64,000 nucleotides of DNA from Diphasiastrum complanatum (Eukaryota > Streptophyta > Lycopodiopsida > Lycopodiales > Lycopodiaceae): assembly GCA_029204225.1 (NCBI GenBank), contig CM055113.1:6589019-6653018 (forward strand). The letters are read 5' to 3'. The notes below the pieces were generated by a model. It ran no database searches and was not told the origin of the DNA. It saw only the letters and a list, made by a program, of their open reading frames with translations. The position numbers and the translations under genes were made by a program. Shown in pieces: positions 1 through 64,000 of this stretch (its first letter is position 1; every line of letters begins with the position of its first letter).

Positions 1-2399
1 AATCATCCATACGAAACATAAATGCTAAGTAAATTAATTCTCTGAATTCTGATGCATATCTATTGAGACACAAAGTCTTATTTCATGTGGGTTGTGGATG
101 AATTCAAAGCTCATCCTCATCTCATACCAACAATTTCCATCAATAATGTCCTTCTTTGGAGTCCAATGTAATTTTACTGTTTTCTTAGTTGAATGATATT
201 CTTTCAAGAGTATTAGTACTACTTGCAGTTTATGCTTCACTTTATATAACATCATCACGTGATTAACATTGATGCATGATTGATGCATATTTGTGTAAAA
301 TTGGAGTATTTTTTGTATGGTTTCCTAAAGACAAATCTAGAACCCAAGCAAGTGATGTTGCAAGCTCCACTACATCTCAAGGGCCTATCTGCCTGTCCTA
401 ATGACTTAAAGGGTTTTTTCCATTGCGCATTTGTAGACACAATTGGGGTGGTTTTAGGCTAGGGGCAAGTCCCTTTGCCCGGCCCTTTGAATTGCCGCTC
501 GGTTTTCGAATTTTGGTAGGCAATGGACCACGGGCCCTCCCTTTCAACTTGGATGACAAGTGCCAACTAAGGGCCACAATTGGATTGGCCAGTTTGAATC
601 TCTACCACCAGATTGGTCAATTTATGTTAAGTTGACCCTGACAACTCAACATGTCGGGTCCTTATGCCCAAAAAATGGGATTCAGCTACATGGCATGAGT
701 CCCATGGCACATGATATGCTAAGTATGGAAGGGGGAAAGACCCATTTTTTCTCCTTTGACCAATCAAAGGGCTCCATTTTAATTTTGGGACTTGTCGAGA
801 AATGTAGTTTGAAATCACCCTTACATAGCACAATCATTCATTTTTTTTTTAAAAACTCGACAAACTCATAAACACCTTTCATATCAATAATTGGTATTTT
901 CTATTTTTAGAAAGGTAGAGAGGGCATTACATAGAATTTTTTTTCAAACTTTTTGTGTATAGACAATAAATCTTCAAAAAGAAAGACCTAGCTGTTATTA
1001 CACAAGGGAAGGTCCCCACCCTAGGGCTGCGTTCTCCTATACAAGGAACGTAAAAAATTCACCAAGATCTCACTCAAAAGACAAAGTAAAAAAATCATAT
1101 TCTTGGTTTGAAAGGTAATTTCAAAAGTCAAATTCTATACAAAAACAAAGTTTTACAAATTTTTCTCTCAAAATACAACAATCTTATCTTTAAAATAGAG
1201 ATAAGCTCCTCGAGGGGTCTTTACCAGTGTTGGGCGTTTCTCACATATTTATGATACCTACCTGTTCGGTGTATTGCTTTTTTCTTTTTAACCAAGAATC
1301 ATCGGTTTAGGGTATTACATTACATTTAAAATTCCTTGCACCTAGCAATTCTCAATAACACAAAATAAATCTCGGCGGTTCTCAATTTGTCAGTTATTAC
1401 TTTATCAAGAATTGTCGTGTCCTATATTAGATTCTCAACATGTGTATTTTTAACAAATAATAGCAATAGTTATATGTTTTTATGTTTGAAAATTATACCT
1501 TTTGAGAGTAAGAAAAGTTTAAACACTTTGGCGAACATTTATTGTTTTATTGTGCACAAAAGTTACACCTTCACTCCCATATGGCATAAAGCCCCCAACT
1601 GCTTTTTTTAATCCTATGCCCATGCCATAATACCTTGCCCAAACAATCTACAAGGGCATTATGGCCATGATTCCCTAAGCGTTACTAAAGTCTAAAATCA
1701 TCTTACAATTTCTATTTTAAAAAATGTTTATGAAACATGCATGCAATATGAAAGTGGAAATGTAAAAAGTCCTTCAATGTCAAAAGGTTTTATGCAAGTC
1801 AAATTCCAAGCATGGTCCCTAGGTAACCCAAAGACTCAACACACTTTCGTTCCTAGCCTACGCTTCATACCAACTAATGGGTGGAGTTTGATCTATGTGT
1901 GTCAAAGGTGATGTAATCTTTCAATCAAGTATGCCCACTTTGTGATTAAAATGGAAGCCTAGACTCAAAGAGACTTTTCAAGTTGGTCTTGATGAAACTT
2001 TACAACAACTAATAGGTGAAAAATGGGTGTTAAAGGCGATGTAATGTTTCTATTAAATATGATCAGTTTGTGATTAAACATGTAACTTTGATGCTAAAAG
2101 CTCATGAATATGAGTAGTTAATTTTGGTACTACTCATTTTACTAAGCATACATTCATGACGAGAGGCCTTTTTGGATCAAATCTAGAGAAGTAGCACTCA
2201 TTTAATGAGGGCTGATTTCACACGTGTGAGCTCTCTGTCCGTACAGGGCTCTGCTGGAGCAGATCAGGCTCGTTTTGATCCACTTATGATCCACAAAGAG
2301 CTTGTCTTCAACGAGTTTGAATCCCTCTCCCAAATTCGAGTTCCTACAAGCAAAAGCACTGAAGATCTGATGTATACACCCTCACCTCTTCAAAGCATG
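1..2399. other. Noncoding, no gene recognised
   Basis: No reading frame here resembles a known protein; the open frames are short and have no neighbours in frame. The stretch is AT-rich with homopolymer runs and looks like old repeat or intergenic DNA. I see no RNA gene, no microsatellite of note and no convincing LTR boundary. Confidence 0.5.
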
Positions 2400-2403
2400 A
2401 AGC

Positions 2404-2416
2404 CCTGATACCATGT
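2404..2416 (-). other. Possible LTR end and tRNA-Met primer site (minus)
   Basis: On the minus strand an AACTTCACA end is followed directly by TGGTATCAGGGC, one base away from the usual plant primer site TGGTATCAGAGC. This is what the 5' LTR/primer-site border of a minus-strand LTR element looks like. No matching LTR start or coding region was found nearby, so it is at best a relic, probably unrelated to the plus-strand A1 element that follows. Confidence 0.35.
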
Positions 2417-2879
2417 GAAGTTTTTAGCAAGTGTGAACTTCACCACACACCCTACAGGATCTTATTGAGGTGTTGTGATTGAAGATTGATCAAAGAACAG
2501 TATACTTGAAAAATCTATGACAAGAGCACAATGGCATACATCTGATATAAAAATCTAACTTCTCACTATGAGAATTGAATGTCAGAAAAAAAAATTCTAA
2601 GTGCTCAGTATGGGAAAAATAGCCTGCTCTCAGGTAGAGAGAGAAAATCAATGATTGAAAACTCGGGTAGAGAGAGAATGAGTCCAAAACACCAAAATCT
2701 CATTATTCACAATATGGCAAAACATGCCAAGCTTTCCCTACATGAGAGAGACTCGAATTCCTATAGTGGAGTTGCATGGAAAGTCCACTTAATTGAACTA
2801 ATTCACCTACTAGAGATTCACATGTGTAATTGCATGCATGAATGTTGCATGTACTGCATGTCAACTCATAAAACTGTCT

Positions 2880-3478
2880 AGACATGTATAGATCATATCC
2901 TTCGCCAGAACTTTCGCCGAGTTTCCAGAACATTCTATTTATAGTAAAATACTATTTTTGAGTTCGGCGAAGATTCTTCTTGATCAGATCATAGAAAATC
3001 TTGAATTTTACCCTCGCCAACCATCAAAAGCTGTATTTTCTTGTGTCATAAACCTTTGCCTGTTTTTTCATAATTGTATCTGTGTCAAATCTTTCACCTG
3101 AGAGGTCGGCGAAGGTTATTTCCCAAGAAATCATCAAAAAAAAATGTTCAGAGAGTTTTTTTTGCCCAAAATAGCATTATTGAACCTTCGTCGAGCCAAT
3201 CTTCATCTAGTGGACCTTCGTCAGACCTATTTTAAGTTTCTGATTTTCCAGATCAAGTCTCTGTTATTATTTGGATCAAATCTGATATATTTTGAATTGG
3301 ATTCTAAGAGATTTATCATTTTTTGAGAAGTATCGATTGATCAAATCTCGAAAACTTTTTCATGATATAGAATCAGATTCTTGAAAAATGGAATAGATCT
3401 AGTAGATCTGATCTGAGATAGTTGTGATTAAAAAATCTAGATCCAATCTCATTGTCTGCTTAATCTAAATTTGTAAAG
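2880..3478 (+). promoter_or_regulatory. A1 upstream noncoding region with GGCGAAGGT-type motifs
   Basis: This noncoding stretch ends at the A1 gag start. It contains repeated copies, in both orientations, of a motif close to ACCTTCGCC / GGCGAAGGT (near 2899, 2913, 2962, 3012, 3104, 3186 and 3220). The same motif is dense in the spacers between integrase and ORF-X of the A family at 34.4-34.7 and 41.6-41.9 kb. A TATA-like CTATTTATAG lies near 2935. It is probably the leader or LTR-derived control region of A1, but no clean LTR boundary or primer site could be placed. Confidence 0.5.
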
Positions 3479-5033
3479 ATGGCTGCCCCTGAAGCTGCTC
3501 CTGGAGGTGTTCCACAGGAAGTCAATCCAATTATTGTTAGAAGAGCACCCCGTTTGGAGCTACCCAAATATAATGGATTAACAGATCCAGTTAGATTTCT
3601 TCAAATCTATGCTGAATCCTGTGCAGTCTATGGTGAGATTTATCCTCAAGATAAACTTAAGCTGTTTCCTATGGCCTTAACAGGCGCAGCACAAGATTGG
3701 TACTATAATCAAGACGAAACTGAGTGTACAAATTGGGAGGTTGTTAAGCGAGCCCTTATCACACGGTTCAAACCGCGAAAGTTTATGGAAAACCCTTTCC
3801 TACTTTTAAGTGAAATTAAAATGGGAAAGCGGGAAATGGTTCGAGATTACATTGAACGGGTGAAATGTCTTAGATCTGAATGTGAACCTGAGCTGATTAA
3901 TGAAAATGCCATGATTATGTGGTTTTTGTCAAGTCTACCTAAACGGATCAAATGTGAGTTGAAACAGCATAATGAGTATGCACTCTTGCAAAATGCTATG
4001 GACGATGCAATTCGGGAGGAGGATGAAGATTTAGATGAGGAGCCAAATATCAGTACGTTGCCTTATACAGTAGGGCAGACTACTACGACATCCACCACTA
4101 TTGCATCAACAAATGCCAATGATACTACAGAAATGATGCTCAATGAGTTCGAGAAACTTGGGAAGAACCAGCAGAAACAGATGGAAAAGTTGCAGTTGCA
4201 ATTTGATGAGAAGATCAAAACATTGGAAAATTTCCACGGAGAAGCAAACAAGGAACCTGAAAAGCTTGCAAAGACTTTTCCTACCAGGGAAAATGTCTGG
4301 TGTTCTATTTGTACAGGAAATCTCACAGTGAACGAGTGTCCTCAATTGAAAAAATGAATGGAACTCAGTGTTTGCCATCTGTGTAATTCACCTGATCATG
4401 AGACTGCTTTTTGCATCTTCAAACCTCAGATAATTCAACAACGGTATGCCTAGATGGGACATCGAGAACCACAGTATGGAGGTAATCCAGCAGTAAGACC
4501 GCAACAATATGCTCTTGGATACCCGAAACGTTTAGCTTTACCTGCCCCACCAAAGCACTCCGCTCCTCCTGCCAATTTGATGGAACCAGAACCTTACGGA
4601 AGTGCTGAGCAATGGAACTATGGTAATGATCAAGAAGGTGGATCTTCAGAACAATATGCCATTTATGTCGTCGCTCAACAACAAGCTTCTAGAAATTGGA
4701 CCAGAGCACTTTGCATGTGGAGAAAATCATAGAGTTGCAGAATGTCCAAATAAAAAAAAAATTGTACCATTCTGTCGTGACTGTGGTTATGGGCATTGCT
4801 ATAAAGATTGTCCAGCAAAACCAAAGCCACCACTAGCTACAACACCTGTAAATTTGATAACAATCAAGCAAAGACCACTAGCTCAGAATAAACCAAGTGC
4901 ACCCTTGATGGTGGTCACCAGAGCACATAAGCAAAAAGAACCAGTAGTGGATCCAGTACCTGCTGATTCTATACCATTGAACGATACACCAACAGCATCG
5001 AGAGTCTATCCAAATCTTAATGCAGAAAAATGA
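3479..5033 (+). pseudogene. Ty3 element A1 gag (capsid-nucleocapsid), decayed
   Basis: The first 292 codons form an open gag domain of the retrotransposon-gag type (LPKYNGLTDPVRFLQIYAES early; W-centred segments DWYYNQ and IMWFLSSLP later). A TGA at about 4355 and a TAG at about 4451 interrupt the frame, and a frameshift near 4680 moves it to frame 3. A run of zinc knuckles follows: CSICTGNLTVNEC with Leu in the His position, CHLCNSPDHETAFC, a partial CGENHRVAEC, and CRDCGYGHCYKDC. Several have the shorter CX2CX3HX4C spacing. Gag would package the element RNA into cytoplasmic particles. The ATG at 3479 starts the domain after a long noncoding leader. It is clearly inactive. Confidence 0.85.
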
Positions 5034-5126
5034 AGATATCAGAATATGAGGTAGTGGATTAAACATCTACAAGAAGAAGAGGAGCCTGGAGCTGCTAAAT
5101 CAACAGCTTAAGTTCGGTCTTCACCA

Positions 5127-6800
5127 TTGCATCCTTCAAGAAATTTATGTACGGATATGAATGATCAATTACATCATCTTGAAGAACCCTACAAGATGAC
5201 TGAACCAGAAGCACCGCAAACAGAACTACTCATGAACATTTTGTCTAGTAAGGTCAATATTTCATTAGGAGAGTTCCTGAAGTTGGTGCCAAAAGCAAAA
5301 GATGTCTTAGCGCAAAAGTTAACTCAAGGAGAACCAGAAGTCCATCAGGAGCTACTTTTTTGTGCTGGATTTGAAGAATCTAACGAAGTACTTCATGTTG
5401 GAGCCACTTGGGAAAGTGAACAAAAGAATATCACTCTACCGATACAGCATCAACAATTTTCTAAAGAAGCAGCCGTGATAGATGGCGGTTTAGGAGTTAA
5501 CCTGATCTCTACAAAGCTATGTGCAAAATGGGGCCTTACAAAGATCAAACCTGCTACTTTTGCTATTAAGCTAGCTGATCAAATGACAGTTCGTCCACGA
5601 GGAGTGGTGGAAGATATACCTGTCAGAATTGCAAGAGTACTGTTCGTCATTACTTTCGTAGTGATGGACTTACCAGAAGCGCCTAATGTCTACGAAGTTC
5701 TATTGGAACATCCATGGTTACGAGTTACGCAAGTAATTCATAACTGGAGTACCAAAAAAATCACTTTTGAAAATCGTGAACGTGCAGTTAAAATTGATCC
5801 TACAACTTGGACTATCAAACCAGTGGTTCAAAAAGAGGATGACAATTCGTCAACAACGGATCACACTTGTGACCGACCACAGAAAAATTTGGGAGCTCAT
5901 TACGATTCTCAAACAGATACGGTCAATTGGAATGAAGCTCTTGCAATGATTGACTGTACAATAGGATATATGTGTCAACAAGATAATCAATCAGATTTGA
6001 GCGAGATTTTCTTATTAGATCGAACTTTGGATACACCAATCATGTTTCCACTAAATGTGCTGAATGTAGTCTGGATATCAACAGAACCTATACCAGATCC
6101 GATTGAGGATGAACTCATTCCTGTGAGTCATGCCTTGACTTATGATGGCAATGCAGGACTTACGGATGAGCAGATTCTAAATCATATGGCTACCACTAGA
6201 TTTGGAGTGCGTAATGTTCTTGATGAATTAACAATCAAACCGTCCAAAGCAGTTATATTGAAGGAAGACAAGATCATAGGATCGATGACGAAGAAACAAG
6301 CTAAGCAACATTATAATACGGTCCTGAAATGGGAAAATCCCCCTCGGAAGATTGATTCAAAGGAAGTGCCACCTTTATTGGATAAAGGCAAAGGAAAAGT
6401 TGAGGATGATTCTTCAAGTCAGATTTCTAGTAAGACATCATCATCTAGGAAGTCTTCACTTTTGAAAAAAGATTTATCATCTCGAAAGTCATCACCTCCA
6501 CGATCAATTCTTGCTAAGAAGGCTAAACGAAGACCCAAGACAAGTCCTTTCGAAAAAAAACAAGCAAACGTAGTCTAGCATGATATGCCCGAGCATTTTA
6601 AACGTTATACACTGGATGACGTGGTTATCATGTTACCTAAAGCACATCGTGAACCTGAAGAATACATGTCGAAATCTAAAGAAGTTTACAATGGCCCAAC
6701 TAAGATGCAGCCAATGAATCTTGCTGCGCCAGGAGAACCGGAAAAGATCGTACAAGTTGGATCACAACTTACTCCTGAACAGTATCAAACACTCCGCTTG
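5127..6800 (+). pseudogene. A1 protease and linker toward RT, cut at the inversion break
   Basis: This continues the A1 polyprotein in frame 3. A retropepsin-like segment near 5470-5720 has VIDGGLGVNLIS, where the usual D-T/S-G triad reads D-G-G, followed by a hydrophobic flap-like stretch and the LLEHPWLR block typical of Ty3 proteases. A charged Ser/Lys-rich linker follows, a TAG at 6576 interrupts it, and the frame resumes with KRYTLDDVVIMLPKAHREPE. The sequence stops matching A at 6800, just after TLRL, where RT should begin; the rest of A1 pol lies on the minus strand ending at 44538. An intact comparison copy of this join is at about 37650 (minus). Confidence 0.8.
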
Positions 6801-6801
6801 A
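6800..6801. other. Inversion breakpoint 1 (A1 5' part joined to B1 3' part)
   Basis: Left of the point the DNA matches A (ACTCCGCTTG, as in the minus-strand copy near 37660). Right of it the DNA matches chromovirus B integrase (AGGATATGTTGAGAAC, as in the minus-strand copy near 30840). One G is shared. The complementary join is at 44538. Confidence 0.85.
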
Positions 6802-7527
6802 GGATATGTTGAGAACTTACGTGTCTCACATGCAATCCCAATGGAAAGAATACATTCCTTTAATTGATTTTGCTTATAACAGTAGAAAACATTTTGCTAT
6901 TGATTATAGTCCGTTTATGCTGATGTACGATTTTTCAACCTAGATCTTCGATAAATGTGGAGACAAAGTCTGTTAAGATCCAAAAAGTTGCAAATTTCTT
7001 GCATGATATGCGTAAAATGTTGCAAGTGGCCCGTGACTGTATCGAGTGCTCAAGATAGAGCTAAGCACTGTGCCGATCTTAAAAGGTCTCCCAGAAATTT
7101 TAAAGTTGATGACTGGGTATATTTCAGAATAGCTGAGGATTCTAAGACTATGAGTACAAGGAAGCATTATAAATTGTCTACGAGATATTGTGGACCATTT
7201 CGAATTATAAAGAAAATTGGTTCTTTAGCTCACAAACTAGACCTTCAGAACAAAACTACAGCTCACCTTGTGTTTCATGTAAGTTGTTTGAAATTAAGTT
7301 TACATGAAGGTGACATAGTTAGTTTAGAGGAAGATCTTACCCATTTGGAAGACTCATTGCTTAGTGTTCCTTTGGAACCTGAAAAGGTACTCAAAACCAG
7401 AGATAAACAATTGAGAATTCATTCTATCTTTGAGTGCTTGATCAGGTGGAAGGGACAAACTGAGGACGATGATTCATGGGAGAGGGTCGAAAGCATAAAG
7501 AAGAATTTCTCTAGGTTTCATTTCTAG
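6801..7527 (+). pseudogene. Chromovirus B1 integrase C-terminal half with chromodomain
   Basis: The segment starts in the integrase core after the QTERTNQ region (now at 44.54 kb). It continues through AYNSRKHFAIDYSPFMLMY, a basic region, the GPFRIIKKIGSLAHKLDLQ C-terminal domain and a C-terminal chromodomain (FECLIRWKGQTEDDDSWE, about 7427-7485). Chromodomains on Ty3 integrases are the defining trait of chromoviruses and are thought to steer insertion to particular chromatin. A TAG near 6941 and a frameshift around 7050 break the upstream part; the last 150 codons are open. The terminal stop is followed by a polypurine tract and the LTR at 7555. Confidence 0.88.
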
Positions 7528-7554
7528 AGATAGAAATGGATTAAGGGGGAAAAA

Positions 7555-8040
7555 TGTTATGTCCATGTCCTGTACAAGGGAATCAGAATAATTCCTGACG
7601 TGGATAGCCGGTCACTCCAACTGTATGCAGTTAATAGTTATGTTACATCATTCCGGATGTGGTCGTACTAGATAATTAATAATCATATGAGGGCCCAGAC
7701 CTATAATTGGACATAGGAGCACATGCATGGTGAAGACTGCTTTAATGCAAGAATAGGAGGTCAATAGCTCAATTCAGGTTGCATGGGGATCCTAAAGGAA
7801 ATATTCTCTCTCTTGATCAGAATAAGTCTAGTGGAAACTCGCCCATTCTCCTATTGTGAATTGTGATTCTTGAGCCAGTTTCTCCTCTCCTCTCTTGTGT
7901 TCTTCACTATGGCTTAGGGGTGGATTGGTTAGGGTATTGCCTAGCCTTTCCATATTGGTTGGGTGGTTCATGCTCCACAGGTGTCCTTTTGGTTTGCATG
8001 TGATTGGAATCTTGAAGATCTTCACATGGTGGTTCTTACA
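7555..8040 (+). repeat. 3' LTR of chromovirus B1
   Basis: The LTR starts TGTTATGTCCATGTCC immediately after the purine run AAGGGGGAAAAA and ends GGTTCTTACA, so it has TG...CA ends and is 486 bp. Two further LTRs of the family are at 58858-59338 (+) and 29627-30111 (-), which fix both ends. No partner 5' LTR survives beside the B1 gag at 48 kb. Confidence 0.88.
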
Positions 8041-8310
8041 TGGAGCTTCAGAATTCTCTACAAAGGTTAGTTGTGGCAAAAAACCAAAATTTTGATGTCT
8101 GCGAGGGATGTGGCCTTGATTTTGCTATTCAGGATCCTAGGAACCTTCGTTGAGGGTCTTAATTTGCAAGGTAACTCTCGCGAAACTAATCCTCCCACCT
8201 CAAAATTTCTCCCCACAATACATACAAAAGAAATTTTGAGAAAACAACAAATCTAACAATAATCATGCTAAGCAAACCTCAAAAATCCAATTTTTGGTAA
8301 AAAAGAAATG
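8041..8310. other. Noncoding flank of B1
   Basis: This DNA lies just past the LTR end. Nothing in it is recognisable as coding, RNA or repeat, and it differs from the sequence after the LTR at 59338. Confidence 0.4.

Positions 8311-11189
<2,879 letters not shown>

Positions 11190-11261
<72 letters not shown>
11190..11261 (+). repeat. (GA)n microsatellite
   Basis: About 36 uninterrupted GA units. The minus-strand open frame across it is a Leu-Ser repeat and not a gene. Confidence 0.95.
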
Positions 11262-11268
<7 letters not shown>

Positions 11269-11639
11269 TAGAGTTTTCTCCTTGAATTGAGAATGTCAAA
11301 TGAGTACAAATGGTGCCCTTTTATTTTTGGGGAGGCCCCCCCTTGTCCCATTCATTCTATTGGCTACTTGAAGTGGCAAGGATTGCAATCCTGGCCTTTC
11401 AAAGAAACACAAAAGATCTAGTGGTGCACCAAGGAGCACACTCCACACCCCGCCTACCACCATGACTTTGACCCAACTTTGTAACTTAGACTTTGGCCTT
11501 TAACTTATTTTATTTGCAACTAGGGCCCAAGTCACTAGGAAACAACTTAAATTATTTAATTAGTGTGTTCATTGGGCTAGGCAGACAATGATAGTTTTAA
11601 GGTGGGACCCACTAATTTATTATTGTACAAAAAATACCC
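11262..11639. other. Noncoding, nothing recognised
   Basis: No coding similarity, RNA gene or repeat is evident. The left end of the X5 Ty3 element must lie in or before this stretch, but the boundary cannot be placed. Confidence 0.4.
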
Positions 11640-12082
11640 ACAACCAGAAGCCGTCTCGACGCCCTCGCAGAGCACATCAAGCACTGCGACACCACCATTG
11701 TCGCCCTTACAAAAGCCCTTTCTCTTGCATATAACGAGCTCCGAACCTTGTACTATGATTGTCACCAATATTATAATGCCATTGTCCAAGATCCATCTAT
11801 CCACCATCTGTGCTCCATCTCTTACTTTCCCTTCATCGAATCCGCCTCCACCATCGACTACCAGCAACTTCATCTCACTTTCACATTTCGACCTCCAAAC
11901 TGGCAGAGACCACACCTTCGACCAAGATCTCTAGTACGTCGCTCAGCTGAAGCCATCACCTCTTTTCAGATTGATCCTAACATTCCAGAGCGTGAAATTG
12001 CATCTCCTCCTCATGACTCCACACCATTTCGTGCCATCTTGCTTCCCATTATCTCTTCGCCCCGCAAATCTGATCTACCATC
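11640..12082 (+). pseudogene. ORF-X copy 5 (X5), helical middle part, broken by copia1
   Basis: A frame reads through a helical, probably coiled-coil segment (LDALAEHIKHCDTTIVALTK and on) and then a Pro/Ser-rich linker. It stops at the copia1 LTR. The frame resumes directly after that element at 17406, where FVKQYPNIKTKGGYKLLL matches the start of the conserved C-terminal domain in the other ORF-X copies, and again at 28701 after copia2. The N-terminal domain and the element's pol are not found upstream. Assignment rests on the downstream pieces; this piece alone would be unrecognisable. Confidence 0.6.
12079..12082. other. Target-site duplication of copia1, left
   Basis: CATC directly before the 5' LTR is repeated directly after the 3' LTR at 17406-17409. 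Four bases are a weak match alone, but the ORF-X frame reads on when one copy is removed, which supports it. Confidence 0.6.
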
Positions 12083-12719
12083 TGTGAAAGATTCAACTAG
12101 TTTGATCATATTTGCTATATTTTCATATTTGGCATATTGAAGCCAACTTTGTTTTTAGACTTAGAGATTGACTTTTCAAAGTTCATTACTCTAAATGTCA
12201 TTTGAATAGATACTTTTTGAAAGTGTGGGAAAGTTAGAAGGCGAGTTTTAGTAGATTCAAATTTGAATGTTGGGTACTTTGAATCTAGACCCAAAAATAG
12301 TAGGGTTAGCATTTTGGACAGAAAGCCAAGTGGCCAAATGGGGTTTGGACATGTTATAAAAGAATGTAACTCAAGGAGAGAGTGATCTTCTCTCTTCTCT
12401 ATCTCATTTCATGCCTAAACATGGTTCTCTTGGGTTCTATTATCCATACTTGTGATTGCATGCAATTTTATGTGTAGAATGATCTATATTTGTTATTTTT
12501 GGATCCACACATGTGAAATATAGTAGCTCGCTGGTTTTGTATGGACAAAAATAGTACTTTATCATTTCATTTAAGTTTTATCAAGTTCTATTAGTGTTTT
12601 CATCTCATTTTGTGTGTAGATGCTGATTTTTTTACATTGGTGAGATTGGTAGTGTATTTCTCTTTCTAACCAAAAATCTTTCAAGTTGATTTGATCTTAA
12701 TGATATGAAAACTTTCACA
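12083..12719 (+). repeat. copia1 5' LTR
   Basis: 637 bp, TGTGAAAG to CTTTCACA. A TATA-like TTATAAAAGA near 12354 is followed by the segment shared with the 3' LTR (TATCATTTCATTYA). The 3' LTR lacks about 330 bp from the middle of this sequence. Confidence 0.92.
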
Positions 12720-12731
12720 TGGTATCAGAGC
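12720..12731 (+). other. copia1 primer-binding site
   Basis: TGGTATCAGAGC directly abuts the LTR and is complementary to the 3' end of plant initiator-Met tRNA, the usual copia primer. Confidence 0.92.
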
Positions 12732-13286
12732 TTGTGTCTCAGGTTATGAAGGAGGAAATCAGATCTATCAATGATTTGGTGAAGATATCAAGGCTAGAGC
12801 ATGCTAGAGGGGATTCTACACCAAAATCAAGTTTTTTTGCTTTTGTAGATTGGATCTTTTGTAGATTAATTCCCTAAATAGGTTTACAAACTTGATCAAT
12901 TTTGATTTTTGACTTCACATACTGGATTTGGCCAATTTTTGGATCATCAGATTATCCTAAGTGGTGGCTATTGCATAATCAAAATTTCAGCATGTGCATG
13001 TAGATTTGGAATAATCAATCTTTTGTGATTTTGACAAAATTCTAATTTGGATTAGATCTCTAGATAGTGAGGTTGCTGGACTTCATTTGAGTGTGTTTCA
13101 ATATTAGGAAGTGGCAAAAGTCATTAGATTGAGGATAGATCATAGGTTGATCAAGTTTCCATGATTCTATGTGTTGATTTGCTTGGTATAAGTGCTAGAA
13201 GAGAATTTGTGAGATAGTTTCAAATCTTGGTGATATATTTTGAAAGCATTGAAACAAGTTGAAAAAGAAGATCAGGTCATTGGTAC

Positions 13287-14150
13287 ATGGCAACCTCAAT
13301 TGGAGTCATGTTGGAAGCCAATGATAGGCTTACCTCAAGCAACTATTCATAGTGGAAATTGAGGATGGAGTCACTTCTTGAGATGAACGATGTTTTGGAT
13401 ATTGTTGTAGGTTTGGAGGAGAGACCAGAAACACAACAAGATCAAGTAAGGTATGACAAGAGGGCCAAGAAGACTCTACACATGATAAAGATGAATGTTA
13501 CCAATGAGCTTCTCGAGGAAGTTGGTAAGTGCACATCATTTTTGGAAGCTTGGAATTCATTGAAGAAGCTTTATGAATCCAAGTCTACTTCTAGAGTGTT
13601 GACTCTAAGAAGGAAAATCTTTTCTTGTTTGCAAAAGAATGAAGAAAATCAAAGTACTTTTGTTTTGAGGATGAAAGTATTGAATGATGAGTTGGCTTGC
13701 ATTGATGAAAGAATTAAGGAAGGAGAGCTTATTTAAGTGATTCTTAATGGCTTGTTGGAAGCTCATGCTAACATTGCTCAAAGTATTGCTATTTAACAGA
13801 CTTTGTCAAGTCTGATGGATCTTAAGAGATCTTGATCAATGAAAAATATACGCTTAAAGCAAGAGGTGGATCTACATCGACACTTCAAGAGGATGCTATG
13901 TTCACAAAGGGCAAATTCAGTGGCAAAACCAAAAGTAAGTGGTCTAAAAGGCAAGATCAATTTGATGCTTCTTCAAGTGGCAAAAAGAAAGATAGATCAA
14001 AGCTTAAGTGTTTTTATTGTGGCATCAAAGGACACTTTGCAAGTGAGTGCTACAAGAAGAAGAGAGATCAAGGAAACAAGCAAGGTAATCTTACTCTTGA
14101 TGAGGATGGTTTGGATGTTCAAGATGCAAATGATGATGCTTTTGTGATGT
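13287..14150 (+). pseudogene. copia1 gag
   Basis: The likely start is the ATG at 13287 (MATSIGVMLEANDRLTSSNY). A TAG near 13353 interrupts the frame just before WKLRMESLLEMND, a copia gag hallmark. Further stops lie at about 13735 and 13796 and a frameshift lies near 13832. The nucleocapsid zinc knuckle CFYCGIKGHFASEC (CX2CX4HX4C) is intact at about 14010-14050. Between LTR and gag there is a leader of about 560 bp without a gene. Confidence 0.9.
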
Positions 14151-14179
14151 CTTCATGTATGCTTGCTAATGATGGAGAT

Positions 14180-14452
14180 CTAGATCCTTGGTGTATTGAT
14201 AGTGAAGCAAGTTCACACACGACCTTTTACAAAGAGTACTTCACTTCTTTGTTGGCATATGGAGATGACAAGAGGGTGATCTGCACGGCCAATGATGGTG
14301 AGTGTGCAATCAAAGGGATTGGCACAATTCCTATTTTTCTGTCTACAAATAGGAATGTTCATTTGGAGGATGTCTTGTTTATTCCATCTATTACCAAGAA
14401 TTTGCTTAGTCTGGATCAAATGCTAAGTAAAGGCCTTCAAGGTGGAGTTTGA
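14180..14452 (+). pseudogene. copia1 protease
   Basis: WCIDSEASSH (about 14192-14220) stands where copia proteases have D-S-G-A-S/T; the glycine after Ser is Glu, which should abolish activity. The downstream region up to FIPSITKNLLSLDQM matches the usual end of protease, after which the frame shifts. A related fragment lies at 31800-32050. Confidence 0.85.
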
Positions 14453-15370
14453 TGGAGATGCTTGTATGATCAAAAGGAAGGATGTCTTGATTGGAAAAGG
14501 TAAAAGACAAGGGAAGTTGTTCAAACTAGATGCTTGTGTTATTGCTAACCAAGTTGGATGTGTTGCACGGGAGCAAATACCTATTCAAGAGGTTTTGCAT
14601 AAAAGGATGGGACACCTCAACTTCAAGCCATTGGAGGTAATGGCTAGGATGAAGATTGTGATAGGTCTTCCAAGTTCTTTAAGTGGCATCAAACATGTTT
14701 GTGAGTCTTGTACTTTGTCTAAGTCACATAGACTACCTTATACTAGATCTATATCTAGACCTACAAAGCCTTTTCAACTTGTACATTCGAATATTCATGG
14801 ATTTACTACAATTAGCAATAATGGATCTAAGATGTATGTAACATTCATTGATGATTTTAGTAGATTTTGTTGGATCTATCTACTAAAGAGCAAGGATGAA
14901 GTGTATGATGTCTTTATCAAGTTCAAGAATGCAAGGGAGAACAATTTTCCACAAGGATCAAGTGCTTAAGGAGTGACAATGGTTTTGAGTACATATCTGC
15001 CAAGTTCAAGGCCTTTTATGATGAGCATGGGATCAAGAGGGGAGGTTAAGTTCTAATCTTGACAAATCATTTTGGGATCAAGCTTTTTTGTGTGTCAATT
15101 GCTTGTGCAATAGGTGGCCGAGTGTTATTTTGAATGGAAGGACACCTTTTGAGATGCTATTCATGAGGAGGCCGAGTGTCAACTTTCTAAGAACCTTTGG
15201 ATGCACATGTTATGTCAACATTACTCTTGATGATAGGACCAAGGAGGATCCATCTTCAAGAAGAGGTATTTTTGTTGGATATAATGAGGTGAGTAAAGCC
15301 TACAAGGTTTACATTCCTTCTACTAACAAAGTGATTGTTGGTAGAGATGTCATCTTTGATGAGGGGAACA
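14442..15370 (+). pseudogene. copia1 integrase
   Basis: The zinc-binding region (HKRMGHLNF ... CESCTLSKSHR; HHCC type) is followed by the core. The first catalytic Asp region reads HSNIHG, with Asn where copia elements have Asp; the nearby FIDDFSRFCWIYLL is conserved. The frame breaks near 14969, and part of the core, including the D35E segment, is missing around 15040-15085. The C-terminal part resumes at 15088 with NGRTPFEMLF and GCTCYVNI, and ends around VIVGRDVIFDE. It would have inserted element DNA into the genome. Confidence 0.88.
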
Positions 15371-17141
15371 TTCCAAAAGTGTCTTCAAGCATGATTGATG
15401 GTAGTGTGGATGGATCTAACATTCTTGATGTTGATGAAAAGGATCCTACTTTGGATGGTGATGATGATGGACCTTCATCAAGTCAAAAGCCAGGGAGAAC
15501 ATCAAGGGAAAGACAAGTACCTTCAAGGCTCACATATGATCAAAAGGGTAAGCAGGTAGTTTCTGGATATTATGTTGCTTTACTAAGCTCTTTGGATGAG
15601 CCTACAAGTGTAGATCAAGCAAGGGAAGAAGAGGATTGGATCCAAGCAATGGATCTTGAGTATCAAGCTCTTATGAAGAATGGAACAAGGAGATTGGTGG
15701 AGTTGTCTAAGGACAAGAAAGCTATTGGATGCAAATGGATCTTCAAGGTAAAAACAAACCAATATGGATCTATCAACAAGTACAAGACAAGGTTAGTGGC
15801 AAAAGGATATGCTCAACAACAAGGGATTGACTATGATGAGACCTTTGCACCCGTGGCAAAGATGGTAAGCATTCGAGTCATCATTTCACTTGCTACACTT
15901 TATGGATGTGATCTATGGCTAATGGACATTTCAAATGCATTCTTGAATGGTGATCTTGAGGAGGAAGTGTACATGGAGCAGATCGAGAGCTACATTTCAT
16001 CAACAAAGCCAAATCATGTGTGTCTACTACAAAAGAGCTTGTATGGTCTTAAGCAAGCACCAAGGAGTTGGTATGCTAAGCTTAACACTTTTTTACTCTT
16101 TCAAGTCTTTGTTATGAGTGAGTATGATCATTCACTTTATTATAGGTTTGCCTAGAATGATGTTACCATATTGCTAATCTATGTGGATGATATCATCTTG
16201 AGTGGTGGAGTCAATCAAGATGTGGAGGATATCAAGAGTGCTCTTAGGAAGGAGTTTGAAGTGCATGATCTTGGTAATTTGCATTACATTTTGGGAATAG
16301 AAGTCATTAGATCTTCTCAATCTACTTTCATTTGTCAAGAGAAGTATGCTAATTCTATTATTTAAAAATTTCATATGGTAGATGCAAAAGCTAGTGATAC
16401 ACCTATGGAGTCTCATGTAAAGCTAACTATAAGAGGTAATGAAAGATCGTTCAAAGACATTACTCTCTATAGGAAGATAGTTGGTTCACTCATCTATCTA
16501 GCCATTACTAGACCAAATCTAAGCTATTGTGTTGGAAGATTGAGTCAATTCATGCAAGATCCTAGTGAGGAGCATTGGAACCTAAAGCAAGTTTTGAGGT
16601 ACATCACTGGAATTCGAGATTTTGGCATATTGTATGAGGGACTCTCACTTGATCTTTTTGGATTTTCAGATTCAAACTATGCTGGAGATGTAATGGATAG
16701 GAAATGCTCATTGTATTTTCATAGGTGATGGAGCTATATCATGGATGTCGAAGAAACAAGCCACTATCTCATTGTCATCTAGTGAGGCCGAGTACAAAGC
16801 TCTTACACATTGCACAAAGGAGGTGGTATGGATCAAGAGGATAATCAAGGATATTCACTTGCTGGATTTTTTAGAGAGCCCAATCCTCTTTTCTGACAAT
16901 CAATCAGCCCAAAGATTGGCAACCAATCCTATCTTTCATGCTAGGAGCAAGCATATTGAGGTATGAGATCATTTTGTGAGGGAGCAACTCATTACAAAGG
17001 AGGTGGAGCTTCAACATGTGTCTTCAAGGGAATGTGTAGCTGATATCTTGACCAAAGCATTGGGAAAGGACTTGTTCATGAAGTATAGGACATCACATGG
17101 AGTGTTATCAAAGTCTATGCTAAAACTAGTTGAAGAGGGAG
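15371..17141 (+). pseudogene. copia1 reverse transcriptase and RNase H
   Basis: Copia RT blocks occur in order: WKWIFK-type GCKWIFKVKTN, ARLVAKGY-type TRLVAKGYAQQQGIDYDETF, DISNAFLNGDLEEEVYM, QAPRSWYAKL, and the catalytic LIYVDD at about 16174-16191. Stops occur near 16153 and 16363. RNase H follows from 16375 with GSLIYLAITRPNLSY and later LSSSEAEYKALTHCTKEVVW, with a frameshift near 16728. The tail (ADILTKALGK) runs to a polypurine-like AGAGGGAG just before the 3' LTR. Confidence 0.92.
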
Positions 17142-17405
17142 TGTGAATGATTCAACTAGTTTGACCATGTTTGCTATATTTCCATATTTGACATATTGAG
17201 GCCAGCTTTGTTTTTAGACTTAGAGATTGACTTTTCAAATTTTGAAAGCAACAATACTTTATCATTTCATTCATGTTTGATCAAGTTCCTTTAGTGTTTG
17301 TATCTCATTTTTTTTCTCTACATTGGTGAGATTGGTAGTGTATTTCTTTTTCTAACCAAATATCTTTCAAGTTCATTGGATATTAATGATCTGAAAACTT
17401 TCACA
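17142..17405 (+). repeat. copia1 3' LTR, internally deleted
   Basis: 264 bp against 637 bp for the 5' LTR. Both ends match; about 330 bp are missing after GACTTTTCAAA, with a smaller loss near 17310. Confidence 0.9.
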
Positions 17406-17602
17406 CATCCACCTCCACAATTCCTCCTCACACCGTCAACCTCGTTGATCTTCTGGAGGTACATAAGCACTAGTACCAAAAAGTATTTTCAGTGCCTGAT
17501 TCTAAATAGTCGGACCGCTTTGTCAAGCAATATCCTAATATCAAGACAAAGGGTGGCTATAAATTACTATTAGAAATCAATGATAAACTTCATTGTTATT
17601 GT
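17406..17602 (+). pseudogene. ORF-X copy 5 (X5), start of C-terminal domain
   Basis: This continues the frame broken at 12082 (Pro/Thr-rich, then SDRFVKQYPNIKTKGGYKLL). The FxKxYP...GGY pattern matches X4 (FAKKYPTTKERGGYILPD), X2 (FLKQHPHESSRGGWVLKF) and X3 (FERNYSPNMRGG). Two stops are present. It ends at copia2 and resumes at 28701. Confidence 0.68.
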
Positions 17603-17828
17603 TTACGATGCGCATTAATGTTGACAACTGTGACTAGCTGTCAATAACCGCAGGCTATCTATTAGTCTACTCGTAGGTTTTCTCTCTCTATTAGGGTTCA
17701 GGGTTTATTTGTACATTTTACATTCTATATGAGTTAGTGTGATAGAGTGACAGTGCATGTTCTTCTTCCGCCTGCTTGTGGTGATTGCTTATGGTAAATG
17801 CTTGATGTTGCATATCTAATTCTTGACA
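17603..17828 (+). repeat. copia2 5' LTR
   Basis: About 226 bp, closely matching 28474-28700, and ending AATTCTTGACA immediately before the primer site. The exact left end is uncertain by a few bases: the two copies share sequence from TTACGATGC, while a conventional start would be TGTTGACAACTG at 17619. Confidence 0.85.
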
Positions 17829-17840
17829 TGGTATCAGAGC
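17829..17840 (+). other. copia2 primer-binding site
   Basis: TGGTATCAGAGC abuts the LTR end; initiator-Met tRNA type. Confidence 0.92.
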
Positions 17841-18375
17841 ACCAATAGTCCTGCGTGCCTGATCAGTGGATACAGCTTGTCACAGGCTCTGCAATGAAGT
17901 GAGAAAGTCCTTCATGGGAGGTGGAATCTTGGAGAGACAAAAACGGCTGGAAGAAATTCTTCTTTGGTGTATTTTGTAGGGTTGGAGCTCAGAATCATCA
18001 GTGGGGAATGAAAGCACAGTCCCGAAAGCATCAGAAAGGCTAGGGCAGCATCAGACAGATTGAAAATATGTTGAGTGGGGGAGATTTTTACAATACTTCC
18101 TAGTTATTGTGGAAAGTGCTATTTGTGTGAGAGGTTTGCCAAGAAATCTCTCATTTGTCTGTTTGGAGACCGCAAATCACACTAGACAGTGTCTAGTACT
18201 ACCATTCAGAGTTAGAAGGCTTCATACTTTTCAAATTACTGATCTCTGTCTTTTGAACGATCACACATTTTGAAATTTTTGCAAAGAGGAGGCGGCGTAG
18301 CCACCGCGCTGAAGTGGGGAATCTAGAATATTCCCTCTGAAAGGTCTTATATTCTCTCTATTTTTAAGCTTTTTC

Positions 18376-18627
18376 GTACCAATATTGGATCAACACGCTA
18401 GAGGTAGGAAAAATCTTGAGTAGTCGTACATCCGCGCATCATACAGATATAGCATATTCGTACCAATATCAGATTGACGCGCCAGAGGTAAAGAAAACCA
18501 AGAGCAGTCGTACATCCGCGCATCATACCGATATCACATATCAGTATCAATATCGGAGCGACGCGCCAGAGGTAAAGAGAATCTCGAGCAGTCGTGCACC
18601 CGCGCATCGTATCGATATCAGGTGTAC
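18376..18627 (+). repeat. Three tandem 84-bp units in the copia2 leader
   Basis: Units start at 18376, 18460 and 18544 with GTACCAATAT or GTATCAATAT, and each is exactly 84 bp. The conserved core is GACGCGCCAGAGGTAAAGA ... CAGTCGTACATCCGCGCATC. The first unit is the most diverged. Because 84 is 28 codons, an in-phase open frame (18416-18655) with a repeated peptide crosses them, just before the gag ATG at 18690. Confidence 0.92.
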
Positions 18628-18689
18628 AACCAAAATTTACAGTTTTGTGGCGTGAATAAATTTTGTTATCTAGACTCATCTATCTAGTA

Positions 18690-18911
18690 ATGGCAACTCT
18701 AAGCGAGAGTGTTCTTAATGAGTCAAGCAAATTGGAAGGTGCCGGCAACTATGCAATTTGGAAATTCAAACTGAAGAACATTTTGATGGAAAAGGAGCTA
18801 TGGGAGATCGTGACAGGTGAAGAGACAAGGCTAGTGATTGAAGAAGATCAGCGGACATTTGATAGGAGAAGACAGAAACCACAGAGTTTTATTATTTTTT
18901 TATTTTCTCTG
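18690..18911 (+). pseudogene. copia2 gag, N-terminal fragment
   Basis: It starts at the ATG at 18690. LEGAGNYAIWKFKLKNILM and the following KELWEIVTGEE are typical of the copia gag N-terminus. The frame stays open up to 18911, where the X4 LTR end begins abruptly, so this is the insertion point. Confidence 0.88.
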
Positions 18912-18931
18912 TGTTAGCACAGTTGCTAACA
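18912..18931 (-). repeat. X4 3' LTR reduced to its 20-bp ends
   Basis: The sequence TGTTAGCA-4 bp-TGCTAACA is a perfect 8-bp terminal inverted repeat with almost nothing between. The X3 LTR at 49299 starts with the same TGTTAGCA. The outer edge coincides exactly with the end of copia2 gag, so both LTR ends seem present and only the body is lost. Confidence 0.7.
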
Positions 18932-18950
18932 TTATCTTCCTCCTTATTGG
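18932..18950 (-). other. X4 polypurine tract
   Basis: On the minus strand CCAATAAGGAGGAAGATAA runs directly into TGTTAGCA. A similar purine-rich run precedes the X3 LTR (GATTAGGGTGGATAA at 49300-49314). Confidence 0.75.
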
Positions 18951-19049
18951 ATTGGTGGTCCCACACCAATCGACGCCTTTTCGTCCTGGATTTTTTGTGC
19001 TTCTTGGAGGCGAGACTGTTGCTATCGGAAGTGGTAGATGGTCGTCTCG

Positions 19050-21527
19050 ATGCCCTTCATCATTTGTCACCGTAATTTGTTCAGGAAGGGCACGGGTTTG
19101 TAATAATGGAGCATACCCTAGAGAAAGTTATGGGTTTTTTATAGCTCTACCATATCAACATGCAAGGCGGAAGTAAGTGTAGCGCGATAATAGAGCCTTG
19201 CAACGTTGATATGGTCGTCTTGCATGCGCAAGGGTTTATTGATGTCAAAGGCAATTGGGGGTAACCCTCGATCCCAAAAACCTCAAAGTTCTGCCAGGCC
19301 CCAATTATCTACAAAATATCTGACATCGCGATCAGGATTGCCATGGTGCTTCTGGTAGAAGACTCGGTAGTTGGTGACCATGTCTTCGGCTAAGTTGCCG
19401 GTATCGACTCCTGTGAGCTTAGACCAAAAGATTTTATTTTTGAACTTGGTGGCAGGAAACGGTTCTTGCCTCGCTACTGGATAGTAATAAGGATTGTTGC
19501 GCATGTAGGAGGGAGCTTCAAGATACCATGCCATTGAGGTCTTACTTTCCAAGAAGAGCTGATGGCGCCAGAGAGGTTGTGGATCCAGGAGTTTGACTGT
19601 TGCTTTATGTGTTTGACACTGGTCCAAATCTGGCAGTATGTAGCCACCTCGTTCTTTCGTTGTTGGGTACTTCTTTGCAAACTCCTGAGAGACATGCAAC
19701 TCCTTGCTTGGTTTTGTGGGCATGATTCTGTGCTGGATGGTGGGGGCTTCAGAGGCAATCTCGTGTGCGGTTTGTGGATCGGGATCAGGAGATAGAGGAG
19801 GCGAGGGGTTAGCTTCTGCAATGTGTTGTGATTCAGGTGAAAAGTGTTGTGGAATGAAGGTGAAATTAGTGGTGTCGAGGGGGTTAGAAGTGGTGGAAGG
19901 AAAAAGAAAATGTTGGGAGCTGGTACCCCTAGAGCCCGATGGATTGGTTGGTGTTTGAGCTCCTTGCCCCAGGGGTTGGCTTTGAAATGCGGAGCCTTGA
20001 GCTGTAGGAGGAGGCAATTGAAATCTTGTGCCATCTCCACTATCAGGTCCATCAAAGTGGTGCCCCGAATCATGAAATTGGGCATGCTCTGCATGAACCG
20101 ACGGTGTCGACTGGGCAGCAACCTTTAAGCGTTCTTCCAAGGTGGCTATGTGCTGGTTTAGGGCCTCGACGGAAGCAACGTATGATTGTTGTAATTTTGC
20201 ATGTTGCTCCGTCGTGGCTTTTAGCTTTTAAGCCAGAATTTGATAGGCCACCATTGGAATGGCAGTTCCCTCAAGGATAGCTGGTGGTGCAAAGTTGTTG
20301 AAGTCCACCATTTCCAACTGTTCCTTCATAGCGGAACTTGCTGTTTGTGAATCTGCTACAGCCTCATCCTTCTCGGCTTTGAGGGTATTGATGGTTTGCT
20401 GCATGTTGGATACCTTCAGTTGGAGATGGTTCTGGAGATGGATTAGCATCTGCTGCTGCTGTTGATTGTAATTCGTGAGGTTTTGGATTTGTAGCTGTTG
20501 TTGTTTGGTTTCCTCCTCCAGCCTTGTTTTTTCTTTCTGAAGGCCCGCCATAGCACCATCGTCAAATTGCCGCATAGTGTGTTGTCCCCCTAGGGTGCCG
20601 AATATATTGTATTGGAGCTCATTCACCAACCATACCACTTTTTTGGGCTGTAAGGGGTAGCTGCTCCCAAGGACCAATGTCAGGGAGGTTGCGTGTGTAG
20701 TTAGGATACGGCATGGGGTTAAATGGTAGAAAATCAGGAGCAGGGCTAGACAGAGGTGTAGGAAAGGCAAGGAGGGGTGGGGATAGACTACGTGGCGGAG
20801 ATTGTGGGATTGGGTTAGTGGTGACAGTGGTTGATGGGAGTGCAGTTAGTAATTGTAAGGCAAAATCATCTACGTTGACTATGGAGTCAAGTAGGGTGGA
20901 GATTTGTACAGTCGAGGGCTTTTGTGGAAGTGTGGAAGGGAAGCCCGTGTTGAGAGTTAATGAGGGTGTGGAGGTGACAGTAAATGGTGGGGGTGGTGGT
21001 GGGATTGTGAGAGCAAGTGATGGAGAGGAGATTGTCTGTGTGGACAGAATCATGCCCATGGATCAGAGCCAGAAGTTCTTGTCGTTCCGGAGCTGCTTGT
21101 TGCTGCTGCTACTACTTTTCGGCGTTGTTGGGCCTGGTGAAGTAAGGCTGTCTGCTGCTCTAGGACCTCCTTTGGGACCTGAGATGATTTAAGGCTCCCT
21201 CCGGATTCTGCATATTCTACCCCGATGTCGCTTGATAGAATGTCTTGTGGGACATCTACTTTGGTACTGACTGCCTTCCCTTTCTGCTTCTTAGTACGTG
21301 GGGCTGGTGAGACTGGTTCTGCTGTTGGTAGGGGGGTGGCTCACTTTTTTGTGCTTGGATAAACAACATCCAGTTCCTTGATGGCAGCAGCCGCCTTAGA
21401 CCCCAATTGCTTGGTGACCAACATGTGGAGGAGATACCCACATTTGGTAGTTGATTTGCGGGCGTTCAAGGCTCCGCACAGCTTCTCCGCTACCTTCTCA
21501 GCCCACTTATAATTTTGAGTGGGGTCG
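19050..21527 (-). pseudogene. ORF-X copy 4 (X4), main part
   Basis: Unrecognised retrotransposon protein. On the minus strand from 21527 it holds the end of the N-terminal domain (NYKWAEKVAEKLCGALNARK ... GYLLHMLV), a Pro/Ser-rich linker to about 20640, a strong coiled coil around 20600-20240 (KEKTRLEEETKQQQLQIQNL and on), and another Pro-rich linker. The conserved C-terminal domain follows: FAKKYPTTKERGGYILPD, WYLEAPSYMRNNPYYYPVAR, and after a frameshift near 19283 WDRGLPPIAFDINKPL and NVARLYYRATLTSA. A few stops and shifts break it. The N-terminal part is at 23704-24239, beyond the nested element. It lies between integrase and the 3' LTR. Confidence 0.72.
21523..21527. other. Target-site duplication of the small nested element, left
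   Basis: GGTCG, repeated exactly at 23704-23708. Confidence 0.88.
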
Positions 21528-22730
21528 TGTAGTGCAGGCATCCCAAAGGGAGCCGGGAACCACGACTTAGCTTCCCAGCCTTCAACTCTTGCCATCCAAA
21601 CCCACTTGACATACAAGCAGCCAACTTGCCAACAACGATCAGACTTAACCAGCTTAAAGTTTTGAAAACCAACATTGAGATCCAACCTGGCGCCATGCCA
21701 GATCGGGAGTCCCGATGTGGGTGGCTTCCCTCCAAGCAAGCCGCCCGACATACATCAAACTTAGCCAACTCGAAGCTTCGTTACAAACGAGTAACATCCA
21801 TTCCAAGCAAGCGATCTGACTTACATTAGACTTAACCACATGAAAGCTTCGTCATGAGCACTGGAAGCATGCCAGACTGGATAGCCATAAACAGGTAACT
21901 TCCACCCAAGCAAGCCATCCAACTTAGCCGACAGGTTAGAGCCTGTTTCCCAAGAGCTTAACCCATTCACGTTCATGCAAGGAACACTCAGAACCACAAG
22001 CCGCGACAGATATAGAGACAACCAGTTCCTGGACAAAATGGTCCCGACAGCATCCCGCTGGTGCCAGGACCGAATGGTCTCGACGGCATACCGCTGGCGT
22101 CCCGGGATACGACCCTCAGCTATGTGCCAACTTAAAAATTTTGAAGCGGCCTTACAACTGGCACTTTTACCGAACACTGAAACCCAGAAGGTAATCAGAG
22201 TCAATTTGAAAAAAATCCCACTTTATTGATAAATCTGAGAAGGTTATATTTCAAGTGTGTGACCAACCCTAGTCTCCGGGGCGCTAGCATGCCAAGGCGA
22301 GAGCCATGACAACATTCCAGCAAGGGAGGCTGAGACTTGGTTGGAGCTCGCCCTGAGTCGCAACCCGCACTCCCCTATAGTATTGGTGGGATTCGGCACC
22401 CCCCTCATACCAAGCACTCTACCCAGGCTGGTAAAACACATTTTTCTCTCTCTAGGATTTTCTCTTTCTAGAAAGTCATTTTCTCTCTCTAGATTTTATT
22501 GATCCCCAGGCTTACTTTATCCATGCCTAGATCGTGTGAGGTGATTGCACATCGATCTGAGCTCTCTGGACTTCGCTAGAACCGATCAAAAATTTTCAGC
22601 CATAAGAACTTGGCGCCGGCTGGATTCTGGTCACAGTGGCGCCGGGAGCAGCAGGGGCGCTGCTGGCGCTGAGGACAATGCTGGCGCCAGTGACGCCAAA
22701 AGTAAAGCTTGTAAAGGTAGCTTTACAACA
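21528..22730 (-). repeat. 3' LTR of the small nested element
   Basis: 1203 bp. On the minus strand it starts TGTTGTAAAGCTACC and ends GCACTACA. It contains about 360 bp (roughly 21880-22255) absent from the partner LTR. A cluster of TGGCGCC-like motifs lies near its start (22610-22695). Confidence 0.88.
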
Positions 22731-22862
22731 TCCACCCCACCTTTATAAAATCTGATGTCCTTATCAGATGTCAGAGCACAACAATTGTCTTGATGAACCC
22801 CAAACCGTGGCCATTTTCGTGAGATCCGCATAGCTGACCGGCCAGTCGGCTCTGATACCACA
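22731..22862 (-). other. Interior of the small nested element: polypurine tract and primer site
   Basis: AGGTGGGGTGGA (minus) abuts the 3' LTR. TGGTATCAGAGCC (minus; plus coordinates 22848-22860) lies two bases from the 5' LTR and matches initiator-Met tRNA. No open frame of any size is present. Confidence 0.88.
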
Positions 22863-23703
22863 TGTAGCGCAGACATCCCAAAGGGAGTCGGGAACCACGA
22901 CTTAGTTTCCCAGCCTTCAACTCTTGCCATCCATACCCACTTGACATACAAGCAGCCAATTCGCCAACAACGATCAGACTTAACCAACTTGAAGTTCCAA
23001 AAACCAACATTGAGATCCAATCTACCGCCATGCCAGATCGGGGGTCCCGATGTGGGTGACTTCCCTCCAAGCAAGCCACCCGACATACATCAAACTTAAC
23101 CAACTCGAAGCTTCGTTACAAACGAGTAACATCTATTCCAAGCAAGCGGTCTGACTTACATCAGACTTAACCAACTGAAAGCTTCGTCACGAGCGCTGGA
23201 AGCCAACCTAGCGCCAAGGCTTCGTCACGATCATAGTCTCCGGGGCGCTAGCATGCCAAGGCGAGAGCCATGAAACATTCCAGCAAGGGAGGCTGAGACT
23301 TGGTTGGAGCTCGCCCTGAGTCGCAACCCGCACTCCCCTATAGTATTGGTGGGATTCGGCACCCCCCCTCATACCAAGCACTCTACCCAGGCTGGTAAAG
23401 CACGTTTTTCTCTCTCTAGAATTTTCTCTTTCTAGAAAGTCATTTTCTCTCTCTAGATTTTATTGATCCCCAGGCTTCCTTTAATCATGCCTAGATCGTG
23501 TGAGGTGATTGCACATCGATCTGAGCTCTCTGGACTTCGCTAGAACCGATCAAAAATTTTCAGCCATAGGAACTTGGTGCCGGCTAGATTCTGGCCACAG
23601 TGGCGCTGGGAGCGGCGCCGGTTCCATTGGCGCCGGGAGCAGCAGGGCCGCTGCTGGTGCCAGTGGCGCCAGAAGTAAAGCTTGTAAAGGTAGCTTTACA
23701 ACA
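22863..23703 (-). repeat. 5' LTR of the small nested element
   Basis: 841 bp, matching 21528-22730 except for the roughly 360-bp internal difference. It ends next to GGTCG at 23704. Confidence 0.88.
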
Positions 23704-24239
23704 GGTCGTCCATGGTGAGGGTTAGAGAGAAGAGATCGCTCGGTGGGATGCGATCCATCTTGGTGGTATGTATTGCAGCCATGGTGATGATGATCTCTGA
23801 GGCGGCCCATAGATGGGGACCCGTTATGAGTCGGATAGCGATCCCATCGTTGGTTTGGGCAATGGTTTTGTCGTCGTTTGTCAGAAACTTGGTGAAGTAC
23901 TTGGCATCATAACTGGTGCCCTTGCCATGGATTGTCTCTCCGAGATTAGGAAAGCCGACACTTTGAAGATCCGCCGGAGAGACGTTGATAATAGAATAAC
24001 TGCCAGTCTTGGTTGTAAGCCGAAAAGTTTAGAACTCATCCAAATAGGTCGAGTAAGCTGCTCGGATGAGGCTCTCAGTCTACTGGTCCCGGAAAAGTGT
24101 TAGATTAAAACCAAAGAATATCCTTGGCCAGTGTGAGCTGCTCGGTGTAATTCTTAAGAGAAATCATGATTATATCCCCTGAATAAGGACGAGGGGGTTT
24201 ACGGTGGTGCAAGCTCAATGAGGAATCACGGGAAGCCAT
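23704..24239 (-). pseudogene. ORF-X copy 4 (X4), N-terminal part
   Basis: The start ATG is at 24239 (MASRDSSLSLHH), in the same position as MSSTDSSQSQRY of X1 and MSTNPASSSDDP of X3. Frames then shift several times but run to the nested element. Removing that element and one GGTCG copy brings this part next to the NYKWAEKV segment at 21522. Function unknown. Its start lies about 110 bp downstream of a strong TATA box. Confidence 0.6.
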
Positions 24240-25046
24240 GGCAGTAGTGATTTTAGATTGCTCTGAGAATTTTGAAAATTTTGAAAAAATTTGACATGAA
24301 TTCGAGAGCATCAATCTAAAACGAACTCGTGGAGAAAGGGTGGAGACCTATATATAGGCTTTTTTGGACAAGAATTCGCAACTTTACCCAGAATTCGTCC
24401 TCAGTGTCTACGATTTGGTAATGATGGTCGCGAATTTTGAGGCATCATTCTGAGGGCCCACGAATTCTTGTAAGTGATTTGTGTTGGCCAAAAGAGAGAA
24501 AATGTCTGATAGTGCAAAAATGTATCTGATCAGAATTCGCAGAGGTAATAGAGAAATCCTGACGATCAATTTGAGCTCTCGCGAATTGTCTGCAAATTTT
24601 GAACATGGATATCTGATAAAGAAAACTCCATTTTGTTGATTTTTTTGACATTTTTCTTCTGAGACAGAATTCGCAGAGGCCAAAAATGAATCGTTCTCTG
24701 TAAGAAAGGGGTCAGGGAATTCTATCTGAGATGATGTAAAAACATTTTGTCTGAAACTAATGACTTTTGTGGTTTTCTCAGAGAAGACTGATTTGATAGT
24801 ATCTTGATGGGTGGAACAACAAATCACAGCAAAAAATGGTGTCAAAATGGCATACAAATAATAAAAAGAGAGTATAAAAGGGGAGAAGAAGAAAAATAAA
24901 TAAACAGAAGAGAAAAAACAGCTAATACATATCAAGATAAAAGCAGGGTTCGTTGTACTTTCTCAGTCGACTCCCATTGACCACAGTGTCGAGGACATCG
25001 CCTTGAAGGGTTTGGAGTTGAACATATCTAGAGACAAAGATTTTTT
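24240..25046 (-). promoter_or_regulatory. X4 spacer between integrase and ORF-X: TATA box and AATTCGC motifs
   Basis: On the minus strand a CCTATATATAGG box (24347-24358) stands about 110 bp before the ORF-X ATG. The spacer holds at least seven copies of a GAATTCGC/GCGAATT-type motif (near 24303, 24372, 24391, 24431, 24461, 24532, 24580 and 24667), in both orientations. It looks like an internal promoter with repeated binding sites. Otherwise noncoding. Confidence 0.55.
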
Positions 25047-26150
25047 TTATGACGTAAGGTCCTTGGCCTGAAAATTCAGTTTGCCTTTGAAGGCTTTGGC
25101 CTGGTATAGCAAAACCTTATCACCCACTTGGAAATCTCTAAGTTTCAGTGATCGATCATGCCATGTTTTTTGTCGTTGTTTGTGGAATTGTTGAGCATGG
25201 ATGCTGATCCGTCGTGTTTCACAGAGTTGCTCCAGATGGAATAACCTATTTTCTAGATTCTGAGGAGTATCGAGCTCAAGGTTGTAGGCTACTCGAAGGG
25301 AGGGAATATGGAATTCCACAGGCATAATGGCTTCTTGACCATATGTGAGCTGGAAGGGGGTTAAGCCTGTAGCTTGTTTCGGGGTAGCGCGATAAGCCCA
25401 GAGAGCAGCATGGAGTTTGAGTTCCCAATCAGATCGGCTGGATTCGACGGTTTTGGTGAGAATGCCACATAGGATTTTATTGGTGGATTCTGCTTGGCCA
25501 TTGTAGCGTGGATAGTATGGGGAACTTTTGCGATGTACCACAAAAAATTTGGAAAGAAAATCTACTATGACAGAGTTAAGGAAATGTGTTTCCCTATCAT
25601 TGATAAGCTCTAGAGGACATTCGAACTGAATTATAACCTGTTCATAGAGAAATTTGGCGGTGGAATGAGCGTCAGCATTGCGAACAGCTCTTGCTTTAGC
25701 CCATTTGGTGCAGTAGTCCGTAGCTACTATGATGTAACGAGATTGGGTGTGTCGAGCAGCAGGACTAATAGGTCCGACATAATCAATTTCCCATTTCTGG
25801 AAAGCTTGATCAGTGGGTACAGGGTGTAAAGGCATATAGTCTATTTTTTGAAAATGTTTTGTGCGTTGGCAGACATCACAAGCCTTAGTGTAATTGTGCA
25901 TATCCTTGAAGAGTGTTGGCTACCAGAAACCAGCCAAGAGGATTTTCTTAGCAGTTGTTTCAGAAGAGAAATGGTCGGCACCAATACCTTCATGAGTGAA
26001 AGAAATTACAGAGGGGATTTCTCCTTCAATAAGACATCGTTGGATAATTTCATCTAACCCTTGCTTGTAGAGTTGTCCTGCAATTAACGTATAAGGTTTA
26101 GTTCTGAGGACCAACGCTCGTTGTTCGAGTTTTGAAAAGGAAGGATCCAT
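25047..26150 (-). pseudogene. X4 integrase
   Basis: The zinc-binding end (CDVCQRTKHFQ) is followed by the core with FQKWEIDYVGPIS, IVATDYCTKWAKA, ELINDRETHF and the YNGQAESTNKILCGIL block containing the catalytic Glu, then GLTPFQLTYGQEAIMPVEF and the GDKVLLYQAKAFKGKLNF C-terminal region. 284 codons are open from 25901; the upstream part is in another frame with one stop between. No chromodomain follows. The motifs fit non-chromodomain plant Ty3 elements (Tat/Athila side). Confidence 0.88.
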
Positions 26151-26830
26151 CTACTTTGAAGTTAAATATTCGGTAATTTCCTTAGCCCATACAGGTGTAG
26201 AGTCAACTTGGAAAAGGATTGCATCTGGTAAATCATCGTTGACACCTTGATCAAGGGTAGGAAGGTTAGGGATTCGGGATAGATGATCTGCTAAAAAATG
26301 CTGAACTCCCTTACGAACCACGATCCTAAACTCAAATTCTCTCAATAATAGGATCCATCTAGTAATACGACCTATGGTGCACGTCTTGTTGATGAGATAC
26401 AACAGTGCTTGATGATCAGTGAAGAACGCAAAGATTTTTCCTAGAAGATAATGGCAAAACTTCTGAACCGCATATACCATTGCCAAAGCTTCGCGTTCGG
26501 TGGTAGCAGGTATCAATTGTCGACTAAGAAAACGAATTGGGTAATCTATTTTTAATTATCCCGGTTGGGTGAGCACTACTCTAATGACATACTTGGATGC
26601 ATCAGTATGCACATGGAATTCTTTAGAATAATCAGGAGCCTGGAGGATGGGTGCTTTGGTAAGGGCTTCTTTGAGTTGATTGAAGGTGACGCGTTGTTCA
26701 TCTGTCCATTTGGGAACTACAACTACTTTGTAGATTAAGCGGGCTTTGTTAGCGAAATAAAAAATAAAGCATCGATAGTAGTTGGCGTGGCCAAGGAAGG
26801 AGTAAAATTCACGTATCGTACGCGGTTCCG
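26151..26830 (-). pseudogene. X4 RNase H
   Basis: The block TEREALAMVYAVQKFCHYLL followed by FTDHQALLYLINK and RWILLLREFEF identifies the Ty3 RNase H. The frame is open for 121 codons (26151-26516); the preceding part contains stops. Confidence 0.88.
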
Positions 26831-26837
26831 GTAGATT

Positions 26838-27557
26838 TTAAATGATAAGGATCTTTTCAAGATCAGTGGCAATGCCATTTCGTGAGATAATATGTCCTAA
26901 CACAATACCATGGGTTATCCAAATCTGGCCTTTTTCATGATTAAGAGAGATACCCAAGCGTTGACATTGGATAAATTTTATTTCGAGCACAGACAGATGA
27001 CGTATTTCTTTGGAATGTGCTCCTAAATCGTCCAAGTAAACTTCTAAGGTATCGCCCACCTGCTGAGAAAAGGCCGCTTGCATAACACGTTGGAAGGTGC
27101 TAGGAGAATTGCAAAGCCCAAAAGGCATGACTTTCTCACAGAAGGTTCTCCATTCTGTGGCAAAAGCGGTTTTGTGTTGATCTTCTTCAGTGATTTGGAT
27201 CATATTATATCCGCTAAAGCCATCTAAGAAGGAGTAAGCCTCATCTCCTGCTAGATTTTCTAAGATGGATTCTTTGAAAGGTAATGGAAAATGATCTCGT
27301 TCAGTGACGACGTTAAGTTTCTTAAAATCGACACAAATCTGGAGTTTTCCATTTTTCTTGGGGACGATGACAATTGGGGAGACCCACTCAGTATGTTCAA
27401 TTTCATATATAAATCCCGCATCTAAAAGGCGTTGTAATTCTTCTTTGATCTTGGCCTTATAGATGGGATTGCATCTGTACGGAGGACTCGCAGTGGGCCT
27501 CGCACCCGATTTAAGTGGGATACGATGCACAACTACTTGGGGTGAGACGCCTTTCAT
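26838..27557 (-). pseudogene. X4 reverse transcriptase
   Basis: 239 open codons hold the RT blocks in order: RRLLDAGFIYEIEHTEWVSPIV-type start, GKLQICVDFKKLN, FLDGFSGYNMIQI, MPFGLCNSPSTFQRVM and the catalytic EVYLDDLGAHS (near 27030-27046). The frame ends shortly after GHIISRNGIATD. All RT active-site aspartates are present. Confidence 0.92.
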
Positions 27558-28240
27558 GTCTTTATAGGTCCAACCAAAGATATGTCGATATTTTTGCAGG
27601 AGCTTTTCAAGCCATCTTGTTGTTCGCGATTGAGATGAGCTCCGATGTGGACAAGATATTCGTTGATTTCATTTGGCTCACTCAGGGAAAGGGTTATGGT
27701 TTGCGCAGGGCCTTCGTAGGGTGAATTACCAGTGGGCTCATGTTGAGCTTGGGGTAATTTGATTGTGACATCCTCGATCGTATAGTCCTTAAAGTATGTA
27801 GGGACATCATGGGCTGGAGATTTGAGAGGGGCCTTGCCTTTATCTTGTCGAGATGGTGCTTTTTCGGGTATGGATGTAGGACTAGAGGCAACCTCAGAAA
27901 CTTCCCGAACAGTTGTGAGGTCACCCGACGGTTGAATTTGAAGTGGTTTTTTCATTTTCTCTTTCATAGTATGACCATGTAGTTGAGGTTTTGGTGGTGG
28001 AGAGACAATTGGTATGTCATGGAGGATCTCGTCATCAATTTGAAAGATAGTCTCCGCCTCACAGAGATTCCATGGATAGTGTGGACGTTTGGGACGGTAG
28101 AATTTTGTCTCAGGTTTTTCACTTGCAACCTTGGCAACTGATTCGACCTTGGAAGCATGTTGCGGATAGGTCTTCGGGGGAAGTGCTTCCATATAATTGA
28201 GGATCTGAATATCAGAAATGTCCATATCTCTTGGGCAATT
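27558..28240 (-). pseudogene. X4 linker between protease and RT, 5'-truncated
   Basis: A low-complexity Pro/Lys-rich segment contains FKDYTIEDVTIKLPQAQHEP, homologous to KRYTLDDVVIMLPKAHREPE in A1 and A2. The sequence stops near 28240, where copia2 RNase H begins on the other strand, so gag, protease and 5' LTR are lost. Confidence 0.75.
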
Positions 28241-28473
28241 CTTTGTAATGCCGATTGGGCAAGTAATATTGATGACAGAAGATCTGCAAGTGGTCATACA
28301 TTCAATTATGGTACAGCTGCAATTTCATGGAGCAGCAAAAAGCAACCTATAGTAGTCTTATCATCGACGGAAGCTGAATATTGAGCACTCAACAATGCTA
28401 CACAAGAAGCGGTATGGTTACGAAGATCGCTTGTGGATTTAGGTCAACCACAGGTGGATGCGACTACTATATC
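28241..28473 (+). pseudogene. copia2 RNase H fragment
   Basis: CNADWASNIDDRRSASGHTF, then ISWSSKKQPIVVLSSTEAEY, is the copia RNase H signature; a TGA follows, then ALNNATQEAVWLRR. It runs to the 3' LTR without the usual C-terminal region, so it is truncated at both ends. Confidence 0.88.
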
Positions 28474-28700
28474 TTACGATGCACATTAATGTTGACAACT
28501 GTGACCAGCTGCCAATAACCATGGGCTAGTCTATTAGTCTATTCGTAGGTTTTCTCTCTCTATCAAGGTTCAGGGTTTATTTGTACATTTTACTTTCTGT
28601 ATGAGTTAGTGTGATAGAGTGACAGTGCGTGTTCTTCTTCCGTCTTCTTGTGGTGATTGCTTATGGTGAATGCTTGATGTTGCATATCTAATTCTTGACA
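28474..28700 (+). repeat. copia2 3' LTR
   Basis: 227 bp matching 17603-17828 with scattered differences; ends AATTCTTGACA. Confidence 0.88.
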
Positions 28701-29390
28701 ATTACCTAGAAAGCTCGAGGAGCTCCTAAAGAAGAAACTGGCCGATATTCTGTCACTTTTGCATCCCCAACCAAAGTGCAGGAAGGCGGTACTTTTACGT
28801 AACCCAGAGCTGATCAAAGAGTATTATGGCTCCTACAATTTTAAGGGCAGATCCATTGTATCATCCAATGCCCGGAAGAAAATCAGCATTGAAGACTCCA
28901 AGCATCGGGGCCAATAATTGGCCATTAATAAAGTTAGGAAAGGGTTGGAGCACAACAGTCGATTTCCAAAGGGCCCTCAACCGCTTCATGATCGATGCGG
29001 CTAACTCTCTAGATCACATCATATTGAAAGTCTATTATAAGTGGAAACACTCCTGATAGCTACTACAAGTAGAAATTAGGTGAGACATGTGCTTCAGTGA
29101 GTAATGTATCGACCCGAATAAAGCCTTCAAAACACCTGCCATCGTGGATCAAATTACTTTATACCTCACCTACCATCTCTTGCCTTCCACATCATTCGTC
29201 AATATAGTGAGGTTGGAAAGATGGTATACGACAGATTTCCAGGGGAATATGCACCCAAGAAATCTGCTCGCAATCCATAACGCACAGCACATTGTGGTCC
29301 AATTTCATTCACGTGGTTGCAGAAACCCACCGAAAGAACCAAGATGTCAAAGATGCGAAGGGCCAACAATTAGAAAAGCTCTATGAAGCA
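28701..29390 (+). pseudogene. ORF-X copy 5 (X5), remainder of C-terminal domain
   Basis: Segments follow the order seen in other ORF-X copies: LLHPQPKCRKAVLL, then after a frameshift APTILRADPLYHPMPGR, NWPLIKLGKGWSTTVDFQ, and DPNKAFKTPAIVDQITLYL. The match to X2 NWPIIHQSHNWTISVDFH is clear. Stops and shifts show it is dead. The X5 3' LTR was not found; a T-rich stretch follows. Confidence 0.68.
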
Positions 29391-29626
29391 TGTCTCACCA
29401 CCTAGTATCCTTTTCAAAAAAAAAAATAAGTCCCAGAAAAACATCAAGGGACACACTTTTAATTTTCTTTTTTTTCATTGTTAGTTCATTTTCTCTTTCT
29501 TATTTTTCCTTTATTTAATTGTATATACGCTTTCTTTGTTTTCCCCCCTCTCGACCTCAATTTTGCCACCACACATTTTTTCCTAACTTTTCATCGCATC
29601 TTTTCCCCTCTGGTCTATACTTCTTT
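29391..29626. other. T-rich noncoding stretch
   Basis: Pyrimidine-rich DNA without gene or recognisable LTR start, between X5 and the chromovirus LTR. Confidence 0.4.
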
Positions 29627-30111
29627 TCTAAGAACCCCAAGTGAAGACCTTCAGAATTCCAATCGCATGCAAAACAAAAGGACACCTGTGGAGCATGAAC
29701 CACCCATCCAACATGGAAAGGCTATCAATACCCTAACCAATCCACCCCCAAGCCACTATGAAGAACACAAGAGAGGAGAGGAGAAACTGGCTCATGAATC
29801 ACAATTCACAATAAGAGTACGGGCGAGTTTCCACTAGACTTATTCTCCTCAAGAGAGAGAGAATATTCTCTTTAGGATCCCCATGCAACCTAATTTGAGC
29901 TATTGACCTCATATTCTTGCATTAAAGCAGTCTTCACCATGCATGTGCTCCTATGTCCAATTATAGGTTTGGGCCCTCATATGATTATTAATTATTTGAT
30001 ACGACCATGTCCGGAATGACGTACATAACTAATAACCACATACAAATGGAGTGACTAGCTATCCATGTTAGGAATTATTCCGATTCCCTTGTACAGGACA
30101 TGGACATAACA
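29627..30111 (-). repeat. Chromovirus B2 3' LTR
   Basis: On the minus strand it begins TGTTATGTCCATGTCC after GGGGGGAAGAA and ends near GGTTCTTAGA (the family end is TTCTTACA). About 485 bp, matching the LTRs at 7555 and 58858. Confidence 0.86.
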
Positions 30112-30124
30112 TTCTTCCCCCCTT

Positions 30125-31040
30125 AATCCATTTCTATCTCTAGAAATGAAACCTAGGGAAATTCTTCTTTATGATTTCGACCCTCTCCCATGAATCATCA
30201 TGCTCAGTCCGTCCCTTCCGCCTGATCAAGCACTCAGAGATAGAACAATTTCTCAATTGTTTATCTCTAGTTCTGAGTACCTTTTCAGGTTCCAAAAGAA
30301 CACTAAGCCATGAGTCTTCTAAATGGGTAAGATCTTCCTCTGAACCAACTACGTCACATTCATGTAAACTTAATTTTAAATAGCTTACATACAACACGAG
30401 GTGAGTTGTAGTCTTGTTCTAAAGATCAAGTTGGTAAGCTAAAGAACCAATTTTCTTTATAATCCGAAATGGTCCACAATATCTCGTAGACAATTTATAA
30501 TGCTTCCCCTGTACTCATAGTCTTAGAATCCTTAGGTATTCTAAGATATACCCAATCATCAACTTTAAAATTTCTGGGAGACCTTTTAAGATTGGCATAG
30601 TGCTTAGCTCTATCTTGAGCACTCCTGTTACAATCACGGGCCACTTGCAACATTTCACGCATATCATGTAAGAAATCTGCAACTTTTTAAATCTTAGCAG
30701 ACTTTGTCTCCACATTTATCGGAGATCTAGGTTGAAAACCATACATCAGCATAAATGGAATATAACCAGTAGCAGAATGTTTTCTACTGTTATAAGCAAA
30801 GTCACTGAGATTGCCTGTGAGACACATAAGTTCTCAACATATCCTCCATAGTCTGATTAGTTCTCTCAGTCTGGCCATCTGATTCAAGATGATCAGAATA
30901 TCTAAAACTAAGCAAGGTTTCAAGCTTATGGAATACAATTGACCAAAAGTGACAATAAATTTAGGATCTCTATCACTAACTATATCACTTGGTAGTCCAT
31001 AAAGCCTAAATGATCTTTCCACACAGGTCAAGTTCTTATG
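30125..31040 (-). pseudogene. Chromovirus B2 integrase C-terminal part and chromodomain, 5'-truncated
   Basis: Reading on the minus strand it starts abruptly in the integrase core (RLYGLPSDIVSDRDPKF, about 31020-30950). It runs through the QTERTNQT-equivalent region and the basic domain to the chromodomain (SECLIRRKGRTEHDDSWE near 30180-30230). Several stops and shifts are present. It is the unbroken reference showing what B looks like across the point where B1 is cut (near 30840). Confidence 0.85.
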
Positions 31041-31799
31041 GCATATGGTTTTTCGGTGAACCAACCCTAACCCTAGCTTTGTCTATAAGTAGGGATGTGA
31101 CACCATTTTGGATTATTTTCATTGTTAAGATTAGAAATTGAGAGAGAGAGAGAGAAGAGAAGCCTCCTCCTCCATTTGTCTTACATTCAATTTGTGAAGC
31201 CCTCCTTTTTTGCACTTGTATGATTGATTGTGGATGTATGAATGCTTGAATGCTGTTATTTAATCATGCTATCACATATGTGAATGATCATCAGCTCAAG
31301 TTTTCATCCTTCTAATCCACAAAATCAAACAATAGTAAAATAGGTCTTAGAAATCTATTTGGAGAGATCATTAAGATCCATTATAGTAGGATTTTCTTCC
31401 ATTGCTCCCCTTCCTTGAGAAGATAAGCCTCAAGAGGAGAAGATCTAGAGCTCAAGAAGCCTAGATATCTTGAAAAGCCAAGATCTAATAAGAGGATTAA
31501 AAATAAACCAAAAACCCAAAAAAGAGCCAAGAAGATAGGAAGAAGCTTCACCCCTCATCCAAGTCATTCCACTTCTAGATCCCACACCAAGATTGACACC
31601 CTTGGTAGGCTTAGATCTCATTTAGATCTGTAGCTTAATCCCCTCCCCCATTGGATTGAATCCCGATACTACATGACAACTCACCCAGTTGGAGATCCAA
31701 ACCCCAGCTTTGCCCTCTTGATAACAACAATTAGGGAGGCACGGAAAGGGACCAACATCAAAATACAAATGATGATGGTCTTTATGTTTGGTTGCTAAT
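31041..31799. other. Noncoding, LTR-like, with TATA and a short GA run
   Basis: It contains a TATA-like GTCTATAAGTAGG near 31080 and a GA run at 31139-31156. It leads into a copia protease fragment, so it may be a copia LTR and leader in ruins. No primer site or boundaries can be placed. Confidence 0.35.
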
Positions 31800-32050
31800 G
31801 TTTGAGATATTGATCCTTGGTGGATTTCTTGTGGAGCAAGCTCATACATGACTTTTCACAAAGAATATTTCACATCTTTGTTGGCATATGGAGATGACAA
31901 GAGGGTGATCTACATAGACAATGATGGTGAGTGTGCAATCAAAGAAATTGGCACAATTCCTGTTTCTCTCTCTACAAATAGGAATGCTCATTTGAAAGAT
32001 GTTTTGTTCATACCTTCCATTACGAAGACCTTACTTAGTATTTGCCAAAT
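31800..32050 (+). pseudogene. copia protease fragment (copia1 family)
   Basis: The segment with FHKEYFTSLLAYGDDKRVIY and FIPSITKTLLS is closely similar to 14190-14430 of copia1. The active-site region reads ISCGAS, without the catalytic Asp. It is cut at 32050 by the 1-kb repeat. Confidence 0.82.
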
Positions 32051-33035
32051 TGTTGGAAATTAAGCCCATAGTTGCCTCCTTGGTGAATGACTAATTTCTA
32101 TTTCATGATTCTTCCTGCATGTTTATTGATCATTGATCATCTGATACCTGCAGGAATCACAAACTTAGACAGCCAATTTATTTGAAGAACATTTACAATG
32201 GGCTTCCGGTTGATCTCCAGCAAAGGGTAACCAATCCTAAAATAAATTCAAGGTCAGATGTTAAGCTCAATAACTTGAAGTCGTTGAAGACTTGGCCATC
32301 TTCAACAACTTCCACAAAACTTGCATTTAGAACAAATCTATAGAAACACATTACTTTTTTGACAATCTGCAGAGATACACTATGTTTTCAATAGTTTTGA
32401 CTTTTTCACATTTTCTTGAAATGCGAAAACTTGCATAGTTCAAAAGTTTAACCTTTTTTAACACACCTTCAGCTTTTTGCGAAAAATGCGAAAAGAGAGA
32501 AAATTCTCGAAGATCATCTATTTTCATGAGTTAAACTTTACTATAGACCATCATCTCTTTGAGGGCACCTTTAGCTTTTTGCGAAAAATGGGAAGAGAGA
32601 GAAAAATCCCGAAGGTCGTCTAAAATAAACGAGGAACGTTCCAGCGACATCCTCGTCCACATCAACGATGCTAAATTATTGACCATATAAATTGTGTACA
32701 ATTGTCACAAAAGTCATATACTTCCAAGTACAATGGCTTACCTAATCAGGTGACAATCATTTATTATAGTTAATACATGGATGAAATCTATAAATACTAG
32801 ATCATCCAAGCACAGATTGTCGGTTGCTCTGTCCATGAGACGCATTATTTGAGCCTCCCAATTACGTCGTCAATTTTTTGTTGTAATTGCTATTTGTATT
32901 GTGCTTCAGTGTAATATAGCAGCAACACGTTTTTATCTGTGTACAACGTAGATGAATGCTTGTTGTGATTGAATGCACTTTCATTGTTGCTTGATCGTGC
33001 TTGTTTACTCACTCTGATCAGAACACGGACGTCTA
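32051..33035 (+). repeat. 1-kb LTR-like repeat, copy 1
   Basis: 985 bp matching 56265-57379. It begins TGTTGGAAATTAAGCCC and the two copies remain alike through ACACGGACGTCTA. A TATA-like CTATAAATAC lies near 32787. Repeated GCGAAAAATGCGAAA / GCGAAAAATGGGAAG motifs occur near 32477 and 32580. Probably a solo LTR of a family with no coding copy here. Confidence 0.7.
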
Positions 33036-33049
33036 CTGTTGGATACTGT

Positions 33050-34188
33050 TGGACAAACCTAGAGCAAGGCTTTAAACCAAACCTAGAGCATCACCAGAAT
33101 CGATAGTTGTGGAGGCGGTAGCAGCAGGAGGACCTGATGGTACTGTCCTTGGTAGGCGTGGAATAGGTGTGAGTACTTCTTCTTCTTCAAAAATGTCTTC
33201 TTCTTCAAATCTCTCAGGCACTTTGGCATCAAACTGTTTCGGTGATTTCACAGCCTTGTCGACCCGAAGTGCGGCTGGGCTATCTTCCGTGTGAGGTGGC
33301 TGGCAGACATCTTCAACAGCAACAGTAGATTCATGGATATGTCCGAATCCTCTTCCAAGGGATTGGAGTTCAAAGGGCGCAGGGCTCTGGGGCATTTCAA
33401 AAATTTCAGTGGCCCCAAGGGGGTCGAAATCATCGAACATATCCATAAAGAACTGTGTGTTTGGTGAGGTGGCTTTGGTGTGTGGGGGTGAGGCGGCCTG
33501 GGCAGCTGTGATGGGAATGGTAGGCCCAATGGTCAAAAACTGTCCTTGAATAGAAGCAGAGGCGAGGGAAGCATCACAGGCTGGGGGAATGGAAATTTTA
33601 GTGCGAACAACAGCAGGGGGTGGAAGCGTAACTGACGAGGTATGTCTAGTGCGACGTCGTGACACGGAAAATCCTATGGAGAATCTGTGATGTGATGCGA
33701 TCTTTCTTGAGGTTGCCAACAATCAAGAAATTGTTCAGTAGCTGGGCAGCAACATGGATTGAAGGCTCAATGATGGCTTTCAAAAGGTAGCCGTCATTGG
33801 TCTAGTGCAGATCGTTGGTGAGTTCAATATATGGCTTGATGGCCTGTTTGGCGTGCTTGTAATTGGTTGAGGCCTGCGTGCCGGATGCTATACCTATAGT
33901 TGCAAGGGCGGCCTCAGTGACGCGCACCTTGTGTGTGGCTCCCTAGAAAGTGATATAAAATTTAGATTTCTCTTCCTTCCATGTACTAAAGGCAAGAGTG
34001 ATAAATTCCATATTGATGCAACCAGAAAAGACTCTCTCATGAATACCCATTGCAGTGAGCAAAGGCTTCGCAAGGGTCATCCACTGAGTGACCATGCTTG
34101 TGCTAGGAAGGATCATGATGTCCGTTGCAGATAGGACATCAAGATGGATAGTATAGCGCTGAGACTGGGAACTATCGGTAGAAGACAT
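33050..34188 (-). pseudogene. ORF-X copy 1 (X1), N-terminal half, after A2 pol
   Basis: The start ATG is at 34188 (MSSTDSSQSQRYTIHLDVLS). The N-terminal domain follows (LTAMGIHERVFSGCINMEF; FYITFQ; IIEPSIHVAAQLLNNFLI). Compared with X2, about 260 bp covering the YNWFKTISGEL segment are deleted. A Pro/Ser-rich acidic linker continues to about 33060, where the sequence is cut next to the 1-kb repeat. X1 is very similar to 39960-41360. Function unknown. Confidence 0.7.
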
Positions 34189-34970
34189 GATGATCAGAAA
34201 GGAAATATAAAATACGTAAATGTGTCTCAGAAAGCAGTGCGGGAATTTTGGAAGGCTTTTGTCATGGTAAAAATTCGCAAGAGCTTCGCTAGCACAAGTG
34301 AGAAATGAATCAAATTCAGTCAACTTATAGGTGAATTTGGTGGGTCCATTACACTGCATACTAGTTTGGCTGATCACGTCTGAACAAAAATTTGCAAGCA
34401 TGTACAGTACTATGATAATAGGGTATAAAAATCTTGGTGAAGTTTCTGGGGATCTGAACCTATCATGCGAACATTTTTCAGGCTTGACAAAGGATGAACC
34501 TTCGCCCAGGAGGGTCCTTCGCCCAAGTACTGTCATAAATGTATTTTTTCAAGACCTGAACCAATGGACAACCTAATTTTGACATTTTAAAATCATCTAA
34601 CAGGTCGGCGAAGGTTAATAATGAGGTTAAGATGCTCTGCAAAGGTTCTGGACAGGGACCTTCGCCCACCTCAAATTAGATAAATCTAGAGTGGATGTAC
34701 AGTTTGAGAGCTCAACGAAGGTTTTTGGTACTGAATATGCTAAATCTGACCAAAACCGTGATTTTCTAAGTCTTTTTCCATCAAAAAATTATTGTGCTTC
34801 CTTTCCTATGCTGATGACTTTCTGACTTTTGCTCATCAGTCTTTTCTCAATTCAATAATTTTTTTTTTAACTGTCTTCTTCCAATAAACTCAGCAAATTG
34901 AGTATTGAGACAAAAAATTGGAAAACAAATAAAATTAAAAAAACCATTGAGATAAACTTGCTGAACTGGC
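34189..34970 (-). promoter_or_regulatory. A2 spacer between integrase and ORF-X with ACCTTCGCC motifs
   Basis: Noncoding. Copies of ACCTTCGCC/GGCGAAGGT and close variants lie near 34497, 34517, 34603, 34638 and 34670. A TATA-like TTTTTATACCC (minus) lies near 34425, about 240 bp before the ORF-X ATG. The arrangement repeats at 41361-42150, so it is a fixed part of the family. Confidence 0.55.
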
Positions 34971-36200
34971 AGAGCAAGCTGCCAAAACTTGCATAAGCGG
35001 TTGCCATTCACCAGAGTATCAAATCGTTTTCCATCCTAGTGCTCAAGAATTATTGCGCCATAGTTCAAGATTTCCTTCACTTTATACGGGCCTTCTCCCG
35101 TAAATTTCAAATTGCCCTCGATCAGCTTGCCCTCGATCAGCTTGGTTTTGTACATTAATGCAAGATCTCCTGTTTTTGAATCTTTTTTGTGGAATCGGTA
35201 ATCGTTTCATGCCTTGCGACGGGCATTATCTACTGCTAAGGCATAAACTGCCATCAATCGGGTTTCACATGATTTGTGCAACGCTTCATGACGGAGTTGT
35301 AAAGATGTATCATCATTTAATCGTTCGGTGGCCGCTATGCATAAAGATGGGATTAAAAATTCAATTGGCATAATAGCATCTTGACCATAAACCAGTTGAA
35401 AAGGTGTTTGATTTGTACTATTTTTGTAAGTGATTCTGAATGCCTATAATGTTGCATACAGTTTATGTTCCCAATCAAACCGACTCGCTTCAACTGTCTT
35501 TGTCATAATGGTGCAAAGAATCTTATTGGAAGATTCAGCTTCGCCATTCCCTCTAAGATATTAGGGAGTACAAGATCTGTGTATAATAAAAAAATCTTCC
35601 AGTAAACACTTTATTGTTTGATTAACAAAGTGTGTACCCCGGTCACTGACAATATTGATCGAACATCCAAATCTGATGATAATATTTTCATATAGAAACT
35701 TGGTCGTAGATTTCGCATTAATAACTTTGGCAACTTTGGCTTCAACCCACTTGGTCATGTAATCAGTTGCTATGATAATGTATCAAGTCTGAGATCCTTG
35801 CGTGGCAGGGTGAATAGGTCCAACATATTCCAATCCCCATTTTTCAAACGGTGTTTGCAATAAAACCGGATGCAAGGGTTCATAGTTCTGTTGAGTAGGT
35901 CGTCGTGCTCGCTAGCAAACATCACATGTCCGAATAAAATTTATGTGTCCTTGTGAAGCGTAGGCCACCAACAACCTGATTGTAAAAGTTTGTGAACAGT
36001 AATATCTATAGAGAAGTGTCCTCCACTCATGCCATCATGTGAAAACATGATTAAATCTGGTACTTCATGCGGTAAAACACACCTTCATAAAATATTATCT
36101 GATCCACGACGATACAATTGTCCTGCAATTAATTGATAAGGTTGAGCCTTATGAATCAATTGTCTCTTCTGTACTTTTGTCAGGGAGTCATTTGGTTGTT
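34971..36200 (-). pseudogene. A2 integrase
   Basis: Blocks recognisable on the minus strand: a zinc-binding remnant, MTKWVEAKVAKVINAKSTTK, a core with IIRFGCSINIVSDRGTHF and the C-terminal GPYKVKEILNYGAVILEH-type segment near 35050. Stops and frameshifts are frequent and the longest frame is only 65 codons. No chromodomain. It ends just before the ORF-X spacer. Confidence 0.82.
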
Positions 36201-36700
36201 AGCATCAAGTACTCAACAATATTTGCTGCCCACTCAGGTATTGCTTCAACATAGAATAACGCAGCATCTAGCAATTCATCATCCACTTCAGTGTAAACTG
36301 GTGCGGATTCGATTCGCGAAATGTGATCGGCTAGATAATGTTGTTTCCTCTTTCGAACTACAATTCAAAAGTCAAATTCAGTCAATAACAATAACCATCT
36401 TGCAATACGTCCAGTATTGCACGTCTTGTTTACCAAGTTAAGTAACGGTTGATGATCCGTATAAAATGCAAAGTGCGTTTCCATGAGGTAGTGATGAAAT
36501 TTCCAAACAGAATAAATCATGGCCAATGCTTCACGTTCTGTTGTTGAATAATTCTTTTCTGGATCTGTAAGCTGTTTGTTTGCAAATCGTATAGGATAAT
36601 CCTTCTTATAGTCAACTCGTTGCGTCAAAACTGATCCAATGGCGTATTTTGAAGCATCGGTATGAACATGAAATTCTATCATCCAATCTGGGGAACGTAA
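36201..36700 (-). pseudogene. A2 RNase H
   Basis: 105 open codons with FHVHTDASKYAIGSVL, TEREALAMIYSVWKFHHYLM, FYTDHQPLLNLVNK and RIARWLLLLTEFDF: a complete Ty3 RNase H core with its acidic residues. Confidence 0.9.
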
Positions 36701-37560
36701 TATTAGTGCTGAAGTTAATGCTTTTTTAAAAAAATTTCAAAGACTTCTAAAGCTTCTACTGTCCAGATAGGAACAATAGTCAATTTGTATATAGGTCGTG
36801 CTAAATCCGCAAAGAGGATAATAAAGATTCGATAGTAGTTCGCATGACCCATAAATACGTAAACTCCACGAATTGTTGCTGGCGATGGCAATTCCACAAT
36901 AACTTTGATCTTGGAATAATCTGTGGCAATACCATGTCTTGATATCACATGTCCAAGCACAACTCCGTGGAAAACCCATATCTGACATTTTTCTGGATTA
37001 AGAGAAATCTGATATTTGCGACATCTTTCAAATACTTTTTCCAATCGATCCAGGTGGTCTGTATATGTACTATGAACTCCCAAGTCGTCCAAGTAAATTT
37101 CAAGAAATTTCTGCAGATAATCTTTAAAAGCAAATTGCATTAGTCTTTGGAATGAACTTGGTGCATTACAGAGTCCAAATGACATTGCTTTGTAAGCATA
37201 GGTGTCCCATTTTGTTGCAAAAGCAGTTTTGTGGCAATCGGCAGGTGCGATCTTAACCTAGTTGTAACCACTAAATCCATCCAGAAAACTATAAGCTTCT
37301 GCTCCGGCTAGGCGATCCAAAAAGCTTTTAGTAAAAGGTAATGGAAAGTGATCCTTCCGGTCACTTTGTTCAACGCTTTGAGGTTCACACAGATCCTCAA
37401 TTTCCCATTTTTCTTAGGAACAATGACAATCGATAAAATCCATTCAGTATGTTCAATCTCATAAATAAAATCGGCGTTAAGGTATCTCTGAAGTTCTTTC
37501 TTTATCAGATCCGCTACATTAGGATTACAGCGATAGAACTATGTAACCTTTGGAATTGCA
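36701..37560 (-). pseudogene. A2 reverse transcriptase
   Basis: The open part (156 codons from 37185) holds MSFGLCNAPSSFQRLMQFAF, the catalytic EIYLDDLGVHS (near 37083-37100), NPEKCQIWVFHGVVLGHV and RGVYVFMGHANYYRIF. The N-terminal RT blocks between 37185 and 37560 are present in other frames with stops. Confidence 0.88.
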
Positions 37561-38041
37561 TCAAGTAATAAAGGTATGGTATGTTCAGTCACTGATGTTG
37601 GAATACCCTTCAAATCTTGATAAGTCCATGCAAAACAATTTTGATACTTAATAAGTAACAAGCGGAGTGTTTGATATTGTTCAGGAGTAAGTTGTGATCC
37701 AACTTGTACAATCTTTTCCGGTTCTCCTGGCTCGGCAAGATTCATTGACTGCATTTTAGCTGGGCCATTGTAAACTTCTTTAGATTTCGACATGTATTCT
37801 TCAGATTCACGATGTGCTTTAGGTAACATGATAACCACATCATCCAGTGTATAACGTTTAAAATGCTTGGACATATCATGCTGGACTACGTTTGCTTGTT
37901 CTTTTTCAAAAGGACTTGCCTTGGATCTTCGTTTAGCCTTCTTAGCAGGAATTGATCGTGGAGGTGATGACTTTCGAGATGATAAATCTTTTTTCAAAGG
38001 TGAAGACTTCCTAGATGATGATGTCTTACTAGAAATAGCAA
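37561..38041 (-). pseudogene. A2 linker before RT, starting at an LTR
   Basis: An open stretch with KRYTLDDVVIMLPKAHRESE and LLLIKYQNCFAWTYQDLKG links protease to RT. It is the unbroken reference across the point where A1 is cut (near 37655). The sequence begins abruptly at 38041, at the end of the X2 LTR, so gag and protease of A2 are missing. Confidence 0.82.
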
Positions 38042-38441
38042 GGACATTCATCAATGCATTTCTGAAGAGAACCAATCTGCTTTATTGAAATGAGACAATA
38101 AACATGAGGAGCAATTTGAGTTGGTCCCTTCTTATAGTAGAGAGGAGGACCTTGGCCTCTGAATCCTATTGGTCCAGTCTTGTGTCTCTTTTTATTCAAA
38201 TTTAAAAAAGTTTGGGAACCATCAAAATTGGAGGGAAATCCAACTTTATTCACTAACTTGACATTTAGGCCCTACGACATTAAAAGTCCCGCAAAAAGGC
38301 CTAAAGTCCTTTTAATGAATTTTAACTAATCAATCAAATAACTATGTGATCATCGAGTTGGACTTACACACGCAGGTGCCAAATCCCTCTCACTTATTAT
38401 CTAGGATTAGGATTGCCTTGGGATCCGCAAACCCTCCAACA
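38042..38441 (-). repeat. LTR between A1/X2 and A2
   Basis: On the minus strand it starts TGTTGGAGGGTTTGCGG right after AGTTTTGGTGGGGGATAC, a good polypurine tract. It has a TATA-like CTACTATAAGAAGG near 38135 and AATAAA signals near 38200 and 38090. It ends at about 38042, where A2 begins. No second copy is in the window, so the inner boundary is inferred. Confidence 0.6.
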
Positions 38442-38460
38442 GTATCCCCCACCAAAACTG
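38442..38460 (-). other. Polypurine tract of A1/X2
   Basis: AGTTTTGGTGGGGGATAC on the minus strand lies between the end of ORF-X2 and the LTR start. Confidence 0.6.
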
Positions 38461-38499
38461 GTGGCTGTCCCACGACACCTGCAATATGCAGTTATTGGA

Positions 38500-41360
38500 G
38501 ACTTTTATTGGCTTCACACCGAATCTTGATTAAATGGTATTGCACCTTCTCCATAAAGTCGAGGCATGCAGTATTAAAATCCAAATTGTGTGGCAAAAAA
38601 CAATGGTGGGCTCCGCAATCCACTTGGAGGTTGTCCATGATGTGAAGCATGATTTCCAAGAGCCTCCCATCATTGTCTCATGAAAATATAAACGAGCAAC
38701 TGGCAGCTGGTCTTTGATTTGCTCTAGGGCCATCGGCTTATTTGGATCGAATGCCAGAGGAGGGAGATAATCGTCCCATCGGGTTGCCACTGACGCCAAC
38801 AGAGTTAGATCTTTAGCAAACATTGCAAATTGTCGCACTGTTGGATCTGGAGAGTGGACATATTCTCTCTGATAGGCTTGTAAGGCACGGTGAAAATCCA
38901 CTGAGATTGTCCAATTGTGGGACTGATGGATGATTGGCCAATTGGGTGTATGGATGGTGATCTTGTCCACAGCCAACCCCAAATCTTTCCATTTATTTCT
39001 TCACGGCATTGGCACGTAATAGGAATCTACCCGCAATTGGCGAGGGTTGGCGACGTAACTCCTAATTGATGCCAAAGTTTTTTCGAAAACAATGATTCTC
39101 CATGCCGGTTGCTCTCCCAATGCAGGTATTCAATCCAACTCTTTGTCGGCCTCTATCTCAGAGGTCTTAAACTTCAGAACCCATCCACCACGCGAGGACT
39201 CATGCGGATGTTGCTTTAAGAAGGTCTGGATCTGGTCCTCGACGTTGATGGGCCTTCTAAATAGAGGTGTGGTCCTTGATGAGGATGGACCTGCTTGTAC
39301 TGCCGGTAAGATTGGTGGTGGTTCGGCGATATCTGGAGCTCCCCCCTGGTTCATGCTCGAATCTACCCCTATATCCATTGGTACGGGGATTCGTGGTCCA
39401 GTTTCCAACACTTGAGCGGCTGCTTTTTCATAGGCGATGATGGTCTCTTTAGCCTTTGCCAACTCGGTTGAAGCTGCTCCTTTGAACCTGTCAAAGCGGC
39501 CTTGAAATCCCTGAAGGGCCACTTTGTATGTCTCCACTTTCTTGAACAAATACGCAATCTCCGTCGGTGTGACCAAATGATCTAGTATTTGTATTTGAAG
39601 ATACGCATCTAGTTCAAGGGTGGTCGCATCCAATTCACCCTGAAGCCACATGCGATCTTGTTCGACCATCTGTAATTGACCCTTCAGTAGCTGCACCTGT
39701 TGCTTTGCATCCTACACGGCCTTATCCACCTGATCTTGTGCAGTTGTCAGGGTGTTTTGCAGGGAGCTGATGTAGTCTTCCAAGCGATCAGCTTGTTGCT
39801 GGGCCAACTTCTTTTCGGCTTCAGCCTTGTCTTCATGCTGTTTGGCAATCTTTAATTCTCGATCCAGCTGGACAAGTTTCTGGCTGATCAGAGTGTTTTC
39901 GGACCCCATCTTGGAGATTCTCTACTCCATTTCCTTCTTCTTATCCAGCATAGATTGGATCACTTGTGCAAGGCTTGAAACCAAACCTAGAGCATCGCCA
40001 GAATCGACGGTCATGGAGGTGACAGCAACAGGACGACCTGATGGTACTGTCCTTGGTAGGCATGGAATAGGTACTAGTACTTCTTCTTCTTCAAAAATGT
40101 CTTCTTATTCAAATCCCTCAGGCACTGTGGCGTCGAACTGTTTCGGTGATTTCACAGCCTTGTTGACCCGAAGTGCGGCTGGGCTATCTTTCGTGTGAGG
40201 TGGCTGGCAGACATCTTCAACACCAACAGTAGATTCATGGATATGTCCGAATTCTCTTCCAGAGGGCTTTGCGGCATTTCAAAAATTTCAGTGGCCCCAA
40301 GGGGGTCGGAATCATCGAACATATCCATAAAGAACTGTGTGTTTGGTGAGGTGGCTTCAGTGTGTGGGGGTGAGGCGACCTGGGCAGCTGTGATGGGAAT
40401 GGTAGGCCCAATGGTCACAGACTGTCCTTGAATGGAAGCAGAGATGAGGGAAGCATCATAGGCTGGGGGAATGGGAAGTTCAGTGCAAACAACAGAAGGG
40501 GGTGGAAGCACGACTGACGAGGTATGCCTAGTGCGACGTCGTGACGCGGAAGGCGAGTCAAGAATAGCGATCTCGCTGCGTCGACGATGACAACTATGAG
40601 AACTCGAGGCCTGGTGAGATGACTCTACCGGTGTTTCTTCGTAGACCGAAAGCATGGAATCTAGGTGGAAGCCATGGATTCTGTTTTCTAAGTGAGAAGC
40701 GGCTAAAAGGGACAATAAAGAGCCAGCAGCGAACTGCTGCTTAGTATTGGCCTTAATAGCTCGTTTGAGCTCACCAGAAATAGTCTTGAACCAATTATAT
40801 GGTTCAAGAGGGGTTTTGGCCAACTTGGTGTGGGACTCCACTATCCTATGGAGGATCTGTGATGTGATGTGGTCTTTCCTGAGGTTGCCAACCATCAGGA
40901 AGTTGTTTAGTAGCTGGGCAGCAGCGTGGATTGAAGGCTCAATGATGGCTTTCAGAAGGTAGTCGTCATTGGTCCAGTGCAGATCGTTGGTGAGGTCAAT
41001 ATATGGCTTGATGGCCTATTTGGCGTGCTTGTGATTGGGTGAGGCCTGCGTGCCAGATGCTATACCTATAGCTGCAAGGGCAGCCTCAGTGATGCGCATC
41101 TTGTGTGTGGCTCCCTGGAAAGTGATATAAAATTTAGATTTCTCTTCCTTCCATGTACTAAAGACAAGAGTGATAAATTCCATATTGATGCGACCAGAAA
41201 AAGCTCTCTCATGAATACCCATTGCAGTGAGAAAAGGCTCCGCAAGGGTCATTCACTGAGTGACCATGCTTGTGCTAGGAAGGATCATGATGTCCATTGC
41301 AGATGGGACATCACGACGGATAGTATAGCACGGAGACTGGGAAGTATCGGTAGAAGACAT
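38500..41360 (-). pseudogene. ORF-X copy 2 (X2), nearly full length, third ORF of A1
   Basis: About 940 codons on the minus strand from the ATG at 41360. The N-terminal domain runs about 41360-40690 (a TGG-to-TGA stop near 41255; NMEFITLVFSTWKEE; IIEPSIHAAAQLLNNFLM; YNWFKTISGELKRAIKA). A Ser/Pro-rich acidic linker extends to about 39990, and a coiled coil spans about 39960-39480 (ELKIAKQHEDKAEAEKKLAQ). The C-terminal domain, about 39250-38600, has FLKQHPHESSRGGWVLKF, RVDSYYVPMP, NWPIIHQSHNWTISVDFH, WDDYLPPLAFDPNKPM and PVARLYFHETMM. Five or so stops and one frameshift break it. The layout recalls plant-transposon proteins found beyond integrase in some Ty3 elements, but I cannot assign a family. 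Confidence 0.75.
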
Positions 41361-42150
41361 AATGATCAGAAAGGAAATATAAAACGCGTAAAAGTGTCTC
41401 AGATAGCAGTGCAGAAATTTTGGAGGCTTTGGTCGTGGTAAAAATTCGCAAGAGCTTCGCTAGCACAAGTGAGAAATGAATTGAATTTAGTCAACTTATA
41501 AGTGAATCTGGTGGGTCCATTACACTGAATACTAGTTTGGCTGATCAGTTTTGAACGAAAATTTGTAGGCATGTACAGTACTGTGATAATAGGGTATAAA
41601 AATCTCGGCGAAGGTTTCTGGGGATTTGAACCTATCAAGCGAACATTTTCCAGGCCTGGCGAAGGATGAACCTTCGCCCAGGAGGGTCCTTCGCCCAGGT
41701 ACTATCATAAATGTAGTTTTTAAAGACCTGAACCTATGGACAAAAATTTGTTATTTTTGACTTGGAAAAACATCAAGTATAAGGGAATCAGAATTTAGGA
41801 TTTTAAATCATCTTAACATTTTAAGATCATCTAACAAGTCGGCGAAGGTTAATAATGAGGTTAAGATGCTCGGCAAAGGTTTTGGATAGGAACCTTTGCC
41901 CACCTCAAATTAGATAAATCTAGAGTGGATGTACAGTCTGAGAGCTCAGTGCAGGTTTCTGATACTGAATACGCTAAATCTGACCAAAACAATGATTTCT
42001 AAGTCTTTTTCCATCAAAAAATTATTGTGCTTCATTTTCTATACTGATGACTTTCTGACTTTTGCTCATCAGTCTTTTCTCAATTTAATAAATTTTTTTA
42101 TTTTAACTATCTTTTTTCAAAAAACTTAGTAAAAAATTAAAAAACAAATA
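41361..42150 (-). promoter_or_regulatory. A1 spacer between integrase and ORF-X with ACCTTCGCC motifs
   Basis: Close copy of 34189-34970. ACCTTCGCC/GGCGAAGGT motifs and variants lie near 41606, 41655, 41670, 41687, 41841, 41872 and 41900. A TATA-like TTTTTATACCC (minus) near 41596 precedes the ORF-X ATG by about 240 bp. Noncoding otherwise. Confidence 0.58.
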
Positions 42151-42153
42151 AAA

Positions 42154-43085
42154 TTAAAAAAACCATTGAGATCCAACTTGCTGAATTGGTGGAGCAGGTT
42201 GCCAAAACTTGCGTAAGAGGCTGCCATTCACCGGAGTATCAAATCGTTTTCCATCCAAGTGCTCAAGAATTACTGCGCCATAGTTCAAGATTTCCTTCAC
42301 TTTATACGGGCCTTCCCCGATAAATTTCAACTTACCCTTGATCAGCTTGGTTTTGTACATTAATACAAAATCTCCTGCTTTCAAATATTTTTTGTGCAAT
42401 CGGCGATCGTGCCATGCCTTGCGGCGGGCTTTCTCTGCTGCTAAGGCATGAACTGCCATCAATCGGGTTTCACATAATTTGTGCAACGCTTCATGGTAGA
42501 GTTGTAAAGACGTATCATCATTTAATCGTTCGGTGGCCGCTATGCGTAAAGATGGGATTAAAAATTCAATCGGCATGACAGCATCTTGACCATAAACCAG
42601 TTGAAAAGGTGTTTGATTTGTACTATTTTTGTAAGCGGTTTTGAATGCTCATAATGCTGCATACAGTTTATGTTCCCAATCAGACCAACTTGCTTCAACT
42701 TTCGTTGTCATAATGGGGCAGAGAATCTTATTGGAAGATTCAGCTTGGCCATTCCCTCTGGGATACTAGGGAGTACTAAATCTGTGTATAACAAAAAAAT
42801 CTTCCAGTAAACACTTTATTGTTTGATTAACAAAGTGTGTACCCCGGTCACTAACAATCTCGATCGGACATCCAAATCTGATGACAATATTTCATATAGA
42901 AACTTGGCCATAGATTTCGCATCAGCAACTTTGACAGCATTGGCTTCAACCCACTTGGTCATGTAATCAGTTGCTACGACAATGTATCGGGCTTGAGATC
43001 CTTACGCGACAGGGTGAATAGGTCCAACATAATCCAGTCCCCATTTTTCAAACGGTGCTTGCAATAAAACCGGATGCAAGGGTCT
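42154..43085 (-). pseudogene. A1 integrase, C-terminal two thirds
   Basis: 140 open codons at the end (MPIEFLIPSLRIAATERLND through GEGPYKVKEILNYGAVILEH) plus core pieces upstream. Compared with A2, about 180 bp covering the zinc-binding region are deleted at about 43085. No chromodomain. Confidence 0.82.
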
Positions 43086-43610
43086 GGTACTTCATGCGGT
43101 AAAACAAACCTTCATAAAATATTATCTGATCCACGACGATACAATTGTCTTGCAATTAATTGATAAGGTTGAGTCTTATGAATCAATTGTCTCGTCTGTA
43201 CTTTTGTCAAGGAGTCATTTGGTTGTCCTAGCATCAGGTACTCAACAATATCTGCTGCCCACTCAGGTACTACTTCAACATAGAATAACACAACATCTGG
43301 CAATTCAACATCCACTTCAGTGTTAACTGGTGCGGATTCGATTTAAGAAATGTGATCGGCTAGATAATGTTGTTTCCTCTTTCGAACTACAATTCGAAAG
43401 TCAAATTCAGTCAATAACAATAACCATCTTGCAATACGTCCAGTATTGCACATCTTGTTTACCAAGTAAAGTAATGGTTGATGATCCGTATAAAATACAA
43501 AGTGCATTTCCATGAGGTAGTGACGAAATTTTTGAACAGAATCATGGCCAATGCCTCACGTTCTGTCTCATGTTGGAGAACGCAATATTAGTGCTGAAGT
43601 TAATGCTTTT
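43086..43610 (-). pseudogene. A1 RNase H and connection, deleted
   Basis: The RNase H core (MEMHFVFYTDH-equivalent and RIARWLLLLTEF) is recognisable near 43400-43520. About 130 bp of its first half are missing near 43567, where CGTTCTGTCTCATGTTGG joins sequences separated in A2. Confidence 0.75.
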
Positions 43611-44538
43611 TTAAAAAAATTTCAAAGGCTTCTAACGCTTCTACTGTCCAGATAGGAACAATATTCAGTTTGTATATAGGTCATGCTAAATCCGCAAAGA
43701 GGATAATAAAGATTCGATAGTAGTTCGCGTGACACATAAACACATAAACTCCACGAATTGTTGCTGGCGGTGGCAATTCCACAATAACTTTGATCTTGGA
43801 ATAATCTGTGGCAATACCATGTCTTGATATCACATGTCCAAGCACAACTCCGTGGAAAACCCATATCTGACATTTTTCTGGATTAAGAGAAATCTGATAT
43901 TTGCGACATCTTTCAAATACTTTTTCCAATCGATCTAGGTGGTCTGTATATGTACTATGAACTCCCAAGTCGTCCAAGTAAATTTCAAGGAATTTTTGCA
44001 GATAATCTTTAAAAGCAAATTGCATTAGTCTTTGGAATGAACTTGGTGCATTACAGAGTCCAAACGGCATTACTTTGTAAGCATAGGTGTCCCATCCTGT
44101 TGCAAAAGCAGTTTTGTGGCGATCGGTAGGTGCGATCTTAACCTGGTTGTAACCACTAAATCCATCTAGAAAACTATAAGCTTCCGCTCCAGCAAGGCGA
44201 TCCAAAATGCTTTTCTAGTAAAAGGTAACGGAAAGTGATCCTTCCGCATCACTTTGTTCAACACTTTGAGGTTCACACAGATCCTCAATTTCTCATTTTT
44301 CCAAGAAACAAAGACAATCGATAAAATCCATTCAGTATGCTCGATCTCATAAATAAAATTGGCGTTAAGCAATCTCTGAAGTTCTTTCTTTATCAGATCC
44401 GCTACATTAGGATTACAGTAGAACTTTGTAACCTTTGGAACTGCATCAGGTACTAGAGGTATGGTATGTTCAATCACTGATGTCGGAATACCCTTCAAAT
44501 CTTGATAAGTCCATGCAAAGCAATCTTGATACTTAATA
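43611..44538 (-). pseudogene. A1 reverse transcriptase, up to the inversion break
   Basis: 174 open codons from 44205 contain FLDGFSGYNQVKIAPTDRHK, MPFGLCNAPSSFQRLM and the catalytic EIYLDDLGVHS (near 43970-43990). Upstream, IYEIEHTEWILSIVFV and KYQDCFAWTYQDLKGIP run to 44538, where A sequence ends. This is the missing second half of the A1 polyprotein that stops at 6800. Confidence 0.88.
44538..44538. other. Inversion breakpoint 2 (B1 5' part joined to A1 3' part)
   Basis: On the minus strand AATCAGACTAT (B integrase) joins TATTAAGTATC (A linker) with one shared base. Compared with the unbroken copies at 30840 and 37655, about 5 bp of A and about 1 bp of B are missing across the two joins. 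Confidence 0.85.
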
Positions 44539-45160
44539 TAGTCTGATTAGTTCTCTCTGTCTGGCCATCTGATTCAAGATGATCAGAAGAACTAAAACTA
44601 AGCAAGGTTTCAAGCTTATGGAATACAGTTGACCAAAAGTGACCTGTAAATTTAGGATCTCTATCACTAACTATATCACTTGGCAGTCCCTGAAGTCTAA
44701 ATAATCTTTTCACAAAGATCTGGGCTAAATCCGAAGCCTCAGTAGTTGACTTGACTAGTATAAAAGTAGCTAATTTAGTCAACTTGTCCACCACAACCCA
44801 AATAGAATCATTTTGGCGTTGGATCTTTGGAAGTCCAACCACAAAATCCATAGATATACTTTCCCATTGCTTCTAAGGGATATCTAGGAGATGTAACAAC
44901 CCTCTAATCTTTAAGCATTCAACTTTGGCTAACTGGCAAGGTCTACGCTTAACCACATAAGACTCAACAAATGGCTTGAATTTCGGCCAATAAAACTCTC
45001 TTTTGACCAAGTCCAAACTCTTGTGTATACCCAGATGACCTGCACAGGGAACATCATGACACTCATAAAGAATCTTCTTTTTTAATTCATCATCCGCTAG
45101 TACACAAATTTTCCGATTCCGAAATAGAAACATAACTCGGATACAAAACTGTTCCACTAT
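44539..45160 (-). pseudogene. Chromovirus B1 integrase, N-terminal half
   Basis: The zinc-binding region (HDVPCAGHLGIHKSLDLVKR ... CQLAKVE) precedes the core (MDFVVGLPKIQRQNDSIWVV, GLPSDIVSDRDPKFTGHFW, DGQTERTNQT). A stop near 44872 separates two open parts. The rest of the domain and the chromodomain are at 6801-7527 on the other strand. Confidence 0.88.
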
Positions 45161-45181
45161 CTTCTTATCTTTCTTAGGAAC

Positions 45182-45740
45182 CTAAGACCCTTGTGAGTAA
45201 ATCTCTATTCCATTCTCATTTTTTCCTATCTCGACCATCTTCCAGATGGGACCAAAATGAGAATCTGATTCACATTTTCCTCTCAGTGAAAGATATTGAT
45301 CAGTGGAAATCTGGGTGAATGAAAGTTCATTTAATTCACCAATCCAACTAAGCGCATCTGCAACTTGGTTAGAGCTACCCTTGACATATCGGATCTCATG
45401 ATCAAATTCCTGCATAAGTTCAGCCCAACGAGCTTTATGACCTCTTAGATCGTTTTGATTACAAAAGTACTTTAGAGGTTGGTGATCTGTATACACTATA
45501 AACTGACTACCATAAAGGTAATGTCTCCAGGTTTTAAGTGCATGAATCACAACAAATAACTCTTTCTCCTGAGTTGTGTAATGCAATTGAGGCACTGTGA
45601 GTTTCTTGCTTTCAAACGCTATCGGCCTATCCTCACCGAATCGCTTGCATCAGTTCGCATGACGTAAGGTAAATCAAGATTCGTGATCTGTAAAATAGGA
45701 GCTAAAGCAACCATTTGCTTGAGTTTCTCAAAGCATTGTT
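45182..45740 (-). pseudogene. Chromovirus B1 RNase H
   Basis: 137 open codons: QLHYTTQEKELFVVIHALKT, YTDHQPLKYF, RWAELMQEFDHEIRYVKGSS and NQVADALSW, the textbook Ty3 RNase H tail. The N-terminal Asp region near 45640-45700 is in a different frame. Confidence 0.9.
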
Positions 45741-46890
45741 CAATTCATCATTTCACTCAATAGGCTCGCTAGGTTGACTTCTCTTTTTCTTTTTGTTAAC
45801 TCTATCTCTAGTCAAATTATTTAAGGGTGTTGCCACTTAAGCATAATCCTCAATTGACTTACGAAAACTGTAAAACCGAGAAAAGATTTAGCTTCTCTAA
45901 CCGTCTTCGGTATCGGCCATTCAAGCACTGTCTTGACCTTACTCTCGTCAATCTCCCACCCACTACGAGTGATCTTATGACCGAGGTACAACAACTCATG
46001 CTTAAAGAGCTCACATTTAGATTCCTTAGCATAGAGTTTCTCTCATCTGAGAATATCTAAGATAGTACTAAGATGACTCAAATGCTCCTTAAGTGTTCTG
46101 CTGTAGATGAGAATATCATCTAAGAATACAACCACAAACTTCCCTAGATATGGACGAAAAAGATCGTTCATCATCTGTTGGAACATAGCTGGTGCATTCG
46201 TCAACTCAAAAGAAAGCACGAGAGATTCATAGTGACCGTATCTCGTCCGAAACCAGTCTTATGGACGTCATCCAGATGAATTCTAATCTGATGATATCTG
46301 GTTCTAAGATCTATCTTTGTGAAGTGTTTAGCTCCACCGAATCGATCTACCAGGTCATCCATACAAGGTAAAGGATATTTATTCTTAGTAGTTACTTTAT
46401 TCAACTCTTTGTAGTCCACACACATCCTGAAGCCTCCATCTTTTTTCGCTTTTAGAAGAACAGGAGCACCCCAAGGCGACTTACTTGGCTGAATATGACC
46501 CATCTTTAGGTAATTTTCAATTTGCTTAGTAATCTCTACCTCTTCTTTCAAAGAGAACTTGTAAGACTGTCTAGAGATAGGGTGACTACCTGGAATTAGC
46601 TCAATCTTATGGTCTACCGATCTGGACGGCGGTACTCCATGAGGTAATTCTTCTGGAAATACATCTTTAAATTTAGACAGTAACTTATTCTTCTCAATTT
46701 GCTCCTGATCTAAGTCTACCGAGTTAAGAATTTTTGACAATTCACAACTACTTAGATGCATTTCAGATAAATCCAAAATTGGCTTAACAAATAAAGAATA
46801 AGCTCCATGTTGCGAATCAAAAAATTCCATTACATTAGCAAATGAACTCATTGCAAATGGATGTACAAAATTGTCTCCAAACAATGTAAC
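45741..46890 (-). pseudogene. Chromovirus B1 reverse transcriptase
   Basis: The open N-terminal part (46884-46201) ends with [40 protein letters not shown] and [13 protein letters not shown]. After a frameshift near 46205 the catalytic [12 protein letters not shown] follows at about 46105-46140 (FLDD instead of YLDD), then LGHKITRSGWEIDESKV. Stops occur from about 46060 on. Confidence 0.88.
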
Positions 46891-47290
46891 TATTTCTTTA
46901 CCCTCCTGAAAAGAGAGAACATGGTTCTCAAAATCTATCTAAGGATTCTTATTAAATAACTACTCGTATCCTAGAATAATGTCCGTACGCGCTAAATCTA
47001 AAACATGGAAATCAATTAACTCTCTATAGTCCTAGATCCAAACTAGGAGCCTTGGATTTTTCATATCCCATGTCTCCAACTCCACTCATGAAGCTAGATA
47101 TACTCGGTATCTATGGTTACTGGCTTTGGTTTTGAGTTCGAGTCTCTGCACAAGACCAAAGTTGATGAGATTATGAGTAGATCCATTTTCCATTAAAATA
47201 TTAACTTCATGTCCCCTTTCAAATGAAATAAATCATTTGGCAAGAATGAAGTAGTACTGAAAGAACAATCACACTCACAATTAATTTTAT
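46891..47290 (-). pseudogene. Chromovirus B1 protease
   Basis: MENGSTHNLINFGLVQRL near 47150-47205 corresponds to the D-S-G-A/S-T-H-N motif with Glu-Asn replacing Asp-Ser, which would kill the enzyme. DIILGYE near 46965 matches the usual ...GMDWL region. Several stops are present. Confidence 0.75.
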
Positions 47291-48160
47291 TAATTTTCAG
47301 CTTAAGATTCTCTTTACCTAGCATCTCAATCACTTGAGCTGCGCCTTTCTTTCATTCCAGGCAGATTTTCATAACATGTCCAGGCTGATTGCAATGGAAA
47401 CAAACATTGGTCCTTCTAAATTTAGATGCAGCTTGATCCAGTTCGTCGAAACATTTAGTTTTCTTAGTCCCACGAACTCTTTTCTTCCTTTTTTCTGGCT
47501 GGGTCCTATGATCCAGATGGATTAGCCTATAATTGCTTCCTAGATGCCACTACCATGGAGTCGTATGCTTTCGCGACACGCACTACATCATCAAAAGTTT
47601 GAAGCACGTTACGCTTACACTCATTCTGATAATTTGTGGACACAGACCTATGATAAACTGCCACAGTGCCATTTTTGCATCGAATGAGGGGACTTTATTC
47701 CATAAATCCATAAAATCTTGTAGGTACAAGTCCAAACTCTGAGTACCCAATTTGCAATTCACAAATCTTTGGTAAAAATCCGAGTCGTTCACACCCACAA
47801 ACGACTTCCTGAACACCTCCATAAACTCGTCCCATGTGGTAAGTTTAGGTTGCAAATCACGCCACAATGACAAAGCTTTACCACGAAAGAACAGAATAGC
47901 ACTCTCTATCTTTTTCTCCTTAGGAATTCCATGTAGATTAAAATAATTGGTCCACTTATTTTAATCAGTCATTCACAATTTCAGGTTTATTCTCTTTCTT
48001 TTCCCGTAAAGAAGATTCAGGCTGAAAGCCCAAATTCGGAACCGACAAATCTCTCACTTGATTCACCTTACTTCCATTTGTTGATCACATAAAGTATTCC
48101 TATTGTTTATCTCATTAAGTGCTTGGCTTAATGAATGGCAAATTTGCAAATAGGTAGGCA
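47291..48160 (-). pseudogene. Chromovirus B1 gag
   Basis: The gag core WDEFMEVFRKSFV ... NCKLGTQSLDLYLQDFMDLW lies at 47583-47873 and the zinc knuckle CFHCNQPGHVMKIC (CX2CX4HX4C) near 47355-47400. Frames shift at least twice. The 5' end merges into unrecognised DNA near 48160; no 5' LTR or primer site remains. Confidence 0.82.
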
Positions 48161-48350
48161 TTGGCACCTGACCATCGAGAGCTGCATTTGCATTATTGTC
48201 TATGTTCACGGATTCCTTGAATCTGTGAACACGATTTTCTGCTTCTTCTTATACTTCTGTAGTTACGGTTCTTTATGGTACTTCTTCTTATTAGAACAGT
48301 TACAAGCAAAAGCGTTACCCAGTTTTCAGCATGTATTTCCTAGCCTGTCA
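48161..48350. other. Unassigned junction DNA
   Basis: Between the lost 5' end of B1 and the LTR of X3. It contains the local inverted repeat TTCACGGATTCCTTGAATCTGTGAA near 48208-48232 and no gene. Confidence 0.35.
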
Positions 48351-49299
48351 ATGGGAGACATGGTTTTGATACTCAGCTACATGCATAACCAGCCATGTAA
48401 CCATCTACAGCTCAAGAGGATCAGTAATCTAGTACAGGGAGCAATCTTACCATTATCTACTGAATCAGAAACAATCAAAGACAAGATTAACTACTGGAGC
48501 AAGAAACGAGATTCAAGAAACAAGAAACAAGATTCCTAGCAGCATTTTAATAATCTAAGAATCAAGAACACTCATTACTTGATGCTTAGATTACTCAAGA
48601 ACAATCAAGAACTGGGTTGCAAGGGAGTATGCAAGATCTATACCACAAACCAGCCTATCTAGTTTACTTGAATGCTGATTACTACCTCATTCCACAAACA
48701 AGAACTGAATCCTAATCCAGAACTAAGCAAGAAACAAGAAACAAGAACCTAGTTAATCCACAATGCAAAGGAATCAAGCATTCTCATAGAAATCTCACTC
48801 AAGATCATTGCCATAAGCAAGGAGCTTAGCTATCATCAAGAACTCATGGAGGATCCTCTTTATTAGTTCAAGAGAACTTGACAATACATTCAAAAGCTCC
48901 ATCACAAGAGAGGTGGGGGGGCAATAAGCAAGAAGGCTGCCCATGTGGAGCCCAAGTAGCAATTCCACCAAATTAGAAATTACATGTGGAATTTGCCCTT
49001 CCACTAAAGGTCACCATCAAAAGGTGGCTCACTCTTACTAATTTAAGGGGGGTCTACATTTATTCACAATGCCTAGGAAATATTACTAGCTCCTACATGG
49101 TCATTCCTTCTTTGGGATACACCATGTAGGCTCACATAGATAACTCACTGTCTTCTTAGCTAGTAATTCCTCGGCTCTCATGCTCGGCTCTCAGCTTCTT
49201 CTGCTCTCCTCCTTCTAAGACCTCCTCGGTCATGGGCGAGAGATAACTTGTGTCTTCAGCTTGGCTCGACATCTGAGGAGTCTTTAGAATCTGCTAACA
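48351..49299 (-). repeat. X3 3' LTR (lower boundary approximate)
   Basis: On the minus strand it begins TGTTAGCAGATTC immediately after the purine-rich GATTAGGGTGGATAA; X4 has the same TGTTAGCA start in the same position after ORF-X. An AATAAAGAGG polyadenylation-like signal lies near 48860, and runs of AAGAAACAAG units lie near 48505-48535 and 48728-48745. The expected TGCTAACA end was not found, so the LTR is truncated by whatever lies at 48.3 kb. Confidence 0.6.
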
Positions 49300-49515
49300 T
49301 TATCCACCCTAATCTGTTGCAGGACCCACTGCAACACCAATGATGTCTTCCGCTTGGCACTTGAAAAAGCGTGGATCTTCGTTCGCTTCCGTAAAACCAG
49401 GTGCTTATTATCCGCAAAATTTATTCGTCAAAATTGGAAGTCTCTCAATTGGCCACTACATACCAGTCCTCTTGAGCACTTCTTGTGAATCCTACTTGCC
49501 TCGTTGTCGTGTCGT

Positions 49516-52500
49516 CTACTTTTGCTCACTCATTTTTTGACCCAGGGCTTCAAAAACTTGAAAGCGGAGCTTACTTCCGAAATTGAGGGCCCCCAAATAT
49601 TCTCTTATCTTTTCTACGAAGCCCATTTCCTGCCAATCTTCCACCATGGTCACATAGTGTGACGACATGAAGGCCGCTCTGTAGTATAGCCTGGCCATCA
49701 TCTCATGGTCTTTTTCTGACTGGAGGGCGACATTTGGGTTGATTTTAATGGGCTCCAGGCCTCGATCCCAGTAACAATCTTGTTGCATCAGGAAGGCCAT
49801 GGATCTGCAATACTTGGCACTTTCTTGCACGCAAAGATCGGCACTTGATTTGTATCTATGCCCGAAGTCGAGTAATTCCAGCCTCAGATCATCCGGTGAG
49901 GTTCTCTCTGGAATTCCCGGAATGACTGGCCAGTTTACTAACTCCACTCGAGGCTTTTCCATCGGCCATGGGTTTCAACGTTTGAGTGGCATGTAGAAAG
50001 GATCCACTCACTTCCATGTCGGTGCTTTCAAATACTCTTGAAGCCGCCTGTTATCTTTCAGGACTTTAGTCCGCCATTCTGTCTGCGATTGTAGCACGGC
50101 AATGATCTCGGCCCCGGTGGAGTATTGGCTTTGATCAATGTCTTCTTTGCCTCCCCTCATGTTGGGAGAGTAATTCCTCTCAAATTTCTCTGACTCCCTT
50201 GTGTCAGCCATTTTGCCTTTGGGCCTAGTAGGGGAACTTGTCCTACGCAGCTGGGATGGCCTTGCCAGATAATCATCTACGGCCTTGGTGCCCGTATCTT
50301 TCTCTTTAGCTCACTCACTTGTCCATGGCTCAGCTGCACCCATGTCTAGTCTGGATGAGAACCTTCTTGTTTGTGGTTGGTCTGCCAAGAAGTCATCATC
50401 ATCCCCCATGTCCGTGTTAGTTTCTAGAAGGTCGGGGATGGCATAATCTGGGGAGAGGTGTGCGGGGGTGATAGGTTTAGGAGGAGGCAGGATCAACAAG
50501 TTATACGCAGCACCGGGGGAGTGGAGTTGTTGGAGGAACTCATCCCGTCAGGCTTTGTAAGTGTCAACTGGACCTTTTGAGTGGCCCATTGTTTTGCTAG
50601 GAGGTGATGAAGAGAGAGGAGATGGAAGAATTGGGTAAGTTGGAATGAATGTTTCAGAAAAATTAAATGCAGAGTAAGAGGAAGGGTTAAAGGTGGGAGG
50701 GGTTCGGAGAAAAGTCATGGAAGCAGCACCGGCTCTCTGGCCACCCGATCCCAAGCTACCATATGAAGGGTGGGTTTGCCCGCCTTGATTCCCTGCTCCA
50801 TCATTCCCATCATCGTCCCGTGGCTTCGTTATTTGAAAACCTGCTTGAACCTTGCACGCCATGTCCGATAATTGGTTCACCTTGTCCAAGACTTGCTGCA
50901 AGGCCTTCGCGGTTTCTTCCAGCTGCTTCTGGGACTCCAGGATGATTTTCTCTTGTTTGGCCACAATGTTTTAAAAATTTCTCTTTTCGGCTTGGATTAG
51001 CCTTACGTATTTTTCCATCCGGATGGCTGAGGCCTGTGGGGCTTGGAATTGAATGTCCTCGGGCTTGACTAGAAGAGCGTTGACTATCATTGCACCCGAT
51101 GATCCGTCTCGTACTTGGTCGATTTGGACCATCTTGTGCTTCAGTTGTTGTTGGACCTCTTCCAAAGTGGATTTCTGCCCGGCCATCATGGATCTGGTTT
51201 CCATTGTCTCTTCCTCTTTTTCTTTGGCCAGCCTTTGATATCGCATATTTTTTTGGTCTTGATGTTGGACCTTGCTCTCGAGCACTTGATGCTAGCTCAC
51301 CAACCAATGCATGTGGTAGCTCGTTTTGGATAGGCCTATCATCGAGCGCTTGGCTGCTTCAGTGAGCTTTTCAAGGTTAGTGAGAGTTGGGTACTGATTT
51401 GGGGTGTGGGCCGATGAGACTAAACCAGAAAATAAATGTGGTGTTAGAGCTGAAGATGAGGTGGAGGTGGTGGAGGGAGTGGAGGGATGATGTTAGTAAT
51501 GATTGTGGTGGTGGTGGTTAGTGGAGGGGTCAGACTTCTTCCTGGTTGCTCCACCTTTTCTGGCTCATCGTTGTTTATTTCCATCAGGTCCGTAGCATCA
51601 AAATATTGCGATGTGTCCAATGTGTAGACTTTATGGGCTTGTGGTTGCTGAGCCACTTCTGTGTCCTAGGGACTCGATATCCCCACTCCTCTCCTCCCCA
51701 AAATTTGTGCCAATGGTGAGGTGGCGTTTGCATAGTATTCAATGTGGGTGGGGTGGTGGCTTCATCTCCTTGACCTGTGGCTTGAGTTACTACTGTATTA
51801 GGTGGTTGTGTAGATGTAGTTGCTCCATCACCCCCGTCGATGACATGTGAGGGTGACGAGTGTTGTTGTGATGTCGTGGATGAGATGCCAACATCTGAGG
51901 TGGAACCATCTGAAACTGATCCCACCGGTGATGTGCTCTTAGCTTGAAGCTTCTCTTGCCTCCGTTGTTGTCGTGTTCCCGACAACTGAGCCTTTGAGGT
52001 ATCTACCTGTTGAGCTCTGGAAGTTGCAGCTGTTTGTGGATCCTGTGGTAGGCTTCTTGGATTCTGCACCAGAGGGAGGATACTGGTGTTGACTCGTTTA
52101 GCCTGGGATCTCGATGGTGAAGTGTTCCTTGCACGCTTGGACTTCTTGTGTTCAATGGAAATTTCCCATGCCTTGTCCGCAAGCTGCAGTTGTTGTTGAA
52201 GCTTTGGCCCATTCTGTACTTGGTGAAGAGTGATATTTGTCATTAGATATCCCAATATTGTGATGGGCTGCTTGTTGTTAATGCAATCATGAAGACAATT
52301 TGAAACAAACTCTGCCCAGTCATAGAGATTCTGGGAGTGCAGTCGTGAATCTGCCATCATGTGAAATAGGGACATGGGTATCCTCTGTAACTTTTTCCTT
52401 GGTCATTGTGTGCACTTTGTCAAGTACGCACATGCCGCTTGTAATTGGGAGTCATTGATTGCATCAACTCGATACCCGTCTTTTTTTTTCTAGTTTGCCA

Positions 52501-52850
52501 CTGATGGATCAATAAATTTGAAATACGTTGTGTGACAGCATTGGGTCCTCTTGGGAACCCAAAAGGTTGCAAGTCGGCCGGTGCAAATGATAGGTTGTAA
52601 ACATAGTTCCTCACAGGAGGGACTATTAGCTGGCATGACTTTATGTAGCATTGTAGTTGGCGTAGATCATATGCACGAGATAGGGGCTTTGATACCCCGC
52701 TAGGACAGGCATTTGGAACTCAATGGCTTGAAAGAAAGCTGCTGCCTGTTGGTACCAATGTTGCATTTTTGTAATGTCCAATGTGGATAAGTGGATGTCA
52801 AGCTTATTGGTTGTAGGGTCATCAGAGCTGGAGGCAGGGTTGGTAGACAT
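49516..52850 (-). pseudogene. ORF-X copy 3 (X3), full length with breaks
   Basis: About 1110 codons from the ATG at 52850 (MSTNPASSSDDPTTNKLDIH). The N-terminal domain extends to about 52190 with shifts (HWYQQAAAFFQAIEFQMPVL; YVYNLSFAPADLQPFGF; LYDWAEFVSNCLHDCINNKQ). A Ser/Thr/Gln-rich basic linker runs to about 51450, and a coiled coil spans about 51300-50850 (RYQRLAKEKEEETMETRSMM). A Pro/Asp-rich linker precedes the C-terminal domain, which is nearly open from 50211: FERNYSPNMRGGKEDI, LQEYLKAPTWK, VDPFYMPLKR, NWPVIPGIPERTSPDDLR, WDRGLEPIKINPNVAL and MMARLYYRAAFMSS. It lies between an A-type integrase tail (54.4-54.65 kb) and a polypurine tract plus LTR. Function unknown. Confidence 0.75.
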
Positions 52851-52889
52851 AATGAAGAAATTGGAAAAAGAGAGAAACAAATAATCTGG

Positions 52890-53130
52890 AAAAAGGGTGT
52901 CGGTGGAGATGGGATCGGAGGGCGTCGGCTGAGATGGAATGAAAATGCATTGGCTGAGATGGAGTGGGAAAGACGTCGGCTGAGATGGAAGGAAAATGCG
53001 TCGGTTGTGATGGAGTGGAAAAGGCATCGGTTGAGATGGAGTGAAAAATGCGTCGGCTGAGATGGAGTGGAAACGACATTGGCTGAGATGGCATAGAAAA
53101 GGCTTCGGCTGAGATGGAAGGAAAAAGGAA
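52890..53130 (+). repeat. Degenerate tandem repeat, GTCGGCTGAGATGG units
   Basis: About nine units averaging 25 bp, for example GGCTGAGATGGAGTGGAAA and GGCTGAGATGGAAGGAAAA. Units are diverged, with a GCGTCGGCTGAGATGGA core. The array lies just upstream of the ORF-X3 start. Confidence 0.85.
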
Positions 53131-53679
53131 TGGACTGTGAAAAATTGAGGATGGGAAGGAGGGTGTGTGAAACTGGAGGTGTTGTGGATGGAAGGGTATG
53201 GAGGATGTGTGGTAATCGAAGTATGGTGTGAACAGTGGGTTGTAGAGGAGAAGATGTGGGTATATGGTTGTGACTAAGCGGAAGAGGTTAAGACAGTTGT
53301 TTGGAGAGGATGAAAAGTGTGGAAGATTAAAAGTTGATGCTCAATAGTGTAACGGAAGCGTTTGGAATGCTTGCGTGACACTACCCCTCAACATGCGAAA
53401 TGTATCAAATGCTTTGTTCTCCACTGGCAATATTAGGGTTGGCAACGGTTTGTGATGGCGCTCTCAATGACAAATACACAAGGATGGCTGAAACTGGGTG
53501 GAAATGGTGTAGAAGCACTGACGGATGCACCAGATGAGAGAGCGCCAGGATCATGTAGGAGAGTCTGAAAATTGTCAGAGGATTGTCGCCAGGGAGGTCC
53601 AGATTTTTCACTTCGCTGAGGTGCGAATGTGGTCGAAGTGATGGCATGCCTTTGGGTGGTTGCGGGTGAGATGGGACGT

Positions 53680-54080
53680 GTCTATAGCGTCGGTCGAGAT
53701 TTTAATGAAGTTACGTCGGTCGAGATCTTATGAAAGTTCGTCGGTCGAGATCTTATGAAAGTCTGTAGGTCGAGATCTTATGAGGGTCCGTTAGTCGAGA
53801 TCTTATGAAAGTTCGTCGGTGGAGATTGAAGTGGATCCCATTGGTTGAGATTGAAATGGATCCCGTCGGTTGATATTAAAGTGGATTCCGTCGGTTGAGA
53901 TTGAAGTGGATTCCGTCGATTGAGATTGAAGTGGATCTTGTCAGTTGAGATTGAAGTGGATCCCGTCAGTTGAGATTGAAGTGGATCCCGTCGATTGGGA
54001 TTGAAGTGGATCCCGTCGGTTGAGATTGAAGTGGATCCCGTCAGCTGAGATTTAAGTGGATCCCATCGGTTGAGATTTGT
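53680..54080 (+). repeat. 25-bp tandem array, about 16 units in two sub-families
   Basis: The left units read CGTCGGTCGAGATCTTATGA with a 5-bp tail (53680-53815). The right units read CCGTCGGTTGAGATTGAAGT with a GGATC tail (53815-54075). The period is 25 bp in both. Units abut with no unique spacers. Confidence 0.93.
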
Positions 54081-54399
54081 CAAAACCTCAATATGAAGGA
54101 ATGGATCTGTTGTACGCAAGTGAAGAACTTCAGGGAGAAAATATGACTGTGGTACAGAGTAGAAGTTTTTGTGAGAAGAGTGTATCCCCGGGAATGGTTG
54201 TATGCCTGAGATACCAGTTAGACACAGAGATGAGGTGGCTAAAGTATGAGAATCAGTTCCTATGTTGTAGCCTATCATTTGTTGATCTAGGACATTCATG
54301 ACCCATGAGTATGTACAGGAAGGGAAAATGCATAGAAAGGACATAGAACAAGGCATGCAAAACGAGAAGTAAAAATAAAATTAAATTAAAAATAATAAA

Positions 54400-54655
54400 A
54401 TAAAGAGAAATGTAGAATATGTACTAGGGAAAAGATGTTAACTGGGTCAACAAAGAACAACTCTTCGTAATACCGCCATAGACAACCACCGTTTACGACA
54501 GTGTCTAGGAGTATCCCGTCAAGTGTTTGTAGTTGGACGGCACCATTAGGAAAAATTTTATTAATAATGTATGGCCCCTCACTTCTGAACTCCAATTTGC
54601 CCGGGTGCTTCTTTGATGTATGAAGAAGCACCTGGTCACCTAAGTGTAGGCTTCG
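54400..54655 (-). pseudogene. A-type integrase C-terminal end (X3 element)
   Basis: GDQVLLHTSKKHPGKLEF, then EGPYIINKIFPNGAVQLQTL and NGGCLWRYYEELF, matches the A1 integrase end (GDFVLMYKTKLIKGKLKF; EGPYKVKEILNYGAVILEH). It is cut at about 54655 by a plus-strand chromovirus fragment. This ties X3 to the same kind of element as A1, A2 and X4. Confidence 0.8.
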
Positions 54656-55665
54656 ACTCAATTTATGTGGTGGTTGACCTCTTTTCAAAGCAAGTTCATC
54701 TGGTACCAACTAAAAGTTCAGTGACAGCTGAAGAAGTGGCAAGGTTATTTTTCAAATGTGTCTTCAAATACCACGGCCTGCCTAGAATGATTTTTTTTGA
54801 CCGAGACACTAAGTTCGTCGGAAAGTTTTGGACTTGTCTATTTTGCCTCGTGGAAACTGGACTAAATTTCAGCACTGCATATCACCCTCAGACAGATGGG
54901 CAAACGGAACGAGTCAATCGACAGATTGAACAATATTTACGAAATTATGTTTCTTGGGACCAATCCGATTGGGTCAACTACTTGGATATTCTCGAGTTTG
55001 CACATAACAACCAAGTGAACAGATCTACTGGAAGGGCACCCTTCGAGATAAGCAATGGTCGGCTACCGATTGTTCCAAGCTCTTTTCTTACAGGCGTGCA
55101 GGAAACACCAGTACCCACTGTGGAGGAATTCATCAATGAATGGCACACAAAGCTGACAGAGGTGAAGTCATTTTTAGAGCAATCACAAAGGAGTATGGCA
55201 GCTGACGTAAACCCACATCGACGAGAACTGGAATTTGAGGAAGGTGATCAAGTATGGCTGAACACAAAGAACATTGTGTTACCAAAAGGTTTCTCTCATA
55301 AGTTCGTTCGACCTTATGCGGGACCATATTATGTCACCAAGAAGATCAACCCAGTGGCTTATCGATTGACGCTGCCATCCAGCTTGGATATACACAATGT
55401 GTTTCATATCTCATTACTCAAACGATACAAACCAGATGAGCGATTTGATCGGCAACACGAACTCCGTCACCCACCGACGACACTTGATGATACGATGAGG
55501 CAGCTTGTACCAAAACAAATAGACACATAGAAAGCGAACTGGCTCAACGTGAATATCTAGTAAAGTGGCTATGGGCTCCACTCATTGAGGCTTCTTGGGA
55601 GTACGAAGACAAACTTAAGGAGTTTCTCTATCTTCAACCGAATCGGAATACACACTAACATCCAG
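54655..55665 (+). pseudogene. Chromovirus integrase fragment with chromodomain-like tail, second family
   Basis: About 290 open codons: VVVDLFSKQVHLVPTKSSVT, GLPRMIFFDRDTKFVGKFW, the catalytic Glu block TAYHPQTDGQTERVNRQIEQ, and a C-terminal domain (GDQVWLNTKNIVL; FVRPYAGPYYVTKKINPVAY). After a TAG near 55528 the frame continues with YLVKWLWAPLIEASWEYE, which resembles a chromodomain. Its sequence is not that of B. It begins abruptly, and the ATG at 54613 lies in antisense X3 DNA, so it is no real start. Confidence 0.88.
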
Positions 55666-55671
55666 AACAAA

Positions 55672-55855
55672 GGAGATCCTATGGTTGAAGAGGCTTTTGG
55701 TGGAATTGCAAGTCATGGAGGCCGACGAGCAGCCAACAATATTTTGTGACAACCAATCAAGCCAAGCATTAGCAACCAATCTCACATTCCATGCAAGGAG
55801 CAAGCACATAGAGATTGCTCACCATTTTGTGAGGGAAAAGGTTCAAGCAAATCAA
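55672..55855 (+). pseudogene. copia RNase H tail fragment
   Basis: LLVELQVMEADEQPTIFCDN, then QALATNLTFHARSKHIEIAH and HFVREKV, is the copia RNase H C-terminus, similar to copia1 near 16890-16985. It joins directly to the next fragment in an open frame. Confidence 0.85.
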
Positions 55856-56264
55856 ACAAGAATGAAAATCTATGGAAGGCAACTAAGTGGAGCAGAGTCA
55901 AGCAGATCAAGTGTAGCTGAAGACCAAGAACCTTGCACTTCAAGCTGTCAGCAAGCTTATGCTCACTCAATTAATTTTCTTGAGAATGACGAATGTACTT
56001 TCTGCTTTGGAGATCATCTAAGTACCAGGTGTCCAATCAAGAATATGTGCTTCTTACAAGGACAAAATGCAGAGCATCAAGTTTGATCGCAAGATATAGA
56101 TATTCAATGGTCAGAAGCAGAATCAAGCTAACAAGGAGCTCATCCGAAGGATGGATGTCAGATTGATCCATCTAAACCACAAGTTTTTTCAACAACCAAT
56201 GGCAAGGTGGAGGTATTGGTCATATTATCTTGCATGTCTCCGAACTCTAAAGAATACCACAATT
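55856..56264 (+). pseudogene. Ty3 gag nucleocapsid fragment
   Basis: CTFCFGDHLSTRCPIKNMC (55990-56050) is a zinc knuckle with CX2CX3HX4C spacing, the same short spacing seen in A1 gag. The open frame runs from the copia fragment to 56086 without a stop; the rest is broken. It is cut by the 1-kb repeat at 56265. Confidence 0.65.
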
Positions 56265-57379
56265 TGTTGGAAATTAAGCCCACAGTTGCCTCCTTGGTGA
56301 ACCATAACTTAGACATCCAATTTATTTGAAGGACGTCTACAACGAACTTTCGGTTGATCTACAGCAAAGGGTATTATAATTTTAGGTTCAGATGTTAAGT
56401 TTAATAACTTGTAGTCATTGAAGACTTGGCCATCTTCAAGGACTTCCACAAAACTTGCATTCAGAACAAATCTGTAGATTTACATTATTCTTGAATAGTC
56501 TGCAGAAATACACTAAGTGTCGTAGTTCGCATTTTTTACACTTTCCCAAAAAGCACAACACTTACCTTCGACTTCTTCCGTTCAATTATTTTAAAGAGGC
56601 CAACTTGTTCATAGTTCAACAATTTAACTATTTTCAACACCTTCATCCCTTTTTTGCATTTTTCCAAAAAATGCGAACAGAGAGAAAATTCCAAAAGGTC
56701 CTTTATTTTTAAGGTTTAAACTGCTAAAGACACCTTCAACTTGTTTTAAGGGTACTTTCGGCATTCCCGAAAAGAACGAAAGAGTTGAATTGTTAAAGAG
56801 ATCTTCGTCTTTTTTTTTAGGGCACCTTAAAACTTGTTTAAAGGCACCTTTAGCTTTTTCACAAAACGCCGAAAGGAGAGAAAAATATTGAAGGTTATCT
56901 GTTTTAAACGAGGAACATTCTCAACCACTTTCCGTGATTTGTGAAGTGAGAGATAACCACTTCACGTAAAATGCAAAGTGAGAGATTTTGCGACGTCCTC
57001 ATCCGCGTCAATGATACTGACTTGTTGACCTTATACATACTATGTGCAGTTGTCACAAAAGCCATATACTTCCAAGTACAACAGTTTTTCTGATTAGGTG
57101 ACAAACATTCAATGTAGTTAATACATGGATGAAATCTATAAATAGATCATCTAGGCACAGATTAGTGGTTGCTCCATCCATGAGACGTATTGTTTGAGCC
57201 TCCCAATTACGTCGTCAATTTTTTGTTGTAATTGCTATTTGTTTGTGCTTTAGTGTAATATAGCAGCAGCACATTTTTATCTATGTACAATGTAGATGAA
57301 TGCTGGTTGTGATTGAATGCACTTACATCGTTGTTTGATCGCACTTGTTTACTCACTTTGATCAGAACACGGACGTCTA
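56265..57379 (+). repeat. 1-kb LTR-like repeat, copy 2
   Basis: 1115 bp matching 32051-33035, with insertions around 56510-56930 that duplicate the CTTTCGGCATTTTCC-type and ACCTTTAGCTTTTTC motifs. TATA-like TCTATAAATAG near 57135. Confidence 0.7.
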
Positions 57380-58389
57380 TGACTCCTTAGTTTCTAATCG
57401 GATGATGGTTGTCTTTGACGCTTGAAGAACTCGCGATATCACACTGCTCTTCCATTTCTTTTATACTTCACATTGAATTTGATTTCAGTAGTACCACACA
57501 CAAACCATCTCTAATTTCTTCAGTGGACTGTACTCTCGTTTTAGAGTATGAATTGATTTTTAAGATTCTGTTGGGCAATTAAAACACATAAAGCTATGAT
57601 TATCTCTAGCATAAGCTGTCTATTAGACTATTTTTGCACCTAGCAGCCGATTAGAAAGGGAGAGCTGTTCTGCAATATTTATGCTCTCTTTTCCATTCTC
57701 ATTCTTCCTTCTAACCTGCCCCCATCACAATAGCCTACCAGTCTATTTTGTGGAAGGTCCTAAGGGGAATCTATTACCAGTGTATGCCTAGAGACGATAG
57801 TATACTGCACTCGGTAAGATGCTATGGATGAGGAGGAAAACATCGTTGAGCTGAATGTCCACATCAAGGAAATCCATCAACATTCATACCATGTTGTGCA
57901 CAATGAGGAGTTAATCATCCATGTCGAGTTTGGCCGATGAGAAATTTTCAAATATCCAGGAGGCATTTGGCTTATGTAGATCGATATGCACCTATGTTGG
58001 CCAATCCACCTACAAATCGAATGCACTATAAATGGAAAATCCTAATGCCACTGAGTTATGAACCGAGTGAGGAAGAAGGCAATTTGACAAAAGTCCCAAG
58101 GCACATGGAGACGCCCACGGACAAAAGACAATGACATCACAAAAATTAGAGCTGGTAGAGTCAATCAAGCCAATGATAGTTGAGGAAGTCAAGAAATTGA
58201 CAACTGAGAAAATATGACAAGTTCTATTAGGACTCTTGGTGCACTAAATGCTCAAATTTATTAGTGATGAATTACAACGGGAGCATGTGTCAACGGAGCG
58301 ATGAGAAGGCAGTTTTGAACAAGATCCAAGAGAAATTGCGGTCACGCAGCCTTCAAATGGGAAGTGCACTAGCAAGGGGAAGACTAAGG
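57380..58389. other. No gene recognised
   Basis: A broken frame around 57820-58180 reads acidic and basic stretches without similarity I can name; it may be an old retrotransposon leader or gag piece. No RNA gene or LTR is evident. Confidence 0.4.
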
Positions 58390-58829
58390 TGGATGATTGT
58401 TTTAAAGTTGATGACTGGGTATATCTTAGATTACCTAAGGATTCTAAGACTATGAGTACAGGGAAGCATTATAAATTGTCTACGAGATATTGTGGACCAT
58501 TTCGGATCATAAAGAAAATTGGTTCTTTAGCTTACAAACTAGATCTTCAGAACAAGACTACAACTCACCCTGTGTTTCACATAGGCCGTTTAAAATTAAG
58601 TTTACATGAAGGTAACGTAGTTGATTCAGAGGAAGATCTTACCCATTTGGAAGACTCATGGCTTAGTGTTCTTTTGGAACCTGAAAAGGTACTCAGAACT
58701 AGAGATAAACAATTGAGAAATTGTTCTATCTCTGAGTGCTTGATCAGGCGGAAGGGACGGACTGAGCATGATGATTCATGGGAGAGGGTCGAAAGCATAA
58801 AGAAGAATTTCCCTAGGTTTCATTTCTAG
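58390..58829 (+). pseudogene. Chromovirus B3 integrase C-terminus and chromodomain
   Basis: An uninterrupted 146-codon frame: FKVDDWVYLRLPKDSKTMST, GPFRIIKKIGSLAYKLDLQ and a chromodomain with SECLIRRKGRTEHDDSWE. Homology to B starts abruptly at about 58393, so the copy is 5'-truncated. The chromodomain is nearly identical to B2 (30140-30397). Confidence 0.88.
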
Positions 58830-58857
58830 AGATAGAAATGGATTAAGGGGGGAAGAA

Positions 58858-59338
58858 TGTTATGTCCATGTCCTGTACAAGGGAATCGGAATAATTCCTA
58901 ACATGGATAGCCAGTCACTCCACTTGTATGTGGTTATTAGTTATGCTACGTCAATCTGGATGTTGTCGTATTAAATAATTACTAATTTTTTTGGGCCCAG
59001 ACCTATAATTGGACATAGGAGCACATGCATGGTGAAGACTGCTTTAATGCAAGAATAGGAGGTCAATAGCTCAATTTAGGTTGCATGGGAATCCTAAATA
59101 GAATATTCTCTCTCTCTTGAGGAGAATAAGTCTAGTGGAAACTCGCCCATCCTCCTATTGTGAATTATGATTCTTGAGCCAGTTTCTCCTCTTTGTGTTC
59201 TTCACTGTGGCTTGGGGGTGGATTGGTTAGGGTATTGACTAGCCTTTCCATATTGGTTGGGTGGTTCATGCTCCATAGGTGTCCTTTTGGTTTGCATGTT
59301 ATTAGAATCCTGAAGATCTTCACTTGGTGGTTCTTACA
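58858..59338 (+). repeat. Chromovirus B3 3' LTR
   Basis: 481 bp, TGTTATGTCC to GGTTCTTACA, preceded by the polypurine tract AAGGGGGGAAGAA. Confidence 0.9.
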
Positions 59339-59689
59339 ATAGAGGTCTATTTCATCGAAAAGAGACCGAACTATAGTAATTTGAATTTCCTAAACTTGAC
59401 ATTGTTGATTTTGATCACATAGGAATTAGACATCAAACTCAAGCTGATAGACATAAAATTGATCTAGCGCAACATCTAAACTTAAGATGAAGCAATATCA
59501 GGCTTTATGTTTAGTAATGTTCTTCTAAAATGAACTAACAGTCTATATTGAATGTCTTGTTTTATTTCTTCATATTCTCTTGTTGGAGCTCATTTACCCC
59601 AATATGTTATTCAAATTCTATTGAATACATGATCTAACATGATTCACTTTGAATTAGGAGATGATATACCACATAGATACTCGAGTTAT

Positions 59690-59960
59690 ACTACCTATTA
59701 ACTAAAATTTTAATAGTTAGGTTACTTTACTAAAATATGATAGTTAACTAAGAAATTACTAACTAGCTGATAGTCACTAACTATGCTAACTAACTAACTA
59801 GCTATCAAACAGACATTTATCTTACTATAGCTAGTTAACTATTGTACCACTAAACTAGTTAGTTAATACTACTTAGTTTAACTTAGTTACTTAACTATTC
59901 TGATAGTAAATTAATTAGTTTATAATAAGTAACCAACTAATAATAGCTAACTAATATCAA
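59690..59960. repeat. Field rich in CTAACTA / TAGTTAG motifs
   Basis: Overlapping copies in both orientations (TAGTTAACTAAG, TAACTAACTAACTAGC, AACTAGTTAGTTAA and others) cover about 270 bp. They give many small palindromes such as AACTAGTT but no fixed period. Confidence 0.7.
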
Positions 59961-60589
59961 AAGTTTAGCATATTTGATATTTAGTACTTAGATCAAGATT
60001 TAGTATAGTAATATTTAGATATTTGGTATTTTCATATTTATGTTGGAATCTCGGTTTTTAAATAAAAGAGTAGAGACATGATCTCACTATTTGGAATGTC
60101 CTACTTTTGCATATTTCTAATGTACCTAGATAGAGTAGAACTCTTAACTATAACTACTACTACTAATTAAGATCTTTCCTCTTCTAAGGTGCAATGATCA
60201 GTTTTTGATCTTCTGCTAATTTGATTATGATGAGCCTTTGTGTGAAATAACAAATAGAACAAACAGTAGCTGATCTTTAGAGGAACATTTGATAGACATA
60301 GTGCATTCAAGGATTACGTGTCATAAACAAGAGACAAGAAAAAAAAAAAATCTGTTTGATCATAGTGATTCCTAGAGCATTGTTTGACATACCACACAAT
60401 GCATTATCAGAAGAGAAACTCTGTCTCTTACGGATAAAATAGATGAGTGCCTACTATCAAAACCCAAGAAAAAAGAGACACTAAGCAGGAAAGAGCTCTC
60501 CAACATCTCGTCTTATGTAGAGGAACCAGAATCCTCAAGGACAGTTGAGTAGAGAGCAACAATAATGCATATGCCTACTTATGCACAAA

Positions 60590-60665
60590 TGTGTGTGCTG
60601 CATCGCAAATCGACATTCAAGAAGTTGTTCTTGATTCGGGTGCCACATCACATTTTGTGACAACG
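60590..60665 (+). pseudogene. Retrotransposon protease scrap
   Basis: EVVLDSGATSHFVT has the D-S-G-A-T-S-H pattern of copia-type proteases. No neighbouring domains are recognisable, so the call is weak. Confidence 0.4.
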
Positions 60666-61726
60666 AGACATATGGTAGCTGACTTTCGACAAACAGATCC
60701 ATCCAGAGAATTCCAAAACTGTGTAGCCGAGAACAACAGGCTAAAGATGGAGGACGAGGCCCTACAATGAGAAATGAAGGACGCAATCTACACCAAAGAA
60801 CTAGGAGTCGAGCCCGAAACTGTAGAGGAAACCCATAAAGCCAAGCGGACCAGGTGAGCAAATCCAAGAAATCAGACAAGGTACTTGTGACTAAATTCAA
60901 AAAATTTCTTAAAATAAAGTTTGAGTTTGGTTGTCTCTTCAATTTAACGTTGAGTTGCAATGGCATTTGGACTGTTCTTTTTTGCCAAACATAATGAGTT
61001 TTTCTTGGGATGACTAGGAAACCTGTTGGGGCAAAATAGATTTTTTGATTCTTTGGAATAAACTTGACATAGAGCAGAAAGAGTGCCTTTGTTGGGGGAT
61101 CCTACAGGGCAAATTTTTGGTTGAACCCTTTGGTGGTGTACAATTGCATATAGGCTATATATTAATGTATGCTTTACATTATTTAAAACAAAAAGACATG
61201 AAATTTTTTTATTATTAAGAAGGGCAAATCAATTATTGGTGGTAGCATTGCCAATTCGAGCTCTTTAAGCCAAAGGAGAAATCAAATTCTGTGCTATTTG
61301 AAAGTTACTTCTACAAGAAGACAAAGTAGAACCAAATTATGTTGTAGACTTTTTTGTATGCTTGATCCTAAAATTACTAAATTTTTAATATGTATACCTG
61401 TGTGATCATTTACTTTGTCTTGATAGTTTTTTTATTATCAAATAATCAAATTTGTATAGCTATAGTCAAAGGTATAGCAATTCATACTCAATAACCAAAA
61501 AATGCTCAACATCATATAGTTTAATACTGTGATGGATCATTTTAAGCATTTTGGTAGATATGTGTATGCTAATTATGGTTTGTTGCACATTTTTATGAAT
61601 CATATAATAAAAGCACAATGGAATGAAATGATTGATAATGATATATATGATTTAGATGTTTCAAAAACCACTATCAATATGATAATCTCATGATAACGGA
61701 ATTTTAAGACTTGAAGTATAGACATA

Positions 61727-61727
<1 letters not shown>

Positions 61728-61822
<95 letters not shown>
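61728..61822 (+). repeat. (GT)n microsatellite
   Basis: About 47 uninterrupted TG units over 95 bp. Open frames on both strands here are Val-Cys or Thr-His repeats only. Confidence 0.97.
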
Positions 61823-61824
<2 letters not shown>

Positions 61825-62687
61825 TTAAAAATTGTACTCTCTTTTTCAACTTTAAGGAAAAAAATAAGTTTCATATGTAGAAAAAAAAAGTCCATTTTTC
61901 AATAAATGTTTATCATATATTACATATTGCTTAATGGCTTACATCACAATGTAGAGATTGCAATTTCAATTATATTGAAACTTACTGAGTGGTGTATAAC
62001 ATTATGATGGAAGAGGGGTCTACGAATACATTGTCTCTCATTCTTAGCCTTCTCATGTGTACATTGGCAATAATATGTTAGTTTTTCTTGTAGATTCATG
62101 TATCTCTCAAAATTAGAATTTCTAACTAACCTATTTGAATATATCAATCTCGTTCACTCATGGTGCATGTGACGTCAATCAACATATAAATTGGCCCATA
62201 TATCATAGTTTGTACACATTTGTAAGGAGTAGGTACATGTACTAAATCAACTAAAAATCTATAGTTCTTATCATGATATATATCACAAAGTTTTGAGATA
62301 GATAATAAATGTGAATAATTCCAACTAAGACATGAATATACTCTAACAATCACTGTTGACAACACTCCAATTTGATAAGTGAAACTTTTAATTATCATTC
62401 CATTTTTATATTTATAGTATTTTTTTTTGGAACCATAATATATCACAGTTCTATCATTAAGAAAGTACTTCAAACTATCAATGTGTGATATAAACTAAAT
62501 GGATATATATCTACTACAAACTAGAAAGTATGAGGACCGATGACATGAGAAGACAAAACATGACCAATGTAGGGGTGAAGATATGATAATTATCAACAAT
62601 TTGAAATAAATGTCAATGAGGATTGTAATAGAAAACAAAAATTTAATGGAAAGTGGAGGCTGGAAATTTGTAAGAGTCGTTGTAATG
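61823..62687. other. AT-rich noncoding, nothing recognised
   Basis: A minus-strand frame near 62144-62473 has a faint copia-gag/protease flavour (SYSCLSWNYSHLLSISKLCD) reminiscent of the NLLSISKLC motif ahead of copia integrase. Too little survives to call it. Confidence 0.35.
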
Positions 62688-62823
62688 TATTTGACACCAA
62701 AAATTGTCAAATATAAGTTGAGATTTCATATTGCCTCCAAAAATGCCAAATAACAACCAAACTAGTTGACAATTTTTGGTGTCAAATATAGCATTTTTGG
62801 AGGCAATATGAAATCTCAACTTA
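62688..62823. repeat. Two interleaved perfect inverted repeats
   Basis: Arm a (62688-62710, 23 nt) is the exact reverse complement of a' (62766-62788). Arm b (62714-62746, 33 nt) is the exact reverse complement of b' (62791-62823). The order is a, b, a', b', so the two possible hairpins exclude each other or form a pseudoknot. Confidence 0.93.
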
Positions 62824-63329
62824 GAGATAGGTTTATATTTGTCAATAAATGCCTAAATAAAAGACAAGCTGATAATTTTTATCGACAAGGAATTATTAAA
62901 CTCGCTATAGTTTCATGGGCACCAGAATACTGCACAGTCACAAGTTGACAAGATGATTATTAAAATTTTGATGGTACCATTAAAATTCAACAACAAGCAC
63001 GGTTTCTCACCCATAGGTTAAAGTGGCATGTTACATTCAGAAACGGACAAAATTTCAAAAACGAAATTCAGACAAGACCTGACGTGAACTCCACAAAGAA
63101 AATTGAAATAAATTGATCGGGAGAAGCACTACAGAGCTCATCGACAAATAAACAGGTGCATATTTTGTTCAAGCACAAAATCTCAACAAAAAAAATAAGT
63201 TCAAAAAATGTACATAAATAAGTCACTTATGGATTTTTTTTCTGAATATGCATTCAAGTTAGGTGATGATCCCCTATATACAATGCCAAAATCTCTAGAA
63301 CCCGAGATGTTTCTCAATACTCTCTTGCC
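62824..63329. other. Noncoding, nothing recognised
   Basis: No gene, RNA or repeat evident before the copia fragment. Confidence 0.4.
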
Positions 63330-63500
63330 TAGCTTCCAATGGGCTACAAGTGTTATGATCCAAAATCCAGAAAGAATGTCATATCATGCGATGTCCTTTT
63401 TGACCAATTGCATGGCTATTATGATGATGAGATTGCCAAATGCCTGAGGAGCAAACTCAAGATCCTACCAAATCTTGGAGACTTAGATGGTGAAACTAGT
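63330..63500 (+). pseudogene. copia integrase C-terminal fragment
   Basis: GYKCYDPKSRKNVISCDVLF followed by DQ matches the conserved GYKCYDPxxRKxxxSxDVxFxE block just after the copia integrase core. Flanking domains are absent. Confidence 0.75.
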
Positions 63501-63583
63501 GAGAATGTGGAAGTGATTATCCTGATTCATTTGATATTACTGAGTATTGTTTTTTAGTTGGAAGTCTCATTTACATCATAAAC

Positions 63584-63616
63584 TATATATATATATAGAT
63601 ATATATATATATATAG

Positions 63617-63693
<77 letters not shown>

Positions 63694-63790
63694 ATATATA
63701 TATATATATCTGTGTGTGTGTGTGTGTATACATACTATACACACACACACACACAGACACATACACATATATATCTATATATATATATAC
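63584..63790. repeat. Compound microsatellite (AT)n-(GT)n-(AC)n-(AT)n
   Basis: (AT)-rich to 63709, then a 21-nt arm at 63710-63730 of CTGTGTG...TATA type, a 5-nt loop CATAC, and its exact complement at 63736-63756, then more AC and AT repeats. The whole can fold into a long hairpin. Confidence 0.95.
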
Positions 63791-64000
63791 ATTTGTGGCA
63801 CGTGGTACCTGCCATTATGGTACCCGCGGTACCATAATGGTGGTACCGTGGTTATGGTGCAGCCCAAAAATCCGCGGTATCAATGCGGCACCATAATAAT
63901 TAAAAAAAAAAATCCTGTGTTATTTTCGCAAAAAAAAAAAAGTTTTTTTAATTTGTTACCGCGGATCAGTATGGATCCGCGTACCACAATGATCTGCGGT
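63791..64000. other. Noncoding end with CCGCGG-centred palindromes
   Basis: A near-perfect 29-bp palindrome lies at 63812-63840 (CCATTATGGTACC, centre CGCGG, then the complementary arm). CCGCGG/GCGGT motifs recur near 63871, 63959 and 63994. No gene. Confidence 0.7.

What the first reader, a model, noticed from the sequence alone, without database searches (positions are those of the whole stretch)
6801..44538. 37.7-kb inversion with reciprocal breakpoints inside two retrotransposons
A1 (plus) stops at 6800 after TLRL and continues as B integrase. B1 (minus) stops at 44538 after QTERTNQ and continues as A, at the very next part of the A polyprotein. Flipping 6801-44538 would restore both elements at once. 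Unbroken A (about 37655, minus) and B (about 30840, minus) copies show the expected sequence: roughly 5 bp of A and 1 bp of B are lost, with one shared base per join. The breakpoints are not homologous to each other, so this looks like end-joining repair of two breaks rather than recombination between repeats. Everything from 6.8 to 44.5 kb was therefore once in the opposite orientation.
Basis: seen in the sequence. Interest (0 to 1): 0.88.

Follow-up and report, generated by a model that had tools for sequence, protein, structure and literature searches.

The report
Inversion cutting through two retrotransposons
Two unrelated jumping elements in a plant-like genome have swapped halves at two places 37.7 thousand bases apart, most likely because two breaks freed the stretch between them and it was probably healed back the wrong way round; this is a clean example of a known kind of chromosome damage.

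Summary
At 6800 the 5' half of retrotransposon A (plus) runs into the 3' half of B; at 44538 the 5' half of B (minus) runs into the rest of A. Unbroken copies show 5 bp of A and 1 bp of B absent, one shared base per join, net loss 8 bp. With up to 3 mismatches, the unbroken A stretch occurs 1301 times and the unbroken B stretch 873 times. Join 1 occurs once. Join 2 occurs twice: here and on an unplaced contig, C3398, which matches the window at about 99.8% and is probably the other allele. So the joins are not a spreading recombinant family, and join 2 is not a one-off assembly error. A and B are not alike at the breaks, and 1-bp overlaps are ordinary by chance. One inversion by end joining of two breaks is best supported; template switching with the same product is not excluded. 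Reads, an uninverted allele and target-site duplications could not be examined. Known kind (compare a peach inversion, PMC7784018); interest modest.

The parts
2897..6800 (+). A1: 5' half of retrotransposon A (gag and following region); cut at 2897, so its 5' long terminal repeat is missing
   Evidence: Retrotrans_gag E 2.9e-9 in 3464-4354; 92-94% to genomic A copies from 2897 to 6800; those copies share further sequence upstream that neither the window nor 20 kb upstream of it holds
6800..6801 (.). Join 1, A to B, one shared G
   Evidence: 1 place in the genome at up to 3 mismatches
6801..8040 (+). B2: 3' half of retrotransposon B (integrase end with chromodomain-like region); long terminal repeat 7555-8040
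   Evidence: SH3_Tf2-1 E 2.3e-16 and Chromo E 9.7e-5, below Pfam's cut-off; matches 30846-29629 and 58400-59338; repeat start 7555; 25 of 42 other genome rows end exactly at 8040
6801..44538 (.). Inferred inverted segment
   Evidence: reciprocal joins at both ends
38034..44538 (-). A2: rest of retrotransposon A (reverse transcriptase onward); long terminal repeat cut at 38034
   Evidence: RVT_1 E 6e-22 in 43684-44214; 38034-41757 and 43574-44538 collinear with A in C8 and C3272
44538..44539 (.). Join 2, B to A, one shared T (on the minus strand)
   Evidence: 2 places in the genome: here and C3398
44539..48248 (-). B1: 5' half of retrotransposon B (gag-like, RT, RNase H, integrase core); 5' end approximate, no 5' long terminal repeat found in the window
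   Evidence: RT_RNaseH E 1e-25 and RVT_1 E 4.5e-8; reading frames; integrase relatives; no second copy of the repeat on this side
33064..38036 (-). A copy (5'-truncated) that spans the A break at 37653-37659
29616..31029 (-). B copy (3' fragment) that spans the B break at 30846-30848

Best explanation
The two hybrid retrotransposons at 6800 and 44538 are reciprocal, and they are most likely the two ends of one 37.7-kb inversion that probably arose when two breaks, one inside A and one inside B, were rejoined crosswise by end joining. Shown: each hybrid carries the half that the other lacks, cut within 5 bp in A and 1 bp in B; the pair is found only at this locus and, for join 2, on one near-identical contig. 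Inferred: that one event made both joins, that A and B lay in opposite orientation before it, and that the repair was non-homologous end joining of two double-strand breaks with a net loss of 8 bp. Both joins shift the reading frame, so neither hybrid reads through into its new half.
For: Base-level reciprocity; chance of about 3e-6 under independence. Unbroken A in 6 of 6 further copies read and 1301 stretches; unbroken B in 873 stretches; reversed-pattern controls 0. Join 1 at 1 place, join 2 at 2 places. In the 200-base search across join 1, of 40 scored matches (2982 candidates) 34 lie on the A side, 5 on the B side and only the window itself crosses. Local similarity of A and B within 100 bp of the breaks scores 18 and 17, shuffles average 17.4 with a 95% point of 22. 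Overlaps of 1 bp have chance frequency 0.28, of 0 bp 0.55. Stop codons follow 3 codons after join 1 and 14 after join 2.
Against: No reads, no uninverted allele, no related accession. Join 1 rests on one assembled sequence. The target-site duplication and terminal-repeat test failed because A1's 5' end, A2's 3' end and B1's 5' repeat are missing. One 8-base word, AGTATCAA, is shared by the two joins; it lies in A on either side of the break and I take it as chance. Replication-based template switching would leave the same joins.
Confidence: 0.87

Rival explanations
1. Replication-based template switching turned the segment: a stalled copying machine jumped between the two elements and back. 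The product is the same inversion by another route.
For: Same product; 1-bp overlap at each join.
Against: The overlap is no longer than chance gives, no copied filler bases are at either join, and two coordinated switches are needed.
Confidence: 0.09
2. Two chimeric elements made separately, for example by strand switching in reverse transcription, inserted by chance near each other.
For: Each join is sense to sense, as such chimeras are.
Against: Matching cut points in both elements have a chance of about 3e-6 under independence; neither chimera exists elsewhere apart from join 2 on C3398; both joins are out of frame.
Confidence: 0.01
3. Assembly error: the segment was turned by the assembler or scaffolder.
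For: No reads were examined; join 1 is assembled once only.
Against: No N in the window; the joins are not in shared repeats; 8 bp are lost, which a misplaced contig would not cause; join 2 is also in C3398, with 1475 identical bases around it and real differences elsewhere.
Confidence: 0.02
4. Recombination between inverted repeats, or transposase-driven inversion.
For: The region is full of repeats.
Against: A and B are not alike at the breaks and no extra bases or element ends lie at the joins.
Confidence: 0.01

Closest known systems
1.67-Mb inversion of flat peach (PMC7784018; passages seen)
   Same: The authors infer non-homologous end joining from joins without inverted repeats, with a 2-bp deletion and a 1-bp insertion.
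   Different: Far larger, seen against an uninverted allele and tied to a trait; the passages seen do not describe breaks inside retrotransposons.
Inversions of the Brassica napus pangenome (PMC12599057; passages seen)
   Different: A survey; the passages seen give no single case dissected to the base through two broken elements.
Alternative-transposition inversions in maize (PMC8225341; search listing and start of abstract only)
   Same: Plant inversions with molecularly described ends.
   Different: Caused by DNA transposon ends; no such ends lie at the joins here.

Membership tests
Inversion by end joining of two breaks | Two reciprocal joins | tested here: met
Inversion by end joining of two breaks | No homology between the two break sites | tested here: met
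Inversion by end joining of two breaks | Little loss and short or no overlap at the joins | tested here: met
   8 bp net loss, 1-bp overlap each; chance level
Inversion by end joining of two breaks | Uninverted allele or sister genome with the other order | not testable with these tools
   No second full-length match to window 7950-8149 among 40 scored of 1674 candidates; the matching search at 2798-2997 did not complete; the genome has no relatives here
Inversion by recombination between inverted repeats | Shared repeat at both ends | tested here: not met
Chimeric retrotransposon family from template switching | The same chimera at several loci | tested here: not met
   join 1 at 1 place, join 2 at 2 places, the second near-identical around it
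Ty3/gypsy LTR retrotransposon (A) | gag and reverse transcriptase of that type | tested here: met
   Retrotrans_gag and RVT_1; closer lineage not tested
Chromovirus-like Ty3/gypsy element (B) | Chromodomain at the integrase end | tested here: inconclusive
   Chromo E 9.7e-5, 22.7 bits against a cut-off of 25.1

The most novel reading that the evidence does not exclude
The locus is a breakage cluster: besides the two inversion joins it holds a terminal repeat fused to the middle of another A copy at 38035, an A element cut at 2897, and a 1181-bp piece of B1 (45014-46194) missing from C3398, so that repeated end joining, not retrotransposition, has been the main force shaping this nest of elements.
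Probability: 0.2. Interest if true: 0.4.

Novelty: new member of a known kind. Interest (0 to 1): 0.3.

Why it matters
Old inversions in repeat-rich plant DNA are hard to prove without a second genome. Here the two broken elements act as rulers: the inversion, its ends and the bases lost can be read from one assembly and checked against about a thousand unbroken copies of each element. The same test could be run across a whole genome to count end-joining inversions that comparison of accessions would miss.

Tried and rejected
Target-site duplication test: B2's terminal repeat ends at 8040, but no 5' repeat of B lies on the B1 side of the window; A1's 5' repeat is absent from the window and from 20 kb upstream; A2's repeat is cut at 38034. 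So no pair of ends could be compared. Primer-site motifs recalled from memory gave no site for A or B above chance. Protein relatives of the A copy across its break: none at E 0.001 or better among 78 candidates. Of 175 relatives of the B1 integrase piece 120 were held; 58 have the motif at the break and 55 at least 8 residues beyond it; none has the hybrid continuation, and the tally of the next six residues shows two that depart from the usual stretch. The distant relative of A at about 27.6 kb covers the A break, but its two matching pieces are in different frames that meet there, so it is weak support. A scan of viral contigs for the unbroken A stretch gave 0. An earlier count said '55/58' integrases span the break; the counts here replace it. 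Searches for in-print cases of an inversion cutting two LTR elements: (open-access library only); I saw none in the listings, which is not proof of absence.

Full report
What is there. The window is G000:C22:6589019-6653018 of an unnamed 1.74-Gb assembly; its repeats are plant-like, which is my inference. It is a nest of LTR retrotransposons. Element A has a gag domain in 3464-4354 and a reverse transcriptase in 43684-44214; element B has reverse transcriptase and RNase H in 45185-46938 and an integrase end with a weak chromodomain match in 6955-7524.

The joins. A1 (plus) matches an A copy up to 6800 and B sequence starts at the same base; B1 (minus) ends at 44538 and A resumes there. In the A copy five bases separate the two cut points, in the B copy one; one base at each join can belong to either side. 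The unbroken copies hold 7 + 3 bases between anchors, the joins 1 + 1, so 8 bases are gone. Join 1 reaches a stop after 3 codons, join 2 after 14. The halves are about equally distant from their copies: A1 95.2%, A2 94.8% over 965 bases (92.8% over the nearest 378); B1 92.3%, B2 91.7%. That fits halves of single elements but does not prove it.

Which state is older. Six further A copies in the genome run through the A break with the same five bases between. They come from the best matches and are not all independent: C3272 and C8 share their 5' flank at 99.7%, and both C15 copies share one internal gap. Counted over the whole assembly with up to 3 mismatches, the unbroken A stretch occurs 680 + 621 = 1301 times and the unbroken B stretch 459 + 414 = 873 times, controls 0. 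Relatives of the B1 integrase piece read on past the break: 55 of 120 held proteins reach at least 8 residues beyond, none with the hybrid sequence.

Are the joins unique? Join 1 occurs at 1 place. Join 2 occurs at 2: the window and contig C3398. C3398 (43.2 kb) is collinear with window 19885-45013 (27 mismatches in 25.1 kb) and 46195-61792 (28 mismatches in 15.6 kb), with 40 transitions to 15 transversions and a 1181-bp absence in B1. It is probably the second allele; a recent duplicate is not excluded. It starts at window 19885 and so says nothing on join 1. The 1475 bases around join 2 are identical. A 200-base search across join 1 scored 40 of 2982 candidates: 34 on the A side only, 5 on the B side only, and the window. 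A search at 7950-8149 found no second full-length match among 40 scored of 1674 candidates, so no other allele of the left side was seen; the search at 2798-2997 did not complete.

Mechanism. The sequences of A and B within 100 bp of the breaks are no more alike than shuffled ones, so recombination between repeats is not supported. A 1-bp overlap arises by chance in about 28% of random joins, so it points to neither microhomology-driven repair nor template switching in particular. No extra bases lie at the joins, which speaks against DNA-transposon ends. I infer two double-strand breaks rejoined crosswise by end joining. Template switching during replication stays possible. The orientation statement is relative: which side turned cannot be told, and anything inserted into the segment later was not turned.

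Other scars. A2 runs to 38034, inside its long terminal repeat, and is fused there to the A copy at the A1 position 6423; other copies continue past that point. A1 is cut at 2897. C3398 lacks 45014-46194. These suggest repeated end joining in this nest, which is the boldest reading I keep.

Compared with what is known. Peach has a 1.67-Mb inversion attributed to end joining with a 2-bp deletion and a 1-bp insertion at its joins (PMC7784018, passages). In Brassica napus, Copia and Gypsy elements are the most abundant element families in inversion sequences and breakpoints (PMC12599057, passages). The present case is a new member of that known kind, notable for how fully it can be read from one assembly.

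Noticed in passing
38030-38040: A2's long terminal repeat is cut and fused directly to the middle of another A copy, probably a deletion scar.
   Followed up: partly
45014-46194: This 1181-bp piece of B1 is absent from the near-identical contig C3398.
   Followed up: partly
21528-23703: Two direct repeats of about 0.8-1.2 kb with a methionine-tRNA primer-like site between them at 22849-22860 (minus), as if an LTR element had lost nearly all of its inside.
   Followed up: no
12083-17405: A Copia-type element with degraded terminal repeats and a primer-like site at 12720.
   Followed up: no
52921-54077: Arrays of a 25-26-base repeat on a related theme (TCGGCTGAGATGG / CGTCGGTTGAGAT).
   Followed up: no
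L028 (C22:6579019-6589018), window-relative -5396 to -5237: A short piece of the B long terminal repeat lies upstream of the window.
   Followed up: no
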